Program-made: the position numbers and the translations under genes | The notes under the pieces: model-generated | Seen by the model: the letters and a program-made list of their open reading frames with translations, nothing else | Database searches by the model: none | What the model was told of the DNA's origin: nothing | DNA from: Cephalotus follicularis | Lineage: Eukaryota; Streptophyta; Magnoliopsida; Oxalidales; Cephalotaceae | Length of the DNA: 64,000 bases | Assembly: GCA_001972305.1 (NCBI GenBank) | Contig: BDDD01000879.1 | Coordinates: 69,262-133,261 of the forward strand | Reading direction: 5' to 3' | Shown: positions 1-64,000 of the stretch, in pieces | Position numbering within the stretch: position 1 is the first letter of the stretch | How the letters are laid out: each line of letters opens with the position of its first letter

Positions 1-232
1 CATTGGAACCACACTTAGTTTGTGAACCATGACATTCGGGCTGATCCCAGGGACCTCTTCTGCTGACCAGGCAAACATGTCTTTGTTATTTTGGAGGAAT
101 GTTATTAACTCCCCATTCTCCACCTCTCCAAGCTGTGAGCCAACTTGGAAGACTCTCTCTGAGTTGCCCTCTTCTAGGGGCACTTGGATTACGTCTTCAA
201 CAGGCTGTGGACACTCAGGTTCGATGTCCCCC
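1..232 (-). pseudogene. Tat-lineage Ty3/gypsy pol fragment (segment before RT)
   Basis: Read on the minus strand, this stretch is open throughout, with no start codon, and runs off the left window edge. The translation contains FLQNNKDMFAWSAEEVPGI followed by a VMVHKLSV-like stretch. This is the hallmark just upstream of the reverse transcriptase in Tat/Athila-type Ty3/gypsy polyproteins (family knowledge: a D-[MV]-FAW-S-x-E-[DE]-[MV]-PGI motif). The RT proper would lie beyond the left edge. The fragment is in the opposite orientation to the LTR pieces that follow and ends abruptly at about 232, where the 374-bp LTR copy starts. It is therefore a scrap of a different insertion. The overlapping plus-strand ORF at 29-439 is a shadow of it. 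Confidence 0.8.
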
Positions 233-233
233 C

Positions 234-607
234 AAGTAAGTAAGATGCCATTAGTTCTCCATGCCCATGCATGCCTTCTCCATACCCACCAACCAATCAG
301 CCACAAGTCTACGCCAAAACCAATTAACATGTGCTGCACTTCAACACTTCAACCAATCAGCAGCACAATGCAGCAGCCCACGTTTTTCAAGCTTCAACGC
401 CAACAACCCACACAATTCACCAACCTCAGCATTAAATAATAAATTGTTGGTCGGTTACATATGTATATATATATGGCATAGAGCACACACAAACGCCAGA
501 GGAAGAAGGCAGCCTCTCATTCGTATTTTTCTTTCAATTTTCAGTGTAGTTTTAAATATATTTTGTAGCTAGTTCTTTAAGGTTTTTGGGTTAGAACAAA
601 ACCTAGA
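234..607 (+). repeat. Duplicated LTR segment (copy of 1188-1561)
   Basis: These 374 bases are nearly identical to 1188-1561 at a constant offset of 954 bp, with only a handful of substitutions. The segment contains the TATA-like run (TATATATATGGCATAG) and the probable transcription start of LTR A. It is followed directly by a 3'-internal segment and polypurine tract. I infer that it is the remaining promoter/R portion of a 5' LTR joined to the far 3' end of the interior by a large deletion. Confidence 0.8.
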
Positions 608-733
608 TGTGAGTTAGGTTTTTGTTTATGTTCTTGTGTGTGCATTTAGTTTTTATTTTTGGTGTTTGTGTGTTTTCTTGTTTTAGTTTTCCATTTGGTT
701 TGCTTGAGGACAAGCAAAGTTTAAGTATGGGGG
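608..733 (+). other. 3' interior end with polypurine tract of LTR-A element
   Basis: A short T-rich non-coding stretch ends in GAGGACAAGCAAAG and then AAGTATGGGGG, directly before the LTR start TGTTTATTTAGC. The same arrangement precedes LTR B at 15990-16021. The GGACAAGCAAAG...GGGGG signature is what I know from Athila/Tat-group Ty3 elements, so the lineage call rests on this motif rather than on any coding sequence. Confidence 0.65.
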
Positions 734-2202
734 TGTTTATTTAGCATAAAAATGTGTGGTTTTTAAAAAGTTATTTGTTATATTTTTATGCTTGGAATAG
801 ACTACTGTGGTTGTGTTTATTTGATTTTCAGGTATTATGTCAATTATTGCTGAATAAGAGAAAATGGAGATAAAACGCTACTTTTCGAGTGAAAGTGGTT
901 TAAAGTCAAAAATCGGTTAAAGAGTGCACCCACTTAAGCGAGAGAAGTCAAAATTTAAGGCTCGGAAGATATTGAATACTGGACTCATTTTGTTCATAAA
1001 ATTATTTGGAGCACTTTTAGTTCTTGGGCCAATTCATTTTGAAAGTCCGATAAAAAGATATTGTAAGAAAACAAAGGTTGAAATATGTGGAGCCTACTGC
1101 TTGCATCAGCATGACATCACACCTAATTCTTCATCAATGTTTACGCCTGCAATGCAAAGAATTGAAGACATTATGCATGTGTGCATGAAGTAAGTAAGAT
1201 GCCATTAGTTCTCCATGCCCATGCATGCCTTCTCCATACCCACCAACCAATCAGCCACAAGTCTATGCCAAAACCAATTAACATGTGCTGCACTTCAACA
1301 CTTCAACCAATCAGCAGCACAATGCAGCAGCCCACGTTTTTCAAGCTTCAACGCCAACAACCCACACAATTCACCAACCTCAGCATTAAATAATAAATTG
1401 TTGGTCGGTTACATATGTATATATATATGGCATAGAGCACACACAAACGCCAGAGGAAGAAGACAGCCTCTCCTTCGTATTTTTCTTTCAATTTTCAGTG
1501 TAGTTTTCAATATGTTTTGTAGCTAGTTCTTTAAGGTTTTTGGGTTAGAACAAAACCTAGATTGTTATTATTTCAATTCCATCAATAAAAATCCTTGAAT
1601 ATTTTATTTATTCTTTAATTTTTCTGCCTTCGCACACACTTTGTCTGTCTGATTAAAATCCACAAACATCTTTTCGGTGAAGCTGAAAGTTGGTAAATAA
1701 ATGGTGCTTAATTCAATCAACGGAGTCTACTCATACGATTTGTCACAACGAACACACTTCGTATAGACCTAGCATGTCTACTCATACGTCTTGTCATCAC
1801 AGTCGCACTCCGTATCGACCTAGCTGTTGTTGGTTATCAAGGTATGATCGTTTAATTAAAGTGAATTGTTCAATACAATCTATGGTAAGTTTCTATTCCA
1901 AAAAACCAATTTTCATTATATATTTTCTTTAAGTTTTATTTATTGCTTTAATTGGTTTTAATTTGCACGTGTTATTTTTTCGGTTATTTTCAATTATTTT
2001 AGTCTGTTATTTTATTTTATTTATTTATTGCCTGTTTTCAATTATTTTATTATTTTTGCATAATTAGGAGTAGTTTTTGGTAGTTTATCTCAAATTTGGT
2101 ATACTTCGCCTAGGTTGAATAATTTATAACTAGTTTAACGTTTCCCTGCGTTCGACCCGTTACTGCATGATCCGTGCACTTGCGGCTATAAATTTTAAAA
2201 CA
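734..2202 (+). mobile_element. Athila/Tat-like LTR (copy A)
   Basis: This LTR of about 1.47 kb starts TGTTTATTTAGCATAAAAATG after a polypurine tract and ends near CTATAAATTTTAAAACA. Its first part aligns with copy C (14395 on). Its start and its R/U5 part (1560-2202, with the AATAAAAATCC poly(A)-type region and CTACTCATACG repeats) align with copy B (16022-17625). A TATA-like run lies at about 1418-1430. No ORF in it has a recognisable product. CTACTCATACG followed by CGTATAGACC-like inverted segments recur at 1729-1830. Confidence 0.7.
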
Positions 2203-3309
2203 TTTTTTTATTGAACAAAAAGGAAAGAGAAGTAAAGGCAAAGGAAGTGTGCCAGAGCTCGCCAATTCCGGGTAGGTCCTACTACCTACTCTGTGTTTGA
2301 CTGTTGTGTGCATTGTTATGAAATGTGATTGCTCTGCCTAGGATTAAAAGAATGATGTCATGGTAGAATAAATGAACTGGGTTAATGTTCTTTCCATAAG
2401 CCCGACGTCGTGTATATTATATAGATATGGTAACAGTACATCATGCGTATGTCCATGTTATGCGCCAACATGCTGAGCTCTCCACAGCAGGCATCTTGAG
2501 CACGCCTTCCATGCGCTACGCATGTCTTGGCGGAGGTGACCTGCTTTGGAGCATGCTATATACCGGGGATGCCATGCGTCCGAGCAGGCAGAGAGGAGCA
2601 TACCATGGCGCCGTACAGTGAATGCCCGAGGAGCCAATGCGTAATGGCCATGCGCCAAGGTGCCACGCATGCGTCCTAGCATGCATATGCCCGAGCTCGC
2701 CATTGCCCGAGCAAGCACCCCATGCATGCGTCCGAGCATGCATGTATCCAAGGTGGCTTGCTCCCAAGCAGTACACCATGCACCTGAGCTGAGTGTCCAA
2801 CCATGCATACACCCAAATAGAGATGGCGCCAGGAATGAAAACACATGCGCCCGAGGTGTCCATGTGTCGAGATGGTATGATCCTGAGCATGCCATGGTGA
2901 TTGAGCACTCCCATGCCATGCCTGAGGTGCAATGACACCGAGCAGTGATTGTCCGAGGAGCATGCCCACGTATGTGCCAAATGATACGTCCAACCCTGCT
3001 AGTGCCATGGGTGCGCCATAACCACCTATGCATGCCAAGGCGTCGGGGACACAAAGTGTCAAGGACGCACTAGTGACTTGCTAAGTGCTGAGCTCCCCCT
3101 AGAGCATGCATCCGTGCATGTGGCGCCATGATGATTGTGTTAGATATAGTGACCCGACAAGCCATTAGATAGGTTGTCATATTATATCTTATATTGTATG
3201 AAACAATCTTATTCCTTGTATATATATGATGCGTGCTAATTTTGTTATGGCTATATCACTTGTGTTTTATCACTTAATTGAAGTAGTTTATTATTTACCT
3301 GCTTACACT
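2203..3309. other. GC-rich LTR-like debris with CATGC/CCGAG repeats
   Basis: There is no believable gene. 2240-2320 contains CCGGGTAGGTCCTACTACC, which resembles the CCCCAGGTAGGTTACTCC segment in the T1/N2 LTRs (35011, 42040, 43311). 2420-3130 is GC-rich and saturated with CATGCGTCCGAG-type words, like 12460-12960 in solo LTR L and the minisatellites of the T1/N2 LTRs. I infer an eroded fragment of a related chromovirus LTR. The overlapping open frames here (up to 198 codons) follow from low stop density in this composition. 3140-3309 is AT-rich with nothing recognisable. Confidence 0.4.
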
Positions 3310-3336
3310 TGTGATGCCCTGACATAAGGTTTGATG

Positions 3337-4266
3337 CCGATATTACAAGATATAATTGCTCAATTCAGTGAGAACAAGAAAATAGCTTAAAGTGTGAAGA
3401 GAGAGCTTTTTGAATGAACTTTGAATTTGATTTGATCTTTGTATGTTTGCTTTGCTTGATCTTTGTATGTATGATATTCTCCTTCTTTTTCTGAGGTTTC
3501 AGTCTTCCTTTTATAGCCATAAAAGGTTTGTAGCCGTTGCATGAATTATAAAAGCTTTTTGATTAAAGAATGTGTAGTTGCAATCTTTGATTTTTGTCTC
3601 TGCTGGTATAAAGACGTAAACTTCTTTAAAAAGGAGTCGATGTCATTGTAGCTGATAGCCGTTGGTAGTGCTTGTACTAGCCGTTCCTGGTTTCCCGGGT
3701 CTTGTTTATTTAAAAAGGCATCGACTTCTTTCAAAAGGCGTAGATGTCTTTTCTGGGAAATCTCCAGGTATTGAAGCTTTGAACATCACATCGACTTCTT
3801 CTGTGGGAGTCGATGCATTTTCTGGGAAATGCAGGTTGCTCTAGAAAGGCGTCGATGTCCATGGAAAGGCGTCGATGTCTTTCGTACGAACGTCGATGTC
3901 TTTACTAATAAGCATCGATGTCATTGCTCGAAAAAGTCCTGTAACTTTGGCACCTAAAGACGTCGATGTCTTTCAGATAGGGATCGACTTCTTTGGTACG
4001 GACGTCGATGTCTTTGCCTGTAAGAGTCGATGTCTTTATGTGAATTTGTCCTGTAACTTCTGGCATGAAAGGCATCGATGTCTTCTTGGAAGGCGTCGGT
4101 GTCTTTCTGTACGGACGTCGATGTTATTCCTTGAAAGTCGATGTCTTCTTCTGCATATGGTATTTTTGCTTTGATATTGATCTTGTAATTCTTTGCACAT
4201 TTAAGTAGACTTGTCAAATGCAAATATGTTATCATCAAAACAAGGATTGAGACTAAATCGTCAACA
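3337..4266 (-). repeat. Sire 3' LTR
   Basis: Minus-strand LTR starting TGTTGACG (4266 downward) and ending at about 3337, where the 5' copy has CCA. It is paired with 10573-11502 at equal length. Half of it consists of the phased TCGA palindromes listed separately. The short plus-strand ORFs at 3662-4174 are palindrome-array artefacts that recur in the other LTR. Confidence 0.9.
3630..4145. repeat. Phased TCGA palindrome array in Sire 3' LTR
   Basis: Roughly 18 copies of (G/A)(A/T)CGA(T/C)GTC, often inside GGCGTCGATGTCTTT. TCGA positions include 3721, 3791, 3810, 3852, 3872, 3893, 3915, 3963, 3984, 4005, 4027, 4075, 4118 and 4138, with degenerate units at 3741 (TAGA) and 4096 (TCGG). Steps are typically 19-22 bp. 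The spacer sequence varies while the core and the spacing stay. Confidence 0.85.
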
Positions 4267-4810
4267 ATCTCCCCCTTTTTGATGATGACAAAAATTTGCT
4301 CAAAAAGGCAAGAATTAAAGTAATACCAATTTAAAAATATAAGTGAATATCAACTAGAGATATCTTGCAAGGATCATATTGAGTGTGCAATATTCAAATG
4401 AGTCATAAGTTTTGCTTCCTTGAACAATTTCTCCAATATATATAAGCCTTTTCTCCAAGTTAACATTAACTTTTGAGCTTAAGCTCTAAACTTCCCTTTT
4501 GTTCTCCCCCTTTGACACTAACATATATTTTGAGCTTATTCTCCCCCTTTTTTGTATAGCATCAAAAAGTACTACAAAAGGCAGAAAACGTTAGCTCCCC
4601 CTTAATATAAGGAAGGGTGAAAAGAGTGAGTATAGGCATTATGCATAAAAATATCAAAGTATCGGCAATGAATATAATTATTGGCAATAATTGAGAAAAC
4701 TCATTCATTCAACACAACTGTATCATAAATCGAAAACATAAACATTAATTCACAACATCATTTCATGAACACTTAAACATTTCATTAATATCATAAAAGT
4801 ATTGACATCA
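4267..4810 (-). other. 3' non-coding region with multiplied polypurine tracts
   Basis: The plus strand carries TCTCCCCCTTTT-type runs at about 4268-4281, 4503-4513, 4539-4553 and 4594-4602, which are A/G-rich GGGGGAGA tracts in the element's own sense. The one at 4268 is adjacent to the LTR and would be the priming tract. Repeated polypurine tracts upstream of the 3' LTR are a reported peculiarity of Sireviruses. The rest is AT-rich and non-coding. Confidence 0.75.
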
Positions 4811-4898
4811 TTGTCTTTTACAAACAAGAATTTCATAAAGGAAATACAAATGAACATCAAGGTTCATTAAAAACAACAACAAAAATAGCAGCAAACAA

Positions 4899-5402
4899 TC
4901 AAGAGGTAGCAGGAGGGGTATTGGAATCGGATGATTCATCGCCTTCATCGCCCGAAGTTTCTTCGCAACGATCGATAGTCTTGGAGTCGGCAAGCTTACG
5001 TTCCATTCTTTTAAGACACCTCTTAAAGACTCTTAGATCGTAGTAGACGGTGTCATCAACATTTTCGTATTCGGAATGAAGTATTTTATGATCGTTCTCC
5101 AATCTACCGAGTCGCGTGTTGACTTGCTTAAATTTATCATCAAGCGAGGCTTGCATGGAAGCAAATTGAGAACGCATGAACTCCATCATCCTGTCATAAT
5201 CGGTGGTGGATGAGGAGCTTTGAGCTTGAGGAGGAGCAGGGGCAGCTTCTCCTTGAGCTTCCCAAGGAGGGTTCTCTTCTTGCTCTTCAATAGCAATCCT
5301 AGGCCCTTGATCCACTTTGGGGCAATTGGTCCAGATAACTTCCTGTTTCTTCCACCCCATCCGATTCAAAGTACTCTTATTGTATGTGTCTTCTTTCTTC
5401 AA
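4899..5402 (-). pseudogene. Sire extra ORF, C-terminal part (coiled-coil tail)
   Basis: 167 codons on the minus strand, in a different frame from the upstream 5399-6268 ORF. The frame continues upstream past its first Met as an in-frame Lys-rich stretch, so I read it as the C-terminal half of one ORF split by a frameshift near 5400-5430. Residues 70-140 are heptad-like and charged (MMEFMRSQFASMQASL and following), with an acidic Ser/Asp/Glu-rich end. The N-terminal part has DTYNKSTLNRMGW, a stretch I associate with the plant retroelement protein often labelled 'putative plant transposon protein'. No membrane segment is visible, so an envelope role is not supported. Confidence 0.65.
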
Positions 5403-6268
5403 CTTGGTTGCAATCTCTCTTCTAGCCGAATATGAAAGTGTTGCAAGACTTTGGTGAGAATGGATCCGAAAGGGAGTACGGATTTCTTTTGTGAGAATGC
5501 TCTAACCATAGTCTTGAGCATAAGGAGAGGAAAACAAAACTCAATTTTGGATAGGATGCACCACATAAGAAAAACTTGCATCCTAGACAATTTTGCATAC
5601 CCTCCACCGGTGGGTAAAAATTGATGTACAATGAGATGGTGGAGAAATCTATGATCTACTGACAATCGATTTGTGGTTAGTGCCATATTTGGATGTACAT
5701 TTGGATCGTTAGGGTACAAAATCGACAAAATTTGGTTAGGGTGAAAACCCTCAACCTCCGGCCACTTTTTGTGTTCAAACACATATAGACTGGTGTGTGG
5801 AATATGTAAAATAGAAGCTAGAATCCTAGCATCTAGATAGATCATTTCTCCTTTAACAGAAGAAGAGAGGGCAAATTCCTCATTTTGGTTAGAAACCATC
5901 CTAAGGTTAGAATAAAATTCCTTGACCAATTTGATGTAAAAAGGGTCAGAAATTTGTACTAGGGGAATGAGATGGAGGTCCTCTAACCAAGATACAAATG
6001 AAAACTTGGAGGAACAGAAATTTAAGTCAATATTTCTGCCTCCCATGACTCTTTTGTCAACAAAAGCTACACTTCTCAAAGGAATAAGGGCTTGCTCTTC
6101 GGATTCGGAAGCCGATTGGAGAGCAGGGTCGGGAGAAGGTTCTCTGATCTCAAGCCTCTGCTTTTTAGCAGATTTCGGAGGCTGAGAGGATGAGGCACCC
6201 TTCTTTTTGCCACCCTGTTTTGTCCTGACCATTTTATCGAACAGATGGTGTGCACAAGAGAAATACAC
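5399..6268 (-). pseudogene. Sire extra ORF, N-terminal part
   Basis: 289 codons between pol and the 3' LTR, the place where Sire elements carry an additional (historically 'env-like') ORF. The likely natural start is the internal Met that begins MVRTKQGGKKKGASSS, giving a basic Lys-rich leader. A globular domain follows, with WLEDL, EFYSNL, GEMIYLD and WPEVEGFHPNQIL-type stretches seen in plant-retroelement-only domain families. It ends by frameshift at about 5420 and the next ORF takes over. No signal peptide or transmembrane helix. Function unknown; a nucleic-acid or capsid partner role is speculation. Confidence 0.65.
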
Positions 6269-6809
6269 AGAGAATGATAAAAACGGATGATTTGGACGAC
6301 ACGAAAACAGTTGTTGAGGATGGATAAGGAATCAGGGAATGTATTTCGACCAAATAAAATGATTTTTGAAGAAAAACGAAAAGAGAAAAAAAATTTGAAA
6401 TCTCAGAAATGGAGGTAAAGTGAAGAAATGAACATGAGGTCGACTTTTTATGAAGAAGTCGATTTCTGAGTAAAAGACGTCGACGTGATTAAAAAAGAGG
6501 TCGACGCGTTCTTTAAAATAGAGCTACAAAAACGGTACGTTTTGAAAAGCATCGACGCGATTTAAAAGTAGTCGACGTGTTTAAAAGAGATCGATGTTTT
6601 TCAAAAAGAATCGACGAGATTTTCATAAGTCAGAATTTTTCCATAAAAGAAGTCGACGTTATTTTATAAAGCATAGAATTTCCAGAAAAGAAGTAGACTC
6701 TTTTGTAAAACAGAACAGAAAAATCAAGCAAAAATAGAGCAAAAACTGAAAATCAAACATCATATCAAATATGCATTCAATCAAACATATCATTCAGACA
6801 TCATAAACA
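6269..6809. repeat. Spacer between Sire pol and extra ORF, with phased TCGA palindromes
   Basis: No coding sequence. 6437-6700 repeats GTCGAC/ATCGA cores at 6440, 6459, 6480, 6501, 6552, 6572, 6591, 6611 and 6653, with a degenerate TAGA near 6694. Steps are 19-21 bp, with 42 and 41 where one unit is missing. The same core and step as in the LTRs appears here in the interior of the same element, upstream of the extra ORF. That position would suit a promoter or splice-control region, which is inference. Confidence 0.75.
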
Positions 6810-9317
6810 TCATTCAATCTCACATAAACCTAATTCTCCTCTAAACTTAGAAAAAGTGTTCTCATCTAAGGGTTTTGTGAAAATGTTCGCGACTTGTTCT
6901 TCGGTCGGGACGAAAACTAGTTCTATATCACCCTTTTCAATATGGTCTTTAATGAAGTGATATCTAATGTCTATGTGCTTGGTTCTTGAGTGATGAACTG
7001 GATTTTTCCCTAAGCAAATAGCACTAGTGTTATCACACAAAATTGGTACTTTTTCAATAGTAAACCCATAATCAAGGAGTTGTTGCTTCATCCACATTAC
7101 TTGTGCGCAACAACTGCCTGCGGCAATGTATTCAGTTTCGGTAGTTGAAAGAGCTACTGAATTTTGTTTCTTGCTAAACCAAGAAACGAACATATTGCCT
7201 AAGAATTGACAAGTACCACTTGTGCTCTTTCTATCCACTTTATATCCTCCGAAATCGACATTGGAGTAAGTGTGTAGGTCAAATGATGATTTCCTAGGAT
7301 ACCATAATCCTAAGGTCGGTGTATATGCTAAATATTTGAAAATGCGTTTTACGGCATGCAAATGTGATTCTTTGGGACAAGCTTGAAATCTAGCACACAA
7401 ACAAACACTAAACAATATATCCGGCCTACTTGCCGTTAAATAGAGCAAAGATCCTATCATACTCCTATATAGTTTTTGATCGATTGACTTACCTTGCTCA
7501 TATTTGTCAAGCTTTGTTGTTGTGCTCATGGGTGTCTTGTTCTTTTTAGCACTCTCCATCCCAAATTTCTTAAGTAAGTCCTTGACATACTTTGATTGAT
7601 TGATGAAGATGCCTTCCTCCAATTGTTTGACTTGAAGTCCGAGGAAATAATCGAGCTCACCCATCATGCTCATTTCGAATTCCACCTGTATAATCTTAGC
7701 AAAGTTCTTGCACAAGTTTTTGTTAGTAGAACCGAATATGATATCATCTACATATACTTGAACAATCAAAATTTCATTATTGACAGATTTTGTAAAAAAA
7801 GTAATGTCAATAGTGCCTCTTTTAAAACCATTTTCAAGTAAGTATCCACTAAGCTTTTCATACCAAGCTCTTGGAGCTTGTTTTAGTCCATATAAAGCCT
7901 TTGAAAGCTTAAAAACATGATTGGGATAATGAGGGCTTTCAAACCCGGGAGGTTGTTCCACATATACTTCCTCCTTTATTAACCCATTTAAAAAAGCACT
8001 TTTGACATCCATTTGAAAAAGGGTAAAATCTTTAAAAGATGCATATGCAAGCAACATGCGAATTGATTCTAATCTTGCTACTGATGCATAAGATTCATCA
8101 AAGTCAATTCCCTCTTCTTGGGAATAACCCTTACCCACAAGTCTAGCCTTGTTCCTAATTACAATACCTTGGTCATCTACCTTATTCCTATAAACCCATT
8201 TTGTATCTATTATATTTTGATTGCTAGGTCTAGGTACTAGGTTCCATACTTTACTCCTGTCAAATTGGTTCAATTCCTCTTGCATGGCATTGATCCAATT
8301 TACATCTTTTTCGGCCTCATTTATATTTTTAGGTTCGATTTGAGATAGAAAAGCAATATAATTATGATTAATGCTACTTCTAGTAGAAACACCTAATCTA
8401 GGGTTACCTATAATAGCTTCATGAGGATGTCCTCTTACCACCTTCAAGGTTTGATCATGAAGAGCTTCTTGATAGTCTTCTTGAGGTGCATCTCCTTCGG
8501 TAGTTTCCTCCCTTTTAGCTTCATCTATATTAATCTTGCTAACACCATTTTCAATGAAATCTACACAATCATCAACATTAACTTCTTGTGGAAGTTTAGG
8601 GTTAGATTCATCAAAAATAACATGCATTGATTCTTCAACTAATAGAGTTCTTTTGTTAAAACATCTATAAGCCCTACTAGTGGAAGAATAACCAAGAAAT
8701 ATGTCTTCGTCGACTTTTGAGTCGAATTTTCCAAGATGCTCTTTTCCATTATTGTGGATAAAGCACTTGCATCCGAAGGTGTGAAAATAACTAATGTTAG
8801 GCTTTCTCCCCCTCCATAACTCATATGGAGTCTTTTTGAGAATATGCCTAATTGATATGCGATTAAGAATATAACATGAAGTATTTATTGCTTCAGCCAA
8901 AAAGTATTTTGGTAAATTATTTTCATTCAAAAGTGTTCTACACATTTCTTGTAGAGTTCTATTTTTCCTTTCAACAACCCCATTTTGTTGAGGTGTTCTA
9001 GGAGTGGAGAACTCATGAATAAAACCGTTTTCATTACAAAAGTTTTCAAACAAATGATTTTCAAACTCCTTTCCATGATCACTTCTAATTTTAGAAATTG
9101 AAGTGTCTTTTTCATTTTGAACGATTTTACAAAAAATTAAAAATTCTTTAAAAGATTCACTTTTGTGGGCTAAGAAAATAGTCCATGTATATCTAGAAAA
9201 ATCGTCTACAATGACCATGGCATAAGATTTTCCTCCTAGGCTTCTAATATCTATTGGTCCAAATAAGTCTATATGTAAAAGTTGTAAAGGTCTAGTTGTA
9301 GATACAATGTTCTTACT
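6810..9317 (-). pseudogene. Sire pol: integrase core, reverse transcriptase, RNase H
   Basis: An open frame of about 835 codons on the minus strand that follows an in-frame TAA at about 9315-9317; its first Met is at 9218. In order: the integrase core (DLFGP..., then VDDFSRYTW, and [15 protein letters not shown] with the catalytic Glu region), a [15 protein letters not shown] region, catalytic YVDDIIFGS intact, [14 protein letters not shown], and an RNase H region. RNase H reads [17 protein letters not shown], where the family normally has a D-A-D motif, so one catalytic Asp is probably lost. It ends [18 protein letters not shown], as copia pol does. This is the longest uninterrupted retroelement reading frame in the window, which suggests a comparatively recent insertion. 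Confidence 0.92.
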
Positions 9318-9845
9318 TTAAAAAGAGGCTCTAGTTTGTTTACCATATTGGCATGCATCACAAACTCTATCTTTTTCAAAGCTAATCTTAGGTAGTCCTT
9401 TAACTAGTTCATGTTTCAAAAGTTTTGAAATGGTTGACATTCCTACATGACCTAATCTTCTATGCCATATCCAACTATCATCATTCATGGAAACTAAGCA
9501 TTTAATATTAACTAAGTCATATATGTCTACTACATATACATTTCCATGCCTATGTTCAATAAATTTTACTTGACCACTATTTATGTCTATGACTTTGCAT
9601 AGGCCCTTTTCAAAAGTGACCTTACAATCTTTGTCACATAATTGACTTATGCTCAATAGATTGTGCTTGAGTCCATCAACGAATAGCACATTGTGAATAG
9701 AAGTTTTGAGATTACCTATGGAGCCAACACCTTTGATTTTTCCTTTTGCATTGTCTCCGAAAGTTACTTCTCCTCCTTCTTTTGATTCATATTTGACGAA
9801 GAGACTCTTGTCACCCGTCATATGCTTGGAGCATCCACTATCCAA
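9318..9845 (-). pseudogene. Sire pol: aspartic protease and integrase zinc domain
   Basis: 175 codons starting at MDSGCSKHMTGD, the copia protease active site (D-S-G), through FVDGLKHNLLSISQLCD, to the GAG-pre-integrase region ([11 protein letters not shown] with the zinc H..H..C..C ending [13 protein letters not shown]). The TAA directly after ASF is the only break between this part and the integrase core. 9846-10078 continues the same polyprotein upstream in broken frames (it holds KTQWYLDSG and WVPKGTILTNPKGP-type text), joining gag to pol. Confidence 0.88.
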
Positions 9846-10078
9846 GTACCATTGTGTTTTCTTGGATAATGCCTTTAAGCAAACCTACAAACACCAATTT
9901 CAAATTTTTGTTTGAGGTACCCAACAAATCTTGGGTCCTTTAGGGTTAGTCAAAATGGTTCCTTTGGGAACCCAACTTCTTTTAATTCTAGAGAAGTTCA
10001 AATCATTGAGTACATTTTGTTTATAAAATCATGATGTAGAAGTATGGCCGTATTTACCACAAACATTGCAAGATACAA

Positions 10079-10570
10079 CTACATGTCTTTTATGCACATT
10101 ATTTCTTCTATGAAAGCAAGATGAAAATGCATGACCATATTTACCACAATGTGTACACATGATATTTTCTTACTCATGGCATTTTTCTTATGATAACATT
10201 GTGAGTGTGTGTGTCCATGTTTTCCACAATAATCACACATGGTTTTCTTTCTAATCTTGGCCTTATAAACCTTTTCTTTTTCAATTTTCTCCTTTCTATC
10301 GAAGAACGTTTGATAAAGCTTGACATTATTCATTTCTTCAAATCCTAGTCCCGCTTTATCAAATACGCATCTTTGCATCCCAAGAAGTTTTTCAAGCGTC
10401 TCACTACTATTAGAGAACTTTGAAAAGGTTTTCTTTAAGGCGTCTATCTCCTCCTTGAGAATTTTGTTCTCCTTTACAAGGTAAGCTATTTCATTTTCAA
10501 GGAGGTCTACCTCAATTTCATTTGAGGTTTCTTCCTTAGCCAATTTTAGTTCATCATTTTCATATGTCAA
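10079..10570 (-). pseudogene. Sire gag, C-terminal half (coiled coil and zinc knuckles)
   Basis: 163 codons. Residues 1-65 are a long Lys/Glu/Leu coiled coil and about 105-120 is a CCHC knuckle (CDYCGKHGHTHSQCY). A frameshift near 10165 then moves the reading: in the next frame two further CxxCGKxGH knuckles appear at about 10050-10160. The array of three knuckles fits Sire gag. The N-terminal capsid half is absent because the 5' LTR is joined directly at 10570-10573. The listed Met is therefore only the first Met left after truncation. Confidence 0.82.
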
Positions 10571-10572
10571 TA

Positions 10573-11502
10573 TGGATATTACAAGATATAATTGCTCAAT
10601 TCAGTGAGAACAAGAAAATAGCTTAAAGTGTGAAGAGAGAGCTTTTTGAATGAACTTTGAATTTGATTTGATCTTTGTATGTTTGCTTTGCTTGATCTTT
10701 GTATGTATGATATTCTCCTTCTTTTTCTGAGGTTTCAGTCTTCCTTTTATAGCCATAAAAGGTTTGTAGCCTTTGCATGAATTATAGAAGCTTTTTGATT
10801 AAAGAATGTGTAGTTGCAATCTTTGATTTTTGTCTCTGCTGGTATAAAGACGTCGACTTCTTTAAAAAGGTGTCGATGTCCTTGTAGCTGATAGCCGTTG
10901 GTAGTGCTTGTACTAGCCGTTCCTGGTTTCCCGGGTCTTGTTTATTTAAAAAGGCGTCGACTTCTTTCAAAAGGCGTTGATGTCTTTTCTGGGAAATCTC
11001 CAGGTATTGAAGCTTTGAACATCACATCGACTTCTTCTGTGGGAGTCGATGCATTTTCTGGGAAATGCAGGGTCCTCTAGAAAGGCGTCGATATCCATGG
11101 AAAGGCGTCGATGTCTTTCGTACGTCCGTCGATGTCTTTACTAATAAGCATCGATGTCATTGCTCGAAAAAGTCCTGTAACTTTGGCACCTAAAGACGTC
11201 GATGTCTTTCAGATAGGGATCGACTTCTTTCGTACGGACGTCGATGTATTTGCCTGTAAGAGTTGATGTCTTCATGTGAATTTGTCCTGTAACTTCTGGC
11301 ATGAAAGGCGTCGATGTCTTCTTGGAAGGCGTCGATGTCTTTCTGTACGGACGTCGATGTTATTCCTTGAAAGTCGATGTCTTCTTCTGCAGATGGTATT
11401 TTTGCTTTGATATTGATCTTGTAATTCCTTGCACATTTAAGTAGACTTGTCAAATGCAAATATGTTATCATCAAAACAAGGATTGAGACTAAATCGTCAA
11501 CA
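10573..11502 (-). repeat. Sire 5' LTR
   Basis: Pairs with 3337-4266. On the plus strand it ends CGTCAACA at 11502 and is followed by solo LTR L. On its inner side it touches gag coding sequence with no primer site between them. Confidence 0.9.
10850..11390. repeat. Phased TCGA palindrome array in Sire 5' LTR
   Basis: The counterpart of 3630-4145, with the same unit order and steps of about 20-21 bp. Several units that are damaged in the other copy are intact here (GACGTCGAC near 10850, GGCGTCGACTT near 10954), and others are damaged here (GTTGATGTC near 11260). Most differences are CG to TG or CA. Confidence 0.85.
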
Positions 11503-11635
11503 GTGTCAAATATCGGTTATGTGGATTTGGCATTTTGTGGAAACATATATGTTTGATCTTACTTAACCAATATTGGAAGGGTACATGAGATCACTAAAAG
11601 AGTTAGACTCTTAATGCTTCACTAGCCAGACAAAG

Positions 11636-11715
11636 ATGTCGATGTCTTTTAGATAACATCGATGTTTTTAGTGCCACATTGCATGGACATCGATATCCTT
11701 TGGAAGGCGTCGACG
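11636..11715. repeat. TCGA palindrome cluster in solo LTR L
   Basis: TCGA at 11639, 11659, 11690 and 11710 (steps 20, 31, 20) in GATGTCGATGTC, ACATCGATGT, ACATCGATATCC and GGCGTCGACGTC contexts. This lies outside the Sire LTR boundary at 11502, so it belongs to a different LTR family. Confidence 0.75.
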
Positions 11716-13841
11716 TCTTTGAGCAGGACGTGCAACCTGTGCACAACCTCACATCGTGGGCACGTTTTTTCTCACATCTTCAGCCGGTTTCTCCTGATCT
11801 TACACGTTTTAGAAACATGGGAATCATGGCTTCGGACTCCCAGGGAGTGAGGACCATGATCCTATGTGAATGGGAGATTGGGAGAGAGAAAAGAGGTTAG
11901 TAATAGGCATTTTCTGTAGAAAATGAATAAGAGAAAATGTTGGAGTTTTGCTGGGCAAGAGAGCTCGGATTTCACTCTGCAGATTGTGTGTTCCTTTCAT
12001 CTGTGATACACCAAGCAAGAGCTTATCTAGGGTGGATTGATCATTGACTTCATTGGTCAATATCAATTTACTTTTTCTAAGCTAAGTGAGAGAGAGAAAG
12101 TTCATGCACTTGGTTATTGCTGGTTGGATTGCTTGTTGTTCCTGAGACTTGGAGAACATCAAAGGGGAATCTACTCAAGCGTGTAGTGGCAAAGAAAGAA
12201 GGAGCCTTCACCCTCTGGTATATTTCTTGGTCTTTCTTTTCTTGCCATGCTTGTGTGTCACCATTGTTTGCAATGGTGACACCAATTCAATTATGTTGAT
12301 GTTGTGGTGATCCATGTGGTCTGTGGACGTGCCATAATGGACTAGTTACGTTTTTATTGGGTGTTATTCCGCTGCCATGATTGTTTGTTTTGTTTTGTTC
12401 TACACCCTACACACCATAGTCCATTTATGGTTCCGGTTTCGGTTTATCCGTTTCCAACAGATTGAGCTCTCCTCTACCAACATCCCAAGCACAACATCCA
12501 GGTGTTGAGCATGCATCCCAAGCATTGCAGCGTTGTGCGCCAACATCCCTTGGGAAGCGCCCGAGGAGCCTACAATGGCTTCCTCTGCCATATGAGTCTC
12601 CCTTGCCAGGCGCCCGAGGATCCAACAATGGCGTCATTTTCCATGTGAGTTTCCTCTGCCATACGCCTGAGAAGCCATTCCTACATGCCCGAGACGCCAT
12701 GAGCTGAGGTGGCCATGCGTCCGAGGAGCCACATGCCGAGATAGCCAAGTACTGAGCCCTCCTTTGCCATGCACCGAGCCCTCTTCATACATGCGTCCTC
12801 AGCATGTAACGTCATTTCCAAAGCTCTCCACTGCCATGCCGAGCTTCCTCATGTCATGCGCTGTAGCCGGCGAAATGGAAGGCAACTGTACAGTGTCTCG
12901 CCTATATACCGAGTATGAGCGCTTTGCATACGAGCGTGTGCTCGGGTAGTGCATGGTAATGTCTCCATGCATGCATAGCCCCTGTAGCATGCGTTATGCG
13001 CCCGACCTTAAATGCCTGGATGTATAATGCAACTGGAAAATGGATTATAATAATGATAAGCGCAGTATAATAATGATAGGTGCAGTAGAGGGATGATAAG
13101 TGCAATATAAGTATAGGAATGATAAGTGCAATATATATATGGATAGTAAGTGTAGTGCAAAATAGTGTAAATGTAGTGTAATAAAGTGATAAAGGCAGAC
13201 CCTGCAGTGAATGGAAACGTAGTGATAATGCACTGTTAGTGTAATATTAATGTAGCATAGCGAAATGTAATGTACTGGATCACCATCGAGATGAGCCCTA
13301 CGGGGATCACCACTGAGATGAGCTAGTAAGGTTATTTCTAAGATGACCTAATGGGTCACAAAATTGAGCTGAACCAGGTAGGTCACCGAGATAGCCGAGT
13401 GGACCACTGACTGAGATGAGCCATTGGATCACCAACCAAGATGAGCCGATGGATCACCAACAGAGTTGAGCCGCGCTGACTGAATGACTGTTATTGTATA
13501 TTGTAATAGTGAATGTCTACGTTCCTCTCGTCTCTCTATAATGCCTAGAGCGCGTATATTTCTCTTCCTAAAGCCGAGGACTGAGGAACTGGTCTGCCTA
13601 AAATGTAATGTTTATTCCCGGCTCATCTGCCTTTAACGTCTGGAGTGCGTTACCGCTCCTCCTTAAGTAGGGGATGCTGATGAAGGATTTATAATGATTG
13701 TTAGTGATTGTAATGATTGTGAATAACAGTTATGGACTATATGGATTGTACCGTTATTGTATCTCTTATTTGTATCGCGTATGCTTGCTTCATATGCATT
13801 TCATAAATGCATGGTGGTAGTACCTACACGACCAGGGGTCG

Positions 13842-13873
13842 CTGACCCATTGCATTTTAATGTCATGGGTCAG
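13842..13873 (+). promoter_or_regulatory. Conserved hairpin near LTR L 3' end
   Basis: CTGACCCAT at 13842-13850 and ATGGGTCAG at 13865-13873 form a perfect 9-bp stem about 310 bp before the LTR end. The equivalent position in the T1/N2 LTRs carries CTGACCCATT/AATGGGCCAG. The 3' arm ends CAG|GTAC, so a splice-acceptor reading is also possible. Confidence 0.55.
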
Positions 13874-14394
13874 GTACGGGTAGAGCCTTGCAGATAGCTG
13901 AGGATTGAATCCGTAGGTGAGTCTCCTCCCTTTCATTGCAGTTTGACGACCCAGGAGCATAAGGATATTGTATTTTTGTTTTATGACCTACCGACTTGTG
14001 GCAGAGCTGTTGTGAACAGTGTTGTACATAACTGGGTTATATCCACTCAAGTGATATTTTATTGGATTTATTCCACGTGCATTTTAAATGTTTTTAATTA
14101 TTCCACTAAATTGGAAATGAATAGTACTGTTCGTAGCGCGTCAACCCTTGGGGGTTGACCCTTGGGGTTTGGGGCATTACACGACCTTTATTTATTCACC
14201 ACTACTTTTTTACTTGTATTAATTTTTTGAACATGAAATTTAATGTGAGAAAGTTGTGGAAAAGCTTGAATAATTTGATATTCCAAGTAGTATTTTGTTA
14301 ATGTTTTTATCTGTATAGAGAGGTAAGTGTGTATGACTTAAAACATTACACCATTTGTATCAAGTTTGGAATACTCTGTAGTGTTGCCTTCAGC

Positions 14395-15121
14395 TGATAA
14401 GCATAAAAATGTGTTATTTTTAATGATTTATTTATGATATTTTTATGCTTGGAATAGACTACTGTGGTTGTGTTTATTTGATTTTCAGGTATTATGTTTA
14501 TTATCACAGAATAAGAGAAAATGGAGGATAAACGTCACTTTTCAAGTTAAAGTGGCTTGATGTCAAAAATCGGTTAAAGAGTGCACTCACTTCAGCAAGA
14601 GAATTCAAAAATTAAGGCTCAAAAGATAGTGAATATTGAACTCATTTTGTTTATAAAATTATTTGGAGTAATTTTAGTTCTTTGGCCGGTTCATTCTGAA
14701 GTTCCGACGAACAGATATTATAAGAAAATAAATGTTGAAACATGTGGAGCCCATTGATGACATCACCATGATTTCACTCTCCGTGTATGCTATTCTTTCA
14801 CGCCGCATCACGTCTTCAATCATGCAATCAGCCCATGCAAACAATGCAACACGCTCAGCCCATACACGCATCAGCACGCAAATACACTCTATGTTTTAAA
14901 CTATGCCTTAGGTCTTTTAGTCGGCCACATATATATATATTGCATAAAGCGGCAGAACGAAAAAGGCAGTAGGAGAGACGCGAAAGAAGGCAGTAGGAGA
15001 GACGCGAGAGAAGGCAGTAGAAGGGAGCAGACAGTGAAATGAAGCGAGACACGAGAGGAGCAACTGTTTTTAATGGCGAATTCATTGAAGAAGATTATTG
15101 TTGCTATCGTCATCATGCTCG
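14395..15121 (+). mobile_element. Athila/Tat-like LTR (copy C, promoter half)
   Basis: Starts TGATAAGCATAAAAATGTG and aligns clearly with LTR A from 734 (GCTTGGAATAGACTACTG, AAAATCGGTTAAAGAGTGCA). It diverges towards 14750. A TATA-like run lies at 14927-14941, followed by direct repeats of GGCAGTAGGAGAGACGCGA (three units, 14965-15025). The later R/U5 portion seen in A and B is not recognisable. The 213 bases before it (14182-14394) are AT-rich and empty. Confidence 0.6.
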
Positions 15122-16021
15122 GTTAAATATTTTAATCCCTAGATGTAGATGAACCCATGTTATATATATATATATATATATATTTCAGTTCTGGTTTTCA
15201 ATTTATAATTGCATGTTTGTGAGACACTTTTTCTTGTTAATGTATTGGAACATTGATGAGTAGCCTATTTTATTCGATTAAGTAAGACTTAGGGGTGTTC
15301 TACATCTAGTTTCTTAAAGCCAATTGGCTTGAGAGTAACTGGTCCAAAACTTGCTACATGTGTCCTATAGAAAGCTTAAGAGACTAAGACATTGCACAAA
15401 TTTAAGTTGGTACAATTTTTATTGATCTCATGTGCACATTGTTGTAAAATCTAAAGCTACTTAGTAATTTGGGTGTCTGGTGTATGCTTCATCTATGTCA
15501 TTAAAACCAACGGTAGTGGAGGAATGAGTTCAATAAAAGAAAAAGAAAATAAAAAGAAAGAAAAGATGTGTGAGTGCTAAAATTCTTTGTCTGACTTCGA
15601 ATTAGGATTTTATGTTACTGAGAATGCATATCTTGATTGGTAAATAGTATGGAATAACAGAAAATTTGGTAAAGGTCCTTAATTGAGATGTGTTTTGATT
15701 CTAGAACTTGGAGCGAGAAAATAAAATACAAGTATGAAAGTGTCTATGAATTTTTAAGTTGAGATACATTTTACCTGCTAGCAAAGTTATAATGAACTGA
15801 ATTTTGTGTGTTTATTCGCTGAAAACACTCACGAGACAAAACTCGTCCACTAGGTCCACATAGGGGTTTAAACGCTTGTTATATATGCTGAATGCAATCG
15901 TGATTCCTACGAAAGTGAGTTATGGTTTTTGTTTATGTTTTCTGTTTTTATTCTTGTTTTTTTGTTTTAGTTTTCCATTTTGTTTGCTTAAGGACAAGTA
16001 AAGTTTATGTATGGGGTTATT
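15122..16021 (+). other. Short non-coding interior between LTR C and LTR B
   Basis: Begins with a (TA)n run (15162-15182), continues AT-rich without any ORF of note, and ends with a GGACAAGTAAAG...GTATGGGG polypurine region before LTR B. 15900-16020 matches 600-733, so it is the 3' interior end of the same family. C-interior-B therefore reads as a deleted or non-autonomous element about 3.2 kb long, though C and B may come from different subfamilies. Confidence 0.5.
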
Positions 16022-16214
16022 TGTTTAGCATAAAAATGTGTCATTTTTAATAATCTATTTGTTATATTTTTATGCTTGGAACAGACTACTTTGGTTGTTC
16101 TTATTTGATTTTCGGGTACAAGTTCAAATTCATCAAAGTGCATGAATACAAGTCTAAATTGAAAAAATTGAAGACAAAAGCCTGAAATCTACAGATTGTG
16201 CAAATAATAGAGCA

Positions 16215-16605
16215 ATGCGTTGACATTTTCATTATAAGCGTCGATGCCTATCTCTTAAGCATTGGCGGTTTCAAAGAGAGCGTTGACGCTTTACACTTTA
16301 GCGTGGAACAATTTTGCAGTCTCGTGTTAAAGAGTCAACACCAATCTTTTTGGTGTCAACATGTTGAAAATTTAATGTTTAGGCGTCAACGCCATTTATA
16401 GTCATCAACGCCAAGAATTGCACAATTCAGACAGTAGCCATAATCATCAACGTATAATAAGGAAGATGTCAATGTCATGTTAAGCATCGATGCTTAACAC
16501 TCAAGTCTGCTCAATAACGCGAAGTTCAAATTGACGTGTAGTGCACCATTCACATATCAAAGCATCAACGTCCCAGAGATAAACGTCGATGCTTATGACG
16601 CTCCT
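16215..16605. repeat. Phased TCGA/TCAA/TTGA palindrome array in LTR B
   Basis: Cores at 16220 (TTGA), 16241 (TCGA), 16283 (TTGA), 16335 and 16356 (TCAA), 16386, 16405, 16447 and 16469 (TCAA), 16487 (TCGA), 16565 (TCAA) and 16586 (TCGA). Most steps are 18-22 bp or 42. Half the units have the CG turned into TG or CA. One unit is a perfect 22-bp palindrome at 16478-16499 (core AAGCATCGATGCTT). Confidence 0.8.
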
Positions 16606-17339
16606 GACAGCAAAATTGGAAAGTTTTCAGTGTTTTCTTTGGATTGTAATAATTTTCCTTTTCTAGATTAATTAGGTTATGTTTTATTTCCGTTTTTACT
16701 CGTGATTGTAAGTATAAAAGGAGGAGAGTGGCCACAAAAACAATTGTACAAGCTAGTGACATGCTTTGCCACCCGCCGTCTTCTTCCTTTAGAACATTTA
16801 GGTTTTTAGGGTTAGAAAAACCCATTAGATTGTATTGATTCAACTCCATTAATAAAATTCTTGAACTTTGGATTTGTTCTTCAATTTTCCAACATCTCCC
16901 GCACTTTATATGTATGATTAAAACCCACATACATCCTGTCTGTGAAGAAGAAAGTTGTTGAATGAATGGTTTTTAATGCAATCAATGGAGTCTACTCATA
17001 CAGTTTGTCACGCCGAACACACTCCGTATAGACATAGCGTGACACTCATACGATTTATCGCTGCTGCCACACTTCGTATAGAATAGCATGACTACTCATA
17101 CGATTTGTCAACACAGTCACACTCCGTATCGACCTAACCGCGGTTGGTTACCAAGGTTTGTTCAATCAAGTAAGTGAGTTGTTCAATATAATTTATGGTG
17201 AGTTTCAATACCCTAAAACCGATTTATTTTGCATATTTTATTCACTGTTATTTATTGATTTGTTAGTTCATAGTTTGCATGCTTTAAATCCGTTAGTTTT
17301 CAATACAAGATATCATAACTATCAATGCCTACCCCGTAA

Positions 17340-17450
17340 GGGTCGACGCTTTCAGTGTTTTGTTTAGTTCACATCGACGCTTAATGTCGATGCTTTACTG
17401 CTTTCAATTATAAAAGTCGACGCCTAGTGACAAAGCGTCGACGCTATCAT
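17340..17450. repeat. Second TCGA palindrome cluster in LTR B
   Basis: TCGA at 17343, 17374, 17387, 17417 and 17438 (steps 31, 13, 30, 21), including GTCGACGCTTT, TGTCGATGCTTT and AAAGCGTCGACGCT. It lies in the U5-like part of the LTR. Confidence 0.75.
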
Positions 17451-19481
17451 CCCCTGTTTCAATAATTAGTTTATTTTGGAATGTTTAGGAGTAGCTTTTG
17501 ATAATATCCCTTCAATTTTTCATACTTTGCCTAGGTTGAATGGATTATAACTAATTTAGCTTGTTTCCTAGCATTCAACCCGTTACTGCACAACCGTACA
17601 CTTGCGTTATAAATTTAAAATATTCGAAATTCGTGAACAGTAGAGAAAGAGGAACTGATTACGTTTCTCAAGAATAATTGTAATACCCTGTTTGTCCGTA
17701 CGTATTTTCGGGCTTTTTATCTGTTTCGATAAGTAGTTGTCTACTTTGTGTTGGGTTTATGAGTCGGGCTAACTGATACTAGCCTTGACTTTGGGTATGT
17801 CATTATGTGTATGTGTTTTGGTTAAGTTTATGTTATTATTTATACATATTAAATTTTTTAAATATGCTTTTAAAAAAAACCTTTTAAAATAAATTCCTTT
17901 TAATTTTTAATTTTTATTTCTTTCTCTCCCTCCCTTATCTCTCCCGTCTCCTTCTCCCTCTCATGACTCTCTTCCGCATATCTCTCCCCCTTTCCTTCTT
18001 CTCTCCCTAAAAATATCCTCTTTTTCCTTATCTAAACCGATTCTGTTTCCTTATTCCCTATCTTACCCGTTTTGCTCCCCTTTTACTATTTAAGTATGCT
18101 GATGCCATTGTTTTTCTGCCTTTCTTGTCACACCCCGTTTTTTACATTCACGTATAATGGACCAGCATATGCGGTGATATCAGAAATAAGCAATATAATA
18201 ATATTCCAGCACAATTCATAAATTTGCGGAAGCATTCGATAAGCCGGAATTATAAAAGCCGTCCGCACGCATCCCATACTACGTGCGGTAAAACAACAGT
18301 TATCCTTAAACAAAAGGAAATACATCACTACAGGGTATGAACCGTTCAATACGTTACAAAATACAGTACATCATCCATAAAAATAACAACCTTAAAATCA
18401 CAATAAGAAGCTCTTCCAGCTTCAGCAGCAGTCTCCAAATGTCCTTGCTTAATCTGAAATTGTAGGGGTTAGCCGTTGTCCTCACTTGGCTAAGTAGAAT
18501 GATAATGTATGATAAGGAATATATGAATGCAATATGTATGACAGTTTATATCAAAATAACATTTGAATGGGCCAATATATAAGCAATCATGCCAAGTGGC
18601 CATAAACAATCCATATGCAAGAATACCGCACAAGGGTACAATCAATCAGTCCAGTGGTTGTCCGAAGACCAGTATTGGGCTCAAGACACCGCTAACCCCT
18701 AGCCTACGTCGAGCAACCTAGATATCATCCCAACTCCGCTGATGATAGGAGGCAAACAGTACTACCGGCATTTAACGGGTAGCTAACAGTCAGTTCTGCA
18801 TTGCAGACAGTGGGTGGATCTCTAGCCAACTCTGGCACCTAGGATCACCTCCGTAGTCAGTGATGGCTCCTATCACTCGACTAACGGCAGTAACATAGAC
18901 AATCAATTTAATCAGTGCAATTCAATGTAATATTACACATATATATAATATGCAATATAAAATTGTTTTCTTTAGAAATATTAACAATTCAGTAATCGTA
19001 CATCTCATAGGAGGAAAACGATCTCAGTAACAGTAGTGGTTTCCAATTCGGAAACAAAACAGTAGGCAGTAAAATAGTAGGTGTTAAATCAGTAGTTCCT
19101 TTAACAATAAGTGTTCTTTTGAAAAGGATAGTAAATGTCAAAATTTTGGGTTCAAGTCCCATAAATGATTTTCAATCTTGAAACTATCAGTAGTAGTGGT
19201 GTTAATAGCACCAAACAGTATATATACTAACATAAGTAGTATATGCAGCAACATTAAATCCAAAACAGTAATTCTTGTAAAAATGGTAATTTTCATTGAA
19301 AGTGATATTTAAACCATAATTTGTGTATATATATCACATAACTCGTTCGATCGATGCAATACCAGTAGTTATGATGTTAGATAACATCAAACAGTGTGTA
19401 CTATCCAGTGGTAACATGTACAATTCAATAACAATATCAAACAGTAACAATTCAATCAATGTATGAATTTCTTGCCCAGAA

Positions 19482-19551
19482 CAGTCGGCTGCCATGAAGA
19501 ACCAGTCGGCTGCTGGGTTGAGTAGTCGACTGCTTTGGGTGGCAGTCGACT
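19482..19551. repeat. Phased CAGTCGACTG/CAGTCGGCTG cluster (V LTR, first)
   Basis: Units at 19485, 19506, 19526 and 19546 (steps 21, 20, 20): two CAGTCGGCTG, one TAGTCGACTG, one CAGTCGACTG. Spacer sequence is unrelated between units. Confidence 0.85.
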
Positions 19552-20732
19552 GCCTCTGCCCAGAAAATGCAGAAATTGCAAGTCATGTGATGCCAATTCA
19601 ATTCCCAATCAATTCAATACATGCAATTATGCAGAAAATAACATACATAATATGCATACTCATATCTTCCATGACATATCATTACCCCTACCTCAAATCG
19701 CTATCCCAAGATCAATTGAGCTTGATCTTTCTCTTTGAGTTCCAAGTCACTTTTGTCAATCACTCTTTCAATTTCCAGTAGAATCAATCTATGCATGTTT
19801 GTTTATGAACACATGCATCAATATCAGTAAGTTTCAATCATTCATACAGTGGTTTAATCATTAGTCCACTAAAGTCTTTAACTTTCCTTTACCATTCTAT
19901 CACTTCCTTTCTTTGAACCTTATGCCAAATATCATTAAATCTCGAATCCATTGATTTTAACTTGTTTGACAGAAGATATATACATGAAATCAGTATGTAT
20001 ATATATACTAATCAATTATAATCATCATCTAGTTGCATCAAGAATTACTAGAACTCTTAAGTCTCTAGTTCCATTTTAAACACTCTCCATATTCCAATTA
20101 ATTTATTCAATCCATCCACTGATTTTGCAGGTTTCAACAGTAGGTATATACATACTTAGGAGTCATTAAGCATATCCTAACATTAACAACAATTATAATC
20201 CATTCTAGAGACTATATCACCAATTCCACTTGATTTCATTATTACTTCCCATTTCAATTCTAAAGATTGTTATTCCAATCCATTAACAGAAGATATACAA
20301 CATTCTTAGTCACATTTTATCAACATAACATCAAGAATTTCGGATTGAGAACTTACCAAGTCTCTAAGCCTCAAAGTCCCCCTTTTTGAGCTTTCTAACC
20401 TCTCCAATGCAAGCCTTCAACAATCCTTAGCAATTCTCACTTCACTCTGTGTTTCTAACACTCAACAACATCATTCAACATCTGATATAAGACCTGAATT
20501 CGTCAGATTTCTACCTACTCACATGCACTCACAATTTCTTTCTTTCTTTCCATCTCATGCCTTGTCTTTTCTTCACTTTTCTTTCATAATTTATCATTTA
20601 CAGGTAGTAGGTATGCAGAGAACATGCAAAACATTCCCCTTTTGCATGTTCTGGCAGGTGAGGAGACATAAGTGCCATTCCCATCTGTCCCTCTTGTCCT
20701 TGCACATGCTAGGCATCTGTCCAGGAGCAGTC

Positions 20733-20812
20733 CAGTCGACTGGATTTAGTGGGCAGTCGACTGCCTTCATCACGTGGCAAACAGTCGGCTGTTCCCCTGT
20801 GACAGTCGGCTG
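20733..20812. repeat. Phased CAGTCGACTG/CAGTCGGCTG cluster (V LTR, second)
   Basis: Units at 20736, 20757, 20785 and 20806 (steps 21, 28, 21). Same core as 19482-19551 and as the H1 array at 23972. Confidence 0.85.
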
Positions 20813-21031
20813 TTTGGGTTAAAATTAGGGTTTCTAACCATTGGTATTTTATCAATTGTATATCTATTCACCCCAAGCATTTACCAATCATAGAAATTAG
20901 TATAATTGGACAAATAACTCAAGTAAAATGTATATTTTATTTTAAAATTGGATCAATATACATTAATTGAAGTTACGGTTATTACATTCCCCCCTCCTTC
21001 AAGAAAATTCGTCCTTGAATTTAGCCCTTCA

Positions 21032-22414
21032 TTACATTTCAAATAAGTGGGGAAATGTCTCCCTCATTTCGTCCTCACGCTCCCACGTAGCTTCCTCAGT
21101 TCCGTGAAAACGCCACAACACTTTGACCATAGGGATGGTCTTGTTCCTCAGAACTTTATCCATTCGATCCACAATCCTTGTCGGCCTCTCTTCATATGTC
21201 GATCTCGGACTAATGAATCCAGGGTCGTAGCTCAAAATGTGAGATGGGTCGGGTACGTATTTTCGTAACATGGAAACATGAAATACGTTATGCACGTCCG
21301 ACAAGCTAGGCGGTAGTGCAATCTGATATGCTACCTCCCCCACTCTCTCTAGTATCTCATAAGGTCCAATATACCTTGGAGCTAACTTCCCTTTAAGGCC
21401 AAAACGATATATCCCATCCGAAGGCGAGATCTTCAAGAACACATGATCTCCCTTCTCAAATTCCAACTTTCTTCTCTTGCTGTCGGCGTAACTTTTCTGC
21501 CGACTCTGTGCAGTTAGCAATCTCTTCCTGATCATCTCTACTTTATCAGTGGTCTCCTGTACCAAGTCTGGTCCCAATACCTGCCTCTCACCTACTTCGT
21601 CCCAGCAAATAGGTGATCTGCATTTTCTCCCGTACAAAGCTTCATACGGAGCCATTCCGATGCTGGTGTGAAAACTGTTGTTGTAGGAGAATTCAATCAA
21701 TGCCAGATGATCCTCCCAACTTCCAGCAAAATCGATCATACAAGCCCGCAACATATCCTCCAGAGTCTGGATAGTACGCTCGGACTGTCCGTCGGTCTGT
21801 GGATGAAATGCAGTGCTGAAATTCAAGGTTGTCCCCATAGCTGATTGGAACTTCTTCCAGAATCTTGATGTAAATCTAGCATCTCGGTCACAAACAATAC
21901 TGACCGGTACTCCATGCAATCTCACTATCTCCCGGATATACAATCGAGCAAGCTTCTCGATAGAATATGTCATGTTCATCGGAAGAAAGTGTGCGGACTT
22001 AGTAAGTCTGTCCACAATAACCCACACTGCTTCGTGCTGATTTCGTGACCTCGGTAATCCCGACACGAAGTCCATGGTCACATGTTCCCATTTCCACTCA
22101 ACAACTGGCAGCGATTGTAGCAGTCCCGCAGGTTTCTGATGTTCGGCCTTCACTCGCTGACAGGTCAAACATCTTGCTACATATTCTGCGATCTCCTTTT
22201 TCATTACACTCCACCAGTAATTCTTCTTCAGGTCGTGCCACATCTTGGAACTTCCTGAGTGAACACTGTATCTCGATTTATGAGCTTGTTGCAGTAGCTC
22301 ATTCTTGATACTCTCATCATCAGGAATACATATCCTTCCTCGGAACCTCAGAATGCCATCAGTATGTACGGAGAACTCAGAATCAGCGTCAAGGTTCTCA
22401 CGAATATTCAACAA
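21032..22414 (-). CDS. V integrase with chromodomain-type C-terminus
   Basis: 460 codons uninterrupted on the minus strand. The first Met is probably not a real start, since the protein is the continuation of the 22427-22954 frame past one TAG. Visible in order: the zinc-binding region (SSKMWHDLKKNYWW... CLTCQRVKAEHQ), the first catalytic Asp in VTMDFVSGLPRS, VDRLTKSAHFLP, the second Asp in VCDRDARFTSRFW, DGQSERTIQTLEDML with the catalytic Glu, the conserved EALYGRKCRSPICWDE block, the GPYEIL GPY/F module, and VKVLWRFHGTEEATWERED, the chromodomain-like end. It catalyses strand transfer of element cDNA into chromatin in the family. It is the only apparently complete enzyme domain of V. One in-frame stop separates it from RNase H. 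Confidence 0.88.
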   Translation of the reverse strand: MLNIRENLDADSEFSVHTDGILRFRGRICIPDDESIKNELLQQAHKSRYSVHSGSSKMWHDLKKNYWWSVMKKEIAEYVARCLTCQRVKAEHQKPAGLLQSLPVVEWKWEHVTMDFVSGLPRSRNQHEAVWVIVDRLTKSAHFLPMNMTYSIEKLARLYIREIVRLHGVPVSIVCDRDARFTSRFWKKFQSAMGTTLNFSTAFHPQTDGQSERTIQTLEDMLRACMIDFAGSWEDHLALIEFSYNNSFHTSIGMAPYEALYGRKCRSPICWDEVGERQVLGPDLVQETTDKVEMIRKRLLTAQSRQKSYADSKRRKLEFEKGDHVFLKISPSDGIYRFGLKGKLAPRYIGPYEILERVGEVAYQIALPPSLSDVHNVFHVSMLRKYVPDPSHILSYDPGFISPRSTYEERPTRIVDRMDKVLRNKTIPMVKVLWRFHGTEEATWEREDEMRETFPHLFEM

Positions 22415-22426
22415 TTTAGTGTCACT

Positions 22427-22954
22427 CTACTGAGCAGTCAAAATACGCTCGAGGAGTTCCGGTTGTGCTTTCATACTTGCAACAATCACTCCTCTGGAAA
22501 CCATGAACGGGTTCCATCTCTGAAATTCCTCCAATAGCTTCCACTGTGAAACCATAGCTTCAGCAATCATCGCCTTGCGACTCAGCGCATCAGCCACTAC
22601 ATTTGCCTTTCCTGGGTGGTATTGAATATTGCAGTTATAGTCATTGAAGAATTCCACCCATCGCCTTTGTCTCATGTTCAACTCCTTCTGGGAAAACAAA
22701 TACTTTAAGCTCTTGTGGTCAGTAAAGATTTCGAATTGAGCACCATAGAGGTAGTGCCTCCATTTTTGCAAAGCAAACACTATGGCTGCCAACTCAAGAT
22801 CGTGTACGGGATAGTTTTCCTCATACGGTTTCAAGGCATTTTCGTGAATAGGCGGGGCATCGTTCACCTCATCAGCTCTACGCCTTCCACGTCTGCCTCT
22901 TCTTCGATCCATTATGTTTCCTATATGGAATGACAAAAATTCATTAGGAAACAT
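22427..22954 (-). pseudogene. V: gag N-terminus fused in frame to RNase H
   Basis: 175 codons. The natural start is probably the second Met, opening [20 protein letters not shown], a basic gag-like N-terminus directly downstream of the primer site and leader. After about 30 residues it passes without frame change into [19 protein letters not shown], the RNase H domain ([34 protein letters not shown]). Capsid, zinc knuckle, protease and RT are missing. This is an internal deletion that happens to keep the frame. A single TAG (about 22424) follows, then the integrase frame. The product would be a gag-leader/RNase H/integrase polyprotein if that stop were bypassed. Confidence 0.75.
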
Positions 22955-23010
22955 TTCACTTAATTTTAATTTCCGAGAAACTTATCCCAGCTTAGCATAT
23001 ATGGAATATG

Positions 23011-23021
23011 CTCTGATACCA
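23011..23021 (-). promoter_or_regulatory. V primer-binding site
   Basis: CTCTGATACCA on the plus strand is TGGTATCAGAG on the minus strand, complementary to the 3' end of initiator Met tRNA. It sits 4 bases inside the shrunken LTR boundary (23026). Confidence 0.85.
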
Positions 23022-23025
23022 TGCT

Positions 23026-23314
23026 TGTCACACCCCGTTATTTACATTCACATATAATGGACCAGCATATGCGGTGATATCAGAAATAAGCAATATATTA
23101 ATATTCCAGCACAATTCATAAATTTGCGGAAGCATTCGATAAGCCGGAATTATAAAAGCCGTCCGCACGCATCCCATACTACGTGCGGTAAAACAACAGT
23201 TATCCTTAAACAAAAGGAAATACATCACTACGGGGTATGAACCGTTCAATACGTTATGTATATTTTATTTTAAAATTGGATCAATATACATTAATTGAAG
23301 TTGCGGTTATTACA
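23026..23314 (-). repeat. V middle/5' LTR reduced to 289 bp
   Basis: Its outer 225 bases match 18126-18351 at about 98% and its last 58 match 20929-20986. The 2.57 kb between are missing (junction at about 23256, ACGTTA|TGTATA, with almost no microhomology). Both termini (TGTAAT.. and ..TGACA) are kept. Confidence 0.85.
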
Positions 23315-23712
23315 TTCCCCCCTCCTTCAAGAAAATTCGTCCTCGAATTTAGCCCTTCATTACATTTCAAATAAGTGGGGAAATGTCTCCCTCATTTCGT
23401 CCTCACGCTCCCACGTAGCTTCCTCAGTTCCGTGAAAACTCCACAACACTTTGACCATAGGGATGGTCTTGTTCCTCAGAACTTTATCCATTCGATCCAC
23501 AATTCTTGTCGGCCTCTCTTCATATGTCGATCTCGGACTAATGAATCCAGGGTCGTAGCTCAAAATGTGAGATGGGTCGGGTACGTATTTCCGCAACATG
23601 GAAACATGAAATATGTTATGCACGTCCGACAAGCTAGGCGGTAGTGCAATCTGATATGCTACCTCCCCCACTCTCTCCAGTATCTCATAAGGTCCAATAT
23701 ACCTTGGAGCTA
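23315..23712 (-). pseudogene. V second integrase 3' fragment
   Basis: A near-identical duplicate of 20987-21384, including the polypurine tract and the last 103 codons of integrase (SLSDVHNIFHVSMLRKY... EEATWERED). It breaks off at GGAGCTA (23712), where H1 LTR sequence resumes. Differences from the other copy are a few single bases, so the duplication is recent relative to the other decay. Confidence 0.85.
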
Positions 23713-23971
23713 CCTCCCCTTCTCTGGTCTTGATATATAATAATGATAATTGGACAGAAAATGGGATTATGCATATATATGAAATGTTTTAAGTTCATCT
23801 CTCACCTTACGTAATCACTATCAACATATCTTACTTGAATTCAGTGTTGTGTTATCATTTTAAATGCCATACAGTGTCATTTTAAGTGTTGGTAGACTTC
23901 TAGTATTGATTAATCCGAGTTTTGGCAGCAAGATTGCACAAAACTGTCATAGTTTGCTGTTCTGTCACTCA

Positions 23972-24183
23972 GAACAGTCGGCTGTCTATAAGACCAGTCG
24001 ACTCTTTCGCTTATGTAGTCGGCTGTCTTATGAATACAGTCGACTATTTTGTGTTGTGCAGCCGACTGGACCCCTGTCACAGTCGACTGCCTGCAGTTCT
24101 AGTTGTGTAGTCGCCTGGGCCTATTGCATAGTCGACTGCCACCCTTTGGACAGTCGACTGGAGTCCTATATCAGTCGGCTGGA
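23972..24183. repeat. Ten-unit phased CAGTCGACTG array in H1 5' LTR
   Basis: Cores at 23975, 23995, 24016, 24037, 24058, 24080, 24108, 24129, 24151 and 24172. Steps are 20, 21, 21, 21, 22, 28, 21, 22, 21. Variants are GTCGAC, GTCGGC, GCCGAC and GTCGCC. The intervening 10-12 bases are different in every unit. This is the cleanest array in the window. Confidence 0.9.
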
Positions 24184-24764
24184 TTGTTCTGTAAATTTCT
24201 GTTTTCATATTCTCTTATCCGTTTGTTCTTCCGTTGAGTCCGGATTTGTTTTAAACATCTTTATGATTCTGATTCATGCCTAAAATGATTTTTACACCCT
24301 TATATGAATTTTGTCATATTGTATAGATTATTGTGCTACGTGGGGATATTAGAATTATCAGTTATTCATAAGTTAAATCGGTAATCGCATAAGGTACGGA
24401 TAATTCTCTTCTTGGACATCTGATTTATTCAAAATAAATCTAGTTTTATGAATATGTCTCCTCCGGTTTATGACTCTGTTATGTTTTGGATTTTCAAGAT
24501 AAAGTCACTTGATAGTTTATGAGTTAAATATTTCTGACTTTAAAATTCAGCTATGTTATGTTTACGATGTGTTATGAAATCACATCTTTATTGGGAAATT
24601 AAATGCGTTGATTCTCCGTTTATGAAAGCATGTGTTTATATCGTTTGATAACGATTTATAAATATGTTTTAGAAAACCGTTTCTTATGTGTTTTAAATTG
24701 ATTATGATAAAATAAATGTTTTGAAATGGTGAAGTACTGAGCTTTTTGTACCCACTTATGGGGC

Positions 24765-24998
24765 GTACCATAGGCATCTCGTAGGCCTGGCACATGGACA
24801 TGACACTTTTAGTTACGGTGTGATTAGTTTATGGCGTCTCTTTGTGAAATCCTTGGATATGATTTGTGATAGAGGTGTATGGATCGGTCATAGTTAGATG
24901 TTATGTTATATGTTATGATATGGGAATTGTTTGTGTAGTGCCGTACACTTCAATTCTGTTGGCAATATGGATGTCGCGAATCCCTTGCTATATGTGTT
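24765..24998 (+). promoter_or_regulatory. Hairpin block shared by H1, M2 and N3 LTRs (H1 copy)
   Basis: CTTATGG/CCATAGG forms a stem with one U-G pair. It is followed by TAGGCCTGGCACATGGACATGAC and the ACAC...GTGT segment before TGATTAG. About 90 bp later GTGTA-GTGCCG-TACAC (24936-24951) forms a second stem. The same order occurs in the N3 and M2 LTRs. Function unknown. Confidence 0.6.
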
Positions 24999-25570
24999 TC
25001 TGGTATGTGATATGTTGCTCAGTTATGGAACCTATGTTTTGGGAAGGTATGCTTTATGTTTTCAAAGCTATGAATTAGTTTGTATGTTTTGCCGTAGGCA
25101 TTCACAACGAATATTTTAAACTGTTTATTTGTCTAAGATTTCTGTTTGAAGGACTTTTGAAATCTTAACGCTTTAAATTATCGTTTACTGTTTTTACATT
25201 CTATATTCGTACTGAGGTTTGCTCAACCGTGTTTTTGTTCCCATGTGGCAGGTTATCAGGAGCAATGGGGCAATGTGTGACGAGAGTGACTCCCTTATGT
25301 CTGGGGATCATCTAGGAGGCTATCCCACCGTGTTTATGCTATCGTATGGTTGTAGTAGGGCCTGTTTTTATGAGCAATATGTTAATTTCAGTTTTTGACT
25401 TTTGGGATTTGGATAATATTCCAGACTTTGATTAGTTTCAGTAAGTTATCAGTTATGTTTTAGACCATCACGTTTTTAATAAAGCTGAGCCTTTTTATTA
25501 TGTTATGTTATGTTAAGTTTCTATATTATGACCTGTAAGGGCTCCCACAGCTCGGGGGTGTTACAAATTA

Positions 25571-25581
25571 TGGTATCAGAG
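25571..25581 (+). promoter_or_regulatory. H1 primer-binding site
   Basis: TGGTATCAGAG, complementary to initiator Met tRNA, 5 bases after the LTR end at 25565. Confidence 0.9.
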
Positions 25582-25737
25582 AAATAGGTTTCTTTCCTTA
25601 GAAGACCTAACTAGGTTTGACCTGTGAGATTTGGTAGACTTGGGTTAGGGCTATTACGCTATGGTCATTCTGATATGTTTTCTGTTTTTATTTTTATGTT
25701 CTGGATTGACATCTCGTGATTCGGTTTCTTTTCGTAG

Positions 25738-27207
25738 ATGGTACGTACAAGAAACACTCCTCAGAGAACTGCACCAGCTGGGGCTTGGGATGAAGTCATA
25801 AATGAGCCTTCTGTGGAGGAGTTGGTACGTCAGGCAGTTTCGTATGAGGTAAATCGTGTTATGCATCAACAGAATTGGGAACAAGTTGCTGAGGAGAATG
25901 CTTCGGCAGATGTTCTGGTGGGTATGGAAACTGGGGATAGGCTTGACATTCCTGCCTATGTTTGGCTTGAGCGGTTTCAGAAGTAGAGGCCGCAGACTTT
26001 CAGTTCAGCTCTAACACCAGTGGAAGCTGAACACTGGATAGCGCACATGGAAAATATTTTTGATGTGCTGGGATGTGATGATCAACAAAAGGTAAGATTG
26101 GCTGCTTACAAACTCGAAGGAGATGCTCAAAAGTGGTGGAAGACCTTGAAATTGGTAAAGGGTGGAAATTATGTTGATGCTCTGATATGGTCTGAGTTCC
26201 GGGAAGTCTTCTATCAGCAGTATTTCCCCACTGCTGATAAGGAGGCTTATGCGAGGGAGTTCGTTAACACTAGGCAGAAGGATGGAGAAACAGTTTCGGA
26301 GTTCTTGGCCCGTTTCACTAAACTGGCTAGGTTTGCTGAATCCGCAGCGGGGTCAGCATCGGAACAAGCTGAGAAATTTAAATGGAAGCTTCCCTACCAG
26401 TTTAGAGGAAAGTTGATAAACTCCAAGTTTACTGATGTAGCTGAAGTTGCAAATACAGTGAAAATCATTGAATTGGAGAGATTGGAATTCCAGACAGCAC
26501 GTCAAGAGGGGGACAAGAAACGAAACAGAAATGATCAAGATGCTGGACATCATAATAAGGGTCAAGGCGGTTCATGGAATAGGGGAAGAAGTGGTAAACA
26601 ACATAAGAAAGATCATAAGCAGAATAAAGATGGTGGTCAACAACATCAGCAAGGAAATGATCAGAGAAATGCACAGGGAGCTGGTGGTGGGGGTAACCCC
26701 AATGTTCAAATTGCTCGATGTGATACTTGTGGTAGGTATCATCCAGTTGGAATCTGTTATAAAGCCAGTGGGGCCTGCTTTGTGTGTGGACAGATGGGTC
26801 ACTTTGTGAAGGATTGTCCGAATCCTCGGGCAAAGGAGAGGAAAGGTAATGGTGCTGATGCTGGGCAACGTAATGTGGGCGGCAGAGTCTTCGCCATAAC
26901 TACTCATCAGGCAGCTAATGCTCCAGGTACGGTTTTAGGATTTATTTCTGTTATTAACCGTAGATCTTATGTGTTATATGATACTGGATCGACGCACTCG
27001 GTTGTAGCGAGATCTTTTGTTCGGCATCTTGGAATGCCTTCACAGTTGTTTGATCCAGCTTTGGTTCTTTCTACCCCTATGGGGACATGTATTGTGATAT
27101 CTAAGTGTTTTTGTGTTTGCCCTATTGTTTTCGATTATCGAATTCATGATGCGGATCTTTTTCCTATTGATATGTGTGATTTCGACATGATTTTAGGTTT
27201 GGACTAG
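25738..27207 (+). pseudogene. H1 gag and protease
   Basis: Starts MVRTRNTPQR 157 bp after the primer site. A TAG at 25984-25986 stops it (Q-type codon context); the same frame then runs from about 25987 to 27207. Visible: capsid (EAEHWIAHMENIFDVLGC, KLEGDAQKWWKTL, FYQQYFP, VSEFLARFTKLARFA), a Gln/Asn/Gly-rich linker, CDTCGRYHPVGIC, the zinc knuckle CFVCGQMGHFVKDCP (about 26780-26820), then the aspartic protease site YDTGSTHSVVA (Asp at 26980). It ends at TAG 27205-27207 after FDMILGLD, where the family has Trp. The product would be the capsid/nucleocapsid and the maturation protease of the element. Confidence 0.9.
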
Positions 27208-28217
27208 TTGGATCGCCATCGGGCTATGATTGATTGTCACGCTCGGAGGATTTTGTTTGGAGATGTGGATCAACCTCATTTTATTTATCAGGGTTCATGG
27301 CTTATGAAAAATGTTAAGATTATATCTATTATGAAAGCTCAGAAGTTAGTAGCTAAAGGCGCTGAGGGATTCTTAGCTGTTGTGAAAGATATCTCTAAGG
27401 ATGAACCTCGCCTTGAGGATTATCCTGTGATTAGAGAGTTTTCAGATGTGTTTTCGGAGGAGTTACTGGGGTTGCCACCAGAACGGGAAGTTGAGTTTAC
27501 CATTGAGCTCATTCCTGGGGTGACACCTATATCTAAAGCACCTTATAGGATGGCACCACTTGAGTTGCAAGAGCTGAAGGAGCAGTAGCAAGATTTGTTA
27601 GATCGGGGTTTTATCCGGCCGAGTGTTTCGCCGTGGGGAGCTCTGGTTTTTTTGTGAAGAAGAGAGACGATCTATGAGAGTGTGCATAGACTACAAAGAA
27701 TTGAATCGGATCACTGTTCGAAATAAATACCCTTTGCCTTGGATTGACGGCCTATTTGATCAACTCCAAGGTGCACGGTATTTTTCTAAGATTGATTTGA
27801 GGTCAGGATATCATCAGTTGCGGGTAAAAGATGAAGATGTACCTAAGACTGCTTTTGATACACGGTATGGGCATTATGAGTTTCCGGTGATGCCGTTCGG
27901 ACTTACGAATGCAGCGGTAGTCTTCATGGATTTGATGAATCGGGTATTTCATGAGTTTTTGGATCAGTTTGTGATTGTGTTCATCAATGATATTCTTGTG
28001 TACTCGAAGTCACAGGAGGAACATGAAAATCAACTTCGTATAGTGCTGGGAATTCTGATGAAGAATCGCCTATACGCAAGGTTTTCGAAATGTGAGTTCT
28101 GGTTGGAACAGGTGACGTTTTTGGGTCATGAGGTTACAGCTGAAGGTATTAGTGTAGATCTTGCTAAGGTTGAGGCTATTACCAAATTGCCGAGACCAAC
28201 CACATTGACTGAGGTAA
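27208..28217 (+). pseudogene. H1 reverse transcriptase, N-terminal two-thirds
   Basis: Continues directly from protease (DRHRAMIDC...), through the pre-RT stretch DVFSEELLGLPPEREVEF, a TAG at 27586, then RT. Two small indels near 27645 and 27669 shift the frame out and back (SPWGAL is followed by the [25 protein letters not shown] frame). [15 protein letters not shown] and MPFGLTNA are present. The catalytic box reads FINDILVYS; the family has F-[IV]-D-D, so the first catalytic Asp is Asn (codon 27986-27988). It is cut at LTEV by M2 insertion and resumes at 61013. Confidence 0.9.
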
Positions 28218-30542
28218 TGTAACACCCCCGAATGGCGGTAGTCGTTACGGTTTCCTAATCCAAAACATAACTTAGCATGTATCCATATTTAACGATATAT
28301 CAAAGTTCGCCTTTATTCGTTTATCAAAATATAACCTTAACTTTAATCGAAACACGTGGTGGTCTAAACATAACATTTCACAATCTAAAAACATAGTCTG
28401 GAACTAAAATCATAATCTAAAAGCTGAAACATAAACCAAAATCGTAAAATTATCCAATTTAAAGATTTCAAAACAAAAACTTATCCGATTCCATAATCTC
28501 ATCATAAAGATCCAAAACATATAACAGAGACTTATCCGATTCCGAAATCTCATCATAGAGATCCAAAGTACATACACATATACATAAGTACAAGGGGTTT
28601 GCAAGGCCCACATGCTCCGACGGAAAGACGTGTACGGCACTACACAATCAATCCCCAAAATCTGAATCCTTAACATATCCTAGGATCGACCCATACGCCT
28701 CTACATAACGGATCTATAAATCCACCTAAAGAGATTTATTTATAACATAGAGAGACGCCATAGTCTAATCACACCGCTACGGAAGTGTCATGTCCCCGTG
28801 CCAGGCCTATGACAAGCCTATGGTACTCCCCATAGGTGGGATATATCTCTGTATATCCTTATCCAAAGTTAACACACTTCCTAATGTGAAAGTCATGTTC
28901 GTTTAATATACTTCGATAGTAGAAATCATGTTCATTATAAAAAATCATTATACTTTCATAAACGGAAAATCATCTTATTTATTTTCAAAATAAAGAGACG
29001 ATTGCATAACATTTCGTAAACATTTCAGAATCGAATTATAAGGCCAGAAAATATTCATTTTCAGAAAAAAATCATACCGACTTTATTTCTAAACATATCA
29101 AAATTCAGAGCACAACGGAGTTCAGAAAATCGAATGAATCATATTCATAAAACAAAACTAAATTCATTTCAGTAAAACCAAAGGAGTAAGCCAAGAACGA
29201 AGAATCCGTACATTATTCATAAAGTAAAACTCTCTTTTTGCTATAATAAAACCAATAGGAGGGTATCAAGGAACGAAACATCCGTACCTCATGCAAACAC
29301 CAAAATAACCTCAAGAATATATATATCGATAATTCTCTAGACCGCTCCTCGGTTGTTGCAAATATCTAACATAAACAAAATCATTTTCATAAGGACTTGA
29401 TATAAAATCAGACCTCAACTCGTGGGTCACTGTACACTGTTCATGATCATATAAGACAATGATAGGTTTTATAAGTTTAATTTACAAAAACCTCATCTAA
29501 ACATAATTTCGAATTCACTAAGGTAAGTCCAAGTTGTCCAATTCATCCAATTTTGAATCATAATACTAGTTCAACTCATAATATCGTAAAACGATTACAG
29601 AAATATATGATTCAACAGAAAACAAAATTTAATGGAGCAGAGTTCAAAGTTTGCCAAAAGCAGATGGAACGGAGCACAGAACCAGAATCACGCCGCGGAA
29701 TTGGAACGGGTCACACCTACGCAAAGAGCGAAGTCAAAAAATTGTCCGAACGAGTCATTGGAGACTGTCGTGCGTGGGCTCACACGCCGCCGCTGGTCAG
29801 CGCGTGTCTGTCACGCGCTGTCGGCCAGTAGCAGTGAGGGTCCGATCTGGAGCGCTTGAGGCCGGGGATCAAATATCCATGGCGCGTTTGCTACGGCTCC
29901 GCCTCATCTGGCCGAAACGAATGCTTTTAACCGCGATTGACTTTGCCGCTGATCTGCGTTGCCGGCATCGCCAAGGATCGGGGCTAGTCGGGTTCGATTC
30001 ATCTCGATGCCAGGATGCCGAATATGTGATTGCCTTATCGTGACGATCACCGGAGATGGAGCTATGGCGTTCGACAGTGGCGGGGAGAGAAGACGTTCGC
30101 GCGTGCAAAGGAGGCCGTTGCCGGTGATGAGATGGGGTCCGATGCACTCAGGAGATCATAGGGGTTCGACCAGTCCCTTCGCCGGCGTCATATAGGTACC
30201 GACGCTGACGGCAGAGGCTGAGTATGAGAGAGAGAGGGAGAGAGGGTGGCGGGGAGAGAGAGAAAGTGGGAGAGAAAACAAAATTAAATATAAAATTAGG
30301 GTTTTTGATTTTTAAAAATGCTGAAAATGGTTTTAACACTTGAATAAAAAAGCTAAAATTGTTTTATTTATTCGTAGACTTGATATCAAAACTCATTAGG
30401 CTAAGGCTAAAACCCACTTAGTCCAACCAAGAGCAAAACAGACCGAAAATGGGCAGTCCACATACCGAAAAAAAAATATCGACAGCCAACACGAAAAAAA
30501 TTAAAAAGGTCCAAAAATTTTATACAGAAAAAGGGATATTAA
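28218..30542 (-). repeat. M2 3' LTR
   Basis: About 2.3 kb. It lacks about 510 bp that the other LTR has (after 28446, compared with 32626-33137). The hairpin block lies at 28751-28838 and the GTGTA/TACAC hairpin near 28635. 29690-30200 is GC-rich with open frames on both strands. A polypurine tract (AAGGGGGTGGAGA in element sense, 30543-30556) adjoins its start, where TGTAATAT has become TTAATAT. Confidence 0.85.
28751..28838 (-). promoter_or_regulatory. Hairpin block, M2 3' LTR copy
   Basis: In element sense: CCTATGG-GGAGTA-CCATAGG (perfect 7-bp stem), then GTCAT...ATGAC (5-bp stem around AGGCCTGGCACGGGGAC), then CACTTCCG...CGGTGTG. All three stems are perfect or nearly so in this copy. Confidence 0.6.
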
Positions 30543-31734
30543 TCTCCACCCCCTTAAAAAAGATTTTGTCCCGAAATCTAAAACGACTACTAACCTAAAT
30601 CAAACAGATTATCCCAACAGAACTCACCATATCATATCAGCGGAATCCTCAAACCATATGTAAAAGCAGTATGGATAACCATTAAAAACCATACTTTTAG
30701 GATTTCTTGAAAATCAGGCATGATGTATTCGTTAATCAGACTCCATGCCACCTTATAAACCATAATTTATATGTTTGGAGATCAACTCTCATATCTCATC
30801 ACAATCTATATGTTGGGGCTCAGCCCACACCAGACTACATCACAGCTAAATCAAATATATCATTTACATGCGAAGGACAGTCCTTTCAATACTCTCAAAG
30901 ATAGGCTTAATCATATCCAATAATATCATAAGCATGCAAAAGATAATCATGTCAATGGAATACTCAATTGAGTACATTCTAACTCTTATAATATCCCAAA
31001 AATTGGGCATGTAGTATTTGTTTATTGGACATATGCCCCCTGTAAAGAAAACACAATTTATATCCACACTCCCGAAGGAGGAACAATCAGTTATAAATGG
31101 GCTCAGCCCTCAGTAACCCACAACTCAAATCAAAATCACATCATTCTAATCTCAAGTGTAAAGTCATGCATACTCAATACGTCAACACACATCTCATAAG
31201 CACTGCCACATGTCAGCAGGTCGATAACTGAATAAACATCTCTTATGTTATCTCTTATACATAACAAGTCTCATTAATCTATACAGGTTAGTTTATAAAC
31301 AAAATGCTCTCTTTACAACTCAAATAAACAAATCCATATCCATTATTATAAGCAATAAATGTGTACAAAGGTGTAATAAATATATATATATATATAATAT
31401 CGATCATGTGAGATGCATACCTAGCATAAAAGATGTGAACAATGTCATCACATATCCATATAAGCCATAATACAATCTATCATCAGTGACTCCACCATAT
31501 ACCATCATCCAAAGCCTTTCGTCCCATATCAATCCATGATCGTGCTATATCCATTACATTTCATATCCGTTTATGATTTATAGTCATTTAGCACTCGACT
31601 AGGAATCTAGAGGTAAACTTCATATGTAATTGACATCGAGTGGTTGACTAAATACATATACTATCCCATATCAGCATATATAAATAGTTAACTGTCCTAT
31701 CAGTTCATTCACAATCTATTTTGAGCATTCATGC

Positions 31735-31955
31735 AATGCCCATCCATTCGATAACAATCCATCTGATCATTAACCATTCAATAACGACCCATTCGATCAC
31801 TATCTGATCAATAACGATCCATTCGATCACTGTCCGTTCGATAACGGGTCACAGATCACTATCCGTTCAATAATGGCCCTTACGATCACTATATGTTCAA
31901 TAACGGTCCTTTACAATACGGTGCGATCAATAACGATACACTAGCTATCCATACA
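31735..31955 (-). repeat. 30-bp minisatellite in M2 interior
   Basis: About seven diverged units with consensus-like words ATCAATAACGATCC, CATTCGATCACTAT and CCGTTCAATAACGG, period 29-30 bp. It lies in the 5' half of the interior. Confidence 0.75.
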
Positions 31956-32377
31956 TTATCCATTCACAATGACCATTCAAATTCTATCTCGATCAACCAC
32001 TATTCGATACGAAAGCTATTCAGACAACACTTATGCCTTTCGGCCCATTCGATCGATCGCTTAGCCATTACGGATCATTCGGTCGGTCTTTTAATCACTA
32101 TACAGTTCATAGCCATCACTAACTCATCCAAAGTTAGCTCATTCCATGCATCCTCTTGTGCAACAGCTGACTCAGCTTCCTAATTAACATTCCTTAGTCG
32201 TCTAACTCTGCGTGTCATCAATGAAACAAAACTGAGAAGAGGCAAAACAAAGAGAGACATAAAACTAGAATAGAAAGAACATACCGAAACGACTATCAAG
32301 AAGTAGCCGTAACCCAAATGTCTACCCATCTCACTGGTCAATCCTAGATAGGTCTTCTAAGGAAAGAAAAACCTATT

Positions 32378-32388
32378 CTCTGATACCA
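32378..32388 (-). promoter_or_regulatory. M2 primer-binding site
   Basis: CTCTGATACCA (plus strand) equals TGGTATCAGAG in element sense, 5 bases from the LTR boundary at 32394. Confidence 0.88.
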
Positions 32389-32393
32389 TAATC

Positions 32394-34425
32394 TGTAACA
32401 CCCCCGAAAGGCGGGAGTCATTACGGTTTCCTAATCCAAAACATAACTTAGCATGTATCCATATTTAACGATATATCAAAGTTCTCCTTTATTCGTTTAT
32501 CAAAATATAACCTTAACTTTAATCAAAACACATGATGGTCTAAACATAACATTTCACAATCTAAAAACATAGTCTGAAACTAAAATCATAATATGAAAGC
32601 TGAAACATAAACCAAAATCGTAATCCAAAGTCATAAACTGAAAGGCATAACATTGTTCAAAGACAGGTCCTAACATGACCATAAGACAACAAAAACATAG
32701 ATGGACCAATCTCCTAGGTGATCCTCAGACATGGGTGAACATCACTCATCACACATTTCCCCGATGCTGCCCCTGAAAACCTGCCGCATGGAAATCAAAA
32801 ACGCGACTAAGCAAACCTCAGTACGGATATAGAATCATAAAACATAAAATGATACTTTAAAGAAAAGAAAATACCTGAACCTTTAAATAGCATATAACAC
32901 ATATATAAAGTAATTTAACATTATTTCAGAAAACAAAGGGAAACAGTCACATAAACAATCCTATCAATTTCATAACCAATATTTGCATTTCAAAACGTTT
33001 GAAAATTTTTCAATTTGATATCTGAAGGCAAAATCTGATTTTCAAGTAATATTCAAGTTTTAAATCATAATCCAAGATTCAAAGCCAAATCTAAAATTCA
33101 AAACGGTATCTAAAACAATATTCAATTTTTTTTTGACATTATCCAATTTAAGTATTTCAAAACAAAAACTTATCCGATTCCATAATCTCATGATAGAGAT
33201 CCAACACATATAACAGAGACTTATCCGATTCTGAAATCTCATCATAGATATCCAAAGTACATACACATTTGTATAAGTGCAAGGGGTTTGCAAGGCCCAC
33301 ATGCTCTGACAGAAAGACGTGTACTGCACTACACAATCAATCCCCAAAATCCGAATCCTTAACATATCCTAGGATCGACCCATACGCCTCTATCATACAT
33401 AACAAATCCATAAATCCACCTCATGGGATTTATTCATAACACAGAGAGATGCCATAGTCTAATCACATCACTACAGAAGTGTCATGTCCCCGTGCCAGGC
33501 CTTCGACATGCCTATGGTACGCCCCATAGGTGGGAAATATCTCTGTATATCCTTATCCAAAGTTAACACACTTCCTAATGTGAAAGTCATGTTCGTTTAA
33601 CATACTTAGATAGTAGAAGTCATGTTCCTCATCAAAAATTATTATACTTTCATAAATGGAAAATGATCTTATTTATTTTCAAAATAAATAGACGATTGCA
33701 TAACATTTCGTAAACATTTCAGAATCGAATTACAAGGCCAGAAAATATTCATTTTCACAAAAATATCATACCGACATTATTTCTAAACATATCAAAATTC
33801 AGAGCATAACGAAGTTCATAAAATCGAAGCAATCATATTCATAAAACAAAACTGAATTCATTTCAATAAAACCGAAGGAGTAATCCAAGAACGAAGAATC
33901 CGTAAATTATTCATAAAGTAAAATTATCTTTTTACTATAATAAAACCAATAGGAAGGTATCAAGGAACGAAACATCCGTACCTCATGCAATCACCAAAAT
34001 AACCTCAAGAATATATATATCGATAATTCTCTAGACCGCTCCTCGGTTGTTGCAAATATCTAACATAAAAAAAATCGTTCTCATAAGGACTTGAAATAAA
34101 ATCAGACCTCAACTCGTGGGTCACTATATACTATTCATGAGCATATAAGACAATGATAGGTTTTATAAGTCGAATTTGCAAAAACCTCATCTAAACGTAA
34201 TTTTGAATTCACCAAGGTAAGTCCAAGTTGTCCAATTCATCCAATTTCAAATCATAATACTAATTCAGCTCATAATATCGTAAAACGATTACAGAAATAC
34301 AGAATTCAACAGAAAACAGAATTTAACGGAGCAGAGTTCAGAGTTTACCAAAAGCAGACGGAACGGAGCATAGAGCCAGAATCACGTCGTGGAATTAGAA
34401 CGGGTCACACCTATGCAAAGAGCGG
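32394..34425 (-). repeat. M2 5' LTR, U5-side part
   Basis: Pairs with 28218-29740 (about 96% over the first 100 bp by eye) and includes the 510 bp missing there. The hairpin block is at 33444-33534. It is cut at AGCGG (34421-34425), the target duplication of T1; the rest is 60197-61007. Confidence 0.88.
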
Positions 34426-35569
34426 TGTAATAGCCCTAAATATTATAAATAATTATTATTGGACTTTGTAAATTATTTTCCTTCCTTTTGGGCTGGGCCC
34501 AAATTTTATAAAGTATTTATTTGGGTCTTAATGAAAAATGATTTATGAACTTGGGCTAAAGAGATTATGTTTCTCTCCTTGGGCTGAATTTAATGTAGTA
34601 ATTAGATTTTTTGGGTTTGTAAGTGGAAAGTCTAATTTGGCCCAAGTGGGAGGAGGCTGGCCCAGGCCCAGCAGAGGCCTGCACCCGTAAGAATTCTCTC
34701 AAGAATTTTGGATGCTTATATTACCTTTATATAATGGAGAAGGGACATGGTGAATACACTTTGGCCATTTCTTCCACGCTTTATTCCAAAAAATTCGGGA
34801 GAATGAGAGAGTGGGAAGAAGGAGACAAGATGGTTGATGTCCATGGAGCCCCCATGTCCCCTACACTTCGATGGTATAAATACCCTTCCCCTAGGAGCAA
34901 GGATGGTACAAGGAAGGAGAAATTAGCAAGGCTAAAGGTGTGTAGCAGGCCCCTATTGGAAGGAAGTCCATAATTAAGGAGTAGGATGAGATCTCCGTTT
35001 TCCACCTTTACCCCAGGTAGGTTACTCCATGTCCGAGTGCCTACCAGCTTGTGTGTGTGCTTGTGTGCCTGCTATGCGTGTTTGTTATTGTTTGCTGCTA
35101 TATGTGATTTATTGTTTGGGTGTAATTGTTTAGTAATGTAAAATTATACATATATGTGTTCTCGGGTATGTGCCTTATCCGAATAATGCGCGTAGCACGT
35201 GGTTATTTCGTCTTTCCATCCCATGCATTCCTATACGCACATGATGCTTGCGTTTTATTCCTGGCGCTTTGTCCTGGTACGCACTAACAGTGCAAAAAGC
35301 ACGTAAGCGTCGTTGAAAAGAAGCCGTGGTGAAGTTGAGTCCTCTTGGCCATGCGTCTAGGCTTGGCGACTAGCCGTGCCCTCCCCGGTAGGCGTAGAGC
35401 TTCCTCCATCGCCGGCGAGCAAGGATCATGGGTCCAAGCCATGAAACGCATGACGCCTGAGGCACCGAGAGGCACTAAGCATGTGCCTGGGAAGAACGCC
35501 AGAGGTGCCCATATGCGAAACTGAAAAGATGGGGTGCCAGGGAAGACTTGGTGCCGAGCTGCCATGCCG

Positions 35570-35905
35570 GAGCTCCTCTGCCCATGCCTGGGGACCCATG
35601 TAGCCAAGGGTGTGGTATGCCAGGGGTGCTGGGAAGACAAGCCAGAGGTGCCGGGATGACAAGCCAGGGGTACCGAGGTGACATGTGCCCGAGGAGACGA
35701 TGCCCGATGTGACATGCCCCCGAGGAGATGTGATACCAGGGCAGACATGCCCGAGCTCCTCTTTCAATGCCTTGGGAGCCATGTGCCCGAGGTGGTGATG
35801 CCAGAGGAGTCATGCCGGGATGACATGCTAGGAATGTCATGAGCCCGAGGTGACAACGCCTGGGAGTACCGGCGCCGAGGTGACGACGCCAGGGGTAACA
35901 TATGC
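35570..35905. repeat. Minisatellite of CCCGAGGTGACATGCC type in T1 5' LTR
   Basis: Imperfect units of roughly 25-33 bp built from GAGGTGACATG, GCCCGAGGAGACGATGCC and GGGATGACA(T/A)GCC. The same units, in different numbers, occur in the N2 LTRs (43845-44099, 57060-57420). Confidence 0.75.
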
Positions 35906-36489
35906 TATGTGCCAACGCCAGAGGAGCCGTCCATGGCTCTTCCCTACCATTCTCGTGTTATGATCCCCCTCTACCCTCTTCGAGCATGAGACGGCACTAA
36001 GTTCTCCCCTGCCATAAGCCAAGTATGCATACTATGCATGCATTGTCCCCTGGAGTTGTCCCCTACATGCACCTACGTGGAAAGGAAATGGAATATGAGT
36101 ACGTATATGTCCCCTGGCATGACCTCCCTGCATGCATCACGAAGAAGGAAGTTGGATAAGTATAGGCATGCATCCCCGGGCAAGTAATTATGTGATGAAT
36201 ATAGCCTTGCATGCGTTATTGAATAATGAAATTGTATATATGTGTGCATGCGTCCCTGTCATACTCCCTGCATGCAATCATAAAGTAAGGAAATGAGACC
36301 CCGAGCAGGTAAAGAATAAGGTGATTGAGAGAGTTTACATGCATGCATTAGCTTAGTATAGTGAGCATGAGAAGGTTCCATGCTCCTTTTATACCCGCGA
36401 CGCGCTTAATGGACAAAGAGATAAAAAGGAAATAATAAAAAGGAAGGAAATGGAATTAGAAAATGGAATGTAAGAGGAAAGGAATTATA

Positions 36490-36735
36490 TAGATTGACCC
36501 TGGAAGGTGAGCCCAACATGGGAGAATTCTGCCGAGTAGGTGAACCCAAGGGGTGAACTCCACGAGGTAGGTGATCTCGGGCGAATCCGGCAACGGTGAA
36601 CCTAAAGGTGAATTCTGGCAGAGCTGGTGATCCAAAGGGTGAACCGCCAGAGCAGATGAGCAAAGGGCGAATTCCGCTCGGCTGGTGAACCTGGAGGAGA
36701 ACTCCGCGGGTAGGTGAGCCTAAAGGTGAACCTTA
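36490..36735. repeat. GGTGAACC-type minisatellite in T1 5' LTR
   Basis: About nine imperfect units of 24-30 bp of the form AGGTGAACCCAAAGGGTGAACTCCGC. The equivalent in the T1 3' LTR lies at 59405-59635. In N2 (58035-58120) the array is contracted to about three units. Confidence 0.75.
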
Positions 36736-36961
36736 TATATTGACCAGACCATAGGATGACCGGACTAGACTCCTCTGTTAAGTGATTGATATGTATGATT
36801 TGAGTAGAGTAGTCCGAGGACAAAGGATAACGATATTATGTTATGGATTGTGGTTTGCTTTCATGTTATGCATGCATTATTATTATTTCTCCTCTGGTTT
36901 TATTGGTTGTTCCTCTGGTATGTGCCCGTATATGTGGTAACCTACACAACCCCTAGGGTTG

Positions 36962-36987
36962 CTGACCCATTCCTTTGAATGGGCCAG
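36962..36987 (+). promoter_or_regulatory. Conserved hairpin near T1 5' LTR end
   Basis: CTGACCCATT / AATGGGCCAG (10-bp stem with one A-C mismatch, loop CCTTTG), 309 bp before the LTR end. Copies in the N2 3' LTR (58342) and T1 3' LTR (59862) are identical. The 3' arm ends GGGCCAG|GTAC. Confidence 0.55.
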
Positions 36988-37301
36988 GTACAGGGCCAGG
37001 TAGTGGTGGTACATCGCAGCAGCGTCAAGGATAAAGAGTGAAGTAAGTTCCTCCTCCTCGGAAGTACGCTTTATGGTTGGATTCTCAAGAAATGATTATG
37101 TATTTATTTATTTTTATCTGCTGGTTGTAGCAGTGTATTTTAGTAGTATTGAACTGGGTCTGTATATCCACACATTGATTAAAGGACTATGTTTATGATT
37201 TATTAAGTTTTAAATTTTATGGTCTTGGTTAATGATGATTGTATGAATTGCCACGTGTCGAGTCGTGGGGCCCAACCCACGGTTCGGGGCGTGACAAGTT
37301 T

Positions 37302-37314
37302 TGGTATTAGAGCC
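37302..37314 (+). promoter_or_regulatory. T1 primer-binding site
   Basis: TGGTATTAGAGCC, one mismatch from the initiator Met tRNA complement, 5 bases after the LTR end. Confidence 0.85.
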
Positions 37315-37409
37315 GTACTATTTTGGATATGCCTGGATAGGATCCTTGGCAAGTGGAATTAAGATAAATGTGTGGATATTGACCCATTCTTTTATGTGAA
37401 CTGGAATGG

Positions 37410-38005
37410 AATCACGACGAAGTAAAAGAGTACAAGGAGAGAGGTCCGGGCCGTCGATGAGACGTACTCGTATAAATAAGCAAAGATAAGAGCAAGTAAA
37501 TATGGCTCATGGAGCCGAAGCTGCTCCTCCTACATGACAGGAACCCAGAGGACTTATGAGGAGAATACGGGTGATGATAAGTTAAATGTATGAGTTATGC
37601 AACGTATATGTTAAAAAGGTGAAGCGGAACACTGGTGGAAGATGATTGAGTCTTCCAGTGACACATACTTTTGGATGCTTTTAAAGTAGAGATTGATAAG
37701 AAAGAAGCTGAATTTCTAGGGCTGACACAAGGAGAATCTCCCCGTAGTGTTGGTAGCCCAGCAGGACCTTCGAGGTTGGGAAGGCAATCTTGTGGTTCTC
37801 AGCAGAGAAGACTCGGTCGTGATACACGACGGAGGAGTCAGCGGAGGACGGCTTCGCAAGGAAGTTCTTCTAAACCTACCGATGGTGAACAGGAGTTTGT
37901 TGAAACCTATGTATATTGTGGTCGCTCTAACCATGTTTTGGATGATTGCTGGTTGAAATATGGTCGGTGTTAGAGTTGTAGAGCTCCAGACCACATCACT
38001 GCTCA
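37410..38005 (+). pseudogene. T1 gag remnant
   Basis: A gag start (MESRRSKRVQGERSG, 37410) is stopped after about 26 codons. The capsid is mostly deleted: only AEHWWKMIE-like (37622) and DAFKVEIDKKEAEFL (37671) pieces remain, before an Arg/Ser/Gln-rich tail. A zinc-knuckle pair follows, YCGRSNHVLDDCW, then C*SCRAPDHITAQCP across a TAG at 37972. A normal capsid would need roughly 200 more codons. The nucleocapsid tail overlaps the frame of the following protease ORF. Confidence 0.75.
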
Positions 38006-38926
38006 ATGTCCTCAAAACCAGTCCAACACAGGAAACCAAGCAGGACAAGGTTCAAACCGATCACAGGGAAATTCCAGCAAGGCCGCCCTAGTACCAGTTC
38101 ACAAGGAGACCGTGGAAAACAGTCTATGGGACCCGTACCTACGGTACAAGGAAGAGTATATGCTATGGATCAGCGAGTTGGAGCTGGATCACCCTCAGTG
38201 ATTGGAGGTATGGTTTATGTATCTCAGCTTTTGGCACGGACTTTGATTGATCCAGGCTCATCCCATTCATATGTTGCTTCTCGTTTTATATGTCATATGA
38301 ATGTGGAGCCTGAGCCTTTACCTTTTATGATAGAGGTCAGCACACCAGTAGGAGAGTCGGTTACCTCCCGGTGGGTGTGTAGATCTTGTGCCATTAAGAT
38401 TTCGGGACATGTTCTTTTGGCAGACCTTATAGTGCTCTCGGTGGGTGAACTTGATATGATTCTCGGCATGGTTTGGATGTCAGAACATTATACATATGTG
38501 GATTGTATTAGGAAGGTTGTAACCTTCCATTTGGCAGGACAGTCTCCATTCCAGTTCATCGGGATGTTAGAGCATCAGCCAGTTTCCATGATATCTGCTT
38601 TTCAGGCTGACAGACTCTTGAGACAAGGTTGTACTGCTTACCTGGCACATGTTACAGATGACAGTAAATGGACACCAAAGTTGGAGGATGTTCCTGTGGT
38701 TTGTGAATACCCGGATGTGTTTTCGAAAGAGCTGAAATCCTTACCTCCTGAGAGAGATGTGGAGTTTTCTATAGATTTCCTACCAGGAACAGCTCCAGTT
38801 TCGACAGCTCCTTACCAGATGGCCCCTCCTGAGTTAAAGGAATTGAAGTACAACTACAGGAGTTGCTGGATAAAGGCTTCATCAGACCCAGTGTATCCCC
38901 GTGGGGAGCACTGGTCTTGTTTGTAA
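38006..38926 (+). pseudogene. T1 protease and pre-RT region
   Basis: 306 open codons. GRVYAM then ARTLIDPGSSHSYVASRF is the protease active site with D-P-G in place of the more usual D-[ST]-G. DMILGMVWM, then DVFSKELKSLPPERDVEFSID is the segment before RT. A 1-nt deletion near 38850 takes the frame away from RT at LKELK. The first Met is inside nucleocapsid text, so it is not a natural start. Confidence 0.85.
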
Positions 38927-40080
38927 AGAAAAAAGATGGATCCTTGAGAATGTGTATCGATTATCGACAGTTGAATAAAGTGAAAGTCAAGAACAAGTAT
39001 CCACTGCCGCACATCGACGATTTGTTGATAAGCTAAAGGGATCTTCAGTATTCTCTAAGTTGGACCTGAGATCAGGATATCACCAGCTCAGAGTTAGAGC
39101 GGAAGATATTCATAAGACTGCTTTCAGATCACGATATCAACACTGCAAATTTGTGGTAATGCCTTTCAGGGTGACTAATACCCCTGTTGCATTTATGAGC
39201 TTGATGAACAAGATATTCAGTCCATATCTGGATCAGTTTATAGTGGTGTTTATTGATGATATCCTGATTTATTCTAAGTCCATGGAAGAACATGGTGAAC
39301 ACCTGCACTTGGCATTGTAGACTCTCAGAGACCACCAGTTGTATGCCAAGTTTAGAAAGTGTGAATTTTGGTTGTCAGAGGTAACATTCCTTGGTCATGT
39401 TGTATCCAGCGCAGGATTGTCAGTAGATCCTACAAAGATTGAAGCAGTGAAGAGCTGGAAACGACCAACGAATGTGACGGAAGTCCAAAGCTTTCTCGGC
39501 TTGGCAGGATACTACCGTCGTTTGGTTGAAGGATTTTCAAATATAGCTACACCTCTGACTAGATTGACGCAGAACAATGTTGCCTTTGTTTGGGATGATG
39601 TTTGTGAACGAAGTTTCCAAGAATTAAAGCATCACCTGACTACTGCGCCAGTCCTAGCCTTACCAGAGGGCAACGAAGGTTTTGTGGTATTTAGTGACGC
39701 ATCAGGCAGTGGCTTGGGATGTGTCCTTATTCAAAACGGAAGGGTGATCGCATACGCCTCAAGGAACTTAAAGGCTCATGAAAAAAAAAACTATCCAACT
39801 CATGATCTTGAGTTAGCTGCGATAGTGTTCGCACTGAGAAAATGGAGGCACTACCTATATGGTACCAAGTTCGAGGTGTACATCGATCACAAGAGCTTAA
39901 AGTACGTGTTCTCATAGAAGGACCTGAATATGTGGCAACGAAGATGGATGGAGTTGCTCAATGACTATAACTATGAAATACAATACCATCCAGGCAAAGC
40001 TGATTTGGTTGCTGATGCCCTTAGTCATCGATTGGCTTGCCTGACTATTGCTCATATTCAGACACGTCCATGGTTAATGG
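38851..40080 (+). pseudogene. T1 reverse transcriptase and RNase H
   Basis: RT starts in another frame ([38 protein letters not shown]), shifts again near 39025, and continues as [28 protein letters not shown] and FIDDILIYS (catalytic Asp pair intact). TAG at 39318-39320 and 39915-39917 both sit where the family has Gln. RNase H shows [36 protein letters not shown] and LVADALSHRL. Fragmented by at least two frameshifts and two stops. Confidence 0.9.
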
Positions 40081-41503
40081 ACCGAATACGTGAAGCTCAG
40101 AGCAACGATGGAGATTTGCTTAAGACATCTTTGAGCGAAGATGGAGGTTTGAAGACGGATTTCTCTGTACAAGGTGACGGATTAATCCGATATCAGGGCA
40201 GAATATGTGTTCCTCATAATAAAGAGCTGAAGGAAGAACTATTGTCACAAGCGCATCGCTCCAGTTTCTCCCTACATCCAGGGAGTACCAAGATGTTCCG
40301 GGATCTAAAGTTAGACTATTGGTGGAACAACATGAAGAGAGAGATAGCAGAGTACGTTGCTTCTTGTTTGACATGCCAATAGGTTAAAGCAGAACACTAA
40401 AGACCAGCAGGATTGTTGCAGCCATTGCTTGTGGCACAGTGGAAATGGGAACACGTAATGATGGATTTTGTGGTAGGACTGCCTGGAACGAGGAATGGCC
40501 ATGATGTTATATGGGTGATCGTCGATCGCTTTACTAAGTCTGCATATTTTCTCGCGATCAAGACGAACTTTTCTCTCACACGGCTAGCAAATTTGTATTT
40601 TGCTGAAATTGTAAGTCTCCATGGAGTATCGATTAGCATGGTGTCTGACAGAGACCCTCATTTTACATCATGGTTTTGGAGGAAACTGCAAGAATCTTTT
40701 GGTACTCAGCTGAACTTTAGCACAACTTTTCATCCCCAGACTGATGGACAGTCTGAGAGGACCATTCAGACTCTAGAAGACATGCTACGGGCATGTGTTT
40801 TGGATTGGGGAGGTAGTTGGGAAGACCATCGACTATTGGTAGAGTTCTCGTACAACAACAGTTTTCATGCCAGTGTTGGAATGGCACCATTCGAGGCTCT
40901 CTATGGAAGGAAGTGTAGAACCCCAATCTGTTGGTTCGAAGTAGGTGAACAAAGTCTTGTGGGACCCAAGCTTATGCAAGACACAATTGAGAAGGCAAAA
41001 GTTATCCAGGAAAGACTCCGCACAGCACAAAGCTGACAGAAAAGCTATGCTGACCACCGTAGGCGAGCGTTGGAGTTCACTGTGGGCGATCATGATTCCT
41101 TAAAGTCTCTCCGACTAAAGGAATTATGAGGTTCAGCAAGAAAGGAAAGTTGACCCCTCGGTTTATAGGACCTTTTGAGATCCTGGAGAGAGTGGGCGTT
41201 GTTGCTTATCGACTTGCCTTACCACCCAGCCTGGAGGATGTGCACAATGTGTTTCATGTTTCGATGCCGCGGAAGTACCATCTCGATCCTTCTCACGTTT
41301 TACGATGGGAGCCACTAGAGTTGAAAACGGATTTGAGTTTCAAAGAGATACCTATCCAGATTCTCGACCGACGAATTAAGCAGTTGAGGAATAAAACCAT
41401 TCCGATAGTAGAAGTGTTATGGCAATACCACAGAGTGGAAGAAGCTACCTGGAAAAGAGAAGATGATATGCAGGCTAAGTACCCCCAGTTGTTCTTATCC
41501 TAG
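40081..41503 (+). pseudogene. T1 integrase with chromodomain-type C-terminus
   Basis: Zinc region ending CLTCQ at TAG 40380-40382, followed by a TAA at about 40398. The core 40413-41036 has MMDFVVGLPGTRNG, VSDRDPHFTSWFW, DGQSERTIQTLEDML and EALYGRKCRTPICW. TGA at 41034-41036 (Arg context). A missing base near 41093 shifts the frame. The GPFEIL module and [20 protein letters not shown] complete the protein. The stop at 41503 is 25 bp from the polypurine tract. Confidence 0.9.
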
Positions 41504-41527
41504 GAAATCTCGGGAATAGATTTCTGT

Positions 41528-41540
41528 AAGGAGGGGAGGA
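41528..41540 (+). promoter_or_regulatory. T1 polypurine tract
   Basis: AAGGAGGGGAGGA directly before the 3' LTR. Identical to the N2 tract at 55913. Confidence 0.9.
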
Positions 41541-42728
41541 TGTAATAGCCCTAAATATTATAAAGAATTATTATTGGACTTTGTAAATTATTTTCCTTCC
41601 TTTTGGGCTTGGCCCAAATTTTATGAAGTATTTATTTGGGTCTTAATGGAAAATAATTTATGAACTTGGGCTAAAGAGATTATGTTTCTCTCCTTGGGCT
41701 GAGGCCTGCACCCGTAATAATTCTCTTAAGAATTCTGGATGCTTCTATTGCCTTTATATAAAGGAGAAGGGACTTGGTGAATACACTTTGGCCATTTCTT
41801 GCACGCTTTATTCCAGAAAATTTGGGAGAATGAGAGAGTGGAAAGAAGAAGACAAGGTGGGTGTTGTCCATGGAGCCCCCATGTCCCCTACACTCTGATG
41901 GCATAAATACCCTTCCCCTGGGAGCAAGGATGGAACAAGGAAGGAGAAATTGGCAAGGCTAAAGGTGTGTAGTAGGCCCCTGTTGGAAGGAAGTCCAGAA
42001 TTAAGGAGGAGGAAGAGATCTCCGTTTTCCACCTTTACCCCAGGTAGGTTACTCCATGTCTGAGTGCCTACCAGCTTGTGTGTGTGCTTGTGTGCCTGCT
42101 ATGCGCGTTTGTTATTATTTGCTGCTATATGTGATTTATTGTTTGGGTGTAATTGTTTAGTAAAGTAAAATTATACATATATGTGTTCTCGGGTATGTGC
42201 CTTAGCCGAATAATGCGCGTAGCACAAGGTTATTTCCTCTTCCTATCGTATGTGTTCCTATACGCACATGATGCTTGCGTTTTATTCCTTGCGCTTTGTC
42301 CTGGTACGCACTAACAGTGCAAAAAGCACGTAAGTGTCGTTGCAAAGACGCCGTGGTGAAGTTGAGTCCTCTTGGCCATGCGTCCAGGCCTGGAAACTCG
42401 TCGCGCCCTCCCGGTAGGCATCGAGCTTCCTCTATCGCCAGCGAGCAAGGATCATGCGTCCAAGGCATGAAACGCATGACGCCCGAGGTGCCGAGACGCA
42501 CTAAGCATGTGCCTGGGAAGAACGCCAAAGGTGCCCATGTGCGGAACTGAAAGATGGGGTACCAGGGGAGACTTGGTGTCGAGCTACCATGTCGGAGCTC
42601 CTCTGCCCATGCCTGGGAAGACAAGCCAGGGTGCCGAGGTGACATGCGCCTGAGGAGACGATACCCGAGGTGACATGCGCCCGATTAGATGTGATGCTAA
42701 GGCAGACATGCCCGAGCTCCTCTGTCAA
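41541..42728 (+). repeat. T1 3' LTR, first part
   Basis: Pairs with 34426-35765. It has lost about 100 bp after 41700 (GGGCTGA|GGCCTGC) and parts of the minisatellite. It ends with GTCAA (42724-42728), the N2 target duplication. Confidence 0.9.
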
Positions 42729-44099
42729 TGTAATAGCCCTAAATATTATAAAGAATTATTATTGGGTTTTGTAATAATTTTCCTGCCCTTTTTGGGCTGG
42801 GCCCGAATTTTATGATGTATTTATTTGGGTCTTAATGGAATATAAGTTGTGAACTTGGGCTAAAGAGAATATGTTTTCCTCCTTGGGCTGGATTTATTGT
42901 AGTAGTTGGCTTATTGGGCCGTAATGTGGAAAGTTTATTTAGCCCAAGTGGGAGGAGGCTGGCCCAAGCCCAACAAGACGCCTATACCCGTAAGAGCTCT
43001 CTCAAGAGTTCTAGACTCTTCCAATGGTCTTTATAAAAGGAGAAGCTGATAGGGAGCTACACTTTAGTCATTTCTTACACATTTTATCTAGAGAATTCGG
43101 GAGAATGAGAGAGTGGGAAGAAGGAGACAAAGTGGGTGCTGTCCATGGAGTCCCCCATGTCCCCTGCACTCCAATGGTGTAAATACCATTCCCTGGGAGA
43201 AAGATTGTGGAAGAAAGAAGGAGAATTTTCAAGCTAAAGTGTAGTAGTCCTCAACCAAAGGAAGTCCAGAATTAAGGAGGAGGAAGAGATCTCCGTTTTC
43301 CACCTTTACCCCAGGTAGGTTACTCCATATCCGAGTGCCTACCAGCTTGTGTGTGTGTATGTGTTTGCTATGTGTGTTTTATGATTTGTTTGTTGCCCGA
43401 AATGATTTCATCGTGTACTGCTTTATTGTTTGTGCTTTTAGTGCATTTGTTAGTATTAGGAATTTTATATTGTTCTTTGGATTAAGTTGGGGACACGTAC
43501 ACACTGTACTTTGATGAGTGGCGCTAAGCATCACTGTTGAGTGTCCCTGGTATTGTGATTGTGCGCACCAATAGTGTGTCTCCCACGTTGGCATAGTTGC
43601 AGAGGCGACACAAGACGCGCTCGAACTTCCCTGGCCGTGCGTCCTAGCATGCCTACTTTCCGAACGCCTTGCCGGCAAATACCGAGTTCCCCATCGTCGC
43701 CAACGTACACTGTGCAGGTGTCAAGTATGCCGTATATCACCCCTGCAACCACGCCAAATGTATGTTGAGCTCCATCGTCAACGTTTGGGTTCCGGGGAAC
43801 TAGGTGCGCGCTTGACCAGCACGTCTGAGATGTAATGCCCGAACTCCACTGCCAACGCCAGGGGAGCCAATGCCGAGGTAACATGCACCCGAGGAGACGA
43901 TGCCCGGGGTGACATGCACCCGAGGAGACGATGCCTGAGGTGACATGCGCCAATGAGACAATGCCCGGGGTGACATGCGCCTGAGGAGACGATGCCCGAG
44001 GTGACATACGCCAAGGAGACAATGCCCGAGGTGACATGCACCGAGGAGACGATGCTCGAGGTGACATGCGCTTGAGGAGATGTGATGCCAGGGCAGACA
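42729..44099 (+). repeat. N2 5' LTR, first half
   Basis: Matches 55926-57435 of the N2 3' LTR and stops at GGGCAGACA, where N3 LTR1 begins. It includes the TATA-like TGTAAATA near 43177, the donor-like CAG|GTAGGT at about 43314 and the minisatellite at 43845-44099. Open frames on the minus strand here are minisatellite artefacts. Confidence 0.88.
43845..44099. repeat. GAGGTGACATGCGCCCGAGG minisatellite in N2 5' LTR
   Basis: About eight imperfect units near 31 bp (GAGACGATGCCCGAGGTGACATGCGC type). The 3' LTR has a longer, differently arranged version at 57060-57420. Confidence 0.8.
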
Positions 44100-45179
44100 T
44101 GTAAAATCTCGTTTTTCTGTATAAAATTTATTTTAATTTGGACCCTTTTTAATTTTATTTTTGTGGGCTGCCTATTTATTTTAGATATGAATTACCCAAA
44201 ATTTTGCTTTGTTTGGCCTATTTCAATTTTCAATTTTGACAATTAAACATTTTTGGCAAATGGTTAAAGAAAATATTTTTTTTATTTAAAGCCATTTATC
44301 ACTTTTGTTTTAGAAAAGCCGAATTGTGCATTTTAAGAAGAAAATCTTTAAAAAAAAGGAAATTGTCCCTTTTGTTTTAAAAACCAAATTAGACAAAATC
44401 AATTTTAAAAGGAAAAGTTTATTCCTTTGTTATTTTGCCCTTATTGTCGCCACCCTCTCTCCCTTAATCTCTCCCTTTCAAAATTAGTTTCTCTCCCAAA
44501 CTTTCACTTACTCTCTCCCGCATTAACACTCTCTCTTTACGCATTTTGCCCTCGAACTTATGCACTCTGCCGAAATCTCTCCATGCATGCCTCTCACTTT
44601 CCTTTTCTTTCCCATGCACTACTCTCTTTCTTTTTTTTTCTCACGCGTTTTTGCCCAATTTAAGCCTGCCACCTTCCTTTTTCTCCTATCTCTCTTCTTC
44701 TTCGCTCGGGACGCCATTGTTGAGAAAGCTTAGTAAATTTCTTGCGCTTTCTCCCTCGGCTCCTTCATCACCCAGGTTTGTTTCACTGTGTTTTGGTTTA
44801 AGATATTGTTTTGCGGTGATTTAGACTATATAAATATGCATGTGTTAATCTCTCTTTGTCTCCCATGTTTCGTCTCTCTCTCTCTCTCTTTTGCTTGGAG
44901 CCGACCAGTCACTGCAAGTCTCGGAATCCTCTGCATTTCTCCTTTGGTTTGGCTTCATCCAGCTTCGTTCTTTGTCCTACTTTGATATGGAACTTTGAAC
45001 CGTCATTTTCCTTAAGCCACCGTTTGCATATGCCTGCATGTTTCTTTCCCTGTTTTTCTATATTCCAAGTTGTTTCCATCGGCATCATGTAATGGTTGGT
45101 GTAGCTGGTTGTGTTGACACCGTTGTTGCCCACAAATCTATCACCTTGGTTCATGCTCAGCACTAGGATCATCCTGCAT

Positions 45180-45730
45180 GTGCGTGTGTGTTGGTTGTGT
45201 GTCGGTGCTGTGAAAACAGAGTATATGATATGCATGTGTTGTGTGCGTGTTGGGTGTGTTTTGCATGTTATGTGTTGCGTATGTCTGCGTGTATGTGGTG
45301 AAGGCAGAGTAAATGTTATTGTTGTGTGTGCAGTGTGGTTGTGTGCAACCTTTGTGTGAGAGTTTGCATGTGGTTGGTGTGCAGTGAATGAGCCGTGTGT
45401 GTTGTGAAGGCAGTAAGCAAGTGTGCTGTGTGTGTGAGTTAAGTGTGGACAGTGTGTGTGTGTTGTGTGGCCGGGAGTGTGTGTAGTATGTGTATGTGTG
45501 CAGTGTGTGTTTTACATGTAATATGTGTATGTGTTTTGTGTAGGTGTGTGTATGTGTTGTAGGCAGTGTGTGCATGTGTTGTGTGCTGTGTGTGTTTTGC
45601 ATGCAGTAAGTGTGTGTGTGTACAAGGTGCAGAGTTATATGAGTCTGTGTGATTGGTAGTGTGTAGGCAGTGTGTGTCGCGTGTGCTGTGTGTGTGTTAA
45701 GTGCAGCCGGTGTGTGTTGTGCATGCCGTG
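45180..45730. repeat. Degenerate TG-repeat block, N3 LTR1
   Basis: About 550 bp of interrupted GTGTGTG with recurring GCAGTGTGTG, also present at 49630-50170 (LTR2) and 54610-55150 (LTR3, with a pure (TG) run near 55125-55145). The minus-strand Thr/His-rich ORFs here are by-products. Confidence 0.85.
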
Positions 45731-45835
45731 TTAATGGGTACTGCGTTATAGTGGTCTGTTCACAAATGCATTGTTTTAATCCTCACTTTCTTCAACATAC
45801 GCGTAACACTGTAAATACACTAAACTCTTGAAAAG

Positions 45836-46085
45836 TGCCGACACCTTACCCCTTTATTTCATCAAAGAGTCGACGCCTTCCCTCAATTGTGCATAATCCT
45901 GTTTTGTTTATGTAAAGCGTCGACGCCATCCTGCTTTGTTTCTGTAAAGTGTCGACGCTCTGTCCTCAAAGTTTGAGTTTTTTTAAATGTTTAAACGTCG
46001 CCTGTGTCCTGATAAACGTTGACGCTTATGCTAGAAAGAGTCGACGCTTTCGGCTTTATTCTAGATAAAGCGCTGACGCTTTTGC
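45836..46085. repeat. TCGACGC palindrome cluster, N3 LTR1
   Basis: TCGA at 45870, 45920, 45952 and 46041, with degraded cores between (CCGA, GTTGACGC, GCTGACGC), in GAGTCGACGCC, AAAGCGTCGACGCC and GTGTCGACGC contexts. Steps near 32, 50 and 21 bp. Same in LTR2 at 50280-50535. Confidence 0.8.
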
Positions 46086-46579
46086 TAGGATTTTTAATTT
46101 CTTATTTTGAATTATTGTTTTTATATATTTTAGACAACTGTACCAATGGAAGTGCTGCGTAGGGTTGTTTGATTTTCTCTTGAGGATAATTTTGGTGTAT
46201 ACGTAAGATACGGATTCTATCGTTTTTTGGCTATCTGATTTTATTGAAATAATCCAGTTTCACTTTTATGATTAGTGTACGAATTATTCTTCATTCTTGG
46301 ATATCTCATTCAGTTTTACCTAAATAAATTCAGTTTTATACTTTTGTGAACAACGTACGGATACATCGTTCTTTGGTATACTCCTTTTGTTTATTAAGTA
46401 AATCATTTTATGTTTCTATGATTTTTCTCCTGATTTTATTCGTGGATTTTGAGCATGATTTTCAATTACAAAAATATGCAAATTTTTACGATATGATATG
46501 GTTTTGTGAGTAAACCAATATTTGGAAATGATTTTGATAAATCATTATTTTTTTTAATACTGAGAATATATTGTTTCCT

Positions 46580-46795
46580 ACCTATGGAGATACCATAGGC
46601 ATGTCGTAGGCCTGGCACGGGGGCATGACACTTCCGTAGCGGTGTGATTAGTCTACGACGTCTCTCTTAATATGTATCCTGAGGGTAGGATATGGATCCT
46701 TTTGAGGCATATGAGTCGACTCTAGTTATTGTAAGATAAGATTCAGTATTGGAATTCATTGTGTAGTGCCATACACGTCATTCCGTTTGGAAAGT
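46580..46795 (+). promoter_or_regulatory. Hairpin block, N3 LTR1 copy
   Basis: CCTATGG-AGATA-CCATAGG (perfect stem), GTCGT...ATGAC (stem with one G-U), CACTTCCG-TAG-CGGTGTG, then GTGTA-GTGCCA-TACAC. The last keeps its stem although the loop has changed relative to H1. Confidence 0.6.
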
Positions 46796-47645
46796 GGAGT
46801 CTGCAGGATCCCTTGCATATATGTATGTATTTAATTCGATATTGCATCTCTCAGTGTAAGACTTGGTTTTTGAAAAGTTGTGGAAACTGATATGCTTTGA
46901 TACATATGTTCACTTTATGCTGAATTGTGAATATATATATATATGATTCAACATGAGCATCTTTTGGATTTGCATAAACTGATTTTGTTATGAACTGTTC
47001 TATTTTTGCAAAAAATTGTATTGTTCCATATCGTAAACTGTTTCGTAATTTGTTTTGTTTCGTAAAAGATTTTATTTCGTATTATGAAGTTTTGAATACT
47101 GTTTTGTATCAGACACTGTTCTGTTTCGTATTTGTTTTGATTTGCAACTATTTTATTTGGTTTCGTCTCGTAACTGTTAAGATTTTCGGAATTGATATAT
47201 TGCGTAATCTGCTTTGTTTCGTACTGTTTTATGTTTTTATATCCGAACTGAGGTTTGCTCAGCCGCGTTTTTGTTTCCATGCGGCAGGTTATCTGGAGCT
47301 TTGGGGGCAAGAGTGATAAGAGAGCAACCTTTGATTTGAGGATTTTATTGAGTTAAATTTCTTTTAGTAATGCTATGTTTTTCAGGACTATGATTTCCAG
47401 TTTTAGTTATGTTATCATATTATGTTTTAGACCACCACGTATTAATTTTGAGACAAAATTTGTAATAAGCAGAATTTAAGTTTTGAATCTGAGATTTTCT
47501 TTTATCAGTTTAATTGGAGACGTGTTACTATTTCTAATGACATAAGTTTAGAATATGCTGATATATTTCGATTAGTTCGGTTTAGTGTGACATTTCTGAT
47601 TCTTAATTGGGGGTGACATTCTGATCCCGAACCAGGGGTGTTACA

Positions 47646-48537
47646 AGTTATGGTATCAGAGAATAGGTTTCATTTCTTAGAAAGCCTATCTAGGTTTGAC
47701 CTGTGAGATGGGTAGAGATTGGGTTAGGGTTATTCCTTAGTTGTCGTTTTTGTTTACCCTTGACCAGTTTGTTGTTTGCTGCGTTATATTCCGGTTCTTG
47801 TTCGTAGATGGCACGTAGAGGTGGACGATCAAGGAACATTAACCGGAAAGCCGGGACAACTATTGCACGAGAAGGTGTACGGAGTGGTTGCACAAGTTGT
47901 TCCCCAAGTGGTAACCCAAGTGGTTCACGCAATGCAACAGTAGAAGTTGGAACAGGAGCAGCAAAGGAATGTGGAAAATACGGCCAAAAATATGGAAACA
48001 GAAAGGCTGGTTTTTCAGGAGGCCAGACCGAAAAGAGTAAGGAAGTGGACTAAGGATGCTTGTCAGGATCAGAATTTGAGAAACCAGGATAAGGGCCATG
48101 GTGGAGGATCGGTCAACGAGAATAATCCCAATTTTATTCCTGTTGCATAGTGTGTTACGTGTGGTAAACGGCATCCTGTTGGAGCGTGCTATAGGGCTAT
48201 GGGAGCTTGTTTCCGGTGTGGTCAGATGGATCATATCTTTAAAGATTGTCCGAACCCTCGTCCTAAGGGTAAAAGAAGAAATGGTAAAGATGCTAAGCAG
48301 CGTAGTGAAGGAGGCAATGTGTTTGCGACTCATTGGATTGCAGATACTCCAGGTATTGTTTCGTTCTTTCTTGCTTTTGGTAATTGTAGGGAGTTTGCTT
48401 TGTATGTTATGGGTCAACTCTTTCCGTGGGAGCTGAGTTCTATGTTTGGCATTTTGCTGTTCCTTCTTAGTTGTTCGATTTAGGTTGGGAGATGTTTTAG
48501 ATTTCGGGACGAAATCTTCTTTTAAGCGGGGTGGAAA
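47646..48537 (+). pseudogene. N3 interior 1: leader and gag remnant
   Basis: Primer site TGGTATCAGAG at 47651-47661. Gag starts MARRGGRSRN (47808); after about 20 codons the reading moves to the frame with VVPQVVTQVV and METERLVFQEARPKR, in which the capsid is essentially absent. After a TAG at 48148-48150 come CVTCGKRHPVGACYRAMGAC and the zinc knuckle CFRCGQMDHIFKDCP. The text then jumps from pre-protease (ATHWIADTPGIVS) to a short tail and the polypurine region AAGCGGGGTGGAAA at 48524-48537. Protease, RT and integrase are missing. Confidence 0.8.
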
Positions 48538-49310
48538 TGTAATATTCCGTTTTTATGTATAAAATTTATTTTAATTTGGACCCTTTTTAATTTTATTTTT
48601 GTGGGCTACCTATTTGTTTTAGATATGAATTACCCAAAATTTTGGTTTGTTCGGGCTAATTCAATTTTGAATTTTGACCAATAAACATCTTTGGTAAATG
48701 GTTAAAGAAAATATATTTTTGTATTTAAAGTCATTTATCACTTTTGTTTTAGAAAAGCCGAATTATGCATTTTGAGAAGAAAATCTTTTTAAAAAAAGGG
48801 AATTGTCCCTTTTGTTTTAAAAACCAAATTATACAAAATCAATTTTAAAAGGAAAAGTTTATTCCTTTGTTATTTTGCCCTTATTGTTGCCACCGTCTCT
48901 CCCTTCCAAAATTAGTTTCTCTCCCAAACTCTCACTTACTCTCTCCCACATTAACACTCTCTCTTTACCTCTCTCTCCCGCATTTTGCCCTCTCACTTAC
49001 GCACTCTGCCGAAATCTCTCCATCCATGCCTCTCACTTTCCTTTTCTCTCCCATGCACTACTCTCTTTCTTTTTGTTTTCTCACGCGTTTTTGCCCAATT
49101 TAAGCCTGCCACCTTCCTTTTTCTCCTATCTCTCTTCTTCTTCGCTCGGGACGCCATTGTTGAGGAAGCTCAGTAAATTTCTTGCGCTTTCTCCCTCGGC
49201 TCCTTCATCACCTAGGTTTGTTTCACTGTGTTTTGGATTAAGATATTGTTTTGCGGTGATTTAGACTATATAAATATGCATGTGTTAATCTCTCTTTGTC
49301 TCCCATGTTT

Positions 49311-49347
<37 letters not shown>

Positions 49348-52300
49348 GCTTGGAGCCGACCAGTCACTGCAAGTCTCGGAATCCTCTGCGTTTCTCCTTT
49401 GGTTTGGCTTCATCCAGGTTCATTCTTTGTCCTACTTTGATATGGAACTTTGAACCGTCACTTTCCTTAAGCCACCGTTTGCATATGCCTACATGTTTCT
49501 TACCCTGTTTTTCTGTATTCCATGTTGTTTTTATCGGCATCATGTAATGGTTTTTGTGGCTGGTTGTGTTGACACCGTTGTTGCCCATAAATCTATCTCC
49601 TTGGTTGATGCTCAACACTAGGATCGTCCTACATGTGCGTGTGTGTTGGTGCTGTGAAAACAGAGTATATGATATGCATGTGTTGTGTGCATGTTGGGTG
49701 TGTTTTGCATGTTGTGTGTTGCGTATGTGTGCGTGTATATGGTGAAGGCAGAGTAAATGTTATTTTTGTGTGTGCAGTGTGGTGGTGTGCAACCTTTGTG
49801 TGAGAGTTTGCATGTGGTGTGTGTGCAGTGAATGAGCCGTGTGTGTTGTGAAGGCAGTAAGCAAGTGTGTTGTGTGTGTGAGTTAAGTGTAGACAGTGTG
49901 TGTGTGTTGTGTGGCCGTGCGTGTGTGTAGTATGTGTATGTGTGCAGTGTGTGTTTTGCATGTAATATGTCTATATGTGTTGTGTAGGCCTGTGTGTATG
50001 TGTTGTAGGCAGTGTGTGCATGTGTTGTGTGCTGTGTGTGTTTTGCATGCAGAAAGTGTGTGTGTGTACAGGGTGCAGAGTTATATGAGTCTGTGTGATT
50101 GGTAGTGTGTAGGCAGTGTGTGTTGCGTGTGCTGTGTGTGTGTGTTAAGTGCAGCCGGTGTGTGTTATGCATGCCGTTTTAATGGGTACTGTGTTATAGT
50201 GGTCTGCTCACAAATGCACTGTTTTAATCTGCACTTTCTTCAACATACGCGTAACACTGTAAACACAATAAACTCATGAAAAGCGCTGACGCCTTACCCC
50301 TTTATTTCATCAAAGAGTCGACGCCTACCCTCAATTGTGCATAATCCTGTTTTGTTTATGTAAAGTGTCGACGCCATCCTGCTTTGTTTCTGTAAAGCGT
50401 CGATGCTCTGTCCTCAAAGTTTGAGTTTTTTTAAATGTTTATACGCCGCCTGTGTCCTGATAGACGTTGACGCTTATGCTAGAAAGAGTCGACTCTTTCG
50501 GCTTTGTTCTAGATAAAGCGCTGACGCTTTTGTAAGGATTTTTAATTTCTTATTTTGAATTGTTGTTTTTATATATTTTAGATTACTGTACCAACGGAAG
50601 TGCTGCGTAGGGTTGTTTTATTTTCTCTTGAGGATAATTTCGGTGTATACGTAAGGTACGGATTTTATCGTTCTTTGGCTATCTGATTTTATTGGAACAA
50701 TCCAGTTTCACTTTTATGATTAATGTACGGATTATTCTTCATTCTTGGATATCTCGTTCGGTTTTATACTTTTGTGAACAACATACGGATACATCGTTCT
50801 TCTGTATACTCCTTTTGTTTATTAAGTAAATCATTTTATGTTTCTATGATTTTTCTCCTGATTTTATTCGGAATAAAATTTAGATGTTTAATCTAGGTAC
50901 AGATTTTCGATGTTCCTTTATTTTTTAGAATTTTGAAAATAAAGCCAGGTCTAATATTTTTTAAATTAAATATTCCTGACTTTATAAAATTGAGTTATGA
51001 TTCGTTTACGAAAAAATTCTATACGAACATCTCTTTTATTGTGAAAATTAAATGACTTGGTTCATGAATGTGAAAATGTACGGGTTTCTCTTTTTTAGTT
51101 TATTCTTTTGATATTTATGGAAATGATTCCAACTTCGTTACGGATTTTCTTTCCTTGAATTTAAATTTTGAAAATGTTCGGATTTCTTCATCTATGGGTC
51201 TTATCCTATGATTTTATTGAAATGAATTCAGATATGATTTTTGCACGGATTTTTCGTTTTGACAGATATGTTTCGACATGATAAAATCTGTTCTATTACT
51301 TTTTGGCGTAAAGTTAAATATTACTGATTTTATAAATTGAGCATGATTTTCACTTATGAAAGTATGCTAATTTATATAATAAGGATTTTGAGCATGATTT
51401 TCAATTACAAAAATATGCAAATTTTTACGATATGATATGGTTTTGTGAGTAAACCAATATCTGGAAATGATTTTGATAAATCATTATTTTTGTAATACTG
51501 AGAATATATTGTTTCCTACCTATGGAGGTACCATAGGCATGTCGTAGGCCAGGCACGGGAGCATGACACTTTCATAGCGGTGTGATTAGTTTACGATTTC
51601 TCTCTTAATATGTATCCTGAGGGTAGGATATGGATCCTTTTGAGGCGTATGAGTCGACTCTAGTTATTGTAAGATAAGATTCAGTATTGGAATTGATTGT
51701 GTAGTGCCGTACACGTCATTCTGTTTGGCAAGTGGATTCTGCAGGATCTCTTGCATATATGTATGTATTTAATTTGATATTGCATCTCTCAGTATAAGAC
51801 ATGGTTTTTGAAAAGTTGTGGAAACTGATATGCTTTGATACATATGTTCACTTTATGCTGAATTGTGAATCTATATATATATATGATTTGACATGAGCAT
51901 CTTTTGATTTGCATAAACTGATTTTGTTATGAATTGTTCTATTTTTGCAAAGATCTGTATTGTTCCATTTCATAAAATGTTTCGTAATTTGTTTTGTTTC
52001 GTAAAATGTTTTATTTCGTATTATGAAGTTTTGAATACTGTTTTGTATCGAACACTATTCTGTTTCGTATTTGTTTTGATTCGCAACTGTTTTATTTGGT
52101 TTCGTCTCGTAACTATTATGATTTTGGGAATTGATATATTGCATAATCTGTTTTGTTTTGTACTGTTTTATGTTTCTATATCCGTACTGAGGTTTGCTCA
52201 GCCGTGTTTTTGTTTCCATGTGGCAGGTTATCTGGAACTTTGGGGGCAAGAGAGATAAGAGAGCAACCTTTGATTTGAGGATTTTATTGAGTTAATTTTC

Positions 52301-52583
52301 TTTTAGTAATGCTATGTTTTTCAGGACTATGATTTCTTGTTTTAGTTATGTTATCAGATTATGTTTAGACCACCGCGTATTAATTTGGAGGCAAATTTTA
52401 TTATAAGCAGAATTTAAGTTTTGAATCTGAGATTTTTCTTTTATCAGTTTAATTGGAGACGTGTTACTATTTTTAATGACATAAGTTTACAATATGCTGA
52501 TATGTTTCGATTAGTTCGGTTTAGCGTGACATTTCCGGTTCTGAATCGGGGGTGACATCCTGATCCCGAACCAGGGGTGTTAC
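48538..52583 (+). repeat. N3 LTR2 (full length, 4.05 kb)
   Basis: Starts TGTAATATTCCG and ends AGGGGTGTTACA. Contains a pure (CT) run at about 49314-49343, the TG block 49630-50170, palindromes 50280-50535 and the hairpin block 51518-51604. It is about 96% like LTR1 outside indels by eye. This is the reference copy for the family. Confidence 0.9.
50280..50535. repeat. TCGACGC palindrome cluster, N3 LTR2
   Basis: Cores at 50286 (CTGA), 50318, 50368 and 50400 (TCGA), 50467 (TTGA), 50489 (TCGA) and 50521 (CTGA). Steps of 32, 50, 32, 67, 22 and 32. Confidence 0.8.
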
Positions 52584-53509
52584 ATGTTATGGTATCAGAG
52601 AATAGGTTTCGTTTCTTAGAAAGCCTATCTAGGTTTGACCTGTTAGATGAGTAGAGATTGGGTTAGGGTTATTCCTTAGTTGTTGTTTTGGTTTACCCTT
52701 GACCAGTTTGTTCTTTGTTTTGTTATATTCCAGTTCTTGTTCGTAGATGGCACGTAGAGGTGGACGATGAAAGAACGTTAACCGGAAAACCGGGCCAGCT
52801 ATTGCATGAGAAGGTATACGGAATGAGCTGACTTTGGAGGAGTTAGTAAGGTGAGTGGTTGCACAAGTTTTTTCCCCAAGTGGTAACCTAAGTGGTTCGT
52901 GCAATGCAACAGTAGAAGTTGGAACAGGAGCAACAAAGGAATGTGGACAATACTGCCAAAAATATGGAAACAGAAAGGCTGGTTTTTCAGGAGGTTAGAC
53001 AGAAAAGCGGAAGGAAGCGGACTAGGGATGCTTGTCAGGATCAGCATTTGAGACGTCAGGATAAGGGCCATGGTGGAGGATCGGTCGACGAGAATAATCC
53101 CAATTTTATTCCTGTTGCACAGTGTGTTACGTGTGGGAAACGGCATCCTGTTAGAATGTGTTATAGGGCTATGGGAGCTTGTTTCAGGTGTGGTCAGATG
53201 GATCATATCTTTAAAGATTGTCCGAACCCTCATCCTAAGGGTAAAAGAAGAAATGGTAAAGATGCTAAGCAGCGTAGTGAAGGAGGCAATGTGTTTGCAA
53301 CTCATTGGATTGCAGATACTCAATATATTGTTTCGTTCTTTCTTGCTTTTGGTAACCGTAGGGAGTTTGCTTTGTATGTTATGGGTTAACTCTTCCCGTG
53401 GGAGTTGAGTTCTTCGTTTGGTATTTTGGGGTGCCTTCTTAGTTGTTTGATTTAGGTTGGGAGATGTTTTAGATTTGGGATGAAATCTTCTTTTATGGGG
53501 GGGTGGAAA
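52584..53509 (+). pseudogene. N3 interior 2: leader and gag remnant
   Basis: Primer site at 52589-52599. Same organisation as interior 1, including the same large deletion. Here the knuckle frame is open from 52919 to 53389 (156 codons) because the position that is TAG in interior 1 is CAG. CVTCGKRHPVRMCYRAMGAC and CFRCGQMDHIFKDCP are intact. It also keeps a short ELTLEELV-like stretch (52824-52850) missing from interior 1. It ends at a G-rich tract (GGGGGGGTGGAAA, 53497-53509). Confidence 0.8.
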
Positions 53510-54295
53510 TGTAATATCCTGTTTTTCTGTATAAAATTTATTTTAAGTTGGACCCTTTTTAATTTTATTTTTGTGGGTTGCCTATTTGTTTTAGATATGA
53601 ATTACCCAAAATGTTGGTTTGTTTGGGCTAATTCAATTTTGAATTTTGACCAATAAACGTCTTTGGTAAATGGTTAAAGAAAATATATTTTTTATTTAAA
53701 GCCATTTATCACTTTTGTTTTAGAAAAGCCGAATTATGCATTTTAAGAAGAAAATATTTAAAAAAAAAAGGGAACTGTCCCTTTTGTTTTAAAAACCAAA
53801 TTATACAAAATCAATTTAAAAAGGAAAAGTTTATTCCTTTGTTATTTTGCCCTTATTGTCGCCACCCTCTCTCCCTTAATCTCTCCCATCCAAAATTAGT
53901 TTCTCTCCCAAACTCTCACTTACTCTCTCCCGCATTAACACTCTCTCTTTACCTCCCTCTCCTGCATTTTGCCCTCTCACTTATGCACTCTACCGAAATC
54001 TCTCCATGCATGCCTCTCACTTTCCTTTTCTCTCCCATGCACTACTCTCTTTCTTTTTTTTTTCTCACGCGTTTTTGCCCAATTTAACCATGCCACCTTC
54101 CTTTTTCTCCTATCTCTCTTCTTCTTCGCTCGGGACGCCATTGTTGAGGAAGCTCAGTAAATTTCTTGCGCTTTCTCCCTTGGCTCCTTCATCACCCATG
54201 TTTGTTTCACTGTGTTTTGGTTTAAGATATTGTTTTGCGGTGATTTAGACTATATAAATATGCATGTGTTAATCTCTGTTTGTCTACCCTGTTTC

Positions 54296-54331
<36 letters not shown>

Positions 54332-55238
54332 GCCACTGTTTGCATATGCCTGCTCAGAATCCTCTGCGTTTCTCCTTCGGTTTGGCTTCATCTAGGTTTG
54401 TTCTTTGTCCTACTTTGATATGGAACTTTGAACCGTCACTTTCCTTAAGCCACTGTTTGCATATGCCTGCTTATTTCTTTCCCTGTTTTTCTGTATTCCA
54501 TGTTGTTTGCATCGACATCATGTAATGGTTGGTGTAGCTGGTTGTGTTTACACCGTTGTTGCCCACAACTCTATCTCCTTTTTTCATGCTCAGCACTAGG
54601 ATTGTCCTGCATGTGCGTGTGTGTTGGTTGTGTGTAGGTGCTGTGAAAACAAAGTATATGATATGCATGTGTTGTGTGCGTGTTGGGTGTGTTTTGCATG
54701 TTGTGTGTTGCGTATGTGTGCGTGTATGTGGTGAAGGCAAAGTAAATGTTATTTTTGTGTGTGCAGTGTGGTTGTGTGCAACCTTTGTGTGAGAGTTTGC
54801 ATGTGGTGTGTGTGCGGTGAATGAGCTGTGTGTGTTGAGAAGGCAGTAAGCAAGTGTGCTGTGTGTGTGAGTTAAGTGTAGGCAGTGTGTGTGTGTTGTG
54901 TAGCCGTGCGTGTGTGTAGTATGTGTATGTGTGTAGTGTGTGTTTTGGATGTAATATGTGTATGTGTGTTGTGTAGGCGTGTGTGTATGTGTTGTAGGCA
55001 GTGTGTGCATGTGTTGTGTGCTGTGTGTGTTTTGCATGCAGTAAGTGTGTGTGTGTGTACAGGGTGCGGAGTTATATGAGTTTGTGTGATTGGTAGTGTG
55101 TAGGCAGTGTGTGTTACGTGCGCTGTGTGTGTGTGTGTGTGTGTGTTAAGTGCAGTCGGTGTGTGTTGTGCATGCCCGTTTAATGGGTACTGTGTTATAG
55201 TGGTCTGCTCACAAATGCACTGTTTTAATCCTCACTTT
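53510..55238 (+). repeat. N3 LTR3, truncated
   Basis: Starts TGTAATATCCTG, aligns with LTR1/LTR2 through the TG block, and breaks at CTCACTTTCT, just before the palindrome cluster. It lacks about 50 bp near 54330 and carries a local duplication of CACTGTTTGCATATGCCTGC (54334, 54452). Confidence 0.88.
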
Positions 55239-55895
55239 CTCGTACAACAACAGTTTTCACGCCAGCATTGGTATGGCACCATTCGAGGCTCTCTTTGGAA
55301 GAAAATGTAGAACCCCGATCTGTTGTTTCAAAGTAGGTGAACAGAGTCTTGTGGGACCCAAGCTTGTGCAAGACACAATTGAGAAGGCAAAAGTTATCCG
55401 GGAATGACTCCGTACAGCACAAAGCCGACAGAAAAGCTATGCTATCCACCGCAGGCGAGAGTTGGAGTTCGCTGTGGGCGATCATGTATTCCTTAAAGTC
55501 TCTCCGACTAAAGGAATTATGAGGTTCGGCAAGAAAGGAAAGTTGACCCCTCGGCTTATAGGACCTTTTGAGATCCTTTATAGAGTGGGCACTGTTGTTT
55601 ATCCGCTTGCCTTACCACCCATCCTGGTGAATGTGCACAATGTGTTTCACGTTTCAATGCTGCGGAAGTACCATCCCGACCCTTCTCATGTTTTACATTG
55701 GGAGCCACTGGAGTTGAGAACGAATTTGAGTTTTGAAGAGATACCTATCCAGATTCTCGACCGACGGATCAAGCAGTTGAGGAATAAAACCATTCCGTTA
55801 GTGAAGGTATTGTGGCAATACCACGGAAGTGGAATAAGCTACCTGGGAAAGAGAAGATGATATACATGCTAAGTATCCCCAGTTGTTCTTATCCT
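55239..55895 (+). pseudogene. N2 integrase C-terminal part
   Basis: Begins mid-domain at SYNNSFHASIGMAPFEAL, closely matching T1 integrase 40848-41503. TGA at about 55405 (Arg context). The frame from 55462 holds VGDHVFLKVSP, the GPFEIL module and LVKVLWQYHGS. A 1-2 base change near 55830 spoils the final chromodomain-like segment. Catalytic residues are not included, so it is non-functional. Confidence 0.88.
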
Positions 55896-55912
55896 AGGAC
55901 AAGATGATATGT

Positions 55913-55925
55913 AAGGAGGGGAGGA
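55913..55925 (+). promoter_or_regulatory. N2 polypurine tract
   Basis: AAGGAGGGGAGGA adjacent to the 3' LTR start at 55926. Confidence 0.9.
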
Positions 55926-58678
55926 TGTAATAGCCCTAAATATTATAAAGAATTATTATTGTGCTTTGTAATTATTTTCCTGCCCTTTTTGGCCTGGGTC
56001 CGAATTTTATGATGTATTTATTTGGGCCTTAATGGAATATAATTTGTGAACTTGGGCTAACAAGAATATGTTTTTCTCCTTGGGCTGGATTTAATGTAGT
56101 AGTTGGCTTATTGGGCCTTAATGTAGAAAGTTTATTTGGCCCAAGTGGGAGGAGGCTGGACCAAGCCCAGCAAGAGGCCTGCACCCGTAAGAGCTCTCTC
56201 AAGAGTTCTAGACTCTTCCAATGGTCTTTTTAAAAAGGAGAAGCTGACAGGGAGCTACACTTTAGTCATTTCTTACACATTTTTATCTAGAGAATTCAGG
56301 AGAATGAGAGAGTGGGAAGAAGGAGACAAAGTGGGTGCTGTCCATGGACTCCCCCATGTCCCCTGCACTCCGATGGTGTAAATACCATTCCCTGGGAGAA
56401 AGATTGTGCAAGAAAGAAGGAGAATTGGCAAGCTAAAGTATAGCAGTCCTCAACCAAAGGAAGTCCAGAATTAAGGAGGAGGAAGAAATCTCCGTTTTCC
56501 ACCTTTACCCCAGGTAGGTTACTCCATATCCGAGTACCTACCAGCTTGTGTGTGTGTGTGTGTCAGCTATGTGTGTTTTATGATTTGTCTGCTGCCAGGA
56601 ATGATTTCATCATGTACTGCTTTATTGTTTGTGCTTTAAGTGCATTTCCTAGTATTAGGAATTTTATATTGTTCTTTGGATTAAGTTTGGGACACGTACA
56701 CACTGTACTTTGATGAGTGGCGCTAAGCATCACTGTTGAGTGTCCCTGGTATTGTGATTGTGCGCACCAATAGTGCGTCGCGCACGTTGGCATAGATGCA
56801 GAGGCAACACAAGACACGCTCGAACTTCCCTGGCCGTGCATCCTAGCATGGCTACTTTCCGAGCGCCTAGCCGGCAAGCACCAAGTTCCCCTTCGTAGCC
56901 GGCGTACAGTGTCTAGGCGTCAAGTATGTTGTATATCACCCCTGCAACCATGCTGAATGTACGTTGAACTCCATCGCAAACATTTCGGTGGCGGGGAACT
57001 AGGTGTGCGCTTGACCAGCACGTCTGAGATGTAATGCCCGAACTCCACTGCCAACGCCAGGGGAGCCAGTGCCTAGGTGACATGCGCCCGAGGTGCCAAG
57101 GTGACATGCGTCTGAGGTGCCCAGGTGACATGCGCCTGAGGTACCGAGGTGACATGCGCCCAAGGTACCGAGGTGACATGTGCCTGAGGTGACATGCGCC
57201 GGAGGAGACAATGCCCGAGGAGACATTCGCCCGAGGATACGATGGCCGACGTGACATGCACCCAATGAGACGATGCCCGATGTGACATGCGCCCAAGGAG
57301 ACAATGCCTGGGGCGACATGCGCTAGAGGAGATGATGCCTGGGGTGGCATGCGCTGAGAAGACGATGCCCGAGGTGACATGCGCCGAGGAGACGATGCCC
57401 GAGGTGACATGTGCATGAGGAGATGTGATGCCATGGCAGACATGCCCGAGCTTCTCTATCAATGCCTGGGGAGCCATGTGCCCGAGGTGGTGACGGCAGA
57501 GGAGTCATGCCGGGATGCCATGCCAGGAATGTCACGGGCCCAAGGTGACAACACTTGGGAGGACATGCGCCGAGGTGACGACGCCAGGGGTGACATATTC
57601 TATGTGCCAATGCCAGAGGAGCCGTCCATGGCTCTTCCCTACCATGCTCGCGTTATGATCCTCCTCTACCTTCTTCGAGCATGAGGTGGCACTTAGTTCT
57701 CCCCTGCCATGAGCCAAGTATGCATACTATGCATGCATTGTCCCTTGGAGTTGTCCCCTACATGCTCCTACGTGGAAAGGAAATGGAATATGAGTATGTA
57801 TATGTCCCCTGGCATGACCTCCCTGCATACGTCACGAAGAAGGAAGTTGGATAAGTATAGGCATGCACCCTTGGGCAGGTAATTATGTGATGAATATAGC
57901 CTTGCATGCGCCATGCATGCGGGTCTTGTGCATAGGAAGGTACCATGCACTCTTTTATACCCTGGTCAGACTTAAGGAATGAATAAAGAATGATAAAGGA
58001 AATGGAACCAAAAAAGGATACATATAGATGGTCCCTGGAAGGTGAGCCCAACAGGGGTGAATTCTGCCGAGCAGGTGAACCCATGGGGTGAACTCCGCGA
58101 GGCAGGTGAGCCTAAAGGGGAACCTTATACACTGACCAGACCATAGGATGACCGAACTAGACTCCTCTTTTAAGTGTTTGATATGTATGATTTGAGTAGA
58201 GTAGTCCAAGGACAAAGGATGATGCCATTAGGTTATGGTTTGCATTCATGGTAGGCATGCATATTTATTTCTCCTCTGCATTTATTGTTATTCCTCTGGT
58301 ATGTGCCCGTGCATGTGGTAACCTACACAACCCTCAGGGTTGCTGACCCATTCCTTTGAATGGGCCAGGTACAGGAACAGGTAGTGGTAGCACATCGCAA
58401 CAGCGTCAAGAATAAAGAGTGAAGTAATTTCCTCCTCCTCGGAAGTACGCTTTATGGTTGGATTCTACAGAAATGATTATGTATGTATTTATTTTTATCT
58501 GCTGGTTGTAGCAGTGTATTTTAGTAGTATTGAACTGGGTCTGTATATCCACATATTGAATAAAGGACTATGCTTATGATTTATTTAAGTTTTAAATTTT
58601 GTGGTATTGATTAATAATGATTGTACGGATTGCCACGTGTCGAGTCGTGAGGTTCAACCCACGGTTCGGGGCGTGACA
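55926..58678 (+). repeat. N2 3' LTR (2.75 kb)
   Basis: Starts TGTAATAGCCC and ends GGGCGTGACA. Has the donor-like CAG|GTAGGT near 56514, a minisatellite at 57060-57420, a contracted GGTGAACC array at 58035-58120 and the hairpin at 58342. The open frames at 56913-57610 lie in the minisatellite. Confidence 0.9.
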
Positions 58679-60196
58679 GTCGATGCCTGGGGAGCCATGT
58701 GCCCAACGTGGTGACGCCATAGGAGTCGTGCAGGGATGACATGCCAGGAATGTCACGAGCCCGAGGTGACAACGCCTGGGAGGACAGGGGCCGAGGTGAC
58801 GATGGCAGGGGTAACATATGCTATGTGCCAACGCCAGAGGAGCCGTCCATGGGTCTTCCCTACCTTGCTCGCGTTATGATCCCCCTCTGCCTTCGTCGAG
58901 CATGAGACGACACTAAGTTCTCCCCTGCCATGAGCCAAGTATGCATACTATGCATGCATTGTCCCCTGGAGTTGTCCCCTACATGCACCTACGTGGAAAG
59001 GAAATGGAATATGAGTACGTATATGTCCCCTGGCATGACCTCCCTGCATGCGTCATGAAGAAGGAAGTTGGTAAGTATAGGCATGCGTCCCCGGGCTATA
59101 AATTATGTGATGAATATAGCCTTGCATGCGTTATTGAAGAAGGAAATGGTATATGTGTATGCATGCGTCCCTGTCATACTCCCTACATGCAATCATAAAT
59201 TAAGGAAATGAGACCCCGGGTAGGTGAAGAATAAGGTGAGTGAGAGAGTTTACATGCATGCATTAGCTAAGTATAGTGAGCATGAGAAGGTGCCATGCTC
59301 CTTTTATACCCGAGATGCGCTTAATGGACAAAGAGATAAAAAGGAAATAATAAAAGGAAGGAAATGGAATGTAAAAAGAAAGGAATTATATAGATAGACC
59401 CTGGCAGGTGAGCCCAGCATGGGAGAATTCCGTCGAGCATGTGAACCCAAGGGGTGAACTCCGCGAGGCAGGTGATTTCGGGCGAATTCGCCAACGGTGA
59501 ACCTAAAGGTGAATTCCGCCAGAGCTGGTGATCCAAAGGGTGAACTTCCAGAGCAAGTGAGCAAAGGGCGAATTCCGCTCGGCAGGTGAACCTGGAGGAG
59601 AACTACGCGGGCAGGTGAGCCTCAAGGTGAACCTTATATATTGTCCGGACCATAGGATGACCAGACTAGACTTCTCTGTTAAGTGATTGATATTGATGAT
59701 TTGAGTAGAGTAGTCCGAGGACAAAGGATAATTATATTATGTTATGGATTGTGGTTTGCTTTCATGTTATGCATGCATTATTATTATTTCTCCTCTGCTT
59801 TTATTGGTTGTTCCTCTGGTATGTGCCCGTATATGTGGTAACCTACACAACCCCTAGGGTTGCTGACCCATTCCTTTGAATGGGCCAGGTACAGGGCCAG
59901 GTAGTGGTGGCACATCACAGCAGCGTCAAGGATAAATAGTAAAGTAAGTTCCTCCTCCTCAGAAGTACGCTTTATGGTTGGATTCTCAAGAAATGATTAT
60001 GTATTTATTTATTTTTATCTGCTAGTTGTAACAGTGTATTTTAGTAGTATTGATCTGGGTCTGTATATCCACACATCAATAAAGGACCATGTTTATGATT
60101 TATTAAGTTTTAAATTTTATGGTATTGGTTAATGATGATTGTACAGATTGCCATGTGTCGAGTCGTGGGGCCCAACCCACGGTTCGGGGCGTCACA
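58679..60196 (+). repeat. T1 3' LTR, second part
   Basis: Resumes at GTCGATGCC (duplication GTCGA plus continuation), aligning with 35765-37296. The GGTGAACC minisatellite is at 59405-59635 and the hairpin at 59862. The terminus reads GGGCGTCACA instead of GGGCGTGACA. Confidence 0.9.
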
Positions 60197-61007
60197 AGTG
60201 GAGTCAGAAAAACTGTCCGAAATGAGTCATAGGAGACTGCGGCGCGTGGGCTCTCGGGCCACTACTGGCCGCCGTGTGTCTTTCAAGCGTGGTCGGCCAG
60301 TAGCAGTGAGGGTCCCATATGGAGCGCTTGAGGCCGGGGATCATATATCCGGGGCGCGTTTGCTACGGCGCCGCCTCTTCTGGCCGGAACGAACGCTTTT
60401 GACTGTGGTTGACTTTGTCGGTGATCTGCGTTGCCGGCGTCACCAAGGGTCGGGGCTGGTCGGGTTCGATTCATCTCGATGCCAGGATGCCGAATATGTG
60501 TTTGCCTTATCATGACGATCACCGGAGACAGAGCTATGGCGTTCAACATTGGCGGGGAGAGAAGACGTTCACGAGCATACAGGAGGCCGTTGCCGGTGAT
60601 GAGATGGGGTCCGGTGCACTCAGGAGATCATAGGGGTTCAACCGGTCCCTTTTCCGACGTTGTATCGTTACCGACGCCGACGGCAGAGGCTGAGTGTGAG
60701 AGAGAGCGGGTGGTAGGGAGAGAGAGAAAGTGGGAGAGAAAACAAAATTAAGTATAAAATTAGGGTTTTTGATTTTTAAAAATGCTGAAAATGGTTTTAA
60801 CACTTAAAGAAAAAAGCCAAAATTGTTTTATTTATTCATAGACTCGATATCAAAACCCACTAGGCTAAAGCTAAAACCCACTTAGCCCAACCAAGAGCAA
60901 AACAGACCGAAAATGGGCAGTCCACATACCGAAAAAAAATATCGACAGCCCACACGAAAAAAATTAAAAAGGTCCAAAAATTTTATACAGAAAAATGAGA
61001 TATTACA
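60197..61007 (-). repeat. M2 5' LTR, U3-side part
   Basis: Aligns with 29727-30542 of the left LTR. GC-rich 60200-60700 with open frames on both strands, then the LTR start TGTAATATCTC (minus strand, 61007). GGTAA at 61008-61012 is the M2 target duplication. Confidence 0.88.
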
Positions 61008-61012
61008 GGTAA

Positions 61013-61734
61013 GGAGCTTTTTGGTTTTGGCTGGTTACTATAGGCAGTTCGTGGAAGGTTTTTCCTCTATAGCCTTGCCACTTACTCAGCTCATGAGGAA
61101 GGGAGATAAGTTTTTATGGAATGATGAAAGGGAGGCAATCTTTAAGAAGTTGAAGAATGGTCTTGTGTCTGCACCAATTCTTTGTCTGCCGTCTGGGTCG
61201 GGTGGATACCAGATTTTCAGTGATGCTTCTAAGAAGGGATTGGGTTGTGTTCTGATGCAGCATGGTCATGTGATAGTTTATGCTTCGAGACAGTTGAAGC
61301 CTTATGAAGTGAATTACCCTACACATGATCTCGAGTTGGTGGCAGTTGTGTTTGCGCTGAAAATCTGGAGGCACTACTTGTACGGAGAAACTTGTGACGT
61401 ATTCACCGATCATAAAAGTCTCAAGTACAGTTTTACGCAGAAATAGTTGAACATGCGTCAGAGGCGATGGTTGGAACTTTTGAAGGATTACGATCTGAAT
61501 ATTCAATATCACCCTAGTAAAGCAAACGTGGTAGCTGATGCTCTTAGTAGAAAGAGTTTTAGGAGTGTGGCAGCTTTGGTTACTCTGTCGCATTTGATAG
61601 CAGATATGGAGCGGTTGGATTTGAATCTGTTCATTCGGGGTTCGGATGGGTACATGGCTGGTATGAGTATGGAGCCTACTCTTATATCTCGAATTAAGGC
61701 AGCTCAGAGTGATGACGGTGAGCTTTGGGCCTGA
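61013..61734 (+). pseudogene. H1 RT end and RNase H
   Basis: Resumes the RT ([21 protein letters not shown]) and continues through RNase [42 protein letters not shown], a TAG at 61444, [26 protein letters not shown] at 61732 precedes the integrase part. The open frame listed from 60913 is M2 LTR sequence run through the junction, so its first 30 codons are not H1. Confidence 0.9.
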
Positions 61735-63107
61735 GTTCAGAATGTTGAAAAGGGTAAACAGTCAGAGTTTCGTGTAGATGAGCATGGTGCGATATGGTTG
61801 GGTAGTCCGTTGTGTGTTCCGACTGATCCTACTTTGAGAAAGGCTGTTTTGTCTGAAACACATAGTTCTCCATTTTCTATACATATGGGTTCTACAAAAA
61901 TGTATAGAGACTTAAAGAGAAATTTCTGGTGGAACGGAGTGAAGAGGGATGTAGCGGAGTTTGTTGGGAAGTGTTTGGTCTGTCAACAGGTCAAGATCGA
62001 ACACCAGCATGCCAGTGGTTTGTTATAGCCCTTGAAGGGTCCAGTATGGAAATGGGAGAGTATTGCGATGGATTCTGTTACGGGTTTGCCAAGAACTTTC
62101 AGGAGGAACGATGCTATTTGGGTTGTAGTGGATCGGTTGACCAAATCAGCTCACTTCTTGGCTATCCGAGAGGATTTCTCAGTGGACCGTTTGGCGGAGG
62201 TTTTCCAGCAGGAGATTGTGAGACTTCATGGGACGCCTGTATCTATCGTTTCGGATAGGGATCCCCATTTCATTTCACGGTTTTGGAAGGGATTTCAGAA
62301 AGCATAGGGTATGAGGCTCAACTACAGTACAACTTTTCATCCACAGACAGATGGGCAATCTGAGAGGACCATCCAGACTTTAGAGGATATGTTGAGGTCT
62401 TGTGCTTTGGAGTGGACTGGAAACTGGGACGAGTATCTGAGCTTGGTGGAGTTTGCCTACAACAACAATTGGCATGCTAGCATACGTATGGCTCCATTTG
62501 AAGCTTTGTATGGGAGGAAATGTCGAGCTCCGACGTGTTGGGATGAGGTCGGGGAAGGAGTTATCGAGGGACTCGAACTAGTGCAAATCACTACTGAAAA
62601 AGTGGCAATAGGAAGGGAGAGATTGAAGGCAGCTCAATCTCGACAGAAAAGTTATGCAGACAGACATCGGAGGGACTTGGAGTTCAAAGTAGGTGAACAT
62701 GTGTTCTTAAAAGTTTCACCTTGGAAAGGAGTCCGACGGTTTGGTTTGAAAGGGAAGTTGAGTCCCCGGTACATAGGACCCTTTGAAGTTCTGTAAAAGG
62801 TTGGAGCGGTTACTTATCGGTTAGCTTTGCCTCCGAAATTGGCACACACCCACAATGTGTTCCATGTGTCCTTGTTGAGGGGTTATCAGTATCATCCCCT
62901 GCACGTGGTCCACTATCCTTTGGCAGTATTCGAGAGGATCTATCTTATGATGAGGAGGCTGAGGATATTCTGGATCGACAGGAGCGGGTTACGCGTAGCA
63001 AGACCGTTCCTTTTGTGAAAGTTTTGTAGAGGAACCATCCCAAACGTGAAGCTACTTGGGAGTTGGAGGAGCATATTCGAGAGAGATATCCTCGCTTGTT
63101 TGTTTAA
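61735..63107 (+). pseudogene. H1 integrase with chromodomain-type C-terminus
   Basis: Zinc region (STKMYRDLKRNFWW... CLVCQQVKIEHQ), TAG at 62026. Core AMDSVTGLPRTF, VDRLTKSAHFLA, VSDRDPHFISRFW, TAG at 62305, DGQSERTIQTLEDML, EALYGRKCRAPTCWDE, GPFEVL, TAA at 62794. Then HNVFHVSLLRGY, frameshifts near 62930, TAG at 63027 where the family has Trp, and REATWELEEHIRERYPRLF to the TAA at 63105. Where the first catalytic Asp is expected the text reads AMDSVTG, so Asp is present. Dead through at least five stops. Confidence 0.9.
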
Positions 63108-63146
63108 TGTATGTGTATGTTTATGATTTCGGGACAAAATCTTTAT

Positions 63147-63160
63147 TTTTTGGGGTTGGA
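63147..63160 (+). promoter_or_regulatory. H1 polypurine tract (T-interrupted)
   Basis: TTTTTGGGGTTGGA directly before the LTR start. Weaker than the T1/N2 tracts because of the T pair, probably through decay. Confidence 0.6.
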
Positions 63161-64000
63161 TGTAATAGCATATTTATCCGTGTGCATATTTCGGGCTTTT
63201 TAATCGGTTTTGTTGTGTAGCCTATCTACTTTATGTTGGGTTATGTGTTGTGGGCTGACTGATACCAGCCTTGGGTTTTGGGTATGTTAGTATGTGTATA
63301 TGTATTAGTAAAGGTTTTGTTTGTTTTATTTATATAAAATCAGTTTTTAATTACTTTAATCAAATCTTTTATTTTATTTTTTTCCTTATTTTCATTTATT
63401 TCCCTTTCTTTTATCCCACACCAGTTTCCCTCTCATATCTTCCTCTTCCTACTGTAAATCTCTCCCTCCTTCGATTTCCTTCTCCTAAAAATCTTCCTCT
63501 TCCCCTATCTAATCAGATCATGTCTCCCTTTTTCCTTATCCTGGTTAAAATTTCCTCTCCTTTTCTGTTTAAGTATAGAGACGCCACACCACTTTGTCAT
63601 CCGCATCTCTATCGTCTGCTGGAAACCGATTCTTCAAATTGGAATTCATTTTTGTTCTTGTGCAAGTGTCTTCATCAAATCAGGTTTGGTTATTCATATT
63701 TTGGTTTAAGGATTGTGTTGTTTGCTATGCATAACAATGACAATTTTTTTTGAATCCGTGCGTCCTCCCTCTTGTTTTCCTTTTGAACAGCCATTGGACA
63801 CCTCTGATTTTGGTGTTTCTGCAACTGTTTTTGCATCCTTCAGGTTTGTCTCCTCTGTAGTTATGGCTTAGTAATTGATTTTGGTCTTATTTCAATCCAA
63901 TTTTATTGTCATATAGGCTGTTAAAGGTTGTTGGTTTTGGTTCTTGCAATTCTAAGTTCTGTCATGGTCCTGAATCTGTCAGCATGTATTAGGCATCTAG
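63161..64000 (+). repeat. H1 3' LTR, cut by window end
   Basis: Starts TGTAATAGCATATTTATCCG. It shares layout with the 5' LTR (CGGGCTTTTTA, CTACTTT.TGTTGGGTTTATG, GGGTATGT...GTATGTG) but with many substitutions, plus the CT-rich stretch 63410-63570 and a donor-like CAG|GTTTGG at about 63682. The open frame 63271-63753 lies in LTR sequence and has no protein resemblance that I recognise. Confidence 0.8.

Follow-up and report, generated by a model that had tools for sequence, protein, structure and literature searches.

Palindrome arrays in LTRs were formerly described as a trait of Sireviruses to which no reader had been assigned. In the parts of Bousios et al. (2010; PMC2829016) consulted, these units (RMs) are numerous, dyad-symmetric and CpG-rich and occupy the LTR's upper half, ahead of the TATA box, with extra copies in the linker ahead of ENV. 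Of the 13 RMs listed, two are centred on TCGA, CGGTCGACCG in Vitis and ACAATCGATTGT in Tnd-1, and RMs other than that of Tnd-1 have a CGG-CCG signature. The same parts present RMs as specific to Sireviruses and lacking in classic copia elements; they contain no analysis of Ty3 LTRs or of RM spacing or phase. In maize, fast-evolving clusters of LTR palindromes occupy the cis-regulatory region of Sireviruses, and the palindrome was also reported in Helitrons (Bousios 2016, as cited in excerpts of PMC10760457 and PMC5311732); the word differs from ours (CACCGGAC...GTCCGGTG), and these excerpts make no mention of sharing with Ty3 LTRs.

Two further systems, for which partial texts were consulted, resemble the arrays described here. 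Heat-responsive elements of Brassicaceae COPIA families are likewise sites of one host factor that were repeatedly gained in several LTR families, once by duplication, but there the factor is known (heat shock factor) and the families are copia (PMC5059998). VANC targets of VANDAL elements also form dense arrays of a short motif in noncoding TE DNA that change by tandem repeat; unlike ours, they lie in DNA transposons, and the motif is non-palindromic, has one orientation and is bound by an element-encoded protein (PMC5735166).

We analyzed a window of 64,000 nucleotides (the whole stretch of DNA presented) in which a first-pass annotation had listed clusters of TCGA-centred palindromes. Palindromic units are indeed present at the coordinates it gave. 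One carrier is a Sirevirus-type copia element on the minus strand (3339-11502; hereafter Sire). Its 3′ LTR (3339..4266, 3′ end not fixed) is 97.7% identical to its 5′ LTR (10575..11502), and both contain an array of the unit AAAGNCGTCGACGNCTTT (class I), at 3638-4139 (17 counted units, mostly imperfect) and at 10854-11375. In the 5′ LTR, TATAAAA lies at about 10745-10751, roughly 100 bp 3′ of the last unit. The single pol ORF (6810..9317, minus strand, Pfam) has integrase ahead of RVT_2, which is the Ty1/copia order. Position alone makes the downstream ORFs on the same strand (4899..6331) env-like; Pfam gave PF20167 for 5399-6331 and no match for the ORF at 4899-5501. A third class I array lies in the linker that separates pol from the env-like ORFs (6437..6700, minus strand; 11 counted units at 6441-6695, CpG o/e 2.67). 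Between these ORFs and the 3′ LTR stand four AGGGGGAG polypurine tracts (4269..4602, minus strand; starts 4269, 4504, 4541 and 4595), in agreement with the several identical linker PPTs, about four per element, of Sireviruses. The tract at 4269-4276 is followed, after two bases, by the LTR start TGTTG at 4266, as is typical of a Sirevirus PPT, which begins 10 bp upstream of the 3′ LTR. For TATCAGAGC of the conserved 5′ LTR/PBS junction there was no match near 10575, and the internal 5′ end seems to be deleted in this copy.

The layout of this element matches that of the RM-bearing Sireviruses (PMC2829016), and its linker has four PPTs. Where RMs are defined by eight or more palindromic LTR units 5′ of the TATA box and by extra copies 5′ of ENV, Sire has 17 and 11 units, respectively. 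Unlike most published RMs, however, its units lack the CGG-CCG signature; as Tnd-1 is a published exception, we describe them as RM-like and not as CGG-CCG RMs. The Sirevirus half of the pattern, including the array 5′ of the env-like ORF, was already published in kind in 2010 (PMC2829016). A further difference from RMs as presented there is that related units, in two classes, also occur here in Ty3 LTRs. This sharing of arrays with unrelated Ty3 LTRs appears to be new; we found no published report of it.

Beside Sire, solo LTR L carries a class I array (11636..11715, no strand assigned) with steps of 20, 31 and 20, a layout that recurs in L060 and, with a 32-bp step, in L049. LTR B, putatively Athila/Tat-like by its end sequences, has a class I array on the plus strand at 16215..16605, 5′ of TATAAAAGG at 16713, and a second one of five units (B2) at 17340..17450; in the first, 6 of the 9 counted cores read TTGA or TCAA. 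The Ty3-type LTR V (18126..20986, minus strand) is flanked by a PPT-like tract adjoining 20984 and by a PBS at 23010-23021 beside its 5′ copy, and its internal region encodes integrase and RNase H domains (Pfam). Its two arrays of the class II unit CAGTCGRCTG lie at 19486-19547 (V1) and 20737-20807 (V2). The Ty3 LTR H1 holds ten class II units at 23972..24183 on the plus strand. Its start is not fixed; it ends at 25565 and has a PBS with one mismatch at 25571-25582, followed by gag/protease (25987-27207) and RT (27602-28222) domains identified with Pfam. The LTR N3 is present on the plus strand in copies a (about 44100-47645, PBS at 47651) and b (48538-52584, PBS at 52590), each PBS having one mismatch; their class I arrays span 45836..46085 and 50280..50535. 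The related LTR X (32394..34424, minus strand), homologous to H1 and N3, served as a negative comparison, and no TCGA array was found in it. In both Sire and B a TATA box lies 3′ of the array; the candidates seen for H1 and V do not convince.

Across the window, units are about 20.7 bp apart, with 40 of 63 steps at 19-22 bp in hand-edited unit lists. Editing removed units at 3771 (Sire), 6395 (linker), 11497 and 11604 (L) and 45973 (N3), and inserted 16470 (B) and 46074 (N3); it did not create the spacing, since the unedited lists give 41/66. As previously noted, most Sire steps are 19-22 bp (11/16 in the LTR, 8/10 in the linker), and so are those of L (2/3), V1 (3/3), V2 (2/3) and H1 (8/9). 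For H1, the ten cores of the first-pass annotation stand, but two of its steps had been swapped, and the order is 20, 21, 21, 22, 21, 28, 21, 22, 21. Placement simulation reached 8 of 9 steps at 20-22 bp in none of 200,000 runs. The claim of phasing fails for B and N3, because only 4/12 (B and B2) and 2/7 steps, respectively, fall at 19-22 bp. Their units are nevertheless real, though barely phased: a model trained on one Sire LTR alone found 7 matches in B (shuffle mean 0.21), 4 in B2 (0.08) and 6 in N3a (0.16), and each count was reached in 0/500 shuffles.

Strict TCGA pairs at lags of 19-22 bp were also counted. The observed number was reached in 0/500 shuffles for the Sire LTR, linker, L and V2, in 1/500 for V1, 5/500 for B2 and 7/500 for H1; no such pairs occur in B or N3 within the window. 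A palindrome search independent of the core (6 or 7 of 7 pairs) showed an excess in Sire, L, B, B2, V1 and V2 and a weaker one in N3a; it gave no excess for H1 and a small one for the linker and N3b, where units are imperfect. A stricter unit filter, which overlooked the linker and B and listed just seven clusters, was set aside. The 41-42 bp gap at a missing unit is a real pattern but a mixed one, as long steps also measure 28, 31-32, 46, 48, 50 and 51 bp; in a sample of 25 unselected stretches of the genome, 20 pairs fall at lag 50 and 11 at lag 42. Selection of sites on one face of the helix had also been suggested. Long steps do cluster modulo 10.5 (p about 0.017). The period that fits them best is 17.8, however, and steps of 28 and 48 bp, as well as those of 50 bp, break the phase, so that helical phasing of the units is weakly supported.

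The periodicity extends beyond the window. Autocorrelation of TCGA in 20 unselected stretches of 10 kb from this 1.58-Gb genome has a sharp peak at 19-22 bp (61 pairs vs 14.1 expected). A genome lacking a 20-22 bp peak would have refuted the first-pass annotation, and the sampled stretches do not refute it. GTCG ranks first and TCGA second for excess at these lags, both in the deduplicated window (4-mers having 20 or more sites) and in the 200-kb sample (all 256 4-mers). We found 19 arrays in 12 of the 25 unselected stretches and none in ten shuffles, in which 1-kb blocks with N were left unshuffled and N was removed. Genome-wide, CAGTCGACTG occurs 197,377 times, against 939 for the reversed word, and GCGTCGACGC 73,186 times, against 121. 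In the 25-stretch sample these two words occur 26 and 22 times, while each of 14 control palindromes, made by permuting the arms or changing the core, turns up at most once. The same words are hundreds-fold enriched over reversed controls, and arrays are found in elements of both the copia and the Ty3 type within one large genome.

The annotation had assumed one common core type in six unrelated families. We find two palindrome classes instead: class I in the Sire LTR and linker, L, B and N3, and class II in V and H1, and also after a Sirevirus-type PPT/LTR junction in L052. The independence of the families was overstated, because H1 and N3 have homologous LTRs, as does the array-less X. Extrapolation from aligned blocks puts the arrays of H1 and N3 on one stretch of X, and their classes nevertheless differ; palindrome class cuts across LTR descent. 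RM-type arrays are therefore not restricted to the Sirevirus here, class I being also found in B and in N3 (Ty3 by its LTR homology to H1) and class II in H1 and V.

That copia and Ty3 elements of one genome have the core in common, as had been proposed, holds and extends to part of the flanks. A model trained on the Sire LTR alone scored above 11 at 26 sites outside the Sire LTRs (22 without N3b), against 1.6 in shuffles; all 26 lie in the linker, L, B and N3, whose arrays are each supported by local shuffles (0/500). A flank-only model gave AUC values of 0.93-1.00 within class I, which are partly circular because the B and N3 units were chosen by a consensus that includes the flanks. At E 0.01, no array alignment was found among the Sire, B and N3 LTRs, and short matches of 24-45 bp link Sire to L and the Sire LTR to its own linker. 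A weak inverted match of 77 bp (73%, E 0.003-0.004), which links the V1 array to a portion of that of H1, argues against full independence of V and H1.

From these sequence patterns we lean, by a modest measure, towards the arrays being LTR enhancers, that is, clustered putative sites of a sequence-specific and probably host protein. Such a protein, probably a dimeric host factor, would bind each unit, and neighbouring units would jointly act as an enhancer of the element's promoter; the linker array may perhaps serve an internal promoter of the env-like ORF. Lineages gaining, exchanging or expanding arrays would spread better, and single resident copies would then decay, partly at the core CpG. 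It is rather unlikely that one protein or small family reads both classes and drives the LTRs of copia Sireviruses together with those of several Ty3 lineages, as a genome-wide retrotransposon regulon that arose by repeated gain and exchange of phased arrays and in which lineages switch site type. Such a shared reader, if true, would help explain the joint expansion of several element lineages. With word, spacing and matched controls now defined, what activates Sireviruses becomes directly testable. An AP2/ERF factor of the CBF/DREB type is a weakly held candidate. RYCGAC, which PMC4482647 lists as the site of barley CBF, is present in 53 of 72 units (17/18 in V and H1, 5/5 in B2, 2/9 in B); this count adds little beyond the core, because GTCGAC itself fits RYCGAC, and a single-site CBF motif does not account for the 18-bp palindrome.

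Alternatively, the palindromes could act as RNA, forming transcript hairpins that feed small-RNA silencing, with the arrays as by-product or arena of a conflict. Array RNA does fold better than dinucleotide shuffles (z of -5.4 for Sire, -7.4 for H1, -2.6 for N3 and -2.8 for the linker), but these scores do not discriminate, because palindrome arrays should fold well whatever their use. Maize Sirevirus palindrome regions are highly variable small-RNA hotspots, according to excerpts of PMC10760457 and PMC5311732. Hairpins, however, need complementarity and not a fixed TCGA core with few arm types in two superfamilies, and the control palindromes tried are nearly absent from the genome sample. 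We consider this explanation improbable.

A functionless tandem repeat, in which a palindromic unit of about 21 bp gains and loses copies through slippage or unequal exchange and passes between elements by recombination, likewise has little probability. Tandem duplication did occur inside Sire (112-bp and 21-bp periods, with internal alignments) and N3 (32-bp unit), and copies in the H1, V1 and L families differ in length by 42, 42 and 43 bp, that is, by two units. The weak V1/H1 alignment points the same way, as does the V1 family, in which cores are less conserved than spacers (0.757 vs 0.836; effectively two independent sequences). Neutral repetition is strained, however, by four diverged H1 relatives, where identity is 0.882 in cores, 0.676 in spacers and 0.628 in flanks. 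In tests that took the cores from one copy and scored the three others, cores exceeded spacers and flanks each time (4/4); H1 cores are informative, while the spacer words carry little information. The L family gives values of 0.920, 0.856 and 0.828, in the same order. The missing alignment, at E 0.01, among the Sire, B and N3 arrays also speaks against this explanation. The enhancer reading agrees with the proposal of the first-pass annotation that a DNA-binding protein selects sites gained or exchanged among families; that proposal is partly supported, by cores outlasting spacers in H1 relatives and by the core common to copia and Ty3, and the V1/H1 match goes against full independence of V and H1.

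The units could also be targets of an element-encoded, VANC-like protein that removes methylation, from which unrelated motif-bearing elements would benefit in trans. VANC targets are dense noncoding arrays of one short motif with tandem-repeat evolution, and one VANC acts on an unrelated element, as stated in the part of PMC5735166 consulted. The high CpG density of class I arrays (o/e 1.3-2.7) would suit such targets, but class II arrays are not CpG-rich (0.70-0.79, window 0.70), and the sharing between copia and Ty3 suits a host factor better; we regard this role as very improbable.

Resident copies of the arrays decay: between paired copies, units differ at 11/128 positions and spacers at 1/128 in N3, and at 11/272 and 4/250 in Sire. 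The annotation had also considered nucleosome- or insulator-type structures. If kept by selection on resident copies, these would match a spacing of about two helical turns and the weak clustering of long steps, but since units outpace spacers in divergence, upkeep by selection is disfavoured, and with the phase broken by 28-, 48- and 50-bp steps this is scarcely credible.

Relatives sought in viral contigs (39 stretches) gave a single match each, which we took as chance. A comparison of reverse transcriptases meant to name the plant, covering at most 8000 proteins, gave at least 120 matches, mostly from Tanacetum, with Paspalum, Centaurea and others among the rest, and did not decide the matter. 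Clustering of arrays with 1200-bp flanks merged 24 of 25 because elements nest. With 450-bp flanks, 29 arrays (four of them hand-added) formed 12 groups; Sire and L, being neighbours in the window, came out fused, and matches of 62-70 bp tied one class II array to class I arrays.

The first-pass annotation had described TCGA-centred palindromes, phased at about 21 bp, in several LTR families, and such units were indeed found where it placed them. Unit-to-unit steps were analyzed in nine arrays, from hand-edited lists that excluded second copies of the LTRs of N3 and of Sire, a Sirevirus-type copia element. Our results showed that 40 of 63 steps measured 19-22 bp (41/66 with unedited lists), and the 41 steps within 17-24 bp had a mean of 20.7 and an sd of 0.9. 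Per-region shuffles backed the spacing in the Sire LTR, the linker (the Sire array between pol and the env-like ORF), LTR L, the second array of LTR B (B2), both V arrays (V1 and V2) and H1; strict TCGA in B and N3 had no such backing. The N3 steps (32, 50, 32, 46, 21, 22 and 32) are mostly off 21, so the proposed phasing does not cover this element. With no word fixed in advance, GTCG and TCGA headed all 4-mers of the window for pairs at lag 19-22.

These two words again came first among 256 4-mers at this lag in 20 stretches of 10 kb (9,567 N), spaced evenly by contig number along the 1,577,397,061-bp assembly, in which the window occupies positions 69262-133261 of contig C879. The TCGA autocorrelation peak, proposed earlier as a check, was present beyond the window, with 61 pairs at lag 19-22 in this sample compared to 14.1 expected from lags 23-62. 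With five stretches added (25 evenly stepped stretches of one genome), lags 19, 20, 21 and 22 gave 14, 28, 31 and 11 pairs, and additional peaks appeared at 42, 49-51, 63 and 70 (median 5); this profile shows mainly nearest-neighbour spacing, with no long-range lattice. We detected 19 arrays, spread over 12 of the 25 stretches, whereas ten shuffles of the sample yielded none. Grouped by their flanks, a set of 29 arrays gave 12 groups with known fusions, a provisional count of independent families. Among 78 palindromic TCGA-centred 10-mers in 238,388 bases, 26 were CAGTCGACTG and 22 were GCGTCGACGC; 14 control palindromes occurred 0 or 1 time each. Genome-wide, CAGTCGACTG occurs 197,377 times and GCGTCGACGC 73,186 times, compared to 939 and 121 for the respective reversed words.

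A symmetrised 24-bp model, built from 17 units of Sire LTR1, reads CGGAAAGACGTCGACGTCTTTCCG; beyond the Sire LTRs its score exceeded 11 at 26 sites, compared to 1.6 in shuffles. All 26 lie within the linker, L, B and N3 (4 in the N3b LTR copy), and local shuffles of model score confirmed every array of this class (class I). The model had no match in H1 and V1 (class II). With the TCGA columns zeroed, flanks were recognized within class I (AUC 0.93-1.00 against 143 other TCGA sites), between V and H1 in both directions (AUC 1.00) and more weakly across classes (AUC 0.47-0.95), all values being inflated by units partly picked on their flanks. The families thus have more than TCGA in common, and two site types exist.

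Sire lies on the minus strand, with LTRs at 3339-4266 and 10575-11502, pol with RVT_2 at 6810-9317 and ORFs after pol at 4899-6331. It also has four AGGGGGAG tracts, of which the final one directly adjoins the 3' LTR, and this layout matches the Sirevirus definition in PMC2829016. One ORF of the env-like region (5399-6331) gave a hit to the Pfam family PF20167 (Putative plant transposon protein) at E 6e-23. Our search for a PBS junction in this copy found none; at 10575-10600 no 5' LTR/PBS junction is recognizable and a gag-side ORF extends into the LTR. PMC2829016 reports palindromic repeated motifs in the LTRs of 13 Sireviruses, and before ENV in the nine with ENV, and describes them as Sirevirus-specific; nothing on their spacing was found in the passages searched. 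Here, in contrast, class I units also occur in the B and N3 LTRs, and class II units in V and H1. A search of open-licence papers found no report of arrays common to copia and Ty3 LTRs; the parts of that search without any hit carry little weight.

V belongs to the Ty3 type: it has domains for integrase and RNase H, and a PBS presumably of the initiator-tRNA type. At 23026-23721, its 5' LTR is without about 2.6 kb that the other V LTR has, and continues into a second copy of the V integrase end, 98% identical to 20928-21393. H1 carries gag/protease and RT domains downstream of its LTR, which ends at 25565. N3 (44100-55240) consists of three LTRs in a row, the last truncated, and a short internal part, about 0.9 kb long, lies between each LTR and the next; the single ORF scanned contained no domain. 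Several alignment blocks are common to the LTRs of H1, N3 and X, a homologue without an array. The arrays, at about LTR 250-460 in H1 and 1737-1986 in the N3a copy, would map, by extrapolation from aligned blocks, to approximately one stretch of X. The A and B LTRs also align, B being what we take to be an Athila/Tat-like lineage, and A has no array. Judging from these comparisons, one LTR lineage can include members with and without an array and arrays of different class, and one class recurs across lineages. In a stretch sampled elsewhere (L052, 132-583), class II units come after a PPT/LTR junction of the Sirevirus type (AGGGGGAG, two bases, TGTTG), so that, judging by this part of the element, class II extends beyond Ty3.

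Among H1 and its relatives in the sampled stretches L048, L049 and L072, identity was 0.882 in cores, 0.676 in spacers and 0.628 in flanks. When cores were set in one copy and scored on the remaining three, identity was 0.83-0.90 in cores, 0.61-0.77 in spacers and 0.60-0.66 in flanks. Out of 848 circular mask shifts, the core value was matched by 2 in H1 (both at one-unit offsets), 9 in L048 (mostly near unit multiples), 0 in L049 and 11 in L072 (not near unit multiples). The L family pointed in the same direction (cores 0.920, spacers 0.856, flanks 0.828) and the V1 family in the opposite one (0.757, 0.836 and 0.837). Between resident copies, unit changes reached 11/272 in Sire compared to 10/656 elsewhere (Fisher 0.027), and 11/128 in N3 compared to 1/128 in spacers (Fisher 0.005, only 0.085 against spacers plus outside); CpG transitions were 3 and 6 of the respective 11. 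We read the conserved cores of the H1 relatives, together with this faster unit change, as constraint during the active phase of a lineage, followed by decay, partly at CpG. Gene conversion between units could contribute to the Sire divergence.

A TATA box lies about 100 bp downstream of the array in Sire and about 125 bp in B, and the N3 array perhaps likewise precedes one. A moderately probable reading of this position, of the dyad symmetry and conserved cores, and of their recurrence in several families is that the units are binding sites of a sequence-specific protein working as an enhancer. The linker array, upstream of the env-like ORF, may belong to an internal promoter, in line with an idea discussed in PMC2829016. 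Because RYCGAC, listed as a barley CBF site in PMC4482647, is present in 53/72 units (largely implied by the core), a CBF/DREB factor can be suggested as binder, although a quite unlikely one. Alternatively, the unit could multiply and move as a tandem repeat with no function. The V1 array gives a weak inverted alignment with part of the H1 array, so the two may have a common origin; this counts slightly for the neutral explanation, which we still hold unlikely, and against the enhancer reading. The strong folding of array RNA adds little to the idea that the palindromes serve LTR transcript folding, since a palindrome array is expected to fold well whatever its use.

The A-type LTR region contains a 375-bp direct duplication (234-608 and 1188-1562, 98.7% identical). 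Y, a Ty3-like LTR type (34426-37296), and related stretches at 43873-44080 and 57069-57423 contain tandem repeats with units of 24-31 bp, in which words such as CATGCGCCCGAGG occur. Y also has a cluster of six GCATGC palindromes in 300 bp, compared to at most four in 40 shuffles, and these features may represent a third type of palindrome array in LTRs.
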